From contig OZ018418.1 in the NCBI GenBank assembly GCA_963969595.1, forward strand, positions 2,609,001 through 2,673,000: a stretch of DNA of 64,000 nt, written 5' to 3'. Below, piece by piece: positions 1-64,000 of this stretch. How positions within the stretch are numbered: the first letter of the stretch is position 1; each line of letters begins with the position of its first letter. The notes below the pieces were generated by a model. It was not told where the DNA came from and did no database searches. It saw only the letters and a program-made list of their open reading frames with translations. This DNA is from Neckera pumila. Taxonomy: Eukaryota; Streptophyta; Bryopsida; Hypnales; Neckeraceae. The position numbers and the translations under genes are program-made.

Positions 1-1740
1 TGGATATGAGAGATCATGACTAGTCAGTTCAGGTCTAGCCAACCTAAAACGACATGCTCAAAAAATGAAAATAGGTCAACTGGGGCCAAGGGAACAAAGT
101 CGCCATCACAAATTTAGAAATTAGGTCGGCCCAACTGTGAGCGTTTATTTACCCAGCCGTAGTAAATTCCCGTGCACAACCAGGTTCTTAATGGATTCTG
201 ATTTTCTTTCAATCTAGTAGGGTGCCTAGGCGTGGTCCACCGTGCCTTCTAAGCATTGGATCTTTTTAAATCCTAAGTAGACTTCAAGTATACAAGAATC
301 CAATCAAAACAAGACTTAAACTACTGTTTGCCAAGTGATTACAAATTCTAATGAGCCACTATAATTGTTTTGCAAAAGGTGGTTTAGACACAAACTAAGT
401 ATGCCATTTTGTAGATGATTAATTCCCCTTTCCAAAACTATAAAATTCACCCTAATCAGACACTCCTAGCAACAAATATGAGCAAATGAAGTTTGACCGC
501 TAAATGGTTCATCAAAACTTCATCCACAGTTTTGTACTAGTTTCCTAATTCAAAAGACCTTGAGATTTTGAAGATATACTTAAAATATTTTTCACTATCT
601 AATTTTAAAGTTTGGTCTTAAATTGACTATTCTACCAAAATTTCATCCAATCTTACCCCTCCAACTTTTGTCAAAAATATGGGCTATTTGTCCAAAAGTT
701 TGGAGACCCCTCTCGACATAGTTCAAAAAAATGGGCTACTTGTTGCAAAAGTTTAGTAATCCCTCCAAATCTTTTCATGTTAATCTAATTGTATAGAAAT
801 CCAATCTTTTTCTTAGATTTTCCAATGTTGTCCAAAGATCTCCCAATGTTATGCTAAGATATATTTTTAATCTATATACGAATGAATAAAATGTACGTAT
901 ATAATTAATTATAATAAATCCTGCAATGTCACATTAAAGTAAATCCATTGCTCAATGAATTATGGACTGAACATTCAAAGATCTTTGGATAATAACATCA
1001 AGAGATCTCTCCATGTTTAGATACATCTCTTGATATTTCACAGTAAAAAATTTTGGAAATTCTCTCCAAATCCCCCATATGCAATCCAAAGTGTAGTAGT
1101 AGACTTTTCATACATCTTACATTTCATAGTTGTTTCCGCCTAATATTTGGTAGACTTTCCAAGATGCAATTGTCCCATATGGATTGTCAAGAGTCAGTAC
1201 CATGAAGGAGGGCACATACGACAATGAATTCTATTTCTCTTAATGCTATTATTCCTAAGTTTTCAGAATATAATCTAAGAAATTTTATAATATATCAAAT
1301 TTAAAAATGTTTAAACAAACAAAATCTACATATTATTAGTATTTTGAATTCCTAAAATCTAGAAATGATCTTGATAAAAATTTGAAAATGTACAAATCAA
1401 TGAGATTGAAATTTAAAATCTTCATATTACTAGTTAGATGTAAGACTCCAAAATCTTCTAATACTATTGACTTTGCGCAATGAAATCCATATTAAAGTTA
1501 GATTTTAGAGGCATAAATTGACATTCAAAAATATTGGTTTTATAAATTGAGTTGATTTGGAGGTGGGGACATCTTCTAGTAATACTAAAATTGTCAAATT
1601 CATAATAAATAATAAAATTTAATATATAATATACAATGATTATGTACTCATTTCATTTCATAATATTGCATTATTGTTTTCTTATCTACATGATGATATA
1701 TAATATACAATTGATAACAAGTAATGTTTGATTTGAAACA
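1..1740. other. AT-rich DNA, no gene seen
   Basis: The stretch is AT-rich with stops in all frames and no ORF with protein-like composition. I see no transposon termini, tandem arrays or tRNA-like boxes. It is probably old, unrecognisable repeat DNA. Confidence 0.6.
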
Positions 1741-1741
1741 T

Positions 1742-2605
1742 CATTGGACCATGAATACCGCTTAAACAAATTAACATGCTCAAATTAAAATTTTGAATCC
1801 ATCAGTGTGAGCTAAGTGTAAATCCCTAAGACTAGTTCTAAATCCTTGATTCACTATGCTTTTAAAAGCCCTCAATGTGATGGACTTATGTATTAATTAT
1901 GAGTTCTCGCTTTTTGAAAATTATAAATTTATTCACTTGAGACATTCAATTTATTTTTCAAATTCATTATTTTTCTATTCGCATTTTTTATTAGTTTCTT
2001 TAATGAAAAATGATAAAGCCTTTCTACATTCACTGAGCAAGCTTAATGTGAAGATTAAGCTCGTCACTTTGAGGATACATGTTTAAGAATCCAATAATAT
2101 AGATATAATAAGGTCACTAAATCAACTAGTTCTTTTATTTCTTCTTATTTGATTGTTTCTAAAATTTATTTTATTTTCAAATTATTTCAATTTAATTTTA
2201 ATTTAATTTCCTTTTTTTTTGTGGGGTGGGGGGGGGGGGGGTAATTTTTCCATTTATTTAAAAAAATTTCCATTTTTTTCATCTTGTCAAAATTATAATA
2301 ATTACTATACAAAATAGATCATGTATTCATTTGATAGGATACGCCATCATGATTTGAGGCCCACATGATTGTATATGATGTACAATTGATTATGTACAAT
2401 ATTTTGAGTTTACACATGGACCATCAATATTATTTTCACTTTGAACAAATAAAATTATATGTTGAAATTAAAAAATTAATTCACTTAGTGTGGCTTAGTA
2501 TAAACCCTTGGTGTGCTTATAAACGCCCTAAATGTGAAGGACTTATATATGAGTTCTTATTTTTTGGAAATTGTATTTTCATTCACTTGAGACATTCAAA
2601 CTTTT
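1742..2605. repeat. Diverged direct duplication (about 1742-1950 and 2405-2605)
   Basis: Two segments about 650 bp apart share the same order of words: a TGGACCAT block, then GTGTG(A/G)CT..AGT..AA.CCCT, then GCCCT.AATGTGA.GGACTTAT, then TATGAGTTCT, and finally the identical 16-mer ATTCACTTGAGACATT. Indels and substitutions separate the copies, so the duplication is old. Short ORFs at 1856-2086 and 2365-2652 fall in corresponding parts of the copies, but I see no conserved protein and take them as chance ORFs. The spacer contains a G homopolymer near 2221-2242. Confidence 0.6.
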
Positions 2606-2659
2606 ATCTGTTTATTTTGCATATTTTTTTTGTTGTCGTAAATCACAAATGACAAATCT

Positions 2660-3777
2660 CTTCAGCCTTTAGTGACCTTTCTATTTACAAGATTTTAGAA
2701 GACAATTTAGACCTTAGAGGTACATAATAAACTAAGTCTTGGACTTACTAATTTTGTTTTCAGTCTTGGTCTTCTTCTTCTTGCTTTTGAATTTGAATTT
2801 ACTTTTCTTTTCAAAATTTTTGAACTTTTTTAGATTTCAAATTCTAAGGTTCTTAAATTTTCCCTTTAAATTTTAAATGCTTTTTTGAATATTTATTCCT
2901 TCATTTTTTTTTATATTTTTTTTTTTTTCTCTTTTATTCAGATTTTTTTATTTTTATTTTTTATTTTTCTCTTTTCCATTTTTTTCTTACTTGTGTTTTT
3001 TTTAACAAATGTCCAACAAATTGCTAGCCTAAATGGTCATTAATGTAATTCAGGAGACCTACACCTAAGTTTCACTAACCTCTAACTTAACATCTACCTA
3101 ATCATGGGCTCTAAGTATACCTACTAATCACATCAACCCAAAATGATAGCAACATTCATTATTGCGGCACAGTGTTGAGTGGTTTCAAGCTCCATCTGGC
3201 AAATTGAAACCCCCGTTTCTCCAGATGGCTGCAAATTGTTTTCTCTGGCTGTTTCTTCTGCGCTCTTTCTTCCTGCTTTGTTTCTGCTTGCTCTTCAATC
3301 ACTTGTGCTCACTCTTCCTATCTCTCAAATCTTCTGAGCAGTGTTCTACTTTTGTAATTGGTTAGTGCTTAGTTAATTTCTGCTCCCGATCCATTGACCT
3401 CATGCACATTGTTCATCAACGCTCTACTAGGCAGCATCGTCGGATAGTCCGATTGCAAGTTAGAGGCAAGTCAGAGGCAACTTGGAGATTGAATAAGAAA
3501 AGGCATTGTGCCAAAAAAAAAAGACCGAAAGGTGAGGCGGAGGCGGAGATTGAAAGCATGAGGCGGAGACTGGAAGCGCGAGGCGAAGGTGGAAGCCTGT
3601 GGGCCCGCACTTTTGAGCATTTCTTGTAAGTTACAACCCTCGTCAGTTTTCTCTGGAGAAATCTTCCTCACCCTAAACCGCACAATAGACCTTAGTTTGT
3701 GTATTGCCAAATTGTTGCTTTGAAGGTGAAATACTCTCGAAATGAGTATTGATTGGGAGTTATTCAGAATGGAGTGA
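2660..3777. other. T-rich low-complexity tract, then a somewhat GC-richer segment, no firm gene
   Basis: 2760-3010 is almost pure T-rich pyrimidine sequence. From 3160 to 3640 the composition becomes more balanced. A plus-strand ORF at 3162-3365 has an internal ATG at about 3223 in good context (AGATGGC), followed by a strongly hydrophobic Leu/Phe/Cys-rich stretch that could be a signal peptide or membrane segment. It has no recognisable domain. 3530-3600 is a short GGCGGAGG-type purine run. I do not call a gene here. Confidence 0.45.
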
Positions 3778-3860
3778 CACTAGTAGAAAATAGCGTTTGT
3801 GCAGACCAGAATTTAATGCAAAAACCATGTTTGCAGAAATACTTTAAACATTAGATTGTT
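3778..3860 (+). mobile_element. CACTA-type transposon terminus (one end only)
   Basis: The sequence CACTAGTAGAAAATAGCG at 3778 matches the usual plant CACTA (En/Spm) terminus, CACTAGTAGAAAA or CACTACAAGAAAA. It follows a possible 3 bp target site, TGA. Downstream to about 4250 are recurrent words built on AACGCA, ACCGTG and CATGTTTT, as expected of subterminal transposase-binding repeats. I did not find a matching inverted end with a TGA duplication, so the far end is lost, diverged or missed. The decayed minus-strand gene at 8.9-17.6 kb could be this element's cargo. Confidence 0.55.
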
Positions 3861-4839
3861 TATGTTGAGAACCGTGTTTATAACGACCAGGGTTTGATGT
3901 ATTCCCGACGTTTGAAAGCGTGTTGGCTTTGATGTTTTTCATGTTTTCCACAACATTCTGCTTGTTTTAGGCAATTAGCAACATGCATTTTTTTTCTGTG
4001 CCACGGGCAATATGATGCGCATGTTTTCCCAATTTTTATATTTGCCACTTGGCGTGACAGTTCTGGTTGTTTTCATTGTGTACATTGATTAACGTGGACC
4101 CTGCACTTACTGACATGTGTTCCTCTTCGGTCAATGTGGCGCGTTCACCGTAACATGTTTTTATGCTTAAGTCGCTTACATCGTGTTCCATGTAACGCAT
4201 TTTTGTTTCCCGCAACGCACATTGCAATGCCTTCTTTTGATAATGCGTTTAACTCAAAGTTCACTTCATATTTCACAAAACAAAGTTCTATGTAGAATAA
4301 CGGATAAGGGAGGTTTTCTACAAGGTTCACAATTATTACAGTTCATGTTCACTTCTTCATCAATTTCTACAAAAACAAATTAGAATTGAAGGCTACACCC
4401 TGTTGACTTCATGTTCTCTTCTTCAAAATGTTACAACAACTTCACAAAATGATTTGAGAATCACAGCCTCAATCCTCCCAATACTTTTGAAGTACTTCCA
4501 CAAAATGCAATACTTCCCACATTCACATATGCACATTACAACAAGCACCCAACTCCTTTTCTATTAACCGCATACAAAAACATTGCCTGTATATTCCTCA
4601 ACCTTCTTTACATCGATCATCCACACCTCCTATTGCGGTTTTAGGTTAGATGTCCCTCATTGCCAAGAAAATTAATGTAACTCCTATAGTTTACAACTCA
4701 AACTACTGCAAATCCTTCCTAAAACCAATTCATCTTCCACTTCTTCAAGTATAAAACTGAATATCACTAAAAGAATGTAATCACTTTCAAAACATTGAAA
4801 TTAATTCAATATAAACTGCATTTCAAAATTCAGAAATGC

Positions 4840-5222
4840 CATTAGAAGAAAATCGCATTGCCGTTGAGTTTAAACTGCGTTTAGTACGTTGGGAATTACA
4901 AAACCATATCAACTAAACATTGTTGAGTTCCAAGTTCCCAACACAGAATTCTGTATTGGAATGCAATTTAAAATGTAAAATTTTACGTTGGAATGCAGAA
5001 GTCTATGTTGGAATGCATTCAAATGCAAAACTTTGCATGGGAATGTACTCTGCAAAAAGTCCAATGCATTCCAACGCAAAATTTTGTGTTTGAAATTGCA
5101 TTCCCATACAAAAATTTGTATTGGAAACTTAGAACTCAACAAAATTCAGCTAATATGGTTTTGTAATTCCCAACGCATTGAACACAGTTTAAATTCAACG
5201 GCAATGCGATTTTCCTCTAGTG
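4840..5222. mobile_element. 383 bp fold-back CACTA-type MITE with TGC duplication
   Basis: The element is a near-complete inverted repeat. The left arm begins CATTAGAAGAAAATCGCATT and the right arm, reverse-complemented, begins CACTAGAGGAAAATCGCATT. Complementarity continues inward through GCCGTTGA.TTTAAACTG, TTGGGAATTACAAAACCATAT and the TTGGAATGCA repeats towards the centre. TGC flanks both sides (4837-4839 and 5223-5225), the 3 bp duplication expected of CACTA. The outermost left base pair is mutated (CATTAG for CACTAG). There is no coding capacity, so it would need a transposase supplied in trans. Confidence 0.85.
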
Positions 5223-5225
5223 TGC

Positions 5226-6140
5226 ACGATACATATCTTTCACTTCCATCTGTGAACTCTCTTCATTGGTATAACATTCTATTCAATAAACTTCAACAGC
5301 TGCAATTACCTTCGGCCAGCGGCTTCTGAATGGATGTCCACGAAAACACAACTTCCTCACTTTCAAGTTCATTGAAATACTTGACCTCAAGGTATGAGGT
5401 GCATACCTACGTCACTCCCTCCCTTACTATTTACCATCATACAAACACAACACTTCACATGACACTTCATCAGCTATGACGTACCATACTTCACAACTAC
5501 TAAAGTGCATGATTGTCCATTACTTCTGTCCAATTCCATGTTTTCTTTTCATAAAACTTGCTTGCCTTTGTGAATCTACTCCTTATTTTCTCTCCTCCTT
5601 TGAACCTATAAAGCAAGGATCACTTCTCCTTCCACAAACACTTTTCTGTCACACTTGTCACGTATAGTACAAGCTTTTCTTTGTGTTCATTCCGATTATG
5701 TTCGTAAACAAAACCTTGGCAAGTGAACACATAGATTGCCCACCTACTTCACCAATAGCTGCACCTTGGAAACAAAAAAACTCTTTGTTTGTTTTCAGTG
5801 CTCACACCTTCTACCTTGTCAGTCAAATATTGTTTCAACCTATTCATTCAAGTTTAAAAAAAAGGACTCAAAAATTTGATTCAAATGTTTCAAACAATAG
5901 CAGTACATCCACCTTAGTATAAAAACACAAATCCTGAAGCAATTCAAAACCATCAATGCATTGAAAACTGCTAATTGTACTCACCATGATCTTGGCGTCA
6001 AACTCTTTTGCACCCATAATCGCATTCATTTTTATGGCACTACAATATAGAGATTTGGAGAAGTCAGATAACATTTCATTATTCTAAAAAAATGAGCACC
6101 TCATATATTAGGCACATATTCCACACAAACACACCGTGTT
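5226..6140. other. Gene-free spacer between two CACTA MITEs
   Basis: The sequence is moderately AT-rich and only short, low-information ORFs are present. No repeat termini or tandem structure were seen. It may be interior DNA of the larger CACTA relic. Confidence 0.5.
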
Positions 6141-6143
6141 TGT

Positions 6144-6315
6144 CACTACAAGAAAACAATGTCTGAATTGACATGTCCCAATTGACTAAAATGTCCGAAT
6201 TGATAGAATCCTGTCAAAAAAATGTCCGAACTGATAGATAATTGACAAAATAATGTCCAAATTGATAAAAAAATTGACAAAAAAATGCCTGAATTGACAC
6301 TGTTCCCTTGTAGTG
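6144..6315. mobile_element. 172 bp CACTA MITE with TGT duplication
   Basis: The ends are CACTACAAGAAAACAATGTC and, on the opposite strand, CACTACAAGGGAACAGTGTC. TGT flanks both sides (6141-6143 and 6316-6318), which is the 3 bp duplication of CACTA elements. The interior is a run of six copies of a 12-13 base word close to TGTCCGAATTGA, in one orientation and separated by A-rich spacers. This is the arrangement of subterminal transposase-binding sites. The element is non-coding and essentially made only of recognition sequence. Confidence 0.9.
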
Positions 6316-6318
6316 TGT

Positions 6319-8866
6319 GCAGTGTTTGGGATTGTATATACATCTCACTTCCCTCCTAGCCTTCCTAATGAAACCCTTTGCACTTTGCCGCCCCAATTCT
6401 TCATGATGAACAGAGAGGTCAAGGGAGCTTTTAACAACCTCGAACCTTGTCATTCAAACAAATTCATCGTCTAAGTTTAAACAGACGTACTTTATGGATG
6501 ATGAACTTCATGTAATTCAACTGAATCACATAGGATTCTTAATGAATATTCTAAGGCATCAAACATTCTAATACATCTTAAACATCCAAAGGGCTTCTAT
6601 ACAGAATACACATCCACATGTCATATATAACCACACACATTTAATCAACGTCGCTAACATACTTAGATCCAAATATATAAGAAGTATGTGAGGTCATTGC
6701 ATTTCTATTCACCTTAAAGAACTCCACACTCCACACACTCAATACCTCAAAAGGGAACGACTTCACCTTCCACTAGCTCTGCCACATAACCTCCATTAGC
6801 ATCCACAAACATGCACGAACTCTTCCTTCCTGATCTTCTCCGCCCTACTAGCCAAGTAAATAACTTTGTCATTTGCACTCAAACTTCGTAATGCTTCAAT
6901 ATATGTAATCTGAACTTTAGTCCAAAGACTGTGCATATTGTATTCAGACTGTCAAACACATGAAAACAAAAACACCTTCTACTTTTAAATGTTCATAATT
7001 ACCATATATGAGGAGTTCATTCTTTCATCTACAAGAATTCAATTCAACTTTCTATGGAACGCGTATCTAAAAAGTCATTGCCGCTACACCTCGCAAACAG
7101 TTTTTTCTAAATATTTTAACCGTTTTTTAAATAATGTTTGATTCATTGAACTCATGAACCCAACATTAAATGTAAAAAATGCGTTCTTCAAAACAAACAA
7201 AACTTCATGCTACATAATAACGAAAAAACCCTGCACTCAACTTCAAGTCCCCCATCACAAATAAGTCTTCCTTTTCCCACATACACCATTGGTGGAGAAC
7301 GCCATACTCTTATCACAACCGTGGGCATGGCATGATATGCCGATGTTAAAAACAATCATGACCTTACATATGAGTCGACTCTTCCTCTCCCTACTCAACA
7401 ATCAAACCAACCATAACCGTACACTACTTCTAGTTTTCCAGTATGTCGGCTGAATATTCATGCACGGCAATAATGAAAGTGGGCTTACAAGTCCTTCTTT
7501 GTTAGTTGTTGCTTTCCTCCTACCACCATATCTTGTATAGGGCCCCCAAAATCAAGAGGCAGAAACTACTCTAACTAGTTGACTGCCGACTTTCTGCGTT
7601 AGTTCATGATCTATTTCAGAATAGAACTTAACCATTTTCCACGCGCACTTCCTACGTATTAGACACAAATGCTTATTTACTGTAGAAACTCAAATGAAGC
7701 TGCTGGCAAACATTACCGGATCCACACAATCATGCCTCCGCTCACATTGTTAATACTTGTTAAAAGCATAACATGTACTTGTAAAAAAAGTACGTCTTGT
7801 ACAGAAAAGGGACACCATCATCCACATTGACAACATGCTCTCAAGATAATTTGTGCATTCCTTTGATGCTCTAACTAACACTGTCAATGGAATGCATGTT
7901 TCCAAGACATATCCTCATATGAAACCCACCTCCAAATACAAACACAAGTAACGTTGTCAAGGCATGCTGAATGAGTTACATGAAGAAAAATTGTAACATA
8001 AAAGCTTTTCCATAAAAATAGAAGGTTGACATAATGTTTTTACACCATTCCTCAGTTGTACACAACAAATCACTCATCTCATGCACAACCTATCACTTAT
8101 GTAGGCCTTCCACCACGTCCAACCACAGTGACCGAACTATAAACTGAAAATGCCTTCCAAAAAAATGTATTTCAAGAACACATTCAATGAAGTCTGCCCC
8201 AAATTACCTGGTGCACTTGGTCAAGACGTCCACTTGCGCTACATCAGTAATTCCACCTGAACAAGTGAACAATGACATGACACAATTTTTCCTTCATAAT
8301 TGCTATTTGACCTTCTTCAAATTGCCCACACTAAAAGTTCAAGTCAGTCGGGCAACCCTTCACTGTCATACATTTTAAAAAAAAGGGTATTAAAATTGCT
8401 CTAACATCCCCTATACTGTACAACCGCCTAAATGACAGCATGACAAGAATTGTCCAACAACTCCTTCCTGTGCACTGCTTACTAATGACAAGTGTGTTGC
8501 CTCCCCAATAACGGCCAATGCCAGCCTCCTGCGCATAGTGGATTCATATCCTTAAATCAATTAATATATCCATTTCATAAAGCATGAGTCATGCTTACAA
8601 GGAACCCAGTGTTATTCTTTTGTCTTCAAAAAGGTTTCACCTATAATGGGCCTCATACAGTATCCACTGCCAAGCGTTTCCAAGATAATTATTGTTCTCT
8701 AAACATTGCATATGTAATTCTCTGAATAAATAAGTAGCCACCAAATCAAAAATTAAAAGGCTCTTGCAAACATTTTGCTATAAGGGTTTGGCATTGAAGC
8801 TAGCAAGACTAATCACTGAGTCCTAACCAAAAAACAAAAAAAATTAGAAATCGCAACTTCAATCCA
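6319..8866. other. Gene-free stretch, probably interior of a decayed CACTA element
   Basis: The only ORFs are short (for example 8187-8378) and without protein-like composition. No terminal repeats or tandem arrays were noticed. It lies downstream of the minus-strand gene remnant and upstream of the CACTA-type end at 3778, so it may be 3' non-coding DNA of that relic. Confidence 0.45.
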
Positions 8867-9240
8867 GGGGGTTGCGGCCACCATATTACTTTCCGCTTCA
8901 TACAGGCCTCTTCCAACGTAGTGCACTCCACTTTGCCTGCGGCATCTACTTCTACAAATTGAAAGAGAGCATCATGTAGACAACGGTCTTCAATAACAAA
9001 TGAACCAACATTGTGTAATTGCGACTAGGCATTTCGACCCTGACTCGGTCAAATTCAAAGTGTATCAGAATACCAGACCCCAAATACTTCTGAGGCTCTG
9101 TATTTTGTAAGAAAATTATGTCTCCTACAGATTCAATTTTCCCTTGCCATGAGGGGACGCTATCAGTTCCCTACCCATCCATTATATTTGGCTTCATGCT
9201 TTCAAATAACCATGACAAAAGGTATGACTGCAAAGAATAT
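8867..9240 (-). pseudogene. Decayed exon of a putative CACTA-associated gene (C-terminal part)
   Basis: Read on the minus strand, one frame gives a protein-like segment with short motifs such as VPSWQGKIESVGDIIFLQ, then ILIHFEFDRVRVEMPS, NYTMLVHLLLKTVVYMM and, after stops, KRKVIWWP.PPGLKLR. Runs of hydrophobic and charged residues at this length are not expected by chance, and the order resembles the C-terminal region of plant CACTA proteins. At least four stops interrupt it. The reading direction agrees with the remnant exons at 9777, 11076, 15840 and 17276, so it is probably the 3' part of the same gene. Family assignment is tentative. Confidence 0.4.
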
Positions 9241-9776
9241 CAATTCTTTTGGCAAATAGAAAACCTAGAAATTTGATGTACACAATTCAGGGGGACCAAT
9301 TAATTCATCAGGACACTATGAAGAGTAAGGCAGCAAAGAAACTTATTGAGTTACATCCTAGCCTCCCTATAGAATCCTTCTAATTCACTTTCCTTTCTGT
9401 GACATGCCAAATATATTGTCAGAGGATATTTTACACATCCAATGCGTATTGTTTGGTCCCCACTTATAGTGAAATGTACAAGGCAATGCTTTCATTCAGG
9501 AACAATAAACATAAGCTTGGTCCGTTTGCCACAAGTTGTAACAGTTTCACTATTTCTGAAAGACGTATTCCTTAGCAGATATAAAAGTCACCTATTCAAC
9601 GACACCAACAACTGTTTTGTTGTGAGTTGGCCATGTTCTGTCCACATGTTGTGTCTTCCAAACCTCAACATTATAAATCATACCACGCTAATTATGGGGG
9701 GGGGGGTTGGGCGGTAAAGACCACGCTCTTAAATATTCTTTCTTACATGTTATAAAAGATGGATTCAGCAACATAC

Positions 9777-9989
9777 CTTCCCTCCTTTGTTAGCTTTAGC
9801 TTCAGACGACTTTATATTTCTTTGATTGGACTTTGTACTCTTCTCTGGATTTAGTTCTTTTGTTGGACAGTCCCGTGTCTCTGCTTTGTTCTTTTTCACA
9901 AGTTCAGCCATTGCAATGGACTCAACTTTGTGACGCTTCCCGGGTCGGGATGGTATTTTTTTTCCCCCTACAGGTGCAGTGCCGCTCTC
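9777..9989 (-). pseudogene. Lysine-rich internal exon of the same minus-strand gene
   Basis: This is a clean 71-codon phase-0 exon. The acceptor reads TATTTCTATTGCAG just before it and the donor is GGGAAG followed by GTATGT. The product is basic and Lys/Ser/Glu-rich (ESGTAPVGGKKIPSRPGKRH at its start, KANKGGK at its end), as in nuclear-targeting or linker regions of transposon proteins. No catalytic motif is visible. It is free of stops. Confidence 0.45.
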
Positions 9990-9995
9990 CTGCAA

Positions 9996-11070
9996 TAGAA
10001 ATACATGACTGGTGATTTACTCAAAACACTTCTTTGTCATTGTATATTAAGTCCCCCTCAAATACAAAATTTTAGCATAATGCCAAATGTTGGATTCAAA
10101 AACAGGGATTAGGGTGATTGCAAGAAACACCAGTACTATTTTGCGTCATAATTGAAGTGATGGAGTTGTCATTGGCTATAACTTTTGAAGCATGAACCCA
10201 ATTAACTTGAAATTTTTATTGGAGATGGCTAACTTGATTATGTTCAGATCCCTTATTTTTCAAAAAATTCAAAAATCATTTTATATTTAAATTTAAATTT
10301 AGCTAATTTGTCACACTTTGCTGTATAGGGGTTTTTAGTATTGGGGAGAGATCAAAATTAATGATCTAGAGCTGAAATTTCTGTGGTCTATTTTCCATAG
10401 TAGAAAGTCAAGTTTCTACCAAAGAAAATTTAAAAATATTTTATTTTATGTCCTCTACATGCGTGCTAACAGGGCTCCTTTGCGCATGCATTTTTGAACA
10501 TTGAAGATGGTTTTCAGATCATTCTTTTGGTGAAATCTCTTCATCATAAAGTCCCCCCAAATTGGCAATTTTTAGTTTTTATTTTAAAATCGTTTTTTCT
10601 ATTTTTACAAATTAAAATGTAAAAATACCTATTTTCATGAGATTTTGCACTTTTCTAGTTCTCCTACTTAAAGAATTTTTCTACACTTTTCCTTCTTAGG
10701 GTATCTTCTTCTTAGAGGTGTATACATTAAACATATTTTTTCACATTTTTTTAAAATTGATTTTCTAACTATATAGTACTCCTGAAAAAAAAATGAGTAC
10801 TGTAGAAAACGCTACAAAAAACGGTCGGTGTTTCTTGCAACCACCCATTACCTTTTTCTTGACCTTCCTTCCCAATGTTTTATTTGCCAGTCAAACAAAA
10901 GTTTTGGCTGTTCCGGCGGCTTAAAAAAACAAATTGAAAATATAATGAAAAGTTAACTTCTACGAAACCATTACCAACAAAATAATTGTTGAATGCATCT
11001 GCTTAGAAATATAGAGGTGGTCATTGACATGGGCATATAAGTGAATTATGAAAATTGCATAAAAGGGTGA
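9996..11070. other. Probable intron or spacer of the decayed minus-strand gene
   Basis: The sequence is AT-rich with no ORF. It separates the exon acceptor at about 9990 from the donor at about 11075 and carries only simple A/T runs. Nothing else was recognised. Confidence 0.45.
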
Positions 11071-11075
11071 CGCAC

Positions 11076-11700
11076 CTATCCTTTTTTTTGTTGCGCTTCA
11101 ACAGCTGGGCAAACTGAAATGTCTCTACTGCAGATGTAACTGCTACCTTGCTTGCTGTTGTTGACTTGCTTTGAGAAGGGGTGGCAATTAATTGGCTTGT
11201 CTTCTTTTTGTCATTCTTTGATGGAGTCTCTTCTGGCTCTACTACCTTTGCTGCTTGGGGACTTTGTAAGTTTGTGTTCTTTGCATTGTCTATGTTCAAT
11301 TCTTCATCTGCGTCGCTATCTTCATCATTGGAAGACTTTGTTTTATTTGTGGACTCTTCATCATCAGAGGAGTTCTTTGTCTTCTCCTGCTCACCTTTCT
11401 TCGTTGCTGCATCTTCATCCATGTTTGGAATAAGTGCAAGATGGTCTTCCATGTCTGCGTTACCACTCCTGCTGTTTAGCAATTCCAATTGCTTCACATT
11501 AGACTATGTCCTCTTCCAACCTTTAAGATCTGGCTTCCACTTGCAGATGAAGTCTTTAAGAACCTCTATACGCTTTTGAAGGCCTTTCTTGCCTCCACTG
11601 CTATTGTGTTTGCATTTGTGGCTATCCTCTGCCTCCTTTTCTTGGCTGTTGTCTCCTAAATAGCAGCCCACTCTTTCTCAACGGCATCTTCTAACTCAGT
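11076..11700 (-). pseudogene. Acidic/basic exon of the decayed minus-strand gene
   Basis: On the minus strand the frame runs from a Glu/Lys/Arg-rich segment (ELEDAVEKEWAAI, then KKRRQRIATNANTIAVEARK) through KRIEVLKDFICKWKPDLKGW into a long acidic Ser/Asp/Glu region. It ends in FAQLLKRNKKKD at a donor, GGATAG followed by GTGCGT. A TAG lies in frame after KGWKRT and a frameshift lies near 11580. The charged, low-complexity composition suits a linker or nuclear region. The motif KVAVTSA recurs in the exon at 54514-54842, which suggests that the two are related copies. Confidence 0.5.
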
Positions 11701-11897
11701 GTCAAAGGGTTCACATCCTAAATGCCTTGTCTGCAGTCAATTACTTACATCACGTAAGAACAACAATGGAATATCTTTAGATTCACTACAGTACCTTTTT
11801 GTGGGGGGCAAGGAACTCAAAAAATACTGGGGGTTCTATGAATTGAACAAAAACTTAGCAAAGCAAGGACTGTTGCGTGAAATGAGGTGCACATTTT

Positions 11898-11968
11898 GCA
11901 CTAACTACTACGACAGACTTGTAACTCATTGTTACAATGAATTACAAGTCTGCCGCAGTAGTTAGTGC
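11898..11968. repeat. Near-perfect 71 bp palindrome with one-base spacer
   Basis: The left arm runs 11898-11932, a single T sits at 11933, and the right arm runs 11934-11968. The 35-base arms start GCACTAACTACT and differ at only three positions. The innermost part reads CATTGT-T-ACAATG. This extrudes as a hairpin with essentially no loop. There is no flanking duplication and no similarity to the other fold-back families in the window. Confidence 0.9.
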
Positions 11969-12575
11969 ACATTGCAAATGCAAAGAACCCCAACATAACA
12001 AAGACAACCAACTGCTCCTATCATTTTTGCAATTTATATTAAACTAACTCTGATTTCACTTAAAAATGCAATTTCTGCTAAACTATATTTACCGAGCCTT
12101 GCAACCAGCTTTTCATTTTGAAACTCACAGTGGGAGTACGTAATGTCAAACTCCGGAATTCCGGATTAGTTTAGGAGTAGATTAGTGAGTTTTTTCAAAA
12201 TTTTAGAATACAAAAGTAGTAACCCGGAACAATTAGCCAAACCAGGAAATTGGGAAAGTTTCGGCTTAGCAGAAACTGTAAAATGGGTAAGGAACAGATC
12301 TTAACGGGATCCGTAATCCGGAAGGTGATCCGGATTCAGGAAACCTACGACCTAGCTTCCGGTCCGGGAATTAGGGTTCCGTTGGAAAAAGGCGGCGCAT
12401 TTATGGGCCGCCCCAACGGGTGTCGGTCACTGGCCGGCTACTTAAGCCGCTCTTCTCCATTTCTTTTCTCTCTTTCTTCCGCTCGAGGATGTGTGTGTGT
12501 TTGTAGGTTTGGAGCACGCATTAGCTGAGTGAAAAAGTGGTGAGATAGGATCGGATAGGGAGAGAAGGAAAGGAA

Positions 12576-12590
12576 GGTGCCGATTGCACC
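12576..12590 (+). other. GGTGC-N5-GCACC dyad just before the ORF (possible primer-binding site)
   Basis: The sequence GGTGCCGATTGCACC lies 27 bases before the likely start codon. The same dyad, GGTGCCAATTGCACC, occupies the matching position in unit 2 (43257-43271). It resembles the tRNA-complementary primer-binding sequences of some plant retroelements (GGCGCCGTTGC type) but also reads as a small hairpin. It is not evident in units 3 and 4. Confidence 0.35.
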
Positions 12591-12616
12591 GGGTTAGTGG
12601 GATTTGGTCAGCGTGG

Positions 12617-14550
12617 ATGGAGGAATCTCGCAAACCGACAGTTACAGCCAAGTGGCTCAATCCGGTCATATCAACGGACCCAAAAGCGCGGGTGCTTTTG
12701 GAAGGGGATTTGGATAGCATGGAATGCGCGGGGTTGTTGCACAAACCCTGGAATCTCAAGGAAGAGGCGATGATCCACGAAGTTGTGGCTGGAGCTCCGA
12801 ATCAGTTCGAATTCACGGAGCGAGGGAAGTCAGCCAAGTGGACCGAGGAGATGTGGACGGAAGTCTACTCGTTCCGGAAGGCAGGTTCCGGATATGCCTT
12901 GAGGAATGACGGGTACATTCATGGGAAGTTCCGGAATCTACCCCATCCGAAAGAAGGGTATGCGATCCACGATTGCATTGACGTGAGGCAGAGATAGGTG
13001 CTGGAGTTCCTGGTTCCGATCTTGTATCCGGAGAAGCCCACCCGGCTCACCAGCACGTTGGGCAACACCATTTTCGGAGCGATGGAGGACAGACCGGTCC
13101 ACTAGGGGAGGATAGTGAAGGCCGTGGTGCAGAAACTGGCGGACGGCGTGCAGAGGGCCAAGTCCAGCCCGCTCAGCACCTACCTCTTCTACTTGTACTA
13201 CCACAACGGGAACGTGAGTGAACAGAAAACCAAGGACTACAAGGTGGCCGAGGAGATGCTCAAGTACGGTCTAGCTCCGGAACCGGAGAAGCAGGCCGAG
13301 GAAACCGTTCCGGAACTGACACTGCCAAGGCCGGAGAGGGCGGAAACTTCGCGGCGGAAGTCGACCTACTCGAATGCAAGGGGGAAACAGTAGGTTCCGG
13401 AAATGGGGGAACTGGGATGGACCTTCTCAGACCTTGGAGGGAACGAGTTGTTCGATTCTGGAGAAGAGTGGTTCCAGGAGACGAGGAAACGGTATGAGGA
13501 ATTGGCGGATTTTATATGCATGATATCCGACGAAATGAAGGTGGAGCTGAACGAGATTTTGGGGGAGCTCAAAAAGCGCCCGGATCCGACCTTGCTCAGT
13601 AAGAAGGAGGATCAAATTCGGAAATTGGAGGAGGAGAAGATCCAACTTAGTCCCGTTTGGGTGTTGCGGATGAAGCCCTCAAGTTTGCATCCAAGAGAGA
13701 GTCGGATGCTATGCATGTAGTGAGGATACTTACGGATTTAGTAGGACAGCCCGCGGATCAAATCACGCGCGCCCGGCTCTTCACCAATAAGTTAATTCAA
13801 GAGGGCATCGTGACCGGAAGTATGATTCTCAAGATCCTGGTGGATTATGAGATCAAGATGAAGAACATATTGGCGGAGATGAGGAAGCTGTTGGGCTTTC
13901 TCAATTCGGCAGTCATGGACTTCACCAAATTTCCGGAAGTGCAGAGTATGCAACTGTGGAAGACTCCGACCAAACCAGTCCCCGCCGAAAGAACTCCCAT
14001 ATCGGATCCAGGGCTCCAAGCCTTGCTGAAGGACGTTACGGCTCAGTCTACAGGTCAGGCGGGGCCGTCACAAAGGAGAGAGAGGTTAATCGCAGCTGTT
14101 GCCAAGAAGGGTTCGGGTTCTCCAGTGGTTCAGAAAACTCCGGCAAAGACGGTCCTGGTCACATTCCCTCCACGCACGGCAAGAATACCAGAGGGGAACA
14201 TAGGATCCACGATCCTGGTTTCTCCGGTTTGGACGGATCTGACGAGCCGGATGCCTGTGGTGGAGAATCCGGCCAGGACACATCCGGAAGACTTCACCCA
14301 CATGGAGGAAGCATTCGAGCAAGCAGAGGGAGGCGGTGAAGAGGATCTGGTTGGAGCTTCATTGGGGCAACCCATTGAGATGGAATCGGATAGGGAGTTA
14401 GTCTTATCCGATGACGAGGAGACGGAAGTCACAACAACTCCACTGATCCGGTGTCCAATCTAGACCCGGGCAAGTGTCCGGAACACTCCCACAAAGACAA
14501 CAGAAGGGACGCAAGGCGGCAGCAGTTCAAAGAAGTCGCGAAGGAAGTAG
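12617..14550 (+). pseudogene. Unit 1 protein, gag-like or plant-transposon-protein family (broken)
   Basis: The order of domains is the same as in the longest copy (45984-47768). An N-terminal block contains KPWNLKEEAMIHEVVAGAP, then W..EMW.EVYSF, HGKF and EGYAIHDC. A central block follows, VLEFLVPILYPEKPTR..NTIFGAM, then PLSTYLFYLYYHN. After that come a Glu/Lys-rich coiled-coil-like region, a block with RARLFTNKLI and KMKNILAEMRKLLG, an acidic Ser/Glu stretch and a basic tail, SSSKKSRRK. In-frame TAGs lie after RQR (about 12997), at a conserved Trp (VH*GR, about 13103) and at about 13392. Frameshifts lie near 13660 and near the C-terminus. The first ATG in the conserved frame is 12617. The function is unknown and there is no nuclease or polymerase motif. 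Confidence 0.7.
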
Positions 14551-15839
14551 TTAGTTAGGATGTTTGGATTTTGGTTTAGAATTTGAATTCTAGTTCTGGA
14601 ACGGGTTTTCTGCGCTTGGGACCCTAGTTCCGGATTTATTTTTAGAAGGAGCCGGTAGTGGATTTTTCGGGTATTTCGGGGGGTTCTCTGATTGGCTGCC
14701 CGGATTCCCGGGGCTGCTTTTTGGGCTTTTAGGTGTTGACTTTTTGTGGGTTTTTAAGGGCTGGCAAGCTGGTTGTGCTGGGATTCCCTCCTAGCAGATT
14801 TTCATCTTGTATTCCATTCTTTTCTTTTAATCTAAGTGCTATGTGAGCTTCCAGATTTTCATCTTTGTGTTTAATTGTGGATTTGAATGCTTATGACTGT
14901 ACTAGAGTGTGAGGGAAGACGGGTGAGGAGGAATCCGGATCTTGGGCAGTTGGTTCCATTTGAAAGGTACATTTGAGATAGTGTTAGATTCTTGACTGAG
15001 TGGAAGTGCACAGCGCCTTTAAATTGCTGTGATGGTGATCCGGTCGACTGAGTAGCGGAAGCAAGTGCGGCTGTCAACTCGTGTGGAGGTAAGTGCCCAC
15101 CCAGAGGAAGTTGCCACTCTCCCGGAAGGTTTGCCAACCTCAGAAAGGTCTAGCATTTAACAAACCACCCCCGGTAGGTTCCGGAACCCTGTGATCTATC
15201 GTTGTAGTAAGGAGTGGATCGAGTCCTGAGTGACCTGCTTTCCGGATCAAGTGTCTAGGAAGTTGTGAGGATCCGGATCTTTTGTCCCTGTTGCAACTCC
15301 TTGAAATATTTGTGTGTGTGTGTTTGTGTTTGTTAAGTTTAGTGAGCGTGAGAACCAGAGTGGTGAAGTCCCTACCCCTCGAAAGATCAAAGCGGACCCT
15401 TTGAGGGTGAAACAGAGGTGAAAGAAACCATCTTGATTTGGAAGTGGAAACCGGATTCCGGGTAGAATCGGATTCGGATAGAATTCCGAATAGTGGAAAG
15501 TTCCGGAAAGAAGTGAATAGGTGATTGGATTGAGGAGAAAAGAGAATCCGGAAACTTGGAAGGTGCAACATTATCTTGGAATTCCCTAGGACGATAACTC
15601 GTGTCATTTTAGCACAATATTGTGGCTAAAGATAATTACGCCTAGATTGCGCGTACGACACTCACTTTCACTAGACATTCTTAATTAATTTAGGATCTTC
15701 TTAGGCTAGTCATTGTGATTCGCTACCTAAATTTGTTCATTTCCAAGGTTTTTATAAAATTAAAGGACTTTGGCAACATAGTCCTAAGGGCAATGTGGGG
15801 AAAACAAAAAATATGAAAACAAGGTTCACTTACAATTTC

Positions 15840-16525
15840 TACTTATAGAGATTGCTCCAGTACTTTCTTTGTGGTATTCCTGGAACCCTTGCCTCAGGCA
15901 ATTGAGGCCATCTTCACCAAGGTTTTCTTGCCCTCCTTGCTCCCTCTCTTATCCACCAGCGCATCCTAGTATTCCTACGTCATATTCGAAAGCTTGTTGT
16001 GGCCCCTGTCGATGCTCTGGTTCAATGTGTACCTGAATTGTGTTAGTGCGCCTCCTGCTGTCTTTTTTAAGTACTTCTCACTTAGTTTACTGTTATCTCC
16101 AAAATACTCATATTTATTTAGGAGTCGACCTTTAACTATTTGCTTGTCGTCCTTGGTTTGTCCCTTCCACTCAACATTGGGATTCAGCTTCTCAACAAAT
16201 GAACCAATGTCCCCTTGAAATAGTTAGGCCATTTTCTCCATTAATTCACCATTGACGTCCAAGCGGAGAGGTTGTCTCATATTGCCACGACCTTTGACTT
16301 CATTCAATACAATCGGTAAAGACAAAGGAAGTGGGCTCATTGCACGTTTGCTGCTCTAGACAAACTTATGACGTCCAATATTGTCAGTCGCATTGGTGTA
16401 CATGTCTGACGAAGGAAGACCACGGCATTTGAATCTAGAGTCCTCAAATTGTCTTTCCTCTTCATATTTTCTACCCCTCTTGCTGAAATCCATTCCGCGG
16501 CTGTCATAGTAAGGGTTTGCAGCAT
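15840..16525 (-). pseudogene. Decayed exon resembling plant CACTA helper protein (Transposase_24-like)
   Basis: The minus-strand frame contains NEVKGRGNMRQPLRLDVNGE, NKYEYFGDNSKLSEKYLKK, GGALTQFRYTLNQSIDRGHN and then ALVDKRGSKEGKKTLVKM with GKGSRNT. This order (a short compact helical domain, then KRGS..GKK, then GKGSR) recalls the En/Spm-associated Transposase_24 family. It ends at a good donor, AAATT followed by GTAAGTGA (about 15834). At least four stops interrupt it. Unit 1 is inserted downstream of this donor, inside the intron. Confidence 0.45.
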
Positions 16526-17275
16526 GCAACAACTTTTATGGGAGAATTAGTAATTAGTTCTATATAGGAATTCAGGAGTTGTTGCAAAAAATACAAAGTT
16601 CTAATTTTATACCAAATGCAGCTTCAATTAGTCATCCATATTTCGGATAACCTCTTTTTTTTTCATTGAACATTGTCAGTAAAAAATTAAAATGGGGATT
16701 TTTTTTTATTGTCAATGACAAATAGGGCATATTAGTGGGGCTAATCAAACATTCTAATTCACTTGCTTGTTGAAGTTGAACAACATTGACTCCTCATATC
16801 AGAGGCATTTACACTTGCAGCAACGTCAAAGACGTCTAATCAAATACTCAACGACAACTATATCAAACGACTAACAAATTTGAATTTCTAATGCCCATGT
16901 CAAAAAACCTTAGGAAACTCAATAGAAGACACGGATTGCTATGCTCTAAAGAAAGTAGCAAAGAACACAAACAAGTAAGCCGTTAACTTGAACTCCTAAA
17001 CAATCGCATGTGATGACAAAAAAGAAGTCCATTTATGGAAGATGAATGTCAAAAACCAAAAGCATTGTGCACTCAAGACCTAAGAGATCTCATTTCCACG
17101 AAGTACAAAAAAGTTTACTTACCTCTACGTCCACTGTAGTTAGGACGACCGTCATTCTATCCTACGCAGGCACCATAGTCTTTAGCACATCTATCCAAGT
17201 CTATCACACCTATGTAGGCTATTGGTGCCCAAGAACATCTGAAAAAACCTCTGTACGCAGCTAGAGGAGTGTGGC

Positions 17276-17582
17276 CATATCCAACAGGGTATTCCCTTTA
17301 CCATTTGTGCCTACCTTGTCTATTCTGCTCATCAACACGATATCTTGCAGCAGGTGGTCTAAGTGCCCTGTCCACTTTCCTCACATGTCGTCTCTATTGT
17401 GCTTCGGGTATGTCTTCTTCAAAAATTCCCGCTTGTCTATCTTTGGAAGTAGACACATGTTGCACTTTGGTTACCTTAGAGCTTGCAGTGTCTTCCTCTC
17501 TATTGTCATCTTGATCTAATTCCACAACAGGTTTGTATGATTTAGGCATCTCCCGTTTCAAACGAGCCCCACTCTTTCCCAT
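17276..17582 (-). pseudogene. First exon of the decayed minus-strand CACTA-type gene
   Basis: The ATG at 17582 opens a basic N-terminus (MGKSGARLKREMPKSYKP) followed by an acidic Asp/Glu stretch and IFEEDIPEAQ. A TAG then interrupts, and the same frame continues RHVRKVDRALRPPAARYRVD. The basic leader fits a nuclear protein. About 400 bp upstream of the ATG begins the GTCCG-rich island at 17990-18620, an arrangement seen before two other minus-strand transposon genes in the window. No catalytic motif is present in this exon. Confidence 0.45.
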
Positions 17583-17989
17583 TTTGGTGACAATTTTTTT
17601 TCTGATGTCTCTTCTTGGCCAAGTGCAAAACCGCTCTTCAATCTACTAGCAAAAAGAATACAAATCAGAAGATGGCGAGTACATGGGAACATCAGAAGAT
17701 GGTGGCATGACATTGTAAACAGAAGCTGACAAATACAATGCTTTTACCAATTCAGTGATTCAAAACTTCCTATCGACACCTTCCACTTCCGACAAAATAC
17801 AAAAGACATTGACATGATTCATTGCCCACAGTTGCTTTCATAATGCCTTCGCGTCCATACACTGGGCTACGTAGAGTTTTTACGACATTGGTTTTCTGAT
17901 GAAACTAATAAGTAAGTGATGTGCTTAGTGCTTCAATAGCGGTCTACCATGTCAGCAAATTCAAGCTTCATGGAGCTGTAAGCCAAAGA

Positions 17990-18620
17990 GAATGGAGGTT
18001 CCGTACAGAATAGAGAGTACTCCAAAAAAGAAAAAAAGAAAAAAACTCCAGGAGGTAATCACACCATTGCATCTCAACAAATCAAGTGTGAAGCAGGACT
18101 TGGCAGAAGGATGCAGGGATGGCTGGATGTCAAGGCGTCTGCGTCCACGTCCAACGTCTGAAGGATGGCGGACGTCTCGTGACATTTGTTTTTTTGGATT
18201 TTGGATTTTTTCTTTAAAAAAGAAAATACCCGTCCAATATCCAGTCCGCCGCGATTGCAAGCACCGTCTGCTAGTCCATCTGCCAAATCCTGCGGACAGA
18301 CTGGCGGACGCACCCACCGATCGCCGATCCATCTGCCAAATCTGGCGGGCGGACTGCAGACGCACTCACCATCCGCCAAGCCCTCTGCCATCCAGTCCGC
18401 CAAATCCATTGGAGAAAGGGTGGTCGAACGCAGCGTCCAACGGATTCTGTCACTGACCGTTCCGACCGCAACAATTTGATCCGTCCGCCAAAACCGTCCA
18501 CATTGCTGTCCGTCGTATTCTCAGACGGTTTAGGTGGATGCAAACCGTCAAGAGTCAAACGTGCCGTACGGCTTCACCTGGGTCAAATGCAAGGACATGA
18601 CATCCGCTCTCCTACGGATG
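17990..18620. repeat. GTCCGCC-rich island upstream of the 17582 gene start
   Basis: This is a GC-rich patch in AT-rich DNA. It holds many imperfect copies of CCGTCCGCC, ATCCGCCAAATC and CATCTGCCAAATC, and CpG is well preserved. Long ORFs here on both strands come from the repeats and are not genes. Similar islands lie upstream of the 39468 and 49636 gene starts, and a regular array lies at 51541-51960. It may be a transposon subterminal repeat array or promoter island. Confidence 0.65.
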
Positions 18621-18639
18621 TGATTGTGTTATGCCCAAG

Positions 18640-19427
18640 TCCTCTTTTACTCATCTACAAATTTGATGTATGTTCAATAAAATTCAACATTTTGATAAGT
18701 TGTATGATTTTGTTTTAATTGGATGCGTACAAATTCAAACTAGACATGATAAAGATCACATAGAAAAACAAGACATAAGAATATCACTTATAGATTGAAA
18801 GACTATAATGTTTCATCATGAGGGTATTAACCCCTAAAGGATGAAGGCTATTCTTTTGCCAAAAGACACTTGAAACTCGCATTTCTATAAGAAACATTAA
18901 GAAGAATTGAAAAATAGTTTCTCTCCATATCTATCCATAGAAACTTATACCTAACTAGTATGACAATGCGCATCAAAAGTTTTAGAATTCTTGACTGCGG
19001 ATACTGCAAGATATCTGCAATTAAAGTGATGAAAAAAATTTGATTTACAATGTAGGACAAGGTTTTTGGACTTCAAACATTTTTAACTTTACGTTTTTGC
19101 AGTACTGAATTCTAAGCTTTAAATCTTTATAGAAGAGAATTGAATTGAGAGTCTAGGAAAAAAACAAAATCCAAAAAAAACTTGTTTTTCATTATTAAAA
19201 AAGTTGGTAAACTAAAGTTTGTATAAGATAGAAGGAAAATGTAAAATATTCATATGTTGAATATGGAATTAAAATACACTAATTCCAATGGTAAGATTGT
19301 TCTAGTGAAAAAACTAAACCGTGTAGAATTTTTTTTGGGAGAAATTGTAAAAATCCCCATAAAAATTCCATTCATAAATTAATCCTACATCTTTTACCTT
19401 TGTTGTTGCCCTCTCTCCCTTGTTTGA
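18640..19427. other. AT-rich spacer, no gene seen
   Basis: The stretch lies between the GTCCG island and the hAT-type MITE and has only short ORFs of random character. No termini or tandem repeats were noticed. Confidence 0.5.
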
Positions 19428-19435
19428 GCTCATTT

Positions 19436-19762
19436 TAGGGTTGTCACCATCAAGTCACATCTAGATGGACGTGACTCTAACGTAACGTCAAAATCTGATC
19501 CCAGCGTCCGTTTGTATCCAAAAAAAAAAAAAAAAATTTTTTTTTTTTTTTTGGGATGGTCTGTCCATCCCGTCGACGGCTGGTCCACCCCATGAACAAT
19601 TGGTCCGTCCCGTCAATGGCTAGTCCATCCCAAAAAAAAAAAAAAAAAAAGATTTTTATTTTTTTTTATTTTTAATCTTGACGTAATCCCGACGCGTCCG
19701 GACCATCGTAGACGGACATTCCGACGTAAAAAGCCAACGTCACGTCAGGATGGACAACCCTG
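19436..19762. mobile_element. 327 bp hAT-type MITE with 8 bp duplication GCTCATTT
   Basis: The left end is TAGGGTTGTC and the right end reads CAGGGTTGTC on the opposite strand. GCTCATTT lies directly outside both ends (19428-19435 and 19763-19770). A YAGGG-type end with an 8 bp duplication is diagnostic of hAT transposons. The interior is CpG- and GTCC-rich (GGACG, CGTCC, CCGTCGACGG) and contains long A then T runs that pair with each other, so the element is strongly fold-back. It has no coding capacity. The perfect duplication implies that it is not very old. Confidence 0.92.
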
Positions 19763-19770
19763 GCTCATTT

Positions 19771-20870
19771 GGGCATAACTTTTGTTTTCAAGCATCAATT
19801 GAAAAAAAAAAACATCCCACGAAGCTCATCATTATTTCTATTTTGAAGAGTAATTTAAAAAAAATATGGACAAAAACTCAGTTCGTAGTTACCTGCCCAA
19901 TATCCCAAATGTTTGCTGTATGGATAATGGCCCTTCACGGGTTAGAATTGCTAAAGTGATTTGAAAGCTTTTAATGTTCTTTTCACATGTCAAATTTAAA
20001 TAGTTGGTCACCCTAGAATATGAGGTTCTAGTGCCTAACATGCATAACTGCAATGAATTTATAGCTTATGAAAATTTACTCCACTTGTAAATGAATTTTT
20101 GATGCTTTTTGTTCTCTAAAATCTATTGTGTTGGAGGCACATTTACAAGAGCACTCAACACTACAGAAAGTGAAGATTGCAATGTGTATCCTTGCATAAA
20201 CTCTTGAACATAAAAATCATAATTAATCATTGTCAAAATTGGATTTGACAATGCTACAAGTAGACTTCAAATAAAATGGTGCAAAATTTTCCAATGAAGA
20301 ACCAAAACTCATAAAAAATTTCTATTAGCATGTAACCTCATAAAATATATTGTTCAGTAGTCAATCTCATAAAAAAAGAAATGATGAAAAAGAAATGCAA
20401 GTTTATAACATGTACATCCATCAATATTTAATGTAAGCCTAATTTTGACCAAATTACCAAGAAAATTCTAAATCATTCATGAAGCTCTCCTTTTTGTACT
20501 TTAAGAGTTAAAAAATACACTCCCTCAAATGAATTCAATTTCAATTTTCCTATTCCATCGATATAAAATACATCATACGATTTGGACCACATCTTTGCCA
20601 ACGTCCAAACCAACATCCATCAACACCTAATATTGCCATTCTCATTCAAGATGGACATATGTTCATTGTCATTGAAGACTGTAATCATTAATAACTGAAA
20701 ATTAGGAATGTAGTGGAGAATTTGAAAAGTACATCAAATTTCACTTATATTATCATACAGTGCTACTGTACATATGTTATATAGTTTGCGCGCATACATC
20801 CAGCCTCTTACATTTACTAAATACTTTTATACTTCTATATAGTATACAAAACTATTCATATGAACATCGA
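19771..20870. other. AT-rich spacer, no gene seen
   Basis: The stretch has only short ORFs and lacks transposon ends or arrays. Nothing further was recognised. Confidence 0.5.
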
Positions 20871-20939
20871 AAATGTTCATCCGATATAGGCCAACAAAAA
20901 CAACTGCAGAACCGATTGATGATGTGGGCTAAACCAATT

Positions 20940-21306
20940 GATGATGTAGGCTAAACCGCCCGTGTTCTTCGGGCCTTCTTGATAAGGTCGCTCCAAATAA
21001 TCTTGAAACACTAACGCTAATGTGTGGTGGCTGAACTTGCTCATGCTGTCCGTTTCCATGTTCAACTTCCAGTACTCGCTCCGTCTATTTCTTCCTAAAC
21101 TGAGCTAGGCGGAAAGCGTCAATCCTCTCTGCATGCATTGGCTCGCTATACATCAAGTAAACATGTATGTTGTTTGTAGTAGAGTGATTGAGGTTTAGCA
21201 TCTGTTGTAGTGTTCCGTCGTTCCACCAATACAAGTACCCTTCATATTTTGTTGCATGAACAGCAGCAAAACGTATAACTCCAACAGGTGGAATCTTCAC
21301 TGCCAT
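20940..21306 (-). pseudogene. Decayed coding exon, family unknown
   Basis: The minus-strand frame reads from MAVKIPPVGVIRFAAVHATK through EGYLYWWNDGTLQQMLNL and HVYLMYSEPMHAERIDAFR to LAQFRKK. It then meets a TAG and continues in the same frame with TERVLEVEHGNGQHEQ. The Tyr/Trp-rich central motif and long open frame look like real protein, most likely a transposon protein because its neighbours are. I do not recognise the family. Confidence 0.4.
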
Positions 21307-21345
21307 TGATTCATTCTAGTGTTCCAATTTTGCAAGCTCAGGATG

Positions 21346-21420
21346 TTTGATGTGTTGGTTGGATATCCAGAGTTGCTAGCATATGAGCTTGTGAGCGTGA
21401 GCCTGTGAGCCGGGGATTTT
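21346..21420 (-). repeat. GCTCACA-type short repeat, also at 38752-38826
   Basis: On the minus strand this reads as stacked GGCTCACA, GCTCACG and AAGCTCA words, and it lies next to TTGGTTGGATATC. The plus strand at 38752-38826 has the same words next to the same TTGGTTGGATATC, although the flanking 13-mer lies on the other side. It is probably a small dispersed repeat or the end of an unrecognised element. Both loci lie beside poly-T/A tracts. Confidence 0.5.
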
Positions 21421-21509
21421 TTTTTGGAAAAAAAAGATGAGGGACCTATAACCGTGGATAAAGGTATTAGGTTTTTTTCAATAATATTAGTGTATTTCTC
21501 CATAATTTT

Positions 21510-22720
21510 ATGAACTTACAAATCTTTTTTAGGAATTGTCATGGCAGCAACATATTGCACTCATATTTCATAGAACTCAGGCAATGCAAAAAGGTGTAGA
21601 GGAAAGGTGGATGTTTGGTACTTTGGTTTGGTGTCTCAATAAGCGTGTCACATGTGTGATTTCTGAGTTTTAGGGGTAAGGGTTTTAAGTTGAATATCAT
21701 ACAAAGTATAGATACTATTTATGAAATTTTTTGGTTAAAAGCATAAGAACTTGATTAAGAAGGCATCTTTGTATTCTTGGAGACAAGCAATTGCTATTAA
21801 CAATTATTGATGGATTCTTCAAGATGAATATATAGACTGGCAAAACAATCCATTTGAATATAAATGGACTTTGTTTAGAACATCAACACATGGTTTTGGG
21901 TAACAATTGTAAGAATAAATGAAAACATTTATTACCTACAATGAATTCTTTCTTGCCAACATCATTGTATATTTGTATTTCATATTATTATGGACTTTTA
22001 CTAAGTGAAAATGAAGACCAGTCCTTGTTGGTCATTTTCAAGTGGATTTGTTTTTGTACCATTTTTTTATTCCATAGCATACTACATTTCAAGTTCTAAG
22101 TGGACATATTGTTCCTTCCAAAAAAGAAAACAATTATGAAAGCTCAACCACTTATGATTTTTATAAAAGTTATGTTTCTTTGGTTTAGGGTGTTATATAA
22201 CAGTTCTTTGTAGTGAATAAACTACTAACAATTGTGAGACACCAACTATCGTGCATCCACTTGCAAAAAGAGATGTCCAAGATGTAGCCATAAAACACAC
22301 AAATCCAATCATAATGAAATCAAAACAAAATAGTTTGGCTCACAAGATATGTCAATCTTACGAGTCTAAGTCGCAGTCGATTCAACCATAGAATCCTCTG
22401 TCATAGATGAATCAGAAGTCTCTTTACCCTCGGATGTTGACCTATCAATAAACTCTAAAACATTTAAGGCATCTGTATGTTTACGGGATTAGGTTTAGAG
22501 CAACCAAACTCAACATATTATGATGCCACATGCTTAGCATACATGGGAAGCTCGAATGGCTTCTCTGGGCTTAAGAGAAGACTTTGTTTCTTCATCAATG
22601 CACGTAATTGTATCACCACCTGACAACTGCAAAAACAAATAAAACAATATTAGAATCATACAATATGAAAAGAATCATGTACACAAACAACTAAAAATGT
22701 TGAAACATACTAACGAGGTT
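21510..22720. other. AT-rich spacer, no gene seen
   Basis: No long ORF, repeat array or transposon end was recognised between the exon remnants at 20.9-21.3 kb and the 3' end of the methyltransferase-like pseudogene. Confidence 0.5.
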
Positions 22721-22727
22721 TATCTCT

Positions 22728-24424
22728 CTAAACAAACTTTTGTGCCACCACAGTGATGGCGTCCAGATCTTGAGAGGCCACAACTGGTGGTGGCGGGTCA
22801 TTCACTTCCATTACCACTGAGGTTGGAACATTCTTCTTCATGGGTAGGAGGACGGCATCAAAGATATCCTTTTGCTCCTCTAGGGCCACAATGTGGAACT
22901 CAGTGCCACGACATGCTGTAATAGAGGCACTTACAATGAGCAATGTAAAGTTCATTAGTTTCATGATTCATTACAAGAATTAAGATTTAAATACTTCAAA
23001 TTCAAATTTGGAACTTACTTGTAGATGCTGTGCAATCCAAAACCAAATCTCCTTCTTCCATTGTCCCTTCAATGAGGAACTGTAGGAATCTAGCATCCTT
23101 TTCATGAGCCCCCCGCTATGGAATTCCTATTGCCGCATTGATCAACTGGATGTCCTCCATGGTGTAATTTAGTAACATGTTGTGCTTTAAAAGATCAACT
23201 CTCCCCTTCACCATCGCCTCAGTGTGCTTGAAACAGAACTTTGATTTCCCTTTTTGTCCAAAATCCTTCACTAACATGGTAATAGTGAACTTCAAAGTTT
23301 GCAAGCATTGGAAACAAATATACATTATAAACAAATAAATTCATTTACAAGGCCACTTGATACTCAAATCATATGGATTTCAGAAGTCCTTACCATCAAC
23401 ATATACAACCACTCGGCCTTCTCTACAAACTTAGGGTACGCCTCACACAATCCAGCAATGTCGCCCTTCGAAGGGGCGCATTGTGAATGAAACAGAACCA
23501 TACAACCGTGGTTCTGCAAATGGTTCTCCGCAAAGGAACATGCACCGTTGAGGGCCTCAAGCTTAAGGTCAAAGTTCCATGACGGCACCAAATTCATTGG
23601 AGTAGACACCTCCGGAATTGGCAAATTTTCCTGGCAATCAAAGATAATCAAGTCCACTCTCAGATGTCGTTTTACAATACCATCATACGTGCGAGCCTTG
23701 CCTGCCGCCATTTGCAAACGAAGAAATCGGAAGTGAGTCAACTCTTGTTGTAGAATCATGTACGTCATTCAATGAATGAATGATAATATATATTTGCCAA
23801 TTTCAAAGATCAAAAGCTTACCTTCTTCAAAAAATCCATAACCTCAACGTAGCAATTTGGAGCATTAAGAGTCATGTCATCTTTGATGTTGGTGATTGAT
23901 GCGTTCAAAATCAACTCCTCCAAGGTTACATCATCATCATCAAGGCATACAACTTGAGTGCTTTGTGTGACCATCTCTTCTGTGAGCTTTGGAAGGACTG
24001 CCTTTTTCTTCACTCTACTTCGAGCATTGACTTGCATTTGTGAATTTTGGTCAACCGTAGAAGACGCTGGAACTTGGCCGCTACCTTCAACCGTCTTCTT
24101 ACCTTTGGCTTTTTCCTTCCCCTCTTTCTCTGCCTCTTTTTTTTTCTCAGCCAACTTGATCACACGCTTTGCTTCTTTCTTCTCTTTGTTTGCTCAAGTC
24201 TCTTGTTCTTTTGTTTCCTTCTTCTTATCAACTATTGTCCTTCTTGCAATAGCCCTTCTCTTTTGTGTATTAGTGAGCTCAGCAGACTTTGGAACGTCCA
24301 AATCAATGACACCCAGTCCTTCCAAGGACTGACGTAACGCTATCTCAAATGGATGGATGAATGTCACAAGACAATTGAGGTACCATCCTCCACCAGCCAA
24401 GTGCGTTGTTGTGAAGGTCCGAAG
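22728..24424 (-). pseudogene. C-terminal half of multi-exon gene with N4/N6 DNA-methyltransferase-like module
   Basis: Four exons are visible on the minus strand with GT-AG borders: about 24424-23822 (donor AAGAAG|GTAAGC), 23741-23394 (donor GATG|GTAAGG), 23289-23019 (donor ACAA|GTAAGT) and 22915-22728 (acceptor ATTACAG). The first is Lys/Glu-rich. The second has VDLIIFDCQENLPIP (position of motif IV, normally DPPY) and GCMVLFHS. The third has WRGAHEKDARFLQFLIEG with the W as TAG, then GDLVLDCTAST (motif I, normally LDPFxGSG), which splices to CRGTEFHIVALEEQKDIFDA. Motif IV before motif I is the beta-class order of PF01555-type methylases. Both catalytic motifs deviate, so it is likely non-enzymatic or dead. 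A TGA also lies in frame at 24194. Family assignment is by motif inspection only. Confidence 0.45.
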
Positions 24425-24738
24425 CTAAAAGGAGATGTTCATACACTGGTCCAAGCTTCAATTAAGCCATATGGACAAGAATGGAAGAAGATCCTCTAGA
24501 GTGATAGCGTTCTTTGGAATAAGCTCAAGTTTGAAGTATTTGCATTAAATACATGAGAACTCATAAGTAAAATCATCTCGAATACACAAGAAGATATTCA
24601 AACTTTAGAATGCGTGGATATGATCACTAATATTTGGGAGTTTACTAGACATTTGATGAAATTGCATAATCTATATCAAAAGCATTATTGTCCAAAAACA
24701 TTTGTGAAGAACAAAATGCGGAAGAAATTATGAAAAAC

Positions 24739-24852
24739 AAAGTGACAGAACCAAAAGTCAGGGTAGCGTGGGGTCGTCTAACTACCCTCGTCGGAACCGA
24801 CGGGGGTAGTTGGAGGACCTCTTGATACTCCAACTTTTGGTTCTGTCACTTT
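24739..24852. mobile_element. Fold-back element A (114 bp), perfect 20 bp terminal inverted repeats
   Basis: The ends AAAGTGACAGAACCAAAAGT (24739-24758) and its exact reverse complement (24833-24852) enclose a GC-rich core. The centre is ACTACCCTCGTCGG-AA-CCGACGGGGGTAGT. It lies within the long intron of the methyltransferase-like pseudogene. The core CGTCGG..CCGACG and GGGTAG words define the family shared with elements B-F. Confidence 0.88.
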
Positions 24853-24859
24853 ATTCTTT

Positions 24860-25740
24860 ATGGATCTTTTCATGAAAATTAAAAAGGTCATACATTTTTG
24901 TTGTATTTACCAATGCTAGGCAATTGCACATTGCGGGGGATCAAAGTCGGCAATAAAAGTAAGCCGAAAAACCTTAAAAGCTCATTTGTATTTCTTACAT
25001 TTCAATTCTAAATAAAAATAATTATTTTCTATAATCTTTGTAGAGTGTGTTAGAAAAAAAGATGAAGAAAATCAATTGAAATTTCATTTGTACATTTTTC
25101 TAGCATAACTTCAAAAATGGCATCATATTTTCATATATTTCTATAAAATTTAGAGCGGTTATACTTAAAATTAAATCAATTAAAGGTTGGGTCAACCTAT
25201 GAAAACCTATTTCAGTTACTAAGATAAGGTTGATTTGTCTAAATTTGAATTTAAATATGTCTAATGTATCCCAAATAATCTAGAGTATATCTCATTTAGA
25301 TAATGATATTTCAATAATTCATCTTTTCAAATTTAGGGATATAACTAACTATGTTTGAAATGAAAACATCTCATGTTGTACAATCCAATTTATATATAAC
25401 TTCATTATTTTTACAGTATTTGAATTGAAAATTGATCAATCCGTGTTTGTCTTTAATACTATGGACTGTGACAATATGTAAGGATACACTTCATATTCCT
25501 TTATAAATGTATATAAACGATTCAACAAAGTATTTTTTGACTTTTGATAGATCACCAAGTATAATACAATAATACGTGTCCATTTCTGTATTCATTGACT
25601 TGAACCATCTAGAACTCTTCAACTATCAAGAAAACCAAGAGACCTAGAGACTGTAAAGGTCCACAGTGGATGAACACTAAGTTCGACTGTTCAGCTTCCA
25701 AATTACTGAAAATAGAAGACATTGCTAAAATTCACAAACT
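24860..25740. other. Probable intron, AT-rich, no other feature seen
   Basis: It lies between the donor at 25743 and the acceptor near 24425 of the decayed minus-strand gene. No ORF or repeat was recognised apart from fold-back element A just below it. Confidence 0.5.
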
Positions 25741-25743
25741 TAC

Positions 25744-27705
25744 CAAAATATTATCCTTTGGACGGCCTCATCAAATCCTTTGTGGAGCAAAAATGAGTTG
25801 GACTTCTTGAACAAGTTCTGGCCTTTCAAATAAGGACCAAATCCATAATCCCAAATCTTCTTCCTCCATCCTTCAATGTACTCCAAAAGATACTCAGGCT
25901 CAAGCGAGATTGCCATGTTAATGGTGAGGCTATCCTTCTTCACCAAATTGTCAAAGTACTCAATAGCCGCGTCAATTATCTGTAGGACATCCCACCAAAT
26001 TCTTATTTAAGTACTTTGAAGAGAAATGGTAACTAAGATTCTTGAAATGAACCAACTTCTAAAAGTTTTACTTCACATGCACAGAATTCAAAAAGAAACA
26101 TATCCCTGCCCATCAAATGCACTTGATGAGGAAGGGCCCAAACTTCTCTTCCGTACATGGCTTTACTGGAAACCATCTTGCCTCTCAAGAGGGTATGGAT
26201 GAATTCCACCACTTTAGAAACTTCATTTTGTGCAACAATGAGGTGTTGCATGTTGCAACCATTTGCGATTTCTCGAGCGTCATCTCTAGAGTTTTGTTTG
26301 TTGTCCAGTGCTTTTCAACTTGCAAAATGTAACCGAAATATATTATCAGTTGTCCAATGCAAAAATGACAAGCAAAAAAACTTTAGAAATTTCTGAAGGA
26401 CATCCACCTCTTCAAGAAGTCCTTGTCCATGTGCCGGGTTTGCAACAGCCAACAATTTCCCCGTCTTTGAGTATAATTTCGTGGCTTGAGCTTTTGTTGC
26501 AAATCTCATGGCGTTTGCTACCCCATCCTCATGCTTGTCTTCAAAAGGAGTCTCTTTGGTATACTTGCAAACGGCAGCATCCGCAGCCTGTGATATCTCT
26601 TGCTAGAAAGAGTTCCAAAATATTCGATTTAGCAAACTATACCAAATCTGAAGATATCGGATACAAACAAATGCAAATCAAATGGAGTAATCTAAAAGTA
26701 AATCATGCATAAGGAAAATCACCCAAAAAAGAAATGTTGTAAACATTTCTTGAGGCATAGAGTACCATGTTTTTTGCCCTTGATGGGCAATACATCGTCT
26801 CTTCTCTGATGGTCTTAACATCTCTTCAAAACGTTCAAACGGTGAGAGTCCATATTTTTGCACATGATACAAAGTGTAAACCAGGTTGGTTTTTACATGA
26901 GAGTCTTCTGTGGATCTGCATTTCACATATATTATGAATTGATTGACGTCCATTATTTTTACGAATTTGAGCACAAAAGTTTATTAATATAGAACAAAAA
27001 ATTCAATGAAATTTTAGTTTTCAAAAAAATACTTATTTGTTGATGTCATGCATCATTTGCATGACTAACTCTACTCTTCCCTTTGTATCCAGAATGATGC
27101 AATCCACTACATTGTGAAATTTAGGATCCTCTAAATACTCTTTGTCAATGAGATTCATCCAAACAATTTGATGGTGGTTTCGGTCACATACAAAAAACTT
27201 CAAGTTCCTCATGAACTTCAATTCTAGCACCAACTCCAATTGGTTGTTAAATTTGTCGTTCAGTTTCTTCCACAATGAATTCCAACTATTCATCTCATCT
27301 TCCATGAATTCCGAAGAGTGTCCCCCCTCGTTTGTGGTGGAAATGTAAAAGACAGCCGCCCCTTCCTGATAACCATGAGCAAACTCATTCTCCAGTTTCA
27401 CAATGTCCGACGCCAAGGTCGGCCTTACCATTGGCATTGGCACTAATCATATCAGTGGAATGTGTGGTCGTGAGTGCATCTGAGGCACCATCCTCAAACT
27501 TGCAATGGTTGCCAAAAAAGTCCACCTTTTGTAGTTGCCTAAGTTCATCTTTGAGCAACTCTTTTTCTTCTTCCCAATCATCAATATCCTCCATTGGAAA
27601 ATCTCCTTCCTTAGTGACACCTATTTTCGGTTGCACAATGGCATCCGTTGCTAATGTAACAATTGGTGGATCATCTTGGGCTAAGGGAAGGGGAGATTCA
27701 TCCAT
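25744..27705 (-). pseudogene. N-terminal half of the multi-exon methyltransferase-like gene
   Basis: The ATG at 27705 follows a CTACTGCAG acceptor. Exon one (to about 27033) is acidic, with WEEEKELLKDELRQLQKVDF (coiled-coil-like). A frameshift falls near 27430, and then come TLASDIVKLENEFAHGYQEG and FHNVVDCIILDTKGRVELV. Later exons hold SPFERFEEMLRPSEKRRCIA (about 26728-26914), KHEDGVANAMRFATKAQATK (about 26380-26606), NEVSKVVEFIHTLLRGKMVS (about 26090-26290), and at 25744-25979 IIDAAIEYFDNLVKKDSLTI up to GFDEAVQRIIFW. The last has a textbook acceptor (GTCCTACAG) and donor (TTTTG|GTAAGT). I assign it to the same gene as 22728-24424 from strand, order and splice borders. Confidence 0.45.
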
Positions 27706-28158
27706 CTGCAGTAGGAAGCAGTGTACTTAAAACCTTGAAGATAGTTTATTAAAAATAATGAAAATTTAATAGCATATGCAGACATGCACATGAATGAAAT
27801 ACTTTACTTCAATAGATGCAATGGATTAAAGAAATGCATAAATTTGACAAATTTCAAATATTACACATAACTAAATCTAGGATTTGCAAGTACAAAAACA
27901 AGTTCAAGAAAAAGATAGCCATTCCATTTAAACGGAATGAATACTACATTTTGAATCTGAGCTCAAGTGAATAATCACAACTTCTTGCCTGCCCACAATC
28001 CCACTACAAGCACAATCACAATATTCCTCCATCTAAGGACTACAAACTAAGACAGCTAATAGTGTCTCAGGACTATACTCTGTGTCTGAACTCTTAGACA
28101 AAAACACCGCCTTTCTACATTTTCTCTTGTTTTGCCCACTAAACCAACTCAAATGTGG

Positions 28159-28381
28159 CTATTCCACATAGTCACAGGCCCAATCACATGCATCTAGAAT
28201 ATCCCCCAAGCTTACCACGTCCGGGATCACTATTGGCACTGATTTGCTCGAAACCTCAATAATTGCTTCTCTTGGACTCTTTGGCTCAGAAGGACCTCCC
28301 ACATCTGCAATGGGGATTGCAACGTTTTCCAATGGCAAAGAAGGCACTTACCCACTTTGATCATCAATTGTCTTGACCTGC
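28159..28381 (-). pseudogene. Possible upstream exon of the same gene
   Basis: An acceptor (TTATTGTGCAG) at about 28382 precedes VKTIDDQSG, then an in-frame TAA, then VPSLPLENVAIPIADVGGPS and SVPIVIPDVVSLGDILDAC. The TAA overlaps a donor-like GG|GTAAGT, so the exon may be just the first 27 bases. Pro/Val/Ile-rich composition and identical orientation suggest coding DNA, but there is no domain to recognise. Confidence 0.3.
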
Positions 28382-28399
28382 ACAATAATCAAAGTCCAT

Positions 28400-29345
28400 T
28401 TGAGTATCACCAATCAAGTTTGAAATTGAATTCTGTGCACTTTTAGAACTTTAAACAGAATATTTGAGTCTATAAGTGACAACATATTAAAAGAAAAGAC
28501 TAATCCCCCAACGATCGTCCATTAAAAATAGAAAATTGTAGAATAATTCAATTCAGGGACAAAATTACAAGAGATCACCAAATTTCTATGTGTCTTGAAT
28601 AACTCAATATAAAGAAAAGGCTATTGCACTTAAATATATAGCCTAAACTAATATCTATATAGGCAATTTGATATGAGCCATGGGATGTATAATATGAAAT
28701 TAGAAATCGATTACATTAGACTCTTTATGATTGTATCATTATTCACAAACTTCTAAAATAAAGTATAAAATAGAATTTGTCATATAAAACTAAGTTTAGA
28801 ACTTACTAGTGACCAAACCTCAAACAAACAAATTTCTCAATTGCTAACATAAAATAAAAAATAGAAACAACTAAGACCACTTATTTGGAGCTTCAATAAG
28901 CCTTCTATTATATGTTCAATTATCCAAGAATTTAAGACAAAGAATGATTTAAGCCTTTGTAGAATCATTGAACTCTAAATTAATGAATCAAATTCAATTG
29001 TGTATCTATCTATTCCAAAACATGAATCAACGTTTTGATAATTTAAAATAGAACAATATATAAGTATCTTACTTTATATAAAGGCTTAAACATGAGATTC
29101 CTTTACTTCCAAACTTCAAACCCTTGAATTGAAATTGATAATCTATAGTTTGATAATTTTAAATTTTGAATTCAAGAAGTATCCAAACCTTTGGAGAATC
29201 TCTGAATCTGAAATCTATGGGTTCTTTATTAAATCTCTCTAGAAGACATAGTCAAAATTATTGAAATGAAAGCATAAGAAGACTAATATGAACTAAAAAA
29301 CAAACCTCATACCAAAAACAAAGCAAATCTACATATTGCAAAAAT
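28400..29345. other. AT-rich spacer, no gene seen
   Basis: No ORF or repeat was recognised. It is bounded by the possible exon at 28381 and the fold-back cluster that starts at 29352. Confidence 0.5.
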
Positions 29346-29351
29346 ACACTA

Positions 29352-29404
29352 GGAACCAGTAGAGCACAGAGGTAGCTCACGCTATCCTCAATTTTGGTTT
29401 TGTT
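29352..29404. mobile_element. Fold-back element F, shortened single-hairpin version
   Basis: The left part GGAACCAGTAGAGCACAG leads into AGGTAGC-TCAC-GCTATCCT and then ATTTTGGTTTTG. The right part, reverse-complemented, matches the family arm (AACCAAAA..GAGG.TAGCG.GAGC). The GC-rich centre CGTCGG..CCGACG is missing. It looks like a deletion derivative in which the two arms meet at one small hairpin. Confidence 0.55.
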
Positions 29405-29666
29405 TTCACAAAAAACAAATGATACGTAGAGAAATCATGTCAAGGAAGCAATTTTGTCTACAATTAAACTACATTCTCCGACAAATGAAGATACACAACT
29501 ATCGAGGGTGTGAGAAATATCAATTTCTTCAATGTCTATTAAACGATAACATGCTAGAAATTCCATTAGCAATTGAGATACTGTACTTGGCAATTTATAA
29601 ACACCGTATGACTCTGGGCAACAGACTCTTGAAATAAAACACTTAGCAAAAAAATTTTAAATTAAA

Positions 29667-29764
29667 GAAACTGGAATTAGAGGTAGCGCGAGCTACCCCC
29701 ATGATTGTCGTCGGTGTCGACGGGGGTCGTGGAGGTAGCTTGTGCTACCCCTGTTTCCGGTCAC
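29667..29764. mobile_element. Fold-back element B (98 bp), three-hairpin form
   Basis: The ends GAAACTGGAATTAGAGG and, reverse-complemented, GTGACCGGAAACAGGGG pair. Inside are three small hairpins in series: GGTAGC-GCGA-GCTACC, a central CGTCG-GTGT-CGACG, and GGTAGC-TTGT-GCTACC. The whole can fold as one long hairpin or as a cloverleaf. Confidence 0.8.
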
Positions 29765-29769
29765 AGCAA

Positions 29770-30500
29770 CAAGTACACGCCTCCAACGACCAAACCTCTA
29801 GTGGACGCGCTTGCGATTTCAGGTCACCGCGCAAGTTTGCAAGCTCACCTCCAAACCTACGACATAGAATCTCTCATCCCTCATCTCTCGTTGTCGTTGA
29901 CTGCGCCTAATGCCTCAAGTCGTTTATCTTAAAATATTTGCCAAGTCATTGAGAGCGCAGTCATTAACCACAAAATTTGCCAAGTCTATAATTGCAGAAT
30001 CTTTTGAGTTTCATTAGCCTAATTTTTACTTATGATTTTCAACTCAAGATAATCAGGACATTCAACCTGATAATCCTTGTTCAACAACAAAAATCAGAGC
30101 TAACTTCCATCCAACAACAACAAAAGCAATTTCAAATTCTTCCCGGCCCAATCTATCCAGTTCTCGGCAGACTCATTCAGTGAATGGGCAGGAAACCGAT
30201 TAATCCCCCAATTATGTAATGATGGTGAATTTGTCCCGAATTTGGGCCCCAATTCCCTGGCAACCACCTGCAAGGTAACCAAGACCTCACGGAGACTAAA
30301 ATCAAGAAACAAAAAGCCTTCCATTGGTCATTTTCAGCTTACTGTATGAAATTTTTGTGTTGTGACAAGAAGAATACAAATGCACCGCCTTTCTTTGCGC
30401 TTGATGAGGCAACTCAACGCCTACTTGATTCAGCCACAAACTCCGTAGTGGACCTCGACAGAAGTCTGTGAGAATGTAAAGTTTTCAGGAAATCTAATGA
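29770..30500. other. Single-copy-looking DNA between fold-backs B and C, no firm gene
   Basis: The segment has more balanced base composition than its surroundings. A minus-strand ORF at 30100-30324 begins MEGFLFLDFSLREVLVTLQ and includes LGPKFGTNSPSLHNWGINRF. It has no recognised domain and no supporting splice structure, so I do not call it a gene. Confidence 0.35.
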
Positions 30501-30511
30501 ATCGAAGATCA

Positions 30512-30613
30512 GACGAACCAAAAAGAGGGGTAGCGCGAGCTACCCCCACAACACCCGTCGGCACTGATGGGGGTCATGGGGGTAGCTCGTGCTACCCCCC
30601 TTTCTGGTTCATC
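30512..30613. mobile_element. Fold-back element C (102 bp), clearest three-hairpin form
   Basis: The terminal repeats GACGAACCAAAAAGAGGGG and, reverse-complemented, GATGAACCAGAAAGGGGGG extend to 37 bases with about five mismatches. Internally GGGGTAGC-GCGA-GCTACCCC and GGGGTAGC-TCGT-GCTACCCC are each perfect hairpins, and the centre is CCCGTCGG-CA-CTGATGGG. The copy therefore has a stem plus three loops, like a cloverleaf. Confidence 0.88.
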
Positions 30614-30619
30614 AACTCT

Positions 30620-33490
30620 TGTGAACTTCCCGACATCCTCCCCCACTAAGGTCGTGACACTATCAAATTCTTCTTATGAGCAGCATTGAGGTTTTGCGAG
30701 TTTACAAAACCTCAAGTTTCTCCAAGGAGATGACAGTCGGTTTTGCTCCCGGCAAATAGCTAAGGTGCGGTGAGTAACAACACTGCTAGGCACCTTCCAA
30801 CATAGAAGGAGAGGAAAACCAACTGTTCTCTAATTCTGCAGCCCAATCGTGACTCAAAGAAATTGGTGTGCAAAGATAATATCCTGTCTCTCCTGCAAAA
30901 ACGCTGAGAATCAACCATCATGCAGGACAAATGACGTTACTTTAATTTGAATTTGGAAATTCTGGAACCCAATACCAAAGTCAGTGTGTCCAGATTCGTG
31001 TGACTCACTAAGGTGGAAGAGCTGCTTTTGGAAAGACGATAAGTTGCTAAAAATATTTGAAGATTAGGATTTCTCCTTCATAAAAGCTTCCGATTCAGGA
31101 CTCCTAACCCATGCATCAAGCCTTGCTAGCTGACAGCATAATTTGTGCGGAATTTTTTTGGTTTTAAGTGAATGGTATGTACTGATAATTAATATTTGAT
31201 TTGATTTTAAAGGCGGCCGCTGATAAATAATTATCAATGATTTCTGGATAGAACTGAATGTGATCATTTTTTATAGTGCGCAGTTGTATCTAAATAAAAA
31301 TATGTTCTATGAGAAATCAGTGTTGCATGAAAGCTTGAAGAATTTTGGCCGTCACTACTTTAGCAAATATTACAAACACAAATAAGTACATTTTCCTAAC
31401 TTTGCATAAGCATCTGATAATTAGTTTCATTATCTTTAGTAATCTCACTCATATTTGATTTGAATGTGTTAGATAGTATCAATGTAGTTCTAGATTTTTC
31501 TACATGTAGGTAGTACAAATTACTACATTCAAGTGACAGAATCTGACATTCTTTGCATTATGCTAATTCTGATTTTTATTATTTCTTATGAGGTATAGTT
31601 CTTATATATATACAAAAGCAAAATAAATTTCTATCCATGAATAACTTTAGTTCACCTAAGGTATAATTTGTTGCTTACATTGCCCCTCACTGACCCTTTT
31701 CATACTCTTTCACATGTATAAATTTAGAAATCAGTATTCAAATTTGAGTTATATTTTATGTTAGTTTATTTGAAACTACTAAGTTTTAAACCATTATAGA
31801 AGAGAAAGAGCCTTTATTTTATCACATAATGCATCAAATATGTATTGAATGTCAGAAGACAATTACTCCATGTAGTATATTTTTGAGCACCTCCATCTTT
31901 TATGAATAGGTGAGTTTCATTACCTATTTTCCTGGAATTGGATATCATTCAACAGTGGCATTAAAATCATTTAGTACCGATTAATTTTGATACAGTCTAC
32001 TAAGCTTAGAAGATCCCAAATATGAATCATTTCCCTCAAATGTAACTTGGTGTGACACCGTGGCGCTATTTAGATGAAGAGTCTTGAAGGAATACTATGA
32101 GAGAAGCACATGAAATATAAAAAGATCACAAAAGATAAATGGAAGAAATAAACAGAGAACATCAGTGATTTCAAATTAGTCAAACGATAGCAAACACAAT
32201 ACAGAAAGGCTTACAAATTTGACTACTTCTTGTTTTGAAGTATTTGGCACACCGCTGGTCTCCTTGGGCATCTCTTGAACGGGGTTTAGGGTCTGCACTC
32301 CAGAAGCCTCCTCTATGCTGCTAACTCCTCCTCCGCAGCAAAGGACCTTCTTCAGGTTTCCGGGTGTTGACTAACTAGTTCTCGAAACTTATTTCTTCCC
32401 GCAAGTCATTCTTGATCTCCGCAACACCTTGGAAGATGAAAAGTAAAATGAACTATATCTTCTACGCTTTTTTCTTTGCTCTGGATCAATCAATGATGAA
32501 CTAAGGCTGTCTGTGAGCATGAGGAATGGCAAACTACATCCAAACTCTCACTATAGATTGTCTATGAGCATGAAGGAAGGAAAAATGCATCCCGACTGTA
32601 ACTGTAGACTGTCTGTGCGCATGAGTGAAAGCAGACAACATCCCAACTTTGCCTACAAAACGCACTAAGTATTCCTATTGCATTGCATGAAGAGAAACTT
32701 CCCTTTGGAGAAGTGGACAATACTTATATGCAGTTGGAAGCTCTGAAGACGTCGCCGGCATTTGCACTACTTAGGGTCACGTAATAACTATCGCCCGCAC
32801 TTGAATTGACACACTTGGCAGGTGAAAATTAATTCAATGTGTCATCAATCGTAAAGATCCAAATTTAACAAATTATAAATTCACTCTAACACTGTCATAG
32901 TCTTTACTACCACAGTCAAAGTTCGGGATCTATGGTTATTAATTTTGGTGCACCGGAATTTGAAATGCACACATTTTCTTATGACTGACTTAGCCGCCTT
33001 GTATACTTAAAGACCATCCAAAATCAGGATGAAAATAATGTGCTTGAAAGGTGGCTTGAGAACTGTGATTATTACTGTTACTAAATGTTTGTGCACTTGC
33101 TTCCATCAAGCTATTTTCTTCTAGAAGTAACTGTAAGGGTACCACGTTGGCTGATACTTTCAAGGCGATGATTTGTCTATCATCTTGCCCTCAGTTTCTA
33201 GTTCTATCATTTTCAATTTCCTTTGCTCGTGTAGTTTGAGTGATGGCGTCGATTTGTATAGATGGTCATTAGGTGCCCCTTGTGTTTCTAGTTGATACCA
33301 AAGGAATTGCAAGAATTTATAGCCATTTACTACATGTGCACTTCAGATTTGTGGAGTTGTCTATCTATGTTTAGGAAGAGAGGAAGTTGGAATTTGGAGA
33401 GTTACAACAATTTATTCCCATTGGAAAGTGTCTGGAACAAGATGGTCACTGCTAGTACCTTTCCATAGGAAACTATAAAGCTTATGGGCT
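30620..33490. other. Mostly anonymous DNA with one small tandem array
   Basis: No protein-like ORF or transposon terminus was recognised. 30620-30800 has a sequence (CTTCCCGACATCCTCCCCCAC) that looks like retroelement debris. The tandem array at 32506-32660 is listed separately. Confidence 0.4.
32506..32660. repeat. Three diverged tandem copies, about 50-55 bp each
   Basis: Each copy begins with CTGTCTGTGAGCATGAG or a close variant (GTCTATGAGCATGAAGG, CTGTCTGTGCGCATGAG) and carries a later CATCC(A/C)(A/G)ACT word. The copies differ at many positions and by short indels. Confidence 0.65.
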
Positions 33491-33494
33491 TCCT

Positions 33495-33845
33495 TTGTCC
33501 ATGCTAACTATGTCAACTGAGATATTAAGTTGTCAATCTGATACATCGACAACTGATATGCCATACATCATACGTACCTTTTCACCTAGTCCACCTTGCA
33601 AAGTTTTTCCGGTCCTTCGGCAAAATTCAATTCTTCGGGCAGTGAAGGTCAAGAAGTTAGATACTATTGTGGAGTTGTCTAGCAAATCAGAAGGAGAGTC
33701 TCCTTATACAATACTTTTGAAGCAGTCAACTTGTGTGCACATTGTTGCCAGGGTTGTCTTCCCCGACATCGCAATGGGCGCAACAACTAGACGTCACACG
33801 ATGTCTAGTAGAGCCCTTGGGACGTCTAATAGAGTAAACGTCTAG
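33495..33845 (+). pseudogene. ORF of unknown nature upstream of the MULE
   Basis: This 116-codon ORF has fairly even composition (RTFSPSPPCKVFPVLRQNSI, AVKVKKLDTIVELSSKSEGE). It may be a remnant of the first part of the transposon that continues at 34007. No domain is recognised and I cannot exclude chance. Confidence 0.2.
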
Positions 33846-34006
33846 TTAACTTTTAAGAAAATCATTAGAAATACAGGATTTTGACATATTAAAGTTTCAT
33901 TGTACTATTGTATCTCAATTTTATGAATACATATGTATTCTAAATGTAGATTCATAGTTATAGTGAGATTTAAAAAAAATTTAGCTGCTAAAGATGGAAT
34001 TACACA

Positions 34007-35750
34007 ATGGGATGTGACACCTATCTGACACTTTGTCTTATACAACATGCGACATTAGACGTCCTACATGACACCAACTCCTCCAACATGTCAGACAAGA
34101 CAATCCTAACTGTTGCGGATGAAAAGGCTCTTCCAAACTCAGAATGTGGTACCCCATCCAATAGTCCTGCGCAATCTCTAGGATCACGTCTACAGTTGCA
34201 TCCCACTTTGGTTGAAGGCATCAATATACTAGAGTGTTTAAGGAGATTAGGGAGGATGCACCACTCACGGAATGAATTGTCTACAATGGATCTAAGTGCC
34301 TTGAAGCATCATTGTATTCACTATCTTCTAGCAGTATTCAATGGAAATATCATCTTTCAGTTGCCTCCATGTCGCTTGTCTTCTTCTTCATTGGGGACCC
34401 AGAACTTGGAGAGAATGGACCGGCGTTACAATGGAAATCCGTAGTGTAAGCTGGTGACGACAAACATTCATAATTCTGACAACTTGAAATTTTGTAAGTC
34501 ATATTGCGTTGGTCATCTTGTTTGTAAAAATCCGGAGTGTGATTACTTGAAGAGAGCTTCTAAACAAAATGAAACGGAGTGGACTGGTTACACAACCTTT
34601 CCTTTTGCAATAGGAGACAGTCCTCTAAGAGAATGTACTCTAGTTTGCAAGCTCTGGAAGAAGTCACCTACATGTCTGAATACATGTGATGCTTGGATTT
34701 ACTATTCCTATAGTGATAATCCAAAGATGACTAGGGCTGCAATTTATTTTGAAGAGCATGTTCACGCTATAGCAAAGGGTATGTATAGAGATTCTACAAA
34801 GAAAATTTGTGGACTCATTGTGGAGCAGGTGGCCAAGACACCATTGACCACCAACTCCACAATTGCTCTCTTTGCTAGCAAAGACTTCCTTACAAACTAT
34901 CTATTTCACAATGGAGAGGGAGAGAAGGAGATGTTGAAGGGGGAAGAAATGTAGGAGGTCATGGATTGCAATAGTACTTGAGCAGTCCAAATATTGGGAA
35001 TGTGATATCTTCATTCCGATCAAACAACCGAGGAGGTGTCATAGACAACATCATGACCATGAAAAAAGAGTCTCGCTTCAAATACATTCACGACAGCGTT
35101 TTCTTTGGCCAAGGAAAGGAGAAGGTGTACATTTTTAAGATACTCACCAAAGGACCTAGAAGTGGAGTGGACTTGGTGAGACGCATGCAATCCGGAGGGA
35201 ATCTGGAAAATGCGTGGATGATGTTTGACCAAGTCAAGCGTGTAAAGGAATGGACTACAATGGCTTGCCACGTATATGATCCTAAGTACAAGAAGGTGAT
35301 GACCATTTCAACATGCGATATGCAATCCAAAGATATTGAGATTCCGATTCAATTTTGGAGGTATTTAAACGTTGTAATGTCACGGCACGGTATAGATCAC
35401 CTAAACTTCAAGGGATTCATGGCAGACAGCGCTATGGCCAATTGGAACGCAGTTTGTATTGTTTATGGATTTGGTTATGCAAATGACAAAATGGAGAATT
35501 GAGAGAGGACGTGCTTGTTGCATTGGAGTGTTTCTCTTCAAAAATACACTCAAAAACACATCAAGGAGCCATTCCAGCAACAACACAACAGATATTCAAA
35601 CAATACAAAGATGTGAGGTTTATGAATGAAGCAGAGACACGTCACCTTGCCATTTGGTCATGGTGGTTTTCTTTTGGAGCTGCCACTGAAAATGCACTTC
35701 ATCATTTGGAGCATTGGCTTGCATTTTGGCATTTTAGATATCGTCATTTT
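34007..35750 (+). pseudogene. MULE-like transposase, N-terminal and catalytic part (decayed)
   Basis: Open stretches follow each other on the plus strand. 34007-34444 ends MDRRYNGNP. 34454-34954 contains CVGHLVCKNPECDYLKRAS and later EEHVHAIAKGMYRDSTKK, a Cys/His arrangement like the WRKY/GCM1-type or FLYWCH DNA-binding fingers of MULEs. 34978-35502 contains GNLENAWMMFDQVKRVKEWT, ACHVYDPKYKKVMTISTCD and LNFKGFMADSAMANWNAVC, the likely RNase-H-fold core. 35499-35750 contains AIWSWWFSFGAATENALHHL and ends LAFWHFRYRHFR. Stops and two frameshifts break it. The coding sequence is cut at 35752 by a fold-back copy and resumes towards the SWIM finger near 37533. Confidence 0.6.
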
Positions 35751-35756
35751 AGGATC

Positions 35757-36212
35757 CGACGGGTGTTGTTGGACCCCCCAACAATATCTCTGCTTTTGGT
35801 GAAACTACCTTCCCCTAAAAAAAAATAAATAGGAAAGGAATAGATATTGGTTGCTTGACATTCCACATATTTTTGCCAATGCTTTTTTGTGAAATTGTAA
35901 AATAGTTTTCTCTATATTTAGTTTAAACTTGGTATGCATGAGTTTTAAACGAAGATTTTTCTATATCCAGAATTGCAAATTTTTTTTTGAAAAGAAAAAA
36001 ATGGATAAATTTTGAACTTTTGACCAAAAACAGGGGTAGTAAGGGGGGGTTCCAGAAACATCTGTCGGATTCGACGGGTGTTGTAGGAACCCCCCGCCCT
36101 ACCCTTGTTTTGGTTCAAATTGACCTCCCCCAAAAAAAAAAAAATGAAAAGCAATAGGTATTGTTTGCTTGACATTCCTAATGTTTTACCCAATGGTTTT
36201 TTGTAAAGTAGA
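35757..36212. repeat. Direct duplication (35757-35905 and 36072-36212) starting at a fold-back centre
   Basis: Both copies start with CGACGGGTGTTGT(T/A)GGA and continue through a C-run, an A-run after CCTCCCC/CTTCCCC, GCTTGACATTCC, CAATG(C/G)TTTTTTGT and AAAGTAG/AAAATAG. The first copy begins with only the right half of a fold-back element (E). The second copy contains the right half of the complete element D. The duplication start therefore falls at the palindrome centre. Confidence 0.75.
36019..36119. mobile_element. Fold-back element D (101 bp)
   Basis: The ends TTTGACCAAAAACAGGGGTAG and, reverse-complemented, TTTGAACCAAAACAAGGGTAG pair over 20 positions. Inside, GGGGGGGTTCC pairs with GGAACCCCCC, and the centre CTGTCGGATTCGACGGG matches the family core. 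It interrupts the MULE coding sequence. Confidence 0.82.
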
Positions 36213-36496
36213 TGTTAAGATTTTCTTGTACTGGAATGTCCTTCATTTCATGTGAACTTTATATGGACTTAGTTCTAATAGTTCAGAGTTCTGGTTGATT
36301 GTGATGTATGGCATTGAAATAGTATTCACACTTCTTGTGGATGGCTTTTTAGGATTTGAATCTGGAGGAGTTGGCAAACATGCCTTCATGCAACCTATCA
36401 AAAATCGTCCACAACAAGTGGCTTCAAATGTCCAAAAACCAAGGTAACAATTTGTTTGATGCCAATTGCAACGATAGTATTTGAGCATGGATACAA

Positions 36497-37770
36497 ATGA
36501 CAAATTACCGTGCACACTTAAAAGGACACGCATCTAGATCTGGTCCATCCAAGGGGGAGTTGAAGTTGAGAGCTGCAAGAAGAAGCAGAGACCCAAAGAA
36601 TATGGAAGAGCCGCTCAATACTTTACCTGGAGCTGAGGGTGTGGGAACTCACATACTACATCTAGAAGAAGAAGAGATCTTTGGAAGCACTAAGAGGAAG
36701 TTGGACATTTCCATTGGCAATGCACAAGACTCACATTGACCTGACAAAGTCAATTTCTCTCAACCACATATTCAAATAAGGTCCACTACGGCTTCTCTAG
36801 AATCTTCCCAAGGCAAAGGAGAAGAAGTTGAGGTGCAACCATCCTGGCATGTTACGATTGCATTTGAAAGTGACTGCGACATGTCAAAGTGGCACATTGC
36901 TAGGATCAACCACAAATCGAACGGAAATGTCAAGCTCAACAACAAGCATCAAACATCAAGTGCACTGCTAAAATAACAAAGGGAAGGAAGGGAACCCCAA
37001 CTCCAATCTATCGTGGTCAAAAGCAAGATTACCGGACTAAGCGAAAGGTGGTGGCAGACTTTTGGATCTGTTGGAATGATAATGAACAATGTGTAAAAGG
37101 TACAATGCAAAGCTATATTATAGGTAAGCCTGAGGTGCCAAAGTTTTGGCCTATTTTGACCGGGATTAACCTTAGTTGAGAAGCAACATTGTATTTGCAA
37201 CATGTTGGCTTCCGTCTCCAAGAGCGCCCTACATTGTCGCCATGACGACTCTTCAACATGTCAAACATTTTCAAGAGTGTTTTGTATGATCAACCGCCGC
37301 CACAAGATGTAGATGTATATCCAATTGTTCGGAACAACTGAACCATAAGGAGAAATGCAAGTGCACCAACTATAGAACAGCGGAACAAGTGGGAAAGTGC
37401 TGACAACATTAGAGGACAAATTCTGGAAGTGACCTTGCTTCCATTTCTAGGCCTAGGTGCAATAGTGTCATTGGAGACTGGGGTAGATCTCAACAAAAAT
37501 GAATATTGAATTACATTGGGCACGTTCCCCACATGCACATGCCCGGATTTTGTTCAGATGTCTATTTCCGCTATTGGAGGGTGTCAAGCATATGTGAACT
37601 GCAAGCACTTATACTACTTGTACCCTTACTTCTACAAGATGGACATCTATGATGACCAATTCATCCACGCACCAGGTATAGCTTCACTGAGTTGAACGCT
37701 TCTTCTACTTCAAGCAAGGATCATCACTATTCTAGAATAGGATTGACCACATTCAATTTATGTTTTCATT
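36497..37770 (+). pseudogene. MULE-like transposase, C-terminal part with SWIM zinc finger (decayed)
   Basis: The plus-strand frame resumes with a basic region (HLKGHASRSGPSKGELKLRA) and an acidic one (GTHILHLEEEEIFGSTKRKL). It then runs through PIYRGQKQDYRTKRKVVADF to TCTCPDFVQMSISAIGG and AYVNCKHLYYLYPYF. The cysteines at 37533-37541 (CxC) and the CKH at 37600-37608 (CxH) form a SWIM finger, the usual C-terminal mark of MULE and related transposases. Several stops interrupt it. Reading direction and order fit with 34007-35750 as one gene. Confidence 0.6.
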
Positions 37771-37779
37771 AGTATTGTA

Positions 37780-38740
37780 TCAATTTACATTTGGTAAAAC
37801 TAAATGATGTAAGCATGTGGAATGAAAAATGTTCATGCATTCATGACATATTGGAATTTGTCATTTGTCAAATGTTTTGAAGAAGAAAGTATAATGACCC
37901 AAGACTACAATGTTGATCTCTCATCCAGCTGTGAGCATATGAATATGAGATAAATTTTGTTTATTTTTTGTTTTTTCCTTTCCTATTTCAATTACATCCC
38001 TTTTTCCTACTTTTTTGCTTCATTTACCAACAATGCTAGTATGTGAGCGCAAAGTGGTGATAAGTGCTAAAAATGCCGAGGAATAGTGACAAGACCAAAG
38101 TTTCAGGGTTCCTATTCATATGTCCCATAACGATTGGCATTCTAGAACGCGCCACTATAAGAGGTGTCACCTTCGACAGTCATACATGCTAGAGGGCCGT
38201 TTGGGGGAATAGCCTTTCTCCGTCATGATGTGGAGAATTATATTTCTAGTGGCTCTCTGACAATTTGTTGAAAATACTAATTGAAGCATGTATAGATAAA
38301 GCACATATAGAAAAATAAATAAAGCATGCATAGACTTCGCCTCAATTGGTTTTTGAGCTTTCTTCATTTGCCTTTGAAATCCATTCAGACCCTAAACCCT
38401 TAAGGTTAGACTCAATGAGAAATGACTCGCGGGACCAATACGACACAATCATTTATTTTTCAAGATTTCTTGGGAAAATGCCACGGTCACCACCAAACTT
38501 CCCCTTTTGGGGGGGAACCAAGGTTTCTTCAAAACCTTAGCCTCCATAAAAAATGACTCTCGGTCTCACCATGTGAAGCATTCTTTTCTACTACAAATAA
38601 TTTGAATACCACATAAAATATTTACTAGTCCACGGTCATAGAAGATACGGTCATAGGTTCCAGATTTACCATTAATAGCAAAAAAAATTTAATTTTTTGA
38701 ATTTTTTTAATCAAAAAAAAAAATTTGGCAAAAAATGGTA
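37780..38740. other. Spacer, no gene seen
   Basis: The spacer has only short ORFs and contains no terminal repeats that I could pair to bound the MULE. Confidence 0.45.
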
Positions 38741-38939
38741 TTTTTTTTTCAGGCTCTAGGCTCACAAGCTCCACGCTCACAAGTTCACGTCTCCAAGCTC
38801 ACATATTAGCGTTGTTGGTTGGATATCTTTGCTGCAAATTCCTAATAATTAAATATCTCTGGACAGCCCTCAATTCTAACCCTCTGAATTGTTGCATACC
38901 CGCCCTTCTAGACTTTTTCGTCTTGCGGAATCACTCTTG

Positions 38940-39468
38940 CTATGTCCGGAAGTGCTATGAGATGTTGTCTACCCTTATCTAATTCAGCAAGTCCATCAAT
39001 GCTTTTCTACCAATGCAGAGACCCTTGTCTATTTTGGCTCTTTGAAAATGGAGCAAAACGGTTACCAAACAATTCAGCTCTGAGAATCACTTGCTCAAAG
39101 CGTTCATCACTTGCACTGTGTCACTTCCCATACTTTACTAGGGTGTCTTTTGCATTCCACAATGAATCTTGGACCTTGTTTGTTAAGAATCGGTTGAAGA
39201 CCCTCTTGTCTGTCTCTTGTTGCCATTTCGGAACGTTGACTGCATTCATGAATCATTTCCACATATCTGACTTGAATTTCTCCTCACCTTACCAAACATA
39301 TTTGGTATGTAGAGACATAGTACTTTCCATCTCATAGAAGTTGACCGTGCATTTGATCAAAAAACATTTCAATGCATAAGAAGGTTGCTCTTTATTGGGT
39401 GCACTGCCCGAAGGGTGCTGATGTTCCTCGTGTTTCCTCTTTGCTGCCTTTTTTGTTCGCACCATCAT
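38940..39468 (-). pseudogene. Decayed transposon-type gene with basic N-terminus
   Basis: The ATG at 39468 opens MMVRTKKAAKRKHEEHQHPS. The frame continues with LIKCTVNFYEMESTMSLHTK, NVPKWQQETDKRVFNRFLTN and ERFEQVILRAELFGNRFAPF. It is broken by stops at YVW*, WK* and YGK*. Long conserved-looking hydrophobic/charged patterning marks it as former coding DNA. I do not recognise the family. About 200 bp upstream of the ATG begins a GTCCG-rich island, as at 17990 and 49880. Confidence 0.45.
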
Positions 39469-39659
39469 GATGGAATTCTTTGTATGAATGAATATTTTGA
39501 TATTCCTAGAGAACGTCGCTTCAAAAGAGAATTATGCCAAAGTTTGAAAAAAAAGCAATAAGAGGGCCCCCAAATTTGACTTTGTTTTCCCTTGGAAAGG
39601 AACCAATGGAGACCTAAGCCACCAAGCTTTCTGCTCCGCTCTTGCAAGATGCAAGGGAG

Positions 39660-40135
39660 AAAATAAAAGTGAGGAGCAGACGGGTCGTCCGCGCCTCTTA
39701 TACCCTAGCAAATGGCAAGGTGGTCAGACGATGCAGCATCAAATGGCCCGGATGAGGCGCGTAGTCTGCCATCCGCCAAATCCAGCGGTCCGTAAGCCAA
39801 GTTGGACGAATGTCAAATGGGGATGGAGAACACGGGCCATCGGACAGCGTGTGGCGGACGGAAGCTGCACCGCTCGGACGGCAGTTGGCGGACGGAGGGC
39901 GACCAATTGGACGACGACAACAGACAAAGGGGGACTACTTGGACGGGTTTGGCGGACAAAGGGGGGCTGCTCAAACGGCTGCTTGCAGACGGAGAGGACT
40001 GGTTGGACAGGGGATGGACAAAGGGGGATTGCTCGAATAGCGGACACGGAAGGCGGATGCCAGGATCGCGTCCAACGCTATAAAGGACGGCGGCCACTTC
40101 TCCGACACTAAATCAGACAAAGGGCATGCGTCCGA
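39660..40135. repeat. GTCCG/GGACAAAGG-rich island upstream of the 39468 gene start
   Basis: This is a GC- and CpG-rich patch with repeated GGCGGAC, GGACAAAGGGGG, TTGGACGG and one ATCCGCCAAATCC. ORFs on several frames here are by-products of the repeats. It has the same word family as 17990-18620, 49880-50290 and 51541-51960. Confidence 0.6.
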
Positions 40136-40139
40136 GCAC

Positions 40140-42069
40140 TTAGGGAGTTCAGGGAGGTCATTTCAAATAATGTTCTGAAAATGTCAAAATAATCTTTTTA
40201 TCTCTCCACAGAATTCACGCAGCTCAAAATATTACAGAATTGGATGAGTATGTTTTTCTCATCAATGAGATAATTAGGTCTACTTCATTTGGAAAGTGCA
40301 TGTTTGACCCATTATTGTGTATTCAACCCCGAAAGTCCCAATGGTCCTACGGGGGCCAAAATGCGACTTTGGGTTGGCTTCTAATTGTTCAAATCTTAAT
40401 GTGATTTTTTGAAACTTCTTCGAGAGCTTTAAAGATACGCAAGGTTCTTGGGAATATAATTCTGTGTGTCAAGTGCTGTTCGGGACTCCGGAAGCAAAAG
40501 TTATAGTACAATAAGCCAAAAATGTAGGTCGGCGGGCAGCCCAAATAAAAACACAAAAAATTAATTGTTTTTTTAATTCATAATTTTTGGTAGATAATGT
40601 GCACTTTTCATGGATATGTCAACTTCTAATTCATTCTATTTGGATTAGGGATAAGAAAGTTATGGGCACTTTTTATTTTGGGGCAATCTAAGTATGTTAT
40701 TCCAAAAATTGTTTCAGGAGGCTACAGTTGAATTTTGAATGCAAATTTTAAGTCTTTTAGATTTTCTTTTCTGGATAGGGTTACATTTGCTTTCTACAAC
40801 AATCCTCACCATTGGGATTATTATATTTCAATTGCATTCTAGAGAAATTAAGAATTTTGTTTTTTTACTCAAATTTGGATATAGTTCTACTTAATTTTTT
40901 TTTAAAGAATGAAAATCAGTTTTTTCTTTCTTGAGTTTTTGTCCAGATTCTAAATTCAATCCATCAGCATAGAAAATTTGAAATGCAAAAAATTAGAGTG
41001 CAAAAATTTGACACCAATGGATATCACTATCATCTAAAATTGCAAGACAACAATCCAAAAAACTTTTCTTTTCAACTTTGAATGTTGATATCTTCTAATC
41101 GGTATGGTCAAACTTCATGATATTTTTTCCACATCTTCTCAGATAAGTGAAGCACAAGATCCAATGGTTAGGCCAGGGAGAATTGACACTTCATAATGCC
41201 TTGAATTCTAACCTTGCAAAAAACATTGAAATTCTTTGTTTGCCACATTTGATAAACTTTGCAATTTCTGAATTCATATTCGCAATCATAGTCCCCGAAT
41301 TAGGTAAGAAATGTGAAGAAATACAAAATTAAAGCGGCACAAAATAGGGGGCAATTTTCACATTTATCCTTTGACGGAGCAATAGAAGGGTCAGTCCTCC
41401 CTAGCCCTATGGTTACAATTTTGAAAATTTGATTTCTCTGCATTCTTCAGTGAATGCATCAAAAATGGCAATTTCATATCATTTTGGGTAGAATAGTTGC
41501 TTTGGGACTTCATGGATTCAAATGTTTTATTGAGGTCAACATAATTATCCCTCCATCAGGACATCCTCTCCCAATTTCATCATGCATATCAAACTCCAAA
41601 AAAATAAAATAAAATAAGATTTTTGATCGAATTTTGTTATATGATTTTTATGGTAAATTCACTGCATTCATTGACAAACATTGGTGATGAATTCTTCAAC
41701 TTGGTAGCCTACATATGTACCAATCACATATATTTTATTCAATTTAAATGTACAAAATTATATATTCATCATCCATGCACTATTGCACATTGACATTGAC
41801 ATGGCAAAAGAATAGAAAGTAGTCCAATGCAATTTTCATTATCAAAAACTCCACGAATTATACAACAATGGTTTAGGATAATAGTGCTAAATACACTAAC
41901 CTACTAATCTATGTATACATTGTGATGTAATGTGTTTTCTTTGAAATTTAAAAATAACTCCGTAATGCTTACCAACATCACATTACTACGCTTGCCACAT
42001 TTTATATTATATGGCAACTAATTACAATCAATGGACCGTATTGCACAACAGTGCCTAGAATAGTCCAAT
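40140..42069. other. AT-rich spacer, no gene seen
   Basis: No protein-like ORF, transposon end or tandem array was recognised. It ends at the target-site copy ATACT (42070-42074) of unit 3. Confidence 0.5.
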
Positions 42070-43256
42070 ATACTTGTCGTAGCACAAGAAAGTAAAATCC
42101 CTCCAGTAGACGTTCCAACGTATTTAAACGCTTTTAGGATGACTCGTGTATTGTTCCCACAGAGATCTAGTTTGTACTTCTATAGTGATGGCTGAAACAA
42201 GATGCGGAAGTTACAACAACCACAAGTGAACCGGATTCTAGAATGGAAAGCTAAGAACATCTATGCAATTGCTTTCCATTTGGTTGGACTATTCCACTTT
42301 AGTTCCAATCCGCTCAACAACAACAAGGAAGTATCTAAACAATGTATTGCTCTCTTTTCTACTGATAATACTTTGACCCTAGGACTCAGAACCGAAACTG
42401 GAAGGAGTGTTGTTATCCTGTGCTTCTTCCTGATTCCGCTTTCGGATCTTCAAATTTAGTAACTGTTTAGAAGTTTAGCCTCTACTGCAGAGGGTTTTGC
42501 GTATTGTAATTAAAGAAGGCTGTGTGAATTCCTACCCTTCAAGGTTTTATAGTGTCAGAAGTTCCATTCAAAGAAGAAAAAGACAAAAGACAAAAAGAAA
42601 TGGGACTTCAGTTTCTCCTCACAACTAACCCAGAAGCTTAATCCGGATCAGCAGGTCACTCAAGAAACCCCTACAGTCTCCACAATACTACAACAACAGA
42701 TTCTCCTGACCTAAGTTCCTCGATAGAGACGCTACTCTCGGAAACCGGATACAGGAAACATTTGGAGGCACTCATCTCTTGCAAAACCTGCAAACACAGC
42801 TACCCGCACGAAGTAATGGTTCTAGCATTACTGTGGGAATACAAAAACTTTAGTAGATAGAAAATAGGATAAAAATGGGTTAGCATAGTCTAATTTTGTT
42901 GAATTTGTTATTAGTATCCAAGAATCTGGGTCAGCTAGAAAGAAATTAGAAATAGCTGATACCTGGATTGCTAGAATTCCTAAACCGGATAAATATTCCG
43001 GTGACAGACGGAAGCTGTACGACAGAAGACGGATCCGGAAAGCCTACGACCGATAACCTTCCGGCCTAGACCCCCTAGGGCACCATTACGAGAACGATCT
43101 CATACCCATTCCCCTGGGGAACTGTCGGCCGAACGTCGGGTACTTAAGGGCTCAGTTTTCATTTCTTCTATCTCTTTTTTCTTGTACTTGTGGTGTGCGC
43201 TTAGAGAGTGAAAGTGTGTTGAGTTAGGACCATGCTAGGGAGAGATCGATGAGGTC

Positions 43257-43271
43257 GGTGCCAATTGCACC
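43257..43271 (+). other. GGTGC-N5-GCACC dyad before the unit 2 ORF
   Basis: GGTGCCAATTGCACC lies 21 bases before the ATG at 43293, in the position matching 12576-12590 of unit 1. It is conserved although the surrounding 5' DNA differs, so it may be a primer-binding or regulatory site. Confidence 0.35.
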
Positions 43272-43292
43272 AGATTAGCGAGTCGGTAAACT

Positions 43293-44940
43293 ATGGCAGG
43301 GCCGGCTTGGATGATGTCTCCGGCAATTCCTAAGTATTTGAAAGTCCAAAAGCACTTGGAGGAGGACTTAGAAACAATAGGATGCGCCGGATTGTTGCGA
43401 CGCCCCTGGAGTTTGAAGAATGATGAGATCATCGCGGAACTTATAGTGGGAGTTCCGAATCAGTACCAATTGACTGTGAGAGGCCAGCCCAAACTTTGGA
43501 CGGAGGACATTTGGGCGGAAGTGTATTCGTTCCGGAAAGCCGGATTTGGTTTAGCTCCCCGTAATGATAGGACCGAGCAAAGTAAGTTTTGAGGTCCGGT
43601 GCATAATAAGGAGGGATACAGTATTCATGATTGTATTGAGGATAGGCATAGCCGGATTCTGGAGTTTCTCATTCTGATTCTGTATCCGTAGAAGCCTACC
43701 TGGATTACGGCGATAGTAGCAAGCACCATATTTGGAGCGATGGAAGGCAGATCGGCAAATTGGGATAGACTTATCACAAACGTAGTCTCTAAGTTAGTCG
43801 CGCGGGCAACATCCAAAAAAGCTACCCTGCTAAGCCCGTATCTTTTCCATCTTTATCATCAGCAGGTTTTTTTGAATGAATTGGAGATGCATGTATACAT
43901 TCATGGAGAGGAAGTCCTGAAGTACGAGTTTATGGAAGAAGTCCAACTGGACCAACCCGTCCAAGGAGTATCCAAAGAGGAAGAATCGGAGCAGCCGCCC
44001 TTGACGCCGGGGGCACTGAAGGTGCAGGAGCTCCGCATCCAAAATTTGCAGCAAGACAAGATGGATCTCAAATCCCGAGTAGCTCAGCTAGAGAGCAAGC
44101 TAGAGGTGGCAAGGACAAAGGAGGCAAACGCTTCCAACTTGTCCGGAATCTGTCGACTTTGGTGGCAGCTCCAGCAGAGCAAGTGTTACTAACCCGGCTC
44201 TTCACCAACAAGATGAAGGACAAAGCTCACCCATCCGGACCGAATGTGCTAAGGGTGCTCATCAACTACCAAGCCCGGATGGAGAAGATGTTGGCAGAGA
44301 TGCGGCAGTTGCTGGGTCAACTTGACCCGGACAGGGAATTGGATTTCGAAGGTTTCCCGGAGGTCGCAGATGCCCATAATTATTTGCAAACTCCGGCCAA
44401 AGAAGCAATACCGGAGGAGAATCCAATAAGGGGACAAGATATGTTGATCAATGAGACCAGTATGCCCCTGATGTCCGGAAAGGAGGGAACCGGAACGTCT
44501 GTTCCGATAAGGACAACAAGATTTGTGACAATACCGGAAGCTTCAACATTGGAAAAGGCGAGAGACTTGATTCCGGAAACGAGACTCACCTTTCTTATAG
44601 GTGAGCTAGCCCGACCAATTGGAGCTGCAATCTTTGCTACACCAAAGTCCGTGGTTTGTCGTAGCCTGGCCAGACCTTCGGGGCCATCAAGAATCCGGCT
44701 TGGAACTATCCAAAGAAGTTCATCCACACGCAGCAAACTTCTCCGCCCAAGGGCGATAAAATTCCATTGGAGATTTCGGACGATGAGGAGGAAGAATGTG
44801 AAACCGGAAGGGAGTCAGAGGACGAGGCCACTCTGCCTCAAGGGCGCACGATCCTCATCCGGGCACAGGCCAAGAGCACGCCAGTGAAGTCATCATCAAC
44901 CAAGGCAGGGAACAGCATGAAGAAATCAAGGAAGAAGTAG
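43293..44940 (+). pseudogene. Unit 2 protein, same family as units 1, 3 and 4 (broken)
   Basis: The ATG at 43293 is followed by LRRPWSLKNDEIIAELIVGV, LWTEDIWAEVYSFRKAGFG, ILEFLILILYP, STIFGAMEGRSANWDRLI and LLSPYLFHLYHQ, the conserved order of the family. A heptad-rich segment with LRIQNLQQDKMDLKSRVAQL is coiled-coil-like. After a frameshift near 44150 comes LLTRLFTNKM, then KMLAEMRQLLGQLD, an acidic tail and finally NSMKKSRKK. In-frame stops occur at about 43590 and at about 43689 (P*KPTW). A second frameshift near 44740 separates the acidic tail. It is probably not translated whole. Confidence 0.7.
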
Positions 44941-45983
44941 TTAATTTGATGGGTTTTTGTTTGTTTGTTTTGAATTTGTTCCGTCTCGGGTTTCTTGGAG
45001 GTGGGATCCGATTCGAGATTCTTAGGAGGCCACCGACCTGGATTTTCTGGTTATCTTGGATGTTAGCTTCATTGGCCACCCTGATTTTCAGGTGTGCCCT
45101 TTTTGCTTTTTTGCTTTTTAGTTTGGGTTTTAAAGGTAGGCAGGCTTGTTGCCCTCTCATTCCATTCCAGTCCATTAGAGTGCATTTTGATTATATTCTT
45201 TTGCTTTCTTTAATCGGAGACCCCTTATGGATATTTTTGGATCCGGCTACATGCATGAGTAAGAGTATTTGCAAGAGTGTTGAAGTGTGAGGAAGACGGG
45301 TGAGGAGGAATCCGGATCTAAGTCAACTGGGTGTGATCAGTAGTCGGCATTTGAGAGAACTCTAGATCTGTGAAGGAGGATTAGTGCATTTGGAAATCCT
45401 TGGGACCATATTTTGTGTTATCTTAGCACATCTTTGTGTTAAGGATACTTACGCTTGGATTGTGCGTACGACAATTACCGTCATACCAACCCAGTGTCAA
45501 AACTTTTCAGACCAACACTTAGGATGCGGAAATCAAAATACTTTGCATTGGAAAATGAAAAGAACATAAGTGTAAGATAATATTATCTTATCAAGCCCGA
45601 AATTGAAATCAACTTCAACCCCCTAAATACTAAATACATGGGCACCCAAAAGGCCTCATGAGAATCCTAACTACAGACCAAAGAATGACACGCGTCATTC
45701 CTTCAATTCCAAAATCCTAACTTCCTGTGTTGACTTCCTAACAGCCCGCCCTTTCCACAAAAAGTGGATCTTAGATCCAAAAAATCCGGATCCAGCTGTT
45801 CAGGTGCATGCAATTAGAAAGCAACTAGAAAGCTGCTTCCTAAAAACTTTAATTTTCCTTTATTTAACTAAATTAAACTTGTCTTTTGCTTTCCTATAAT
45901 TAACTTAACTGGACTATACTTTATTTTCCACCTACCAAAAGCTGGAGTTCCACTAACTCCCTAAATCAGCTCCTACAAATGCT

Positions 45984-47768
45984 CTACCCACTTCTTCTTT
46001 TGCCACTTGAATGGTGTTGGTGCTGTCTTGACAACACCTTTCCTTGCTGGCTGTTGTCGACTACCAGTAGACTTAGTAACTTTCCCCTTTGAAGGGATTG
46101 GAGACTTACCTTTCCCCTTCTCGCGTGCCGGTTTGGTTCCGGTTTGGATTCTTCTTGTTCTTCCTTGGTTTCTTCCCTAGATTTGGACTGACTGTCCTCC
46201 TTCTCAGTGGTCTCTAGCGACTCATCCCTCTCAGAGTCAAGCTCAATTGTTGGTGATGCCTCCCTACTCCTCGTTGATGTTGATTTCCGTTTGGTTGAGG
46301 CTGACTTGGGTGCCTGACCGGAAAGCGTGCTCTGTGGAGTGTTAAGATCCAGTTCCACAGTCTTACTATAATTGCGAGTCTGGGATGCAGTTGATAACCC
46401 TTTTCTGGTCCCCGAATCAATCTTCAACTTGGAGTGGCTGGCTGGTGTGGTCTTCTCTTCCGCACTTCCCTTCAAATTTTGGTTAGCTGAACTTTGCAGT
46501 GATGTTGCTGTGGTGTGAGTCTCCTCCTTCACCTTTCCTTTGGCCTTTGCCGGTTTCAGTTCTAGGTGCACATTAGCATTCTCCATGACTTCTCTCAACT
46601 CAAATAAGGTACGCTCCATCTTCACATGATAGGACACCAAGATTGCAACAACCTTGGGTCCCATCTGAGCTCCCTCCTTGAATATCCCGGCCTCAAAAAG
46701 TTTGGCTTTGTTAATTACCTCGCCTAGGTTTCCAACAAACTTTCGGATCCGTTTAAGGGTGTCCAAAGTTTCAGCCGAGAGCTGTCTACCCTCACTCTCA
46801 GACTTTTTCCCTAACCTATTCTGCATATCCTTTATTTGACCGGGTAGGCTTGCTATCCGGTTTTCAGACTTCTGGGTCACCTCCTTATCACTCATCATTT
46901 TTTCTTGGATGCCCTTCAGTTCACTTATAATCACCCCAAGAGGGTCAGTTGACTTTGCCCAAACCGGATCCTTACTAGTCCCCTCTCCAGCTACTCCCTT
47001 GTCTTTCTTCAGGGGTTCCTCATATTCCTCTTCGGGTTCTGACTCATCTACTGACGCTTCTTTCTTCTCTCCCGGTTCCGGACTAATGTCATACTGTAAC
47101 ATTACATCCACGGCCTTGTACTCGGTTACCTCCTTTCCTCTCAGTAACTCATTATGCTCATAGAGGTGGAAGAGAAAGGGAGAGAGACTAGAGGGTCTGG
47201 GATTGCCTACTATCAAGACCATCTTAGCCACTACTTCCTTCAATACTAAACCCCAATTCACTTTCCTCTCTCCGATTAGTGCACCAAAAATGGTATTTGC
47301 TATGGTAATGGAGACCCGGGTAGGATGCTCCGGATACAAGATTAGAACTAAAAACTCCAAAACTCTCCTATACGTCAAGTTTGAGCAATCCGCTGCTTTG
47401 TATCCATCCTTGGGGCTGATAGGGTTGCAAAACTTACCATTAGCAAACTTATCTGTCCGTCTAGCCATTCCTTCCCCCTCTTTGGGAAAGTTGTACACCT
47501 CTCCCCACATCTCTGGAGTCCATCCGGCTAGATGCATCCAGATTGTGTGATGCCACTCGCTTGATTGCTTTGTGAGTAGCTCCCCCACGATCACCTCATT
47601 CTTCAAGTTCCAGGGCCTCCGCATGAAGCCATCGCATCCAAGCCCCATCAAGCCCTCCTGCAAGAGTGCCTTCTCTTTGGCATTCTTTGACAGTCCAGGC
47701 GTCATGGACCGGAATTTGAGCGAAGGCGACTCTTCACTCATCTTAGCCTTTACCATGGCTCTGAGCAA
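45984..47768 (-). CDS. Unit 3 protein, longest copy of the lineage-specific family (about 594 codons)
   Basis: This is the only long uninterrupted copy. Residues about 40-110 hold FMRRPWNLKNEVIVGELLTK, TPEMWGEVYNFPKEGEGMAR and NGKFCNPISPKDGYKAADC. About 130-215 hold RRVLEFLVLILYP, NTIFGALIGERKVNWGLVL and SLSPFLFHLYEHNELL. Then come Glu-rich linkers, a helical region with IRKFVGNLGEVINKAKLFEA and VSYHVKMERTLFELREVM, and a Lys/Ser/Glu-rich low-complexity half. The last 40 codons probably belong to another frame, in which the end reads TPFKWQKKKWVEHL, so one small indel lies near 46130. It might be a Gag-like or 'putative plant transposon protein' (PF20167-like) family. No zinc knuckle, protease or polymerase is seen. 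The ATG at 47738 (MSEESPS) is an alternative start. Confidence 0.7.
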   Translation of the reverse strand: MLRAMVKAKMSEESPSLKFRSMTPGLSKNAKEKALLQEGLMGLGCDGFMRRPWNLKNEVIVGELLTKQSSEWHHTIWMHLAGWTPEMWGEVYNFPKEGEGMARRTDKFANGKFCNPISPKDGYKAADCSNLTYRRVLEFLVLILYPEHPTRVSITIANTIFGALIGERKVNWGLVLKEVVAKMVLIVGNPRPSSLSPFLFHLYEHNELLRGKEVTEYKAVDVMLQYDISPEPGEKKEASVDESEPEEEYEEPLKKDKGVAGEGTSKDPVWAKSTDPLGVIISELKGIQEKMMSDKEVTQKSENRIASLPGQIKDMQNRLGKKSESEGRQLSAETLDTLKRIRKFVGNLGEVINKAKLFEAGIFKEGAQMGPKVVAILVSYHVKMERTLFELREVMENANVHLELKPAKAKGKVKEETHTTATSLQSSANQNLKGSAEEKTTPASHSKLKIDSGTRKGLSTASQTRNYSKTVELDLNTPQSTLSGQAPKSASTKRKSTSTRSREASPTIELDSERDESLETTEKEDSQSKSREETKEEQEESKPEPNRHARRGKVSLQSLQRGKLLSLLVVDNSQQGKVLSRQHQHHSSGKRRSG

Positions 47769-48404
47769 CTACTTGGAGCAAATAACAACCTCTCCAGTCC
47801 CCCTTGCCCTAAACAGTTGCATCCCACTACTGTTCTTTCTCATAGAGCCAGACAGTCTCACAATCGCTCAACTGAAACCGGAATCTCAAAGCTTGTATTC
47901 TTGTAAGCTCTCAGCGCAACACTTCTTTGAAAACACTCACTCACAATCAGAAAGCACCAGAATGAGAAGATAGAATGAAGAGGTTGCTACAGAACCCCTT
48001 CTTCTTCATTGTCCATCCGGTTTTCCTACTGTTGAAAATGACCGTTCCCATCTTCACCGAGAAATAATTCCTGTTCAATGGCTCTCCTAATTTCCCGATA
48101 GCGATTGTTAGCTCCCGGTTTCTATTTCCGATACCGGTTTGATTGATTCCGAATCCCTAGACTCCCGGTAGTGATCCCATGTTGGTTTCTGGTTTGCAAT
48201 ACAAGACAGAAACAATTAACATCCATCTTAACTATTTTATCTCTTTTAAGAGATCCTATGGTTGCTAATCTAGAAATCTACTAAACTTTGTACTTCTACC
48301 CATAAAACAACAAAAAAAATATGGAAATGAAATGTCTTTAACCTAATGCTATTACAAAGTAATAGAATTTGGTATTCCGGGCTCCCACAATACTTCACTC
48401 GGAA

Positions 48405-49640
48405 TTTGAATTGGTGTCATCTCCTTAATTTGGAGCTGTAGACCCCGACCTATAATCCCCAAGATATGGTCCTCCACCATAGGTGTCTTCATGTCCGGTT
48501 GATGCACCTCCTTGTCCATAATTTCCATAGTAAGGATCTCCAAAAGTTGGTGGGGGAACTAGAAGATTTTGTTTGGACAATCCTTCAGTTGAACCATCGG
48601 TATCATATCTTCCTTGATGTCCATACAAACCACCTGGAGTACGTCCCAAATTGTACTGGGATCCACCCTCGCTAGAAGGAGTATAGTGCGTGGTTCCATG
48701 GCTCCCTCCTCCGCTTTGAGAGCCAATTTGAGGGTTGTTATTGTAGTATGAACCATGTCCTCTAGCTTGTGCATCACGTGTACCGCGGTCACATTTGTAT
48801 GACCCTTGATGTCTAGGATGTCCATATGAAACACCTGCATTGGATCCAGAATAGTATTGCAAGCCCCCTTGGCTAGAACCACCTGTAGTGGATCCATAAT
48901 AGTATTGTGAGCCTCCTTGGCTAGAACCACCACAGCGGTAGGACCCATGTTCCCGATGTTGTTGCCCACGGTCTTCCAAACTCCTGGGCTTTGCGTCTTG
49001 CAGTTGTTGCTCATACTCAATGTCTTCTCGACTTTCTTTACGCTTGTGCCTCTCTACAAATGTCATGCGGGTTGCAACCTCATTATCATTGTCGCCGTCA
49101 TCCGAGTATTCATCCTTGGCATCCGGCATCACCGTTGCAGGAAATCCAAATTGGCCTCAATTGGACCACTTATACATGCAATTGCTTAGTTGAGTCCAGC
49201 TTGTATAAATAGTTGCTTCATTGCGATTCAAATTGTTCACAAATTTTCCATAAATGGTGCACCAATCAACATTTTTGTAGAGTACAATCTCCGCCTAAAC
49301 CATGGCCATGTTGGAATAGTTTATGATGTTCAGTTTGGAGTCACATATATTAGCATTACGCGTTACTTCATCATATCGGTGAATGAAGTGTTTGCTCAAG
49401 AACAACAACTATGCACCTTCCCAACGAAGAACTTGTACAATGGCGCATTCTTTTGGCCAAATTTTGGCGAGGTGCGTCATTTTCACGTACTTCTTGCATG
49501 TAGTGCAAGACCAAGTTTTTTGGAATGACTCTTCCCATCCACTTTCCGCTACACAATTCAGGTTGGCCCAATCCTCCCAATTTATGTCTTGGGACTTGCC
49601 CTTCTTACTATTTCTTGAGGGTTTACCGCGAGGCATGGTG
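48405..49640 (-). pseudogene. Decayed transposon protein with zinc-finger-like N-terminus and Gly/Ser/Tyr-rich tail
   Basis: The ATG at 49636 gives MPRGKPSRNSKKGKS, then ESGWEESFQKTWSCTTCKKY and KMTHLAKIWPKE. The W-C-x2-C-K-x6-H arrangement resembles a BED-type finger at the start of hAT transposases. After broken sequence, another frame reads NRNEATIYTSWTQLSNCMYK and EYSDDGDNDNEVATRMTF. It ends in a 150-residue tail of Gly, Ser, Tyr and Gln (repeats like GGSSQGGSQYY) that stops at 48425. The catalytic middle part is not recognisable. hAT assignment is tentative. The gene start lies about 240 bp from the GTCCG island at 49880. Confidence 0.4.
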
Positions 49641-49879
49641 ACCTGATTAAAATCTTTGTTCTTGATGACCAGGTTCACATAAAATTCTCCAATACGCAGA
49701 CGAAGTGCTTCATAGTTACAATTTGAAGCCCCTAAGGTACTCACTTGCACTGAAGTGCGTAAAGCAGTCCTACATTCAAGCCCAACTGTTTGCGCACCAA
49801 ACCAAAAGGGACACACAGAGCCGCAGATTGAAATCGGGTATTGGATTGTCCACTCTGGGAGGGAAACGATTGTGAGGAA

Positions 49880-50290
49880 ATGAACCAACCACCCCGCTCT
49901 TTATTCAGGCCGACGGCCAACGACCCGAGGCGGACGCGTATGATCGCATCGGATGGCCTAACGGCAGACACTAGGATCTAGCAAATAGCGATCGCCGTCT
50001 AATGGATCACACGGCCACCGACAAAGGGTGGACGGATCAACAGACAGAGAAAGTGGACAAACAGGAACGACGGCCATGGAATGCGGATTGGGGGCCGGCA
50101 TCGGAGCAAACAAAGGCATTGGCATGGTGGACAAGGGTGTCGGTGAGGCAAACGGCGGCGCCCTCGGTTGCTGAAGGCAGCAGACGGACAGGCGGTCAGC
50201 ACGGCGGATGTCAAGAGGGACGGCAGGGCGGATGTCAGGACGGACGGCAAGGCGGATGTCAAGGTGGAGGGCAAGGGGAACGGTAAAGTA
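49880..50290. repeat. GCGGACG/GGACGG-rich island upstream of the 49636 gene start
   Basis: This is a GC-rich, CpG-rich patch with GGCGGATGTCA repeated four times near 50205-50265 and with GGACGGACGG, GGACAAACAGG and CGACGGCC words. ORFs on both strands here are repeat by-products. The word family is shared with the islands at 17990 and 39660. Confidence 0.6.
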
Positions 50291-50410
50291 GACAGGTTGT
50301 GTTTAGTTTGGTTTGGGTCTTTAGGATAATAAAAAACAAATGATAAAATTACAAAGGAATCAGAATGCCAAATTGAAGGTCAACCCGTGTGGGACCAAGG
50401 AGACTCTGCA

Positions 50411-50580
50411 GTACCTTGAGGGGATGGCCATAAGTCATAGGCTTCTTACAACTCATTTGGGTTTGAGGTAGTCAAGTGTTCGATTCCCAGTAACATCCTC
50501 TCCCTTGTTTGATGATGTCACCCTCTTTGTTGGAGGATTTGGTTTGGTTCTAGTAGCCAACCACCTAAAGAAAAGAAAAA
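50411..50580 (+). mobile_element. tRNA-derived SINE-like element
   Basis: An A-box-like sequence (TGGCCATAAGTCATAGG, about 50425) and a B-box (GTGTTCGATTCCC, 50477-50489) lie about 50 bases apart, as in tRNA-type polymerase III promoters. A pyrimidine-rich body follows and the element ends in AAAGAAAAGAAAAA. No convincing flanking duplication was found, so the borders are approximate. Confidence 0.55.
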
Positions 50581-50669
50581 GCGTCCAGTGAATTTGTATT
50601 TGTATGTGGGAGGGATTATGATTTGCTTATGAAGGGATACATTATGTATTGGAAGGCTTGGAAGAGGTA

Positions 50670-50743
50670 GTTTTGAGTTTCAAAGCGAGATGTTTGTAGT
50701 GCAATCCAACCACAAACATCTTTGTCCAAAACTCAAAACTATG
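50670..50743. repeat. 74 bp inverted repeat, arms about 30 bp
   Basis: TAGTTTTGAGTTT..AAG and AGATGTTTGT on the left pair with ACAAACATCT and CAAAACTCAAAACTA on the right around a 14-base loop. Only a few mismatches are present. It has no family relation to the GC-rich fold-backs. Confidence 0.75.
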
Positions 50744-50896
50744 TCTACTTAGCCCTCAAAGTACATGACTGCCTTCCTCATTAACAAATAATATTTGCTA
50801 CTTGCATACAACCATGCATTGGCTAAGCATTTTGTAATTTTAGCAAGGCTGATTACAAAGATATAGGGTGTAAGGAAAGAAGTGTATTAAGTAAAA

Positions 50897-51530
50897 AATG
50901 ATCCCCTCTCATCCACCATAAAAAACCACAATTCATCCCCACTCCAATTCAATCCCTCTAAAAATGTAGAGTACAAAGATGACAAAAAATTAGAAGAAGA
51001 TTTATACAAGGGGCCATTTGTTGAATCCACAACTATTTCATCCAAACATCATTATTTAAAATTTACAATGGGAATCCTAAACAATGGTCCCCTCTCTTTC
51101 ACCGTGAGAAACCACAATTCATCTCCACTCCAATTCAATCCTTTTAAAAATATAGAGTACAAAGATTACAAAAAAAATTAGAAGTTTTAAAGAAGGAGCC
51201 ATTTGTACAATCCATGACTATTCGTCTAAACATCATTATTTAAAATTTACAGGGGAAATTCTAAACAATGGTCCATTCTCATTGACCATTAGAAACCACA
51301 ATTCACCCCCACTTCAATTCAATCCTTCTAAAAATGTAGAGTACTAAGATTAAAAAAAAATAAGAAGTTTTAATGAAAGAACCATTTGTACAATTCATGA
51401 CTATTTTGTCTAAACATCATTATTTAAAATTTACAACGGGAATCCCAGACAATGGTCCCCTCTCATTTACCATTAGAAACCGCAATTCATCCGCATTGGA
51501 ATTTAGTCAGTGTATCAAATTATAAATTAT
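50897..51530 (+). repeat. Satellite-like tandem repeat, 184-186 bp unit, about 3.4 copies
   Basis: The word CC(A/G)CAATTCA(T/C)CC occurs at 50926, 51112, 51296 and 51480, giving spacings of 186, 184 and 184. Each unit also holds AAAATGTAGAGTAC, CCATTTGTACAAT, CATCATTATTTAAAATTTAC and ACAATGGTCCCCTCTC. Units differ by scattered substitutions. The length is in the nucleosome range typical of plant satellites. It directly abuts the 31 bp minisatellite. Confidence 0.9.
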
Positions 51531-51540
51531 AAAGTCTAAT

Positions 51541-51960
51541 TCGGCCCGTTTGCCTAGCCGTCTGCCAAAAATAAGACCGTTTGCCCTCTAATCCGTCCAA
51601 AATCCCATAGTCCACCCAATTCTTGTCCGTCTGCCAGAAATACAACCGTCCGCTCTCCCGTCCCACAAAATTTCAATTGTCTACCCTCTCGTCCGCCAAA
51701 ATTCCGACCATTCGTCCTCTCGTCCGCCAAAAATTCCAATCGTCCACCTTTCCGCCAATGTTTCAACCGTCCGTCCTCTCGTTCGCCAGAGTTCCAACCA
51801 TTCGCCCTCCCGTCTGCCAAAATTCCAACCATCCGCCTTCCTGTCCGCCAAAATTCCGACAGTCCGCCCTCCGTCTGCCAAAATTCCGATCGTCCGCCCT
51901 CCCATCCGCCAAAATTCCGACCGTCCGCCATTTTATCCAAACACCCGCTGCGTCCGCTGC
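51541..51960 (+). repeat. 31 bp GTCCGCC minisatellite, about 13 copies
   Basis: The unit is close to GTCCGCCAAAATTCCGACC plus GTCCGCCCTCCC, repeated with substitutions across 420 bp. The long minus-strand ORF here is produced by the repeats (31 bp gives a frame-rotating pattern rich in Trp, Arg, Glu and Gly) and should not be annotated as a gene. It shares its words with the islands at 17990, 39660 and 49880. Confidence 0.88.
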
Positions 51961-52019
51961 ATCTGGACGTCCAATTTTTGGACGTAATTTGCCCTGGGAC
52001 GCAACGTCTTGTCAACTCG

Positions 52020-54510
52020 GGGGATGCAGAGTGTGAAAAAAATAAGGGGATAGGTGTAAATACCAAGTATTTTACAAGGGGATATTACCTTTTGTAAATT
52101 TCTTTTAGGCATGCTATCATTATGTGATTTTCTACTTTGGATCATTACAAAGGAGGCTTCTATTACTTATAATTCTCAATTGCCATGAATATATGATATG
52201 CTATTTTAGTTTGTATTTTTTTCTCTACTACATTTTCTTTTCTTACACTAGGTTTTTTATGAAGTTTTTTTTCCCCACGAATGACTACTTAGATCCAGAA
52301 ATCTGGTGTAGAGTTCAAAGTTAACAAATAGGGTTTGAAATTCTTTTATACATAAAATTACCCAAGCTCAATCACATTCTTGTAGATGCAAAGTTTTAAA
52401 ATCCATAAATGTGGCATAAAATCTTTGATTTAGCTATGATTGTGTAAAGTTATGTGGTTTTGTGCAAGTTATGGCAATAGGAAGAAAAGTCAACTTCTAA
52501 AACTAAATCCAAATGTGCACTCCTATAACTTTTTCAAAACCTAATTTAAAAAAAAATCAATAGCAGATGCCCACATGTCGGGAAAATGCATTTCTAAAAT
52601 TCTATCAATCAGCTACATGTTCCAACACCTAGACTACAACACAAATATAGGAACATAAATGAAAATGGACAATAAAGATAAGCATCAAAAGATCAATCGC
52701 TAGCACTAAACACTAAATTGCCAATTTCTTGTAAATCCACAAAGATTTGACAGCCATAGACAATTGCCCGGAAACAACCTATCCAACATTTGAAAATTGA
52801 TTAAAGTAGGTGGCTCTAAAGCAACACTTTAAGGGTTGTTGGGCCTTTTTGATGGATTCAAATGCATAAAATTACTTTTTCTTATTTTTCACTTGAAAAA
52901 AAATTGATGCAAAATCTAACCCAAGTGGTTTCATAATTTTTGGAGCTTTTATGAATTAGTGATGAGTTTTCAAAGAATTTTGCCACAGGAACCTATTTTT
53001 GACTTCTAGCCTTTGCAAAATCCACTCTTAAATGGTTTGTACAAAGATATGGCTATACCAAAAAGAAGCATTGAAGCATGCAAAAAGTAATAGATAGGTT
53101 CCTAAGTGTGACCTTTATTAAAACATGAATGGAAGCTTGAGTTAATTATTATTTCAGATTTTTTAACATACGTAGGAAGGTAGTTGAGCTACCAATTCTC
53201 ATTTTGAAAAAAATTAATGAACATCTATCCACTTAATTAGAAATGGACTTATTGTGGCTTCTAAATCAACTTTTAATGAAGTAAGTACCATTCATTGGAG
53301 AAGATGAACCAACTCTTCTTCCTCTCCTACATAATCAATAGTCCATCATGTATCCATTTATGAACCACCTAATGGACGGTTTGAAGAAGAAGGTTGGTTT
53401 TAGAGCACACTACCATACTTAACCATTATGCCACTCACAAGGCAATACTATTTAAGACTTTTGTCCAAAAAAAAGAATATAAAGGGGGGCATATTAGGTC
53501 TACTATTTTTATATTGGGACCTATTATTCCACACCCTATAATATTTTGAAGACATCCAATGGCATTTTTAATACCTTATAGTATAAAAAATCAATTTATA
53601 GTTTTTTGTCCAAATGTTTTCTTGGCACCCCATCATTTGTTCACATGTATATAGCTACTCCTACCATTTATTGCACCCCTTGAACCCGTCAACCATGGAT
53701 GCATTGTTGTGAAGAAATTAGGGTCACTTTTGCACCCTAAAACTTACAGCCATCGACCTACAAAAATTAGGGTAATAATAGCGACATCTCTATTACAGAG
53801 AATTCCTTCTTACTTAAAGATTCTAAAACTTTGCGAGAAAAAAATCATTTCTAAATCAACTTCCTTCAGTTTCAAATTCAAGACTTACATTTCTGTTACA
53901 AAATACTAGACATTGCTTCTTGGTGCACTTTTAAAAATCTAGAAGACGTGAAGTTGAACTCTGAAAATGAGGTCAAGTTACCACCAAACCCTTTTTTCCG
54001 ATTGTTTCAACCTTGATTTATGCAAATTACAGCCATTCAAGACCACCGAGCATACCTCTGTCGGATTCTCTGTAAGTTGTTTTGCAGGAACTAATTCTAT
54101 CGTAGCGCGTGCTCTTCATACATTCCCTACTACAAAGCATAATGCAATACCCTAGTGCCTCACACCACTTCAGCATTGGAGAATAACCACAGATGACAGG
54201 ACAATATTGTTTATTAAAAAAAGGAGTATTTCCAAAAACCTAGGTCTATGCAAACTACCATACGAAAGCTCCGAAAAAACAAACAAACTAGCTATGCACT
54301 TTTGACGGACAAGAATGACACGTGTGAATTACTCGGCTACTTTGGATTACTCACACTACATGCTAGAGCATCTAAATATGGAAAAAAAATGCAGTGTAGT
54401 CTCCATTAAAGTCCTCTCCACATTCCGTCATGCACTACGCTGCAAATGTGCAAACATGAAGAAACAACGCTAATGAACCAATACAACTGTGCCAAGAGAC
54501 GCAGATCTCT
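52020..54510. other. AT-rich spacer, no gene seen
   Basis: It contains only short ORFs, including 53709-53909, without recognisable content. No repeat array or transposon terminus was identified. Confidence 0.5.
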
Positions 54511-54513
54511 CAC

Positions 54514-54842
54514 CTTCTTCCTCTTCAAAGATGCAGCACTAACAGGTACTGGAGTTGCACCACCACTCTTGTGTTCCTCGTTGTCCTCCTCAGTGGCACT
54601 TGTAACTGCGACTTTGTCTTCCGCTTTCGTCCTTGTCCTCTTGATTTCGAAACTCCGTCGGGGACAACGGTATTGCTGGCCTCCCTAAAAAATGCAAAAT
54701 GAAGCGCAGCTGCTTCTTTGAATCCCACATCTAGCAAGTTCCGCTCAACTGCGTCGTGGAGCTCCTTTACACGTACGTTCCTTTCCTCCTTATGTACACA
54801 AATTCCGCTGCTACCGCTATCCAAACTTGAAGACCTATCCAT
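54514..54842 (-). pseudogene. Exon related to the 11076-11700 exon, with one frameshift
   Basis: The ATG at 54842 (context ACAATGG) opens MDRSSSLDSGSSGICVHKEE, then VKELHDAVERNLLDVGFKEA and ALHFAFFREASNTVVPDGV. After a frameshift near 54650 the frame continues EDKVAVTSATEEDNEEHK and ends VSAASLKRKK at a good donor, AAGAAG followed by GTGAGA. The KVAVTSA motif and the basic end before a donor parallel the exon at 11076. It may belong to a second, isolated copy of the same CACTA-type gene. Confidence 0.45.
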
Positions 54843-54919
54843 TGTTGGCGGCGAACTGGATTTGACGAGTTCGTTTGCTTGCAATGTGGAATTGAATTGA
54901 AATCTAAAACCACTCAAGT

Positions 54920-57200
54920 GTTAGAGTACATGCAGTCCCTTAGAGTCTATAGAAAAGTGACACGTGTCTTTCACATAGATTTTGAAATCTTTTTCCAAAA
55001 ATTCCAGTTCCAATTATTGTCAAAGTTTTCCTCAAATGAATCAGTCAATTAGACATGAAAGGAAGAAGGGTGAACCTGCAACCGGGTGAATAAGAAAACA
55101 TGAATTCCTATTTTAAATTTTTTTGACATATTGAATGTCTATTGGAATTTGTATATGCACCACTAGGGGGTATGAATTTTTATTTTTCATGTACATGTGA
55201 ACCTCATTGTCTAAGTAAATATTGCATGTGAAGTAAAAGACTCCAAAAATCATAGTACTAATTCAAGCAATAATTGAGATTTTGTAGTTGAAAAAATTGA
55301 TGGTGATATTTTAATGGGATCGCGTCATTAATTACTTGTTCACCTTGTATATGACAAGAAATTAGCGTTCATATATGGCACTCATTTACTTTGTCATTAT
55401 GAGAATTTAGATATTTATTTTTTGAACTTAGATAGCAACATATATACAGATGTGTAAGAAAAAAACTTGCATTGTCAATTTCAAATGAAGAATTTCAATT
55501 TCATTGAATTGGTATTTTGCGTGAATAAGGAATGCTACCATACACTTCAAAATTATGAAAGAGGTTAAGGTGTCACTTGTACATTGAGGTCTCTTCTGCT
55601 TTAATGTGATTTTTTATATCTTGTCGCAGCATATCAATTTCAATTATAAAATGGACATGTTATGATTGTTCTTCTGCGGGAGATTTGGATTAGTAAGTGT
55701 GCATTAAAAACCATTTTTTAAAGAATGAGCTCATACATTTGGAGAGAGTCAAAATTATACTATGAATTCAAGAAAAATCAATACTTAGTTCAATATTAAA
55801 GTAAAACCTTTTGATAGATAGAGTTTTGATAATGTTCTATTGGAGAACCCACTATAACGCACAATTTTTGGGGCAAAATGGTTTTCCAGTGCCTAGAAGC
55901 CTATTACAAACTTGGCTGATTTGTGAAATAATGAAGAGAACAACCAAAACGCTGACATGGTACTGGAGAGTTATATAGACACTAACGATAGGAATGACAT
56001 TGAATTAAAAAAATGAAACTTCAACAATGAAAGGTAAAATGGATTGTGCCTTTTTAGCTAATACTACTAATAGATTTAGTATGCAGAACTTCTCACTAAA
56101 AGGTTGTTGGGAAATGCAAATGGAATGAGTGTTTCTGCCACAATGGACATCGTACAAAAGAGAGTATCATCAATTTTTTCTGTCTAGGGAAGAAATTGAG
56201 AAAATCTTAAGAACTTGTTGGATTTCTGTTCTCTACAAGAGTGGTCCAGGTGAATATAATCCTTAAGCATGATAAGTGCGTGGCCAATGTTTAACATGCT
56301 ACATTGTTTTCCTTCAGTACTTTCATGTTTGTTATACATATAGAAGGGGGGATATAGAGTAGCAACTTAGAAAACACTATGAACATGCGTTGGTTGACTT
56401 TTTGAAATTGTTGATGCTGTCAGTGGCTGTGTTATGGTTAAAATAGTATTAAAGCGCATTCCAAAGGTTCATTGGATTCATTAACAGTTTATAAATAGGA
56501 TTGCTTAATTTTTTGTATTGAAAAGCAGTCACGAAATCTAGTTTGAATGCATTCCAAATTTCAGCTGTTTGCGATAGTCTTCGACAGGAAACATGTGAAA
56601 ACTTCACATATGTAATCAAATCTAAATCTGGATTCTATCTTGAACCACATCATCTAGATTTCTCCCATAGATGTCCATCAACTCGTCATTAAAGTCAGTG
56701 CCTCGTTGCCTTATACCCTTTCTTTTTATAGCAATTTCAATATCTATAGTTCATGCAGGAGGAGTTCATAAAATGAATTATAAAAGAGTGTAGAATATTC
56801 TTTGCACCACAAACATGATTGTTGCAATAGTATTGTATAATGCATATCTAAGTGCCATGCTAGATTGTTTACTTGTATGATTTGTATTCTGATTATTGTA
56901 GAAATAGTAGTTATTGTTAATAGCAAACATGTACTTTATGCATATGAAGGGCACTTCTTTGTCATTTTGAAATAGCAGCGTCAATTTCTTTGACTTTGAA
57001 AGTTATTTAGGAATTTTTTATAGAGAAATGAACATGGCTATTGAGAAACTCTCATCATGCACACTGTTAGCTTCTTCTAGAACAAGTGGATTGGTCGTTG
57101 TAAAACAACAACTTATGTCATTGTCATATATTGAGTTCTTTTTTGTTTCTTGTAGTGAATTTTTACGTCATCCATAACGAATAGCAAAATCTAGTTGTAT
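54920..57200. other. AT-rich spacer, no gene seen
   Basis: No ORF of note, array or terminus was recognised in this stretch. Confidence 0.5.
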
Positions 57201-57208
57201 TAGAAACC

Positions 57209-57650
57209 ATGGATCAAAACAGAATTTCTGATGTTGACAGTGTCCCAGTAAATGGGAAGTGGATTTGGATTAGAAGGAGAATTCTAGAGGATACGGGAAT
57301 TCATGAGGTCGTAAGTGGCCTGAGCGCAGCATCTACAGTATTATCTAAAGAGGGTACTAAAGTCACAAAAGAGGATGCATCACTTGCAAAGATAGAAGGT
57401 GCTATCATTGCAAAACAAAAAGTTAGTTACAAAGCAATCGTTTAGGAATCTCTAAAGGAATTAAGAGAGTGCATAGAGCAAACAAGAGGTCCGGTTGCCA
57501 AAACTAACTACAAGATTGTAGAGGAGCAAATGATGGGGGCTTCGAGTAGCATTTTCCTCAACAAAAGAAGAAGAGGATATCATATCAGGCACTGTTTGGT
57601 TCTAGAGGGGACTCACATAGAAATTGACTTTTTGAAAATTGCTTTCGTGA
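57209..57650 (+). pseudogene. Gene fragment of unknown family
   Basis: The ATG lies in an excellent context (GAAACCATGGATC). The frame reads MDQNRISDVDSVPVNGKWIW, then RRRILEDTGIHEVVSGLSAA and, after a TAG at 57443, ESLKELRECIEQTRGPVAKT and EEQMMGASSSIFLNKRRRG to a stop near 57655. Composition is that of a helical, charged protein. I do not recognise the family. Unit 4 is inserted about 100 bp downstream. Confidence 0.35.
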
Positions 57651-57757
57651 AGTAACAGTGAATAGTAGGCAGGAGGAAGAGTTTGTTATTCTTGGATGTT
57701 TAAGTTTAGTTCACTGTATCTTTGATGAACAAAAGTATGTTGAGAAAGCATACAAGT

Positions 57758-60700
57758 TGTCGTAGCACAAGGAAGTATAAATCCTACCTTTAGGTGTTAA
57801 ATTAGCATAAATCATCCAAGATGACTCATGTATTGTTCTCAAAGGATTTTAACTTGTAGTATCCTCAAAATTACCGGATTAAGATTCAGAAAACCAAACC
57901 CAAGGCAAAGGAATCCGGAACTGAAAACTTGGAATTGCACTTCCTCATCTTGCTTTCTCTCAACTCATACCAATAACCATACCCCAGACCACTTAGAACA
58001 GGTATGCATTCTTCCCAATAGTAGCTGTAACTTAGTGTCCTACTTAACTAAATGTGGAATTGAAAGGAGTGTCATGATCTTGTACCTTTCTCGGATCCGA
58101 ATTCAGAAAACAAAGTAACTAATGAAAATATTTTAACCTCTATAACAGAGAGGTCTGCTCTTTGGTTTCAGGAAGGAAAAGTATACCCTACCCTTCAACA
58201 GATTAAAGTGATTGAAGTTTCACTTAGAGAAAACACAAAATACACACTAAACCTGGATGCGGATTCTTCCTCATAACTAATCTGGAAATCAATCCGAACT
58301 AGTAGGTCACTCAGGAAACCCCCACAAACTTCTTTTACTACAACAATAGACCTATCCAAATTTGGTTCTCTAAGGCAGTATCTGGTGACCAAATAAATAG
58401 GCGATCCTAATTACTTGCACATCACTCATTTCTGGATGTAGGAGAACCTCATCAACACGTCAATCAGTATACTCCTACCTTGTGCAACACGCATCCAATC
58501 TAAGAGCGGCTATCCTCCATAGAAGTTTCCAAGTAATGACAGTAACTAAACTTCACTCCTAGTACACAAGGTATCTCAACCAGCTTACTTCAATTCCCGG
58601 AACCGGATTCAGACAGAATCCAGGGGTAACTTCTCCTCTCAAGTTCCACAACCAAGCTACTTGAACCAGCAATGGTCAAAGCACTGCCTAACCCCTCAAC
58701 ACAAAACCAAGACTTTTCAGACAAATACTCATGGAGTTGAAATCCAAGCTTTCTTTACAAGATTGAAATAGAAAACAAGAGTATAAACTGCTTGGAGTTG
58801 AAACTAACTTCCAACCCCTAAATAGCCAACCAAGGGAAACCCTAAAGGTCCCCAGAAACAAAAGCAAAGGACCAAGGAATGACAGGTGTCATTCCTTATC
58901 CTTCTAACTTGACATTCCTACCAACCCATCTGATCCGCAAAATGTGGATCTCAGATCCTAAAAACCTAAAAAGCCACAGTCCAGGTGCATAGAGCTGAAA
59001 AGTACCTCCCAAGTAGCTTCTTGCACTCAAAAACTTAACTTTCCTTAATTGAACTGAACTATACTTTACTTTACTGTAACTTCTACTTATTGTTCTTAGG
59101 CTTGTCCTGAAAACTTCTACTTCTACTTTCTACTTTCTACCATTCTTTGGAAAAGGTTCCTTGACTTTGGATGCGTCCTTCCTTGGCGGCTGCTTCTTAC
59201 TGGCTGAAGGCTTCCTCCCACCAAGCAGCCTACAGATTTTTCTAGCTGCTCCCTTCTCAGTATCCAAGTCCTCCTTCGCCATTTCCAGGTCCTCAATAAT
59301 CCTCCCTAGAGGATCCTCTCTCTCAACTTCCGGTTCCGCGAAACTCCTCCGACTACTCTGGGACCCTTTCTTCTTCTCAGAGCATGGAATCTTCTCTGAA
59401 GACTCTTGCTTCTTTGCTGATGACCCTCTACCGGATTCTTCATCCGGTCCTTTCATCTTATCCACACTCTCTTTTTTTTTGACGGGGAGTGATGTCAAGT
59501 TTCCTCATTATAGAGGCTGCTTTCAAAACTAATTCCTCCGGCTTCCTTAGCACCCCTAGATGGTTGTATAAGTGAAACAAGAAAGGTCCTATGGAAGTCG
59601 CCTTTGTACCTCCTAGAGAGGCGACCATCTTCTGAACTAATTCTCTCAAAATTCTTGCCTAGAATACCTTCTCTCCACTCAACGTGCCAAATATGGTGTT
59701 GGCCCATGTTACTATAATTGAGTTTGGCCTTTTCGGATACAGAATAGAGACCAAGAATTCCAACACTCTCTTCTCTCTGGGTGACTTATAGTTTGCCACT
59801 GCGTATCCGTCCTTGTTATGAGGAGAATTTAGGAATTTACCTTTCGCGTGCCTATCCGACCGCGAGGCCAATCCCTCTCTAGTGTGCGGAAAGTTGTACA
59901 CCCTCTTCCACATTCAATCGTCCACTTATTGGAGAGAGCATGGGCGGTCTTCATCCACTCGTTTGACTGGCCCTTCAAGAGTTCGCCAATCATGTCTTCG
60001 TCTCTCAAGCTCCAAGGTTTCTTCAGAAAAGAGGCGACCTTGATTTGACCCAGATCCTCCTCCAACTGCTTCCGCTCTCCGTCATCCTTTGGAATGGCCA
60101 GATAGATCGATTTAAACTTGAGCTATAATAATTTGCTGCCCTCAGCCTTCATAATCGCTCAAGTCACTAACAATCCACTCAATTGATGCTTCTCTCAAAG
60201 AACTATGAGAAGTTTCCTACCTAGTAAGAATCCTCTTCCGCTTCCTCCACCTCGGGAACAAAAAACTTTTAATCCTCTCCAGACACAGTCACATGCAAAA
60301 GCTTCACTAACTTGCGCTCTACACATCAGCCAAATTCAAATCGTAAGAATGAGGATGGAAGTTCCGACCTCTAGAACTTCCCTCAAATGAACAATCGCCA
60401 GATTAGAGTAGCTATTATTCTCCTGCATGCGGATAAAATCCGACCATTTGAACGGTCAACCCTAATCTCCAGTATGGCCGTTGGATCCTACATTCGCTTG
60501 ACTAGCTCCCAATAGGTTTTCTGTTACCTTTCCTGTTAGTTCTGGTACCTGGTCCCGGTATTGAAACAATTCCGGATCTCAATCTGGTTCCAATTCTCAA
60601 TTAGAACAGGAAACTTTAACTATTGTTTTTAACCTAATTATCTGTCTATCAATACTCTTTTAGCAAGGAACGTTAATTGTGGTAAGACGTTTTAGTTTAC

Positions 60701-60791
60701 CCTTGGATAATCCAAAAAATTATACCTATTTTGATTCCTTCCTCTAAGTTTCCTCATCAACAAAACTTATCTTACTTTACAGGCTCCCACA
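57758..60791 (-). mobile_element. Unit 4: 3.0 kb gene-bearing TG...CA element
   Basis: On the minus strand it starts TGTGGGAGCCTGTAAAG (60791) and ends TTGTGCTACGACA (57758). CAAGT flanks both sides (57753-57757 and 60792-60796). The ends are closest to unit 3 (TGTGGGAGCC and GTGCTACGACA), so units 3 and 4 form one subfamily and units 1 and 2 another (GTGCGTACGACA). The 3' end matches unit 3 through CAATACA(T/C)GAGTCATC. No LTR pair is visible. Its ORF is decayed and shorter. Confidence 0.83.
59130..60152 (-). pseudogene. Unit 4 protein, shortened and broken family member
   Basis: The ATG at 60152 gives MKAEGSKLL, then a TAG, then LKFKSIYLAIPKDDGERKQL, FLKKPWSLRDEDMIGELLKG, WKRVYNFPHTREGLASRSD, RVLEFLVSILYP, NTIFGTLSGEKVF and IGPFLFHLYNHLG. 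This is the conserved order. Frameshifts occur near 59910 and 59490. The helical region with KMER..LREVM seen in units 1-3 is missing, and the gene goes directly to the acidic/basic tail (EREDPLGRIIEDLEMAKEDL, ending PFPKNGRK). This may be an internal deletion. Confidence 0.65.
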
Positions 60792-60796
60792 CAAGT

Positions 60797-61420
60797 GCAT
60801 GACACCATATAATGTGAAGCATGATTAGGCTCTTCCTAATGTAGTTGCACAAATTCTATATTGAAGCGCAATTGTGCATTGCTATACTCGTAGGGTTTCA
60901 AGCAAAATCATCAAAGAGGAAAGTTTACTATTTGATGTTTAGTTTATAGCAAAAGTACAAGTTGTAATCGATTCATCTGATGTGATATGAATTGGTGCAT
61001 GACGTGAGCTAACAGTCATTTTGTTTATAAAGAAATGCAATTGGAAGAATATTTCATTGAAGAGGATTTTGAAGTACTGGTTTTTATGTGTGCACATTGT
61101 TGACTATAACTTACAATTGAATTGCAACTTCACGTGTCCAGATATTGGATTCTGGGGCTTCTTGTTGGGCTTTTTTAGATGACAATGAACAAGGAATAGC
61201 ACATCACAACGGAGCGGTCATAGTCTTTAGCGTGTAGGTTGTTAGATTTAACTTGAATTAGAAGTGATTCTGCCTTTTATTTATAGTGAACAACGCAGGT
61301 TATAGGACATCCTGCATTGAAATGTTCTGAAGGGCAGTTGCAAGCAAAGGAGGAAGATCCATAGTTATTTTACCTCGGAATGCATTCAGAATGTCAAGAG
61401 GTTGTTGTTTGCATATTCTA
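60797..61420. other. Spacer before the Tnp2 gene, no feature seen
   Basis: The stretch is AT-rich without a CACTA-type end that I can identify. The 5' terminus of the Tnp2-bearing element must lie further left, be lost, or be diverged. Confidence 0.45.
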
Positions 61421-61429
61421 GTGGAGGAG

Positions 61430-64000
61430 ATAATCTTGGAAACAGATATGAGGGTTGCTAGGGAGGCTAATTGTACCTCTTATCGTTGTCCATGCAAAAA
61501 GTGCCACGAGGGATACAGATACAAAATAAGAACAATAAGGGCAACTTGCATTTAAACAAGAGAGATTCCTTTCTAATGGAGTCGATGCTAGGAGGAGACC
61601 TTGAAGGTGGTTACCCAGCAGATTGGATTTAAGTGAACACAGATGGAGAGACGCTATCAAGTCGAAACGTTTTTGATGATGAAAATGTTCAAATAGAGTA
61701 CGCAAAGTACCTGGACCCTTATCATGACATACAGCAGCAGCAGTTAGATACTTTAGTTGAAGTATAAGTGAGTCTGTTTTGAGTGATGTGGAACGTGAGT
61801 TAGAGGCTAACGTTTTGTCAAATTTTGTGGAGTAGTGGACAAGTTGTGTAAGCAAGCAACGCACACAATTTATGGAGGTACAAATGTCAGTGTTATATCA
61901 GCAACAGTAGTGCTAATAAACATGGCGGGGATTCATGGAATCAACAATGCTTATGTGAACGAGCTTATGAAGTATTTGTCTATTGTGCTGCTGCCAGCTA
62001 ACAACATATTGCCGGACAGCTATTACAAGACTTAGAAGATGATGAGAAAACTTGGTCTTAACTATAGTGTTATCCACATGTGCCCAGACGGCTGCGTTTT
62101 ATATCGCGGGAACAAGGAGAATTTGACAGTATGTCCTAACACAAAATGCCGAAAGTCACAATTTGTAGAAGGGTCTGACGTTATCCCTGCAAGAGTGATT
62201 TGGCACTTTCCAATCATCCCTAGACTATTGCAGATGTATCAATCTCTTGCTATTGCTGATTTGTTACGCTACTATTTGGAGCATCCAAACACAGATGAGT
62301 GTGTGATGATGTTTGTTGTTGATAGTCCAGCTTGGAAACATGTGGATACCAATATTGATCCGTCATTTGCAATGGACGACAGGAACTTGTGTTTTGGAAT
62401 GTCATTGGATGGAGTGAACTCCTTTGCATACAGCACAACTAGTCACTCTACATGGCCTGTGTTGATGCTCATATATAACTTGCCTCCCTACTTGGTGACA
62501 AAGAAATTCTTCATTCAATTGAATATTCTTGTATCTAATAAATTGTCACCTACTAATGAGAACATTGATGCTTTCATTAAGCCAGTAATAGAGGAGTTAC
62601 AGGAACTTTGGGTTGGTGTCAGTGCACAGGATTTCTCAAAAGCACCTGGTGCAAAGCACTTCTTGATGAGAGGTATTATGATGTGGACAATATTGGATTA
62701 TCCTGCTTATGGTTTGATATCTGGATTATGCACACATGGGTACAAAGGATGCATAGTATGTGGTCCATCAGCTGATGCTAGAAGTGCAAAGACTGGAAAC
62801 AAAGTGGACAATCAAAAGAAGGAAAAGGGGAGGAAAATTGTGTATGGAGGTAGTTGGAGATGGACAAGTAGAACCCATCCGTATTGGAGGAAGCTGCAAT
62901 TTGATGGGAAGGTGGAGACTAGATCACCTCCGGTGAGAATGTTTGCAGAGTGAAGAAGAAGATTTGGTGAGCAATGCAATGCATATATTGCGAATGGGGG
63001 GAAGAAAGGTGGTGATGATGACCCTGTGCATGAACATGGAGTGAAGCGGAAGATTGTATTAAACGATCTTCCATACTGGTCGGTGAGTTATAGGTTGTGT
63101 GAAATGAGATGGAAAAATTGATGTAGTGATGTCATGGGTGGGAATGTGTATAATATGAAATAATTGAAGTCTTTGGACTGGGGGAAATAGTTATGAAGTT
63201 GTAGTCCCTTTCAGTACAAGAACAGTTGGTACCTCACGGAGTACCTTGTTTTTGAAAATCTGCCCATATAGAATGTGAAATGAATTTTGTGTATTGAAGG
63301 GAGTCTTCATGATGGAGGAATATAATTGCCTGAAGATGGTAGGTAGTGTGGTGTGTACAAACTGTAAGGGAGTTTTTCAACCGTATCATGGAAATGGACT
63401 TGTTTTTCAACGAAGAACCATTGGGTATGGCTAGCATAGAAATTGTTATAGGAGGGCAAGTATCTTGCAGAAAGCTATTATTTGGTAATGTTGAGTAGAA
63501 CAGGTACTTTGTGTTGGAATTGAGTTAACATTGTTGACATCCAGTAATAGTGGAATGTTATTGAATTTGAGGTAAAGTTGCCAACAACGTCAGGCAAGCA
63601 CATAGAGGACAACAGGTGCTGTTGTTAACGTATGTGTGGTTAATGCCCGTGCATTGTTGAATGAGATGTTTGAGTATAATTGACATTATAGGAACTGATG
63701 TTTTATTTCCCAAAAAATTGTGCGTTGTTGTTTTAAGAAGAGAGCATTTTTGCATTATGTGGGGGTCATGTGAAGGCAAATAGTAGTGAAGCACTCATAA
63801 TTTGTGGGACTTGTGTGAAGCAACTGCTAATTGGACATTTGTTGGATCCAATGCATTGCAAAAAGAACCTCTGTGAGAACATTACCAAAATATTTTGAAG
63901 AGGAAAGGATTCAATAGGCAGCAGACAAGACATGGAGGCATTATTGAATATTAGGCCAAAATTATGGGTTGGTCCACCGGAGATTAACCGGGAGGATTTC
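61430..64000 (+). pseudogene. CACTA transposase Tnp2 (Transposase_21 family), decayed, runs off the window
   Basis: A first region reads ANCTSYRCPCKKCHEGYRYK (transposase-associated zinc domain) and then breaks. From 62039 to 62953 a 304-codon ORF has the Tnp2 signature: CPDGCVLYRGNKENLTVCPN, WHFPIIPRLLQMYQSLAIAD, DDRNLCFGMSLDGVNSFAYS, STWPVLMLIYNLPPYLVTKK and LISGLCTHGYKGCIVCGP. Downstream, HGVKRKIVLNDLPYWSVSYR corresponds to the KRKS.LYDLPYW block, and after that frameshifts and stops dominate. It is not functional. Tnp2 binds CACTA ends and cuts and rejoins them; intact relatives could mobilise the small CACTA elements at 4840 and 6144. Confidence 0.85.

What the first reader, a model, noticed from the sequence alone, without database searches (positions are those of the whole stretch)
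12129..60791. Four gene-bearing TG...CA units with perfect 5 bp duplications but no LTRs
12129-15660, 42832-45473, 42075-48387 and 57758-60791 share ends (TGTGGGA... and ...ACGACA), each has its own perfect 5 bp duplication (CTCAC, ATTAC, ATACT, CAAGT), and each carries one homologous protein. The end type and duplication length point to retroviral-type integrase. Yet no LTR pair, reverse transcriptase, RNase H or integrase is visible in any copy. Two readings fit: solo LTRs that contain a protein gene, or non-autonomous retroelements that integrated as single-ended DNA without LTRs. Either would be unusual.
Basis: partly seen in the sequence, partly recalled or inferred. Interest (0 to 1): 0.9.

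Follow-up and report, generated by a model that had tools for sequence, protein, structure and literature searches.

The report
Plant retroelement LTRs carrying a gene
The four units look like lone end-repeats (solo LTRs) of Ty3/gypsy-type jumping genes in a land-plant genome, and they are unusual because the end-repeats hold a protein gene that selection kept working while the elements were spreading.

Summary
The units are solo LTRs. Decisive evidence lies elsewhere on the same contig. Two same-strand copies of unit 1 lie 9.45 kb apart and share one outer 5-bp duplication (TATAC). Between them are a PBS-like sequence, gag, reverse transcriptase, RNase H, integrase and a polypurine tract. They are the most similar of 105 pairs compared. 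So for this family the "LTR-less element" reading fails and "solo LTR with a gene" holds.

What is unusual is the gene. At least three families of such units (3.5-3.9 kb), two of them tied to internal element sequence, carry homologous ORFs of about 590-720 codons. In one family (10 copies) mean pairwise dN/dS is 0.23, and shared variants are third-position biased inside the ORF but not outside. In unit 1's family private variants are roughly flat, so copies decay after insertion. The protein shows no membrane helix and has a basic tail. Weak kinship to plant Transposase_32 (PF20167) is suggested. The plant accessory ORFs that I found in print lie in the internal region; the LTR-ORF precedent found is MMTV.

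Verdict: new variant of a known kind. The protein's function and the promoter layout remain inferred.

The parts
12129..15660 (+). Unit 1: solo LTR, family 1, 3532 bp; duplication CTCAC at 12124-12128 and 15661-15665
   Evidence: same-family LTR pair around gag-pol at C11:2.871-2.884 Mb
12617..14552 (+). Decayed accessory ORF in unit 1 (several stops and a frame change near 13640-13657; the end is approximate)
42832..45473 (+). Unit 2: solo-LTR-like unit related to unit 1, nested in unit 3; duplication ATTAC at 42827-42831 and 45474-45478
43293..44940 (+). Decayed accessory ORF in unit 2 (end approximate)
42075..48389 (-). Unit 3: solo-LTR-like unit, about 3.67 kb not counting nested unit 2; duplication ATACT at 42070-42074 and 48390-48394
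45984..47768 (-). Intact accessory ORF of unit 3, 594 aa as listed (first ATG at residue 5)
57758..60791 (-). Unit 4: solo-LTR-like unit, 3034 bp; duplication CAAGT at 57753-57757 and 60792-60796
59133..60122 (-). Decayed accessory ORF pieces of unit 4
12439..12445 (+). Candidate TATA-like TACTTAA upstream of the unit-1 ORF (also in unit 2 and L031; absent from units 3 and 4); function inferred
14752..14759 (+). Candidate TATA-like TTTTAAGG downstream of the unit-1 ORF, proposed start of the gag-pol RNA; function inferred

Best explanation
The units are solo LTRs of Ty3/gypsy retrotransposons with unusually long LTRs (about 3.5-3.9 kb), each carrying a sense accessory gene. A complete element is LTR(gene)-PBS-gag-pol-PPT-LTR(gene), so it holds the gene twice. 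Recombination between the two long LTRs removes gag-pol and leaves a single gene-bearing LTR within the original 5-bp duplication. Shown: the LTR pair, shared duplication, PBS-like and PPT sequences of one family-1 element; its gag, RT, RNase H and integrase; the sense orientation there; purifying selection on the LTR gene during spread. Inferred: that the other families have the same structure; that single units arose by LTR-LTR recombination; that the gene lies in U3 with its own promoter near the LTR start while the gag-pol RNA starts downstream of the ORF; that the product is a nuclear, nucleic-acid-binding helper of the element (activation, silencing escape or nuclear delivery) and not an envelope protein; that a PPT shift upstream of a 3' accessory ORF drew the gene into the LTR.
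For: Two same-strand family-1 copies at C11:2874349 and 2883800. The 5' LTR's left flank TATAC equals the 3' LTR's right flank TATAC. Inner edges are CTTTTGGTGCCGCTGCCGAGGAT and GAAAAAGGGGTCA. Between them: Retrotrans_gag 6.3e-10, RVT_1 2.2e-13, RT_RNaseH 3.6e-22, Integrase_H2C2 2.8e-13, rve 7.8e-11. The two LTRs are 95.5% identical (2718 of 2845), the closest of 105 pairs. Single copies: 11 of 15 in family 1 and 7 of 9 in the L031 family have their own perfect duplication. PBS-side internal sequence has 14 matches (all 14 candidates scored) against 471 first-look candidates, 40 of them scored, for the LTR start. The L031-family PPT flank has 5 matches, 3 of which abut an LTR start listed. Selection: L031-family shared variants at codon positions 1/2/3 are 66/63/184 in the ORF and 61/51/53 outside, p 1.8e-7; dN/dS mean 0.23 over 45 pairs. 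Family 1 (no test run): shared 58/56/109 and 47/38/67 in the ORF against 21/22/25 and 76/61/55 outside; private 78/59/80 and 61/63/68 in the ORF.
Against: Only one element was verified with both LTRs, and its own LTR ORFs and pol are broken. A second candidate at C11:281-293 kb has a PPT junction, a degraded PBS and a rearranged 5' LTR, and its 3' LTR end was not reached. In a third at C4:14.84 Mb the 3' LTR was not seen in the stretches taken. The C7 'pair' proved to be one LTR split by an insertion. A C4:28.48 Mb pair of the unit-4 family has no PPT and its far ends were not found. Among 40 scored L031-family starts there is no same-strand pair 8-12 kb apart. No transcript data; promoters are motif guesses, and the 5' motif is absent from units 3 and 4. 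The structure prediction failed (pLDDT 44). L031-family private variants also lean to third positions (111/128/180), though not significantly against non-ORF (p 0.11).
Confidence: 0.86

Rival explanations
1. The units are a separate kind of non-autonomous retroelement without LTRs, integrated as one-unit DNA by a retroviral integrase in trans; the one 'pair' is two chance insertions.
For: Single copies seem to outnumber internal regions greatly: 471 first-look LTR candidates against 14 PBS-side matches in family 1, 275 against 5 PPT-side matches in the L031 family. No unit has direct terminal repeats. Only one pair was verified.
Against: The pair shares one outer duplication, has PBS-like and PPT sequences at the inner edges and gag-pol between, and is the closest of 105 pairs. 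Three L031-family starts abut a PPT-like sequence. A lone LTR has no known way to be copied by reverse transcription (established knowledge).
Confidence: 0.04
2. The ORF is a captured passenger gene without function for the element, carried because it lies in the LTR.
For: Many copies are broken: 8 of 10 L031-family copies have 1-4 in-frame stops.
Against: dN/dS 0.15-0.35 over all 45 pairs. Third-position bias of shared variants in all three parts of the protein: 19/21/68, 19/13/50, 28/29/66. The gene recurs in diverged families: unit 3 and L031 share 46% of 217 residues, units 1 and 3 share 38% in two pieces.
Confidence: 0.05
3. The LTR gene encodes an envelope-like or cell-to-cell movement protein, as proposed for some plant accessory ORFs.
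For: Sense accessory ORFs downstream of pol are often called env-like (PMC7264820, two of three text parts read).
Against: Highest 19-residue hydropathy is 1.49 (window, 594 aa) and 0.88 (L031, 716 aa), below the usual 1.6 for a membrane helix (threshold recalled); the last 54 and 56 residues carry net charge +10 and +17.
Confidence: 0.05

Closest known systems
Mouse mammary tumour virus LTR ORF (sag) (listing of titles and abstracts; details recalled)
   Same: A protein gene lies inside the LTR, is therefore duplicated, and can stay in a solo LTR (recalled).
   Different: Animal betaretrovirus; no sequence link was tested. Here it is a plant Ty3/gypsy element and several unit families share the gene.
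Plant accessory ORFs of LTR retrotransposons (Grande gene23, RIRE2, Retand ORF4, Athila, Tekay 5' aORF) (PMC7264820, PMC11728184)
   Same: Extra conserved ORF beside gag-pol; some products are nuclear; a sunflower Athila 3' accessory ORF matches Transposase_32 (PF20167), to which three relatives of the LTR gene here are weakly similar.
   Different: Those ORFs are described in the internal region, upstream or downstream of gag-pol; here the ORF is wholly inside the LTR.
Anti-silencing proteins of Vandal DNA transposons (passage of PMC11728184; the name VANC is recalled)
   Same: Possible analogous role: an element-coded helper that counters silencing.
   Different: DNA transposons; no sequence link was tested.
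Large-LTR non-chromovirus Ty3/gypsy elements of plants (PMC6317226, passages)
   Same: LTRs up to about 5 kb and extra ORFs occur together; no chromodomain was found in the integrase ORF here.
   Different: The lineage of the present element was not placed on a tree.

Membership tests
LTR retrotransposon, Ty3/gypsy | Two same-orientation LTRs flank gag-pol, with a target duplication outside | tested here: met
   One element, C11:2.871-2.884 Mb, TATAC on both outer sides
LTR retrotransposon, Ty3/gypsy | PBS after the 5' LTR and PPT before the 3' LTR | tested here: met
   CTTTTGGTGCCGCTGCCGAGGAT and GAAAAAGGGGTCA; which tRNA it matches was not tested (Asp-like is recall)
LTR retrotransposon, Ty3/gypsy | gag, RT, RNase H and integrase, with integrase last | tested here: met
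   Pfam hits and their order in L010 and L009
Solo LTR | Single LTR with its own duplication and no internal region | tested here: met
   Four window units; 11 of 15 family-1 and 7 of 9 L031-family fetched copies. That units 2-4 are LTRs rests on likeness
Chromovirus | Chromodomain at the integrase C end | tested here: not met
   No chromodomain listed at E up to 5 in the 570-aa ORF of one copy
Plant accessory ORF (aORF) as described in print | Extra ORF in the internal region | tested here: not met
   ORF lies inside the LTR
Transposase_32 (PF20167) | Score over the curated cut-off of 45 bits | tested here: not met
   18.6, 18.6 and 20.2 bits for L050, L051, L052, E 0.0018, 0.0019, 0.00058; window and L031 proteins do not match
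MMTV-type LTR gene | Gene lies in U3, upstream of the genomic RNA start | not testable with these tools
   No transcript data; candidate TATA-like motifs before and behind the ORF

The most novel reading that the evidence does not exclude
Because the gene and (inferred) its own promoter sit inside the LTR, every solo LTR is a stand-alone helper gene. LTR-LTR recombination, normally the host's way to delete an element, would then seed the genome with copies that go on making a trans-acting protein for the remaining elements, and the element would profit from its own deletion.
Probability: 0.17. Interest if true: 0.85.

Novelty: new variant of a known kind. Interest (0 to 1): 0.62.

Why it matters
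LTRs are treated as regulatory DNA. Here they hold a conserved protein gene in several unit families of one plant genome. This doubles the gene per element, leaves it in solo LTRs, and would confuse gene and repeat annotation (solo LTRs called host genes, or long LTRs missed). It gives a natural system for asking what plant accessory ORF proteins do, and whether solo LTRs can act in trans.

Tried and rejected
LTR-less element: rejected, see rivals. C7:7.847/7.856 Mb as a second LTR pair: rejected, one LTR split by about 8.5 kb. C4:28.48/28.49 Mb as a unit-4-family pair: not supported, no PPT at the second start and no LTR end or matching duplication in the stretches taken. Structure of the N domain: pLDDT 44, so no fold search was made. 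Relatives in viral contigs: none confirmed, 52 pattern matches. Proteins: 2, then 3 homologs, with 7997 candidates scored each time in the 5.8-billion set; no PDB match for the window protein; no NCBIfam match with E below 0.1. Profile comparison of the LTR proteins with L049: probability 1.5%, no support. Literature: searches aimed at LTR-located ORFs were made; related topics were. One search listed 14 papers, 9 of them by title or abstract on MMTV or its superantigen; I saw only the listing, apart from passages of PMC12037069, which uses the phrase in another sense. One search listed none. So 'not in print' holds only for these phrases in this library. A first count of family-1 hits on C11 (18 of 40) was wrong; the recount is 16 of 40.

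Full report
The window lies in a 339.5-Mb genome of 18 contigs, at C11:2609001-2673000. It is very probably a land plant: TTTAGGG telomere repeats (791 + 522 matches to a 28-mer; the places listed are all at the start of C1) and a LEAFY SAM domain at 1.5e-27, which rang in 0 of 14 control genomes. That it may be a moss is my guess only.

Units 1, 2, 3 and 4 have duplications CTCAC, ATTAC, ATACT and CAAGT. Unit 3 ends at 48389. Unit 1 starts with A where its relatives start with T. Units 3 and 4 are on the minus strand, and unit 2 sits inside unit 3. None has internal direct repeats.

Unit 1's first 272 bases gave 40 scored matches of 471 first-look candidates. I fetched 20 stretches. One search lists 16 copies; L014 had no 3' end, the fragmentary copies in L026 and L027 were left out, and L012 and L028 held none. 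Of 15 copies with both ends, 11 have their own perfect duplication, two form the pair below, L024 has four of five bases, and L016 has none.

The pair settles the class of family 1. At C11:2.871-2.884 Mb two minus-strand copies lie 9.45 kb apart. The outer flanks are TATAC on both sides. The 5' copy is followed by CTTTTGGTGCCGCTGCCGAGGAT and the 3' copy is preceded by GAAAAAGGGGTCA, that is a PBS-like sequence and a PPT. The interior encodes gag, RT, RNase H and integrase, in broken frames, with no chromodomain seen. The two copies are 95.5% identical, the closest of 105 pairs; the next pair is at 93.5%. So the unit is an LTR and unit 1 is a solo LTR. The PBS-side 300 bases have 14 matches in the genome. 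A second candidate at C11:281-293 kb shows a similar PPT context and a degraded PBS, and one at C4:14.84 Mb shows a PBS-like sequence, but neither was followed to both outer ends.

The gene. Unit 3 holds an intact 594-aa ORF. In the own genome it gave 100 matches from 74 scored of 2948 candidates, including a subfamily at 42-47% identity. One member, L031 (C8), is a 3910-bp unit with duplication CATTG and an intact ORF of 716 codons from its ATG. I call this family 3. Ten family-3 copies were studied: L031, L041-L047, part of L040 and a nested copy in L024. Of 9 with both ends, 7 have a perfect duplication, L046 has four of five bases, and L042 has none. L042 is instead preceded by GAGGACGCTCACAGGTGGAAACGGGGTGA. 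This resembles the family-1 end GGGGACTCTCACATTTGAAAAAGGGGTCA, so it looks like the 3' LTR of a fuller element. The 100 bases before L042's LTR have 5 matches in the genome, of which 3 abut family-3 starts listed. Among the 40 scored family-3 starts I saw no same-strand pair 8-12 kb apart. In the verified family-1 element the LTR ORF runs in the same direction as gag-pol.

Selection. In family 3, shared variants at codon positions 1/2/3 are 66/63/184 within the ORF and 61/51/53 outside (p 1.8e-7); private ones are 111/128/180 and 87/98/100 (p 0.11). Pairwise dN/dS is 0.15-0.35, mean 0.23, over 45 pairs, with codons holding stops or gaps skipped; two of the ten copies have no stop. In family 1 (15 copies, no test run) shared variants are 58/56/109 and 47/38/67 in the two frame blocks, against 21/22/25 and 76/61/55 in the non-coding ends; private ones are 78/59/80 and 61/63/68, against 41/29/35 and 63/91/81. 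Of private changes 63% (family 1) and 59% (family 3) are C>T or G>A, as expected for methylated, decaying copies (inference). Thus the ORF was constrained while the families multiplied and, in family 1, decays freely after insertion. This argues, weakly, against a host-level role of single copies.

The protein. It has an N domain of about 230 residues, an acidic stretch, a middle part that looks coiled-coil-like by eye, and a basic tail. Hydropathy shows no membrane helix, and the last 54 and 56 residues of the two proteins carry +10 and +17. Three relatives were found in a 5.8-billion-protein set and none in the PDB. Pfam gives no significant family for the window proteins. Three relatives of the LTR gene (L050, L051, L052; whether they lie in LTRs was not checked, and L050 is 58% identical to L031) hit Transposase_32 (PF20167) at 0.0018, 0.0019 and 0.00058, all far below the curated cut-off. 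A genome-wide search with that family returned 5 matches, none over the cut-off; 3 of them are these genes, and the best is another protein, L049. L031, P0002, P0003 and P0004 did not match it. So distant kinship is suggested, not proven. PF20167 has been reported for a 3' accessory ORF of sunflower Athila (PMC11728184, passages). This leads to a proposed origin: a PPT that moved upstream of a 3' accessory ORF would place the ORF in U3 and hence in both LTRs (inference).

Layout. A TACTTAA motif lies before the ORF in unit 1, unit 2 and L031, not in units 3 and 4. A TATA-like motif of one of two forms lies behind the ORF in the five units compared, and in units 3, 4 and L031 a near-palindromic element ends about 55 bases upstream of it. 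I read these as a gene promoter and a gag-pol promoter, which would put the gene in U3. This is motif reading only.

Known kinds. Accessory ORFs of plant elements are described in the internal region (PMC7264820, two of three text parts read; PMC11963269, passages). LTR ORFs in the searched library are mostly those of MMTV (listing). Large LTRs and extra ORFs occur together in plant non-chromoviruses (PMC6317226, passages). Physcomitrella is among the genomes noted for high solo-LTR ratios (PMC7251063, passages). So the arrangement is a new variant: a known type of accessory gene in an unusual place.

Noticed in passing
Contig C11 (whole), window's contig: C11 is 3.6% of the genome but holds 16 of 40 best family-1 hits (p 2.5e-13) and 18 of 40 best unit-4-family hits, against 2 of 40 for family 3. 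It may be a sex or otherwise non-recombining chromosome; the two enriched queries came from C11 themselves.
   Followed up: partly
62039-62953: ORF of 304 aa with Transposase_21 (CACTA-type tnp2), E 3.3e-48.
   Followed up: no
L049 239-1549 (C10:17616700-17618900): Intact 437-aa ORF with a near-full-length weak PF20167 match (E 2.4e-4, below the cut-off); whether it lies in an LTR was not checked.
   Followed up: partly
unit 1 14906-14942, unit 2 45284-45319: A 37-base stretch 97% identical between two units whose other aligned pieces are 67-78% alike, with a splice-donor-like GGGTGAGG core that L031 has as GGGTAAGG; possible leader splice or packaging signal.
   Followed up: no
50892-51492 and 51627-51929: Tandem arrays with periods of 184 and 31/62 bases.
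   Followed up: no
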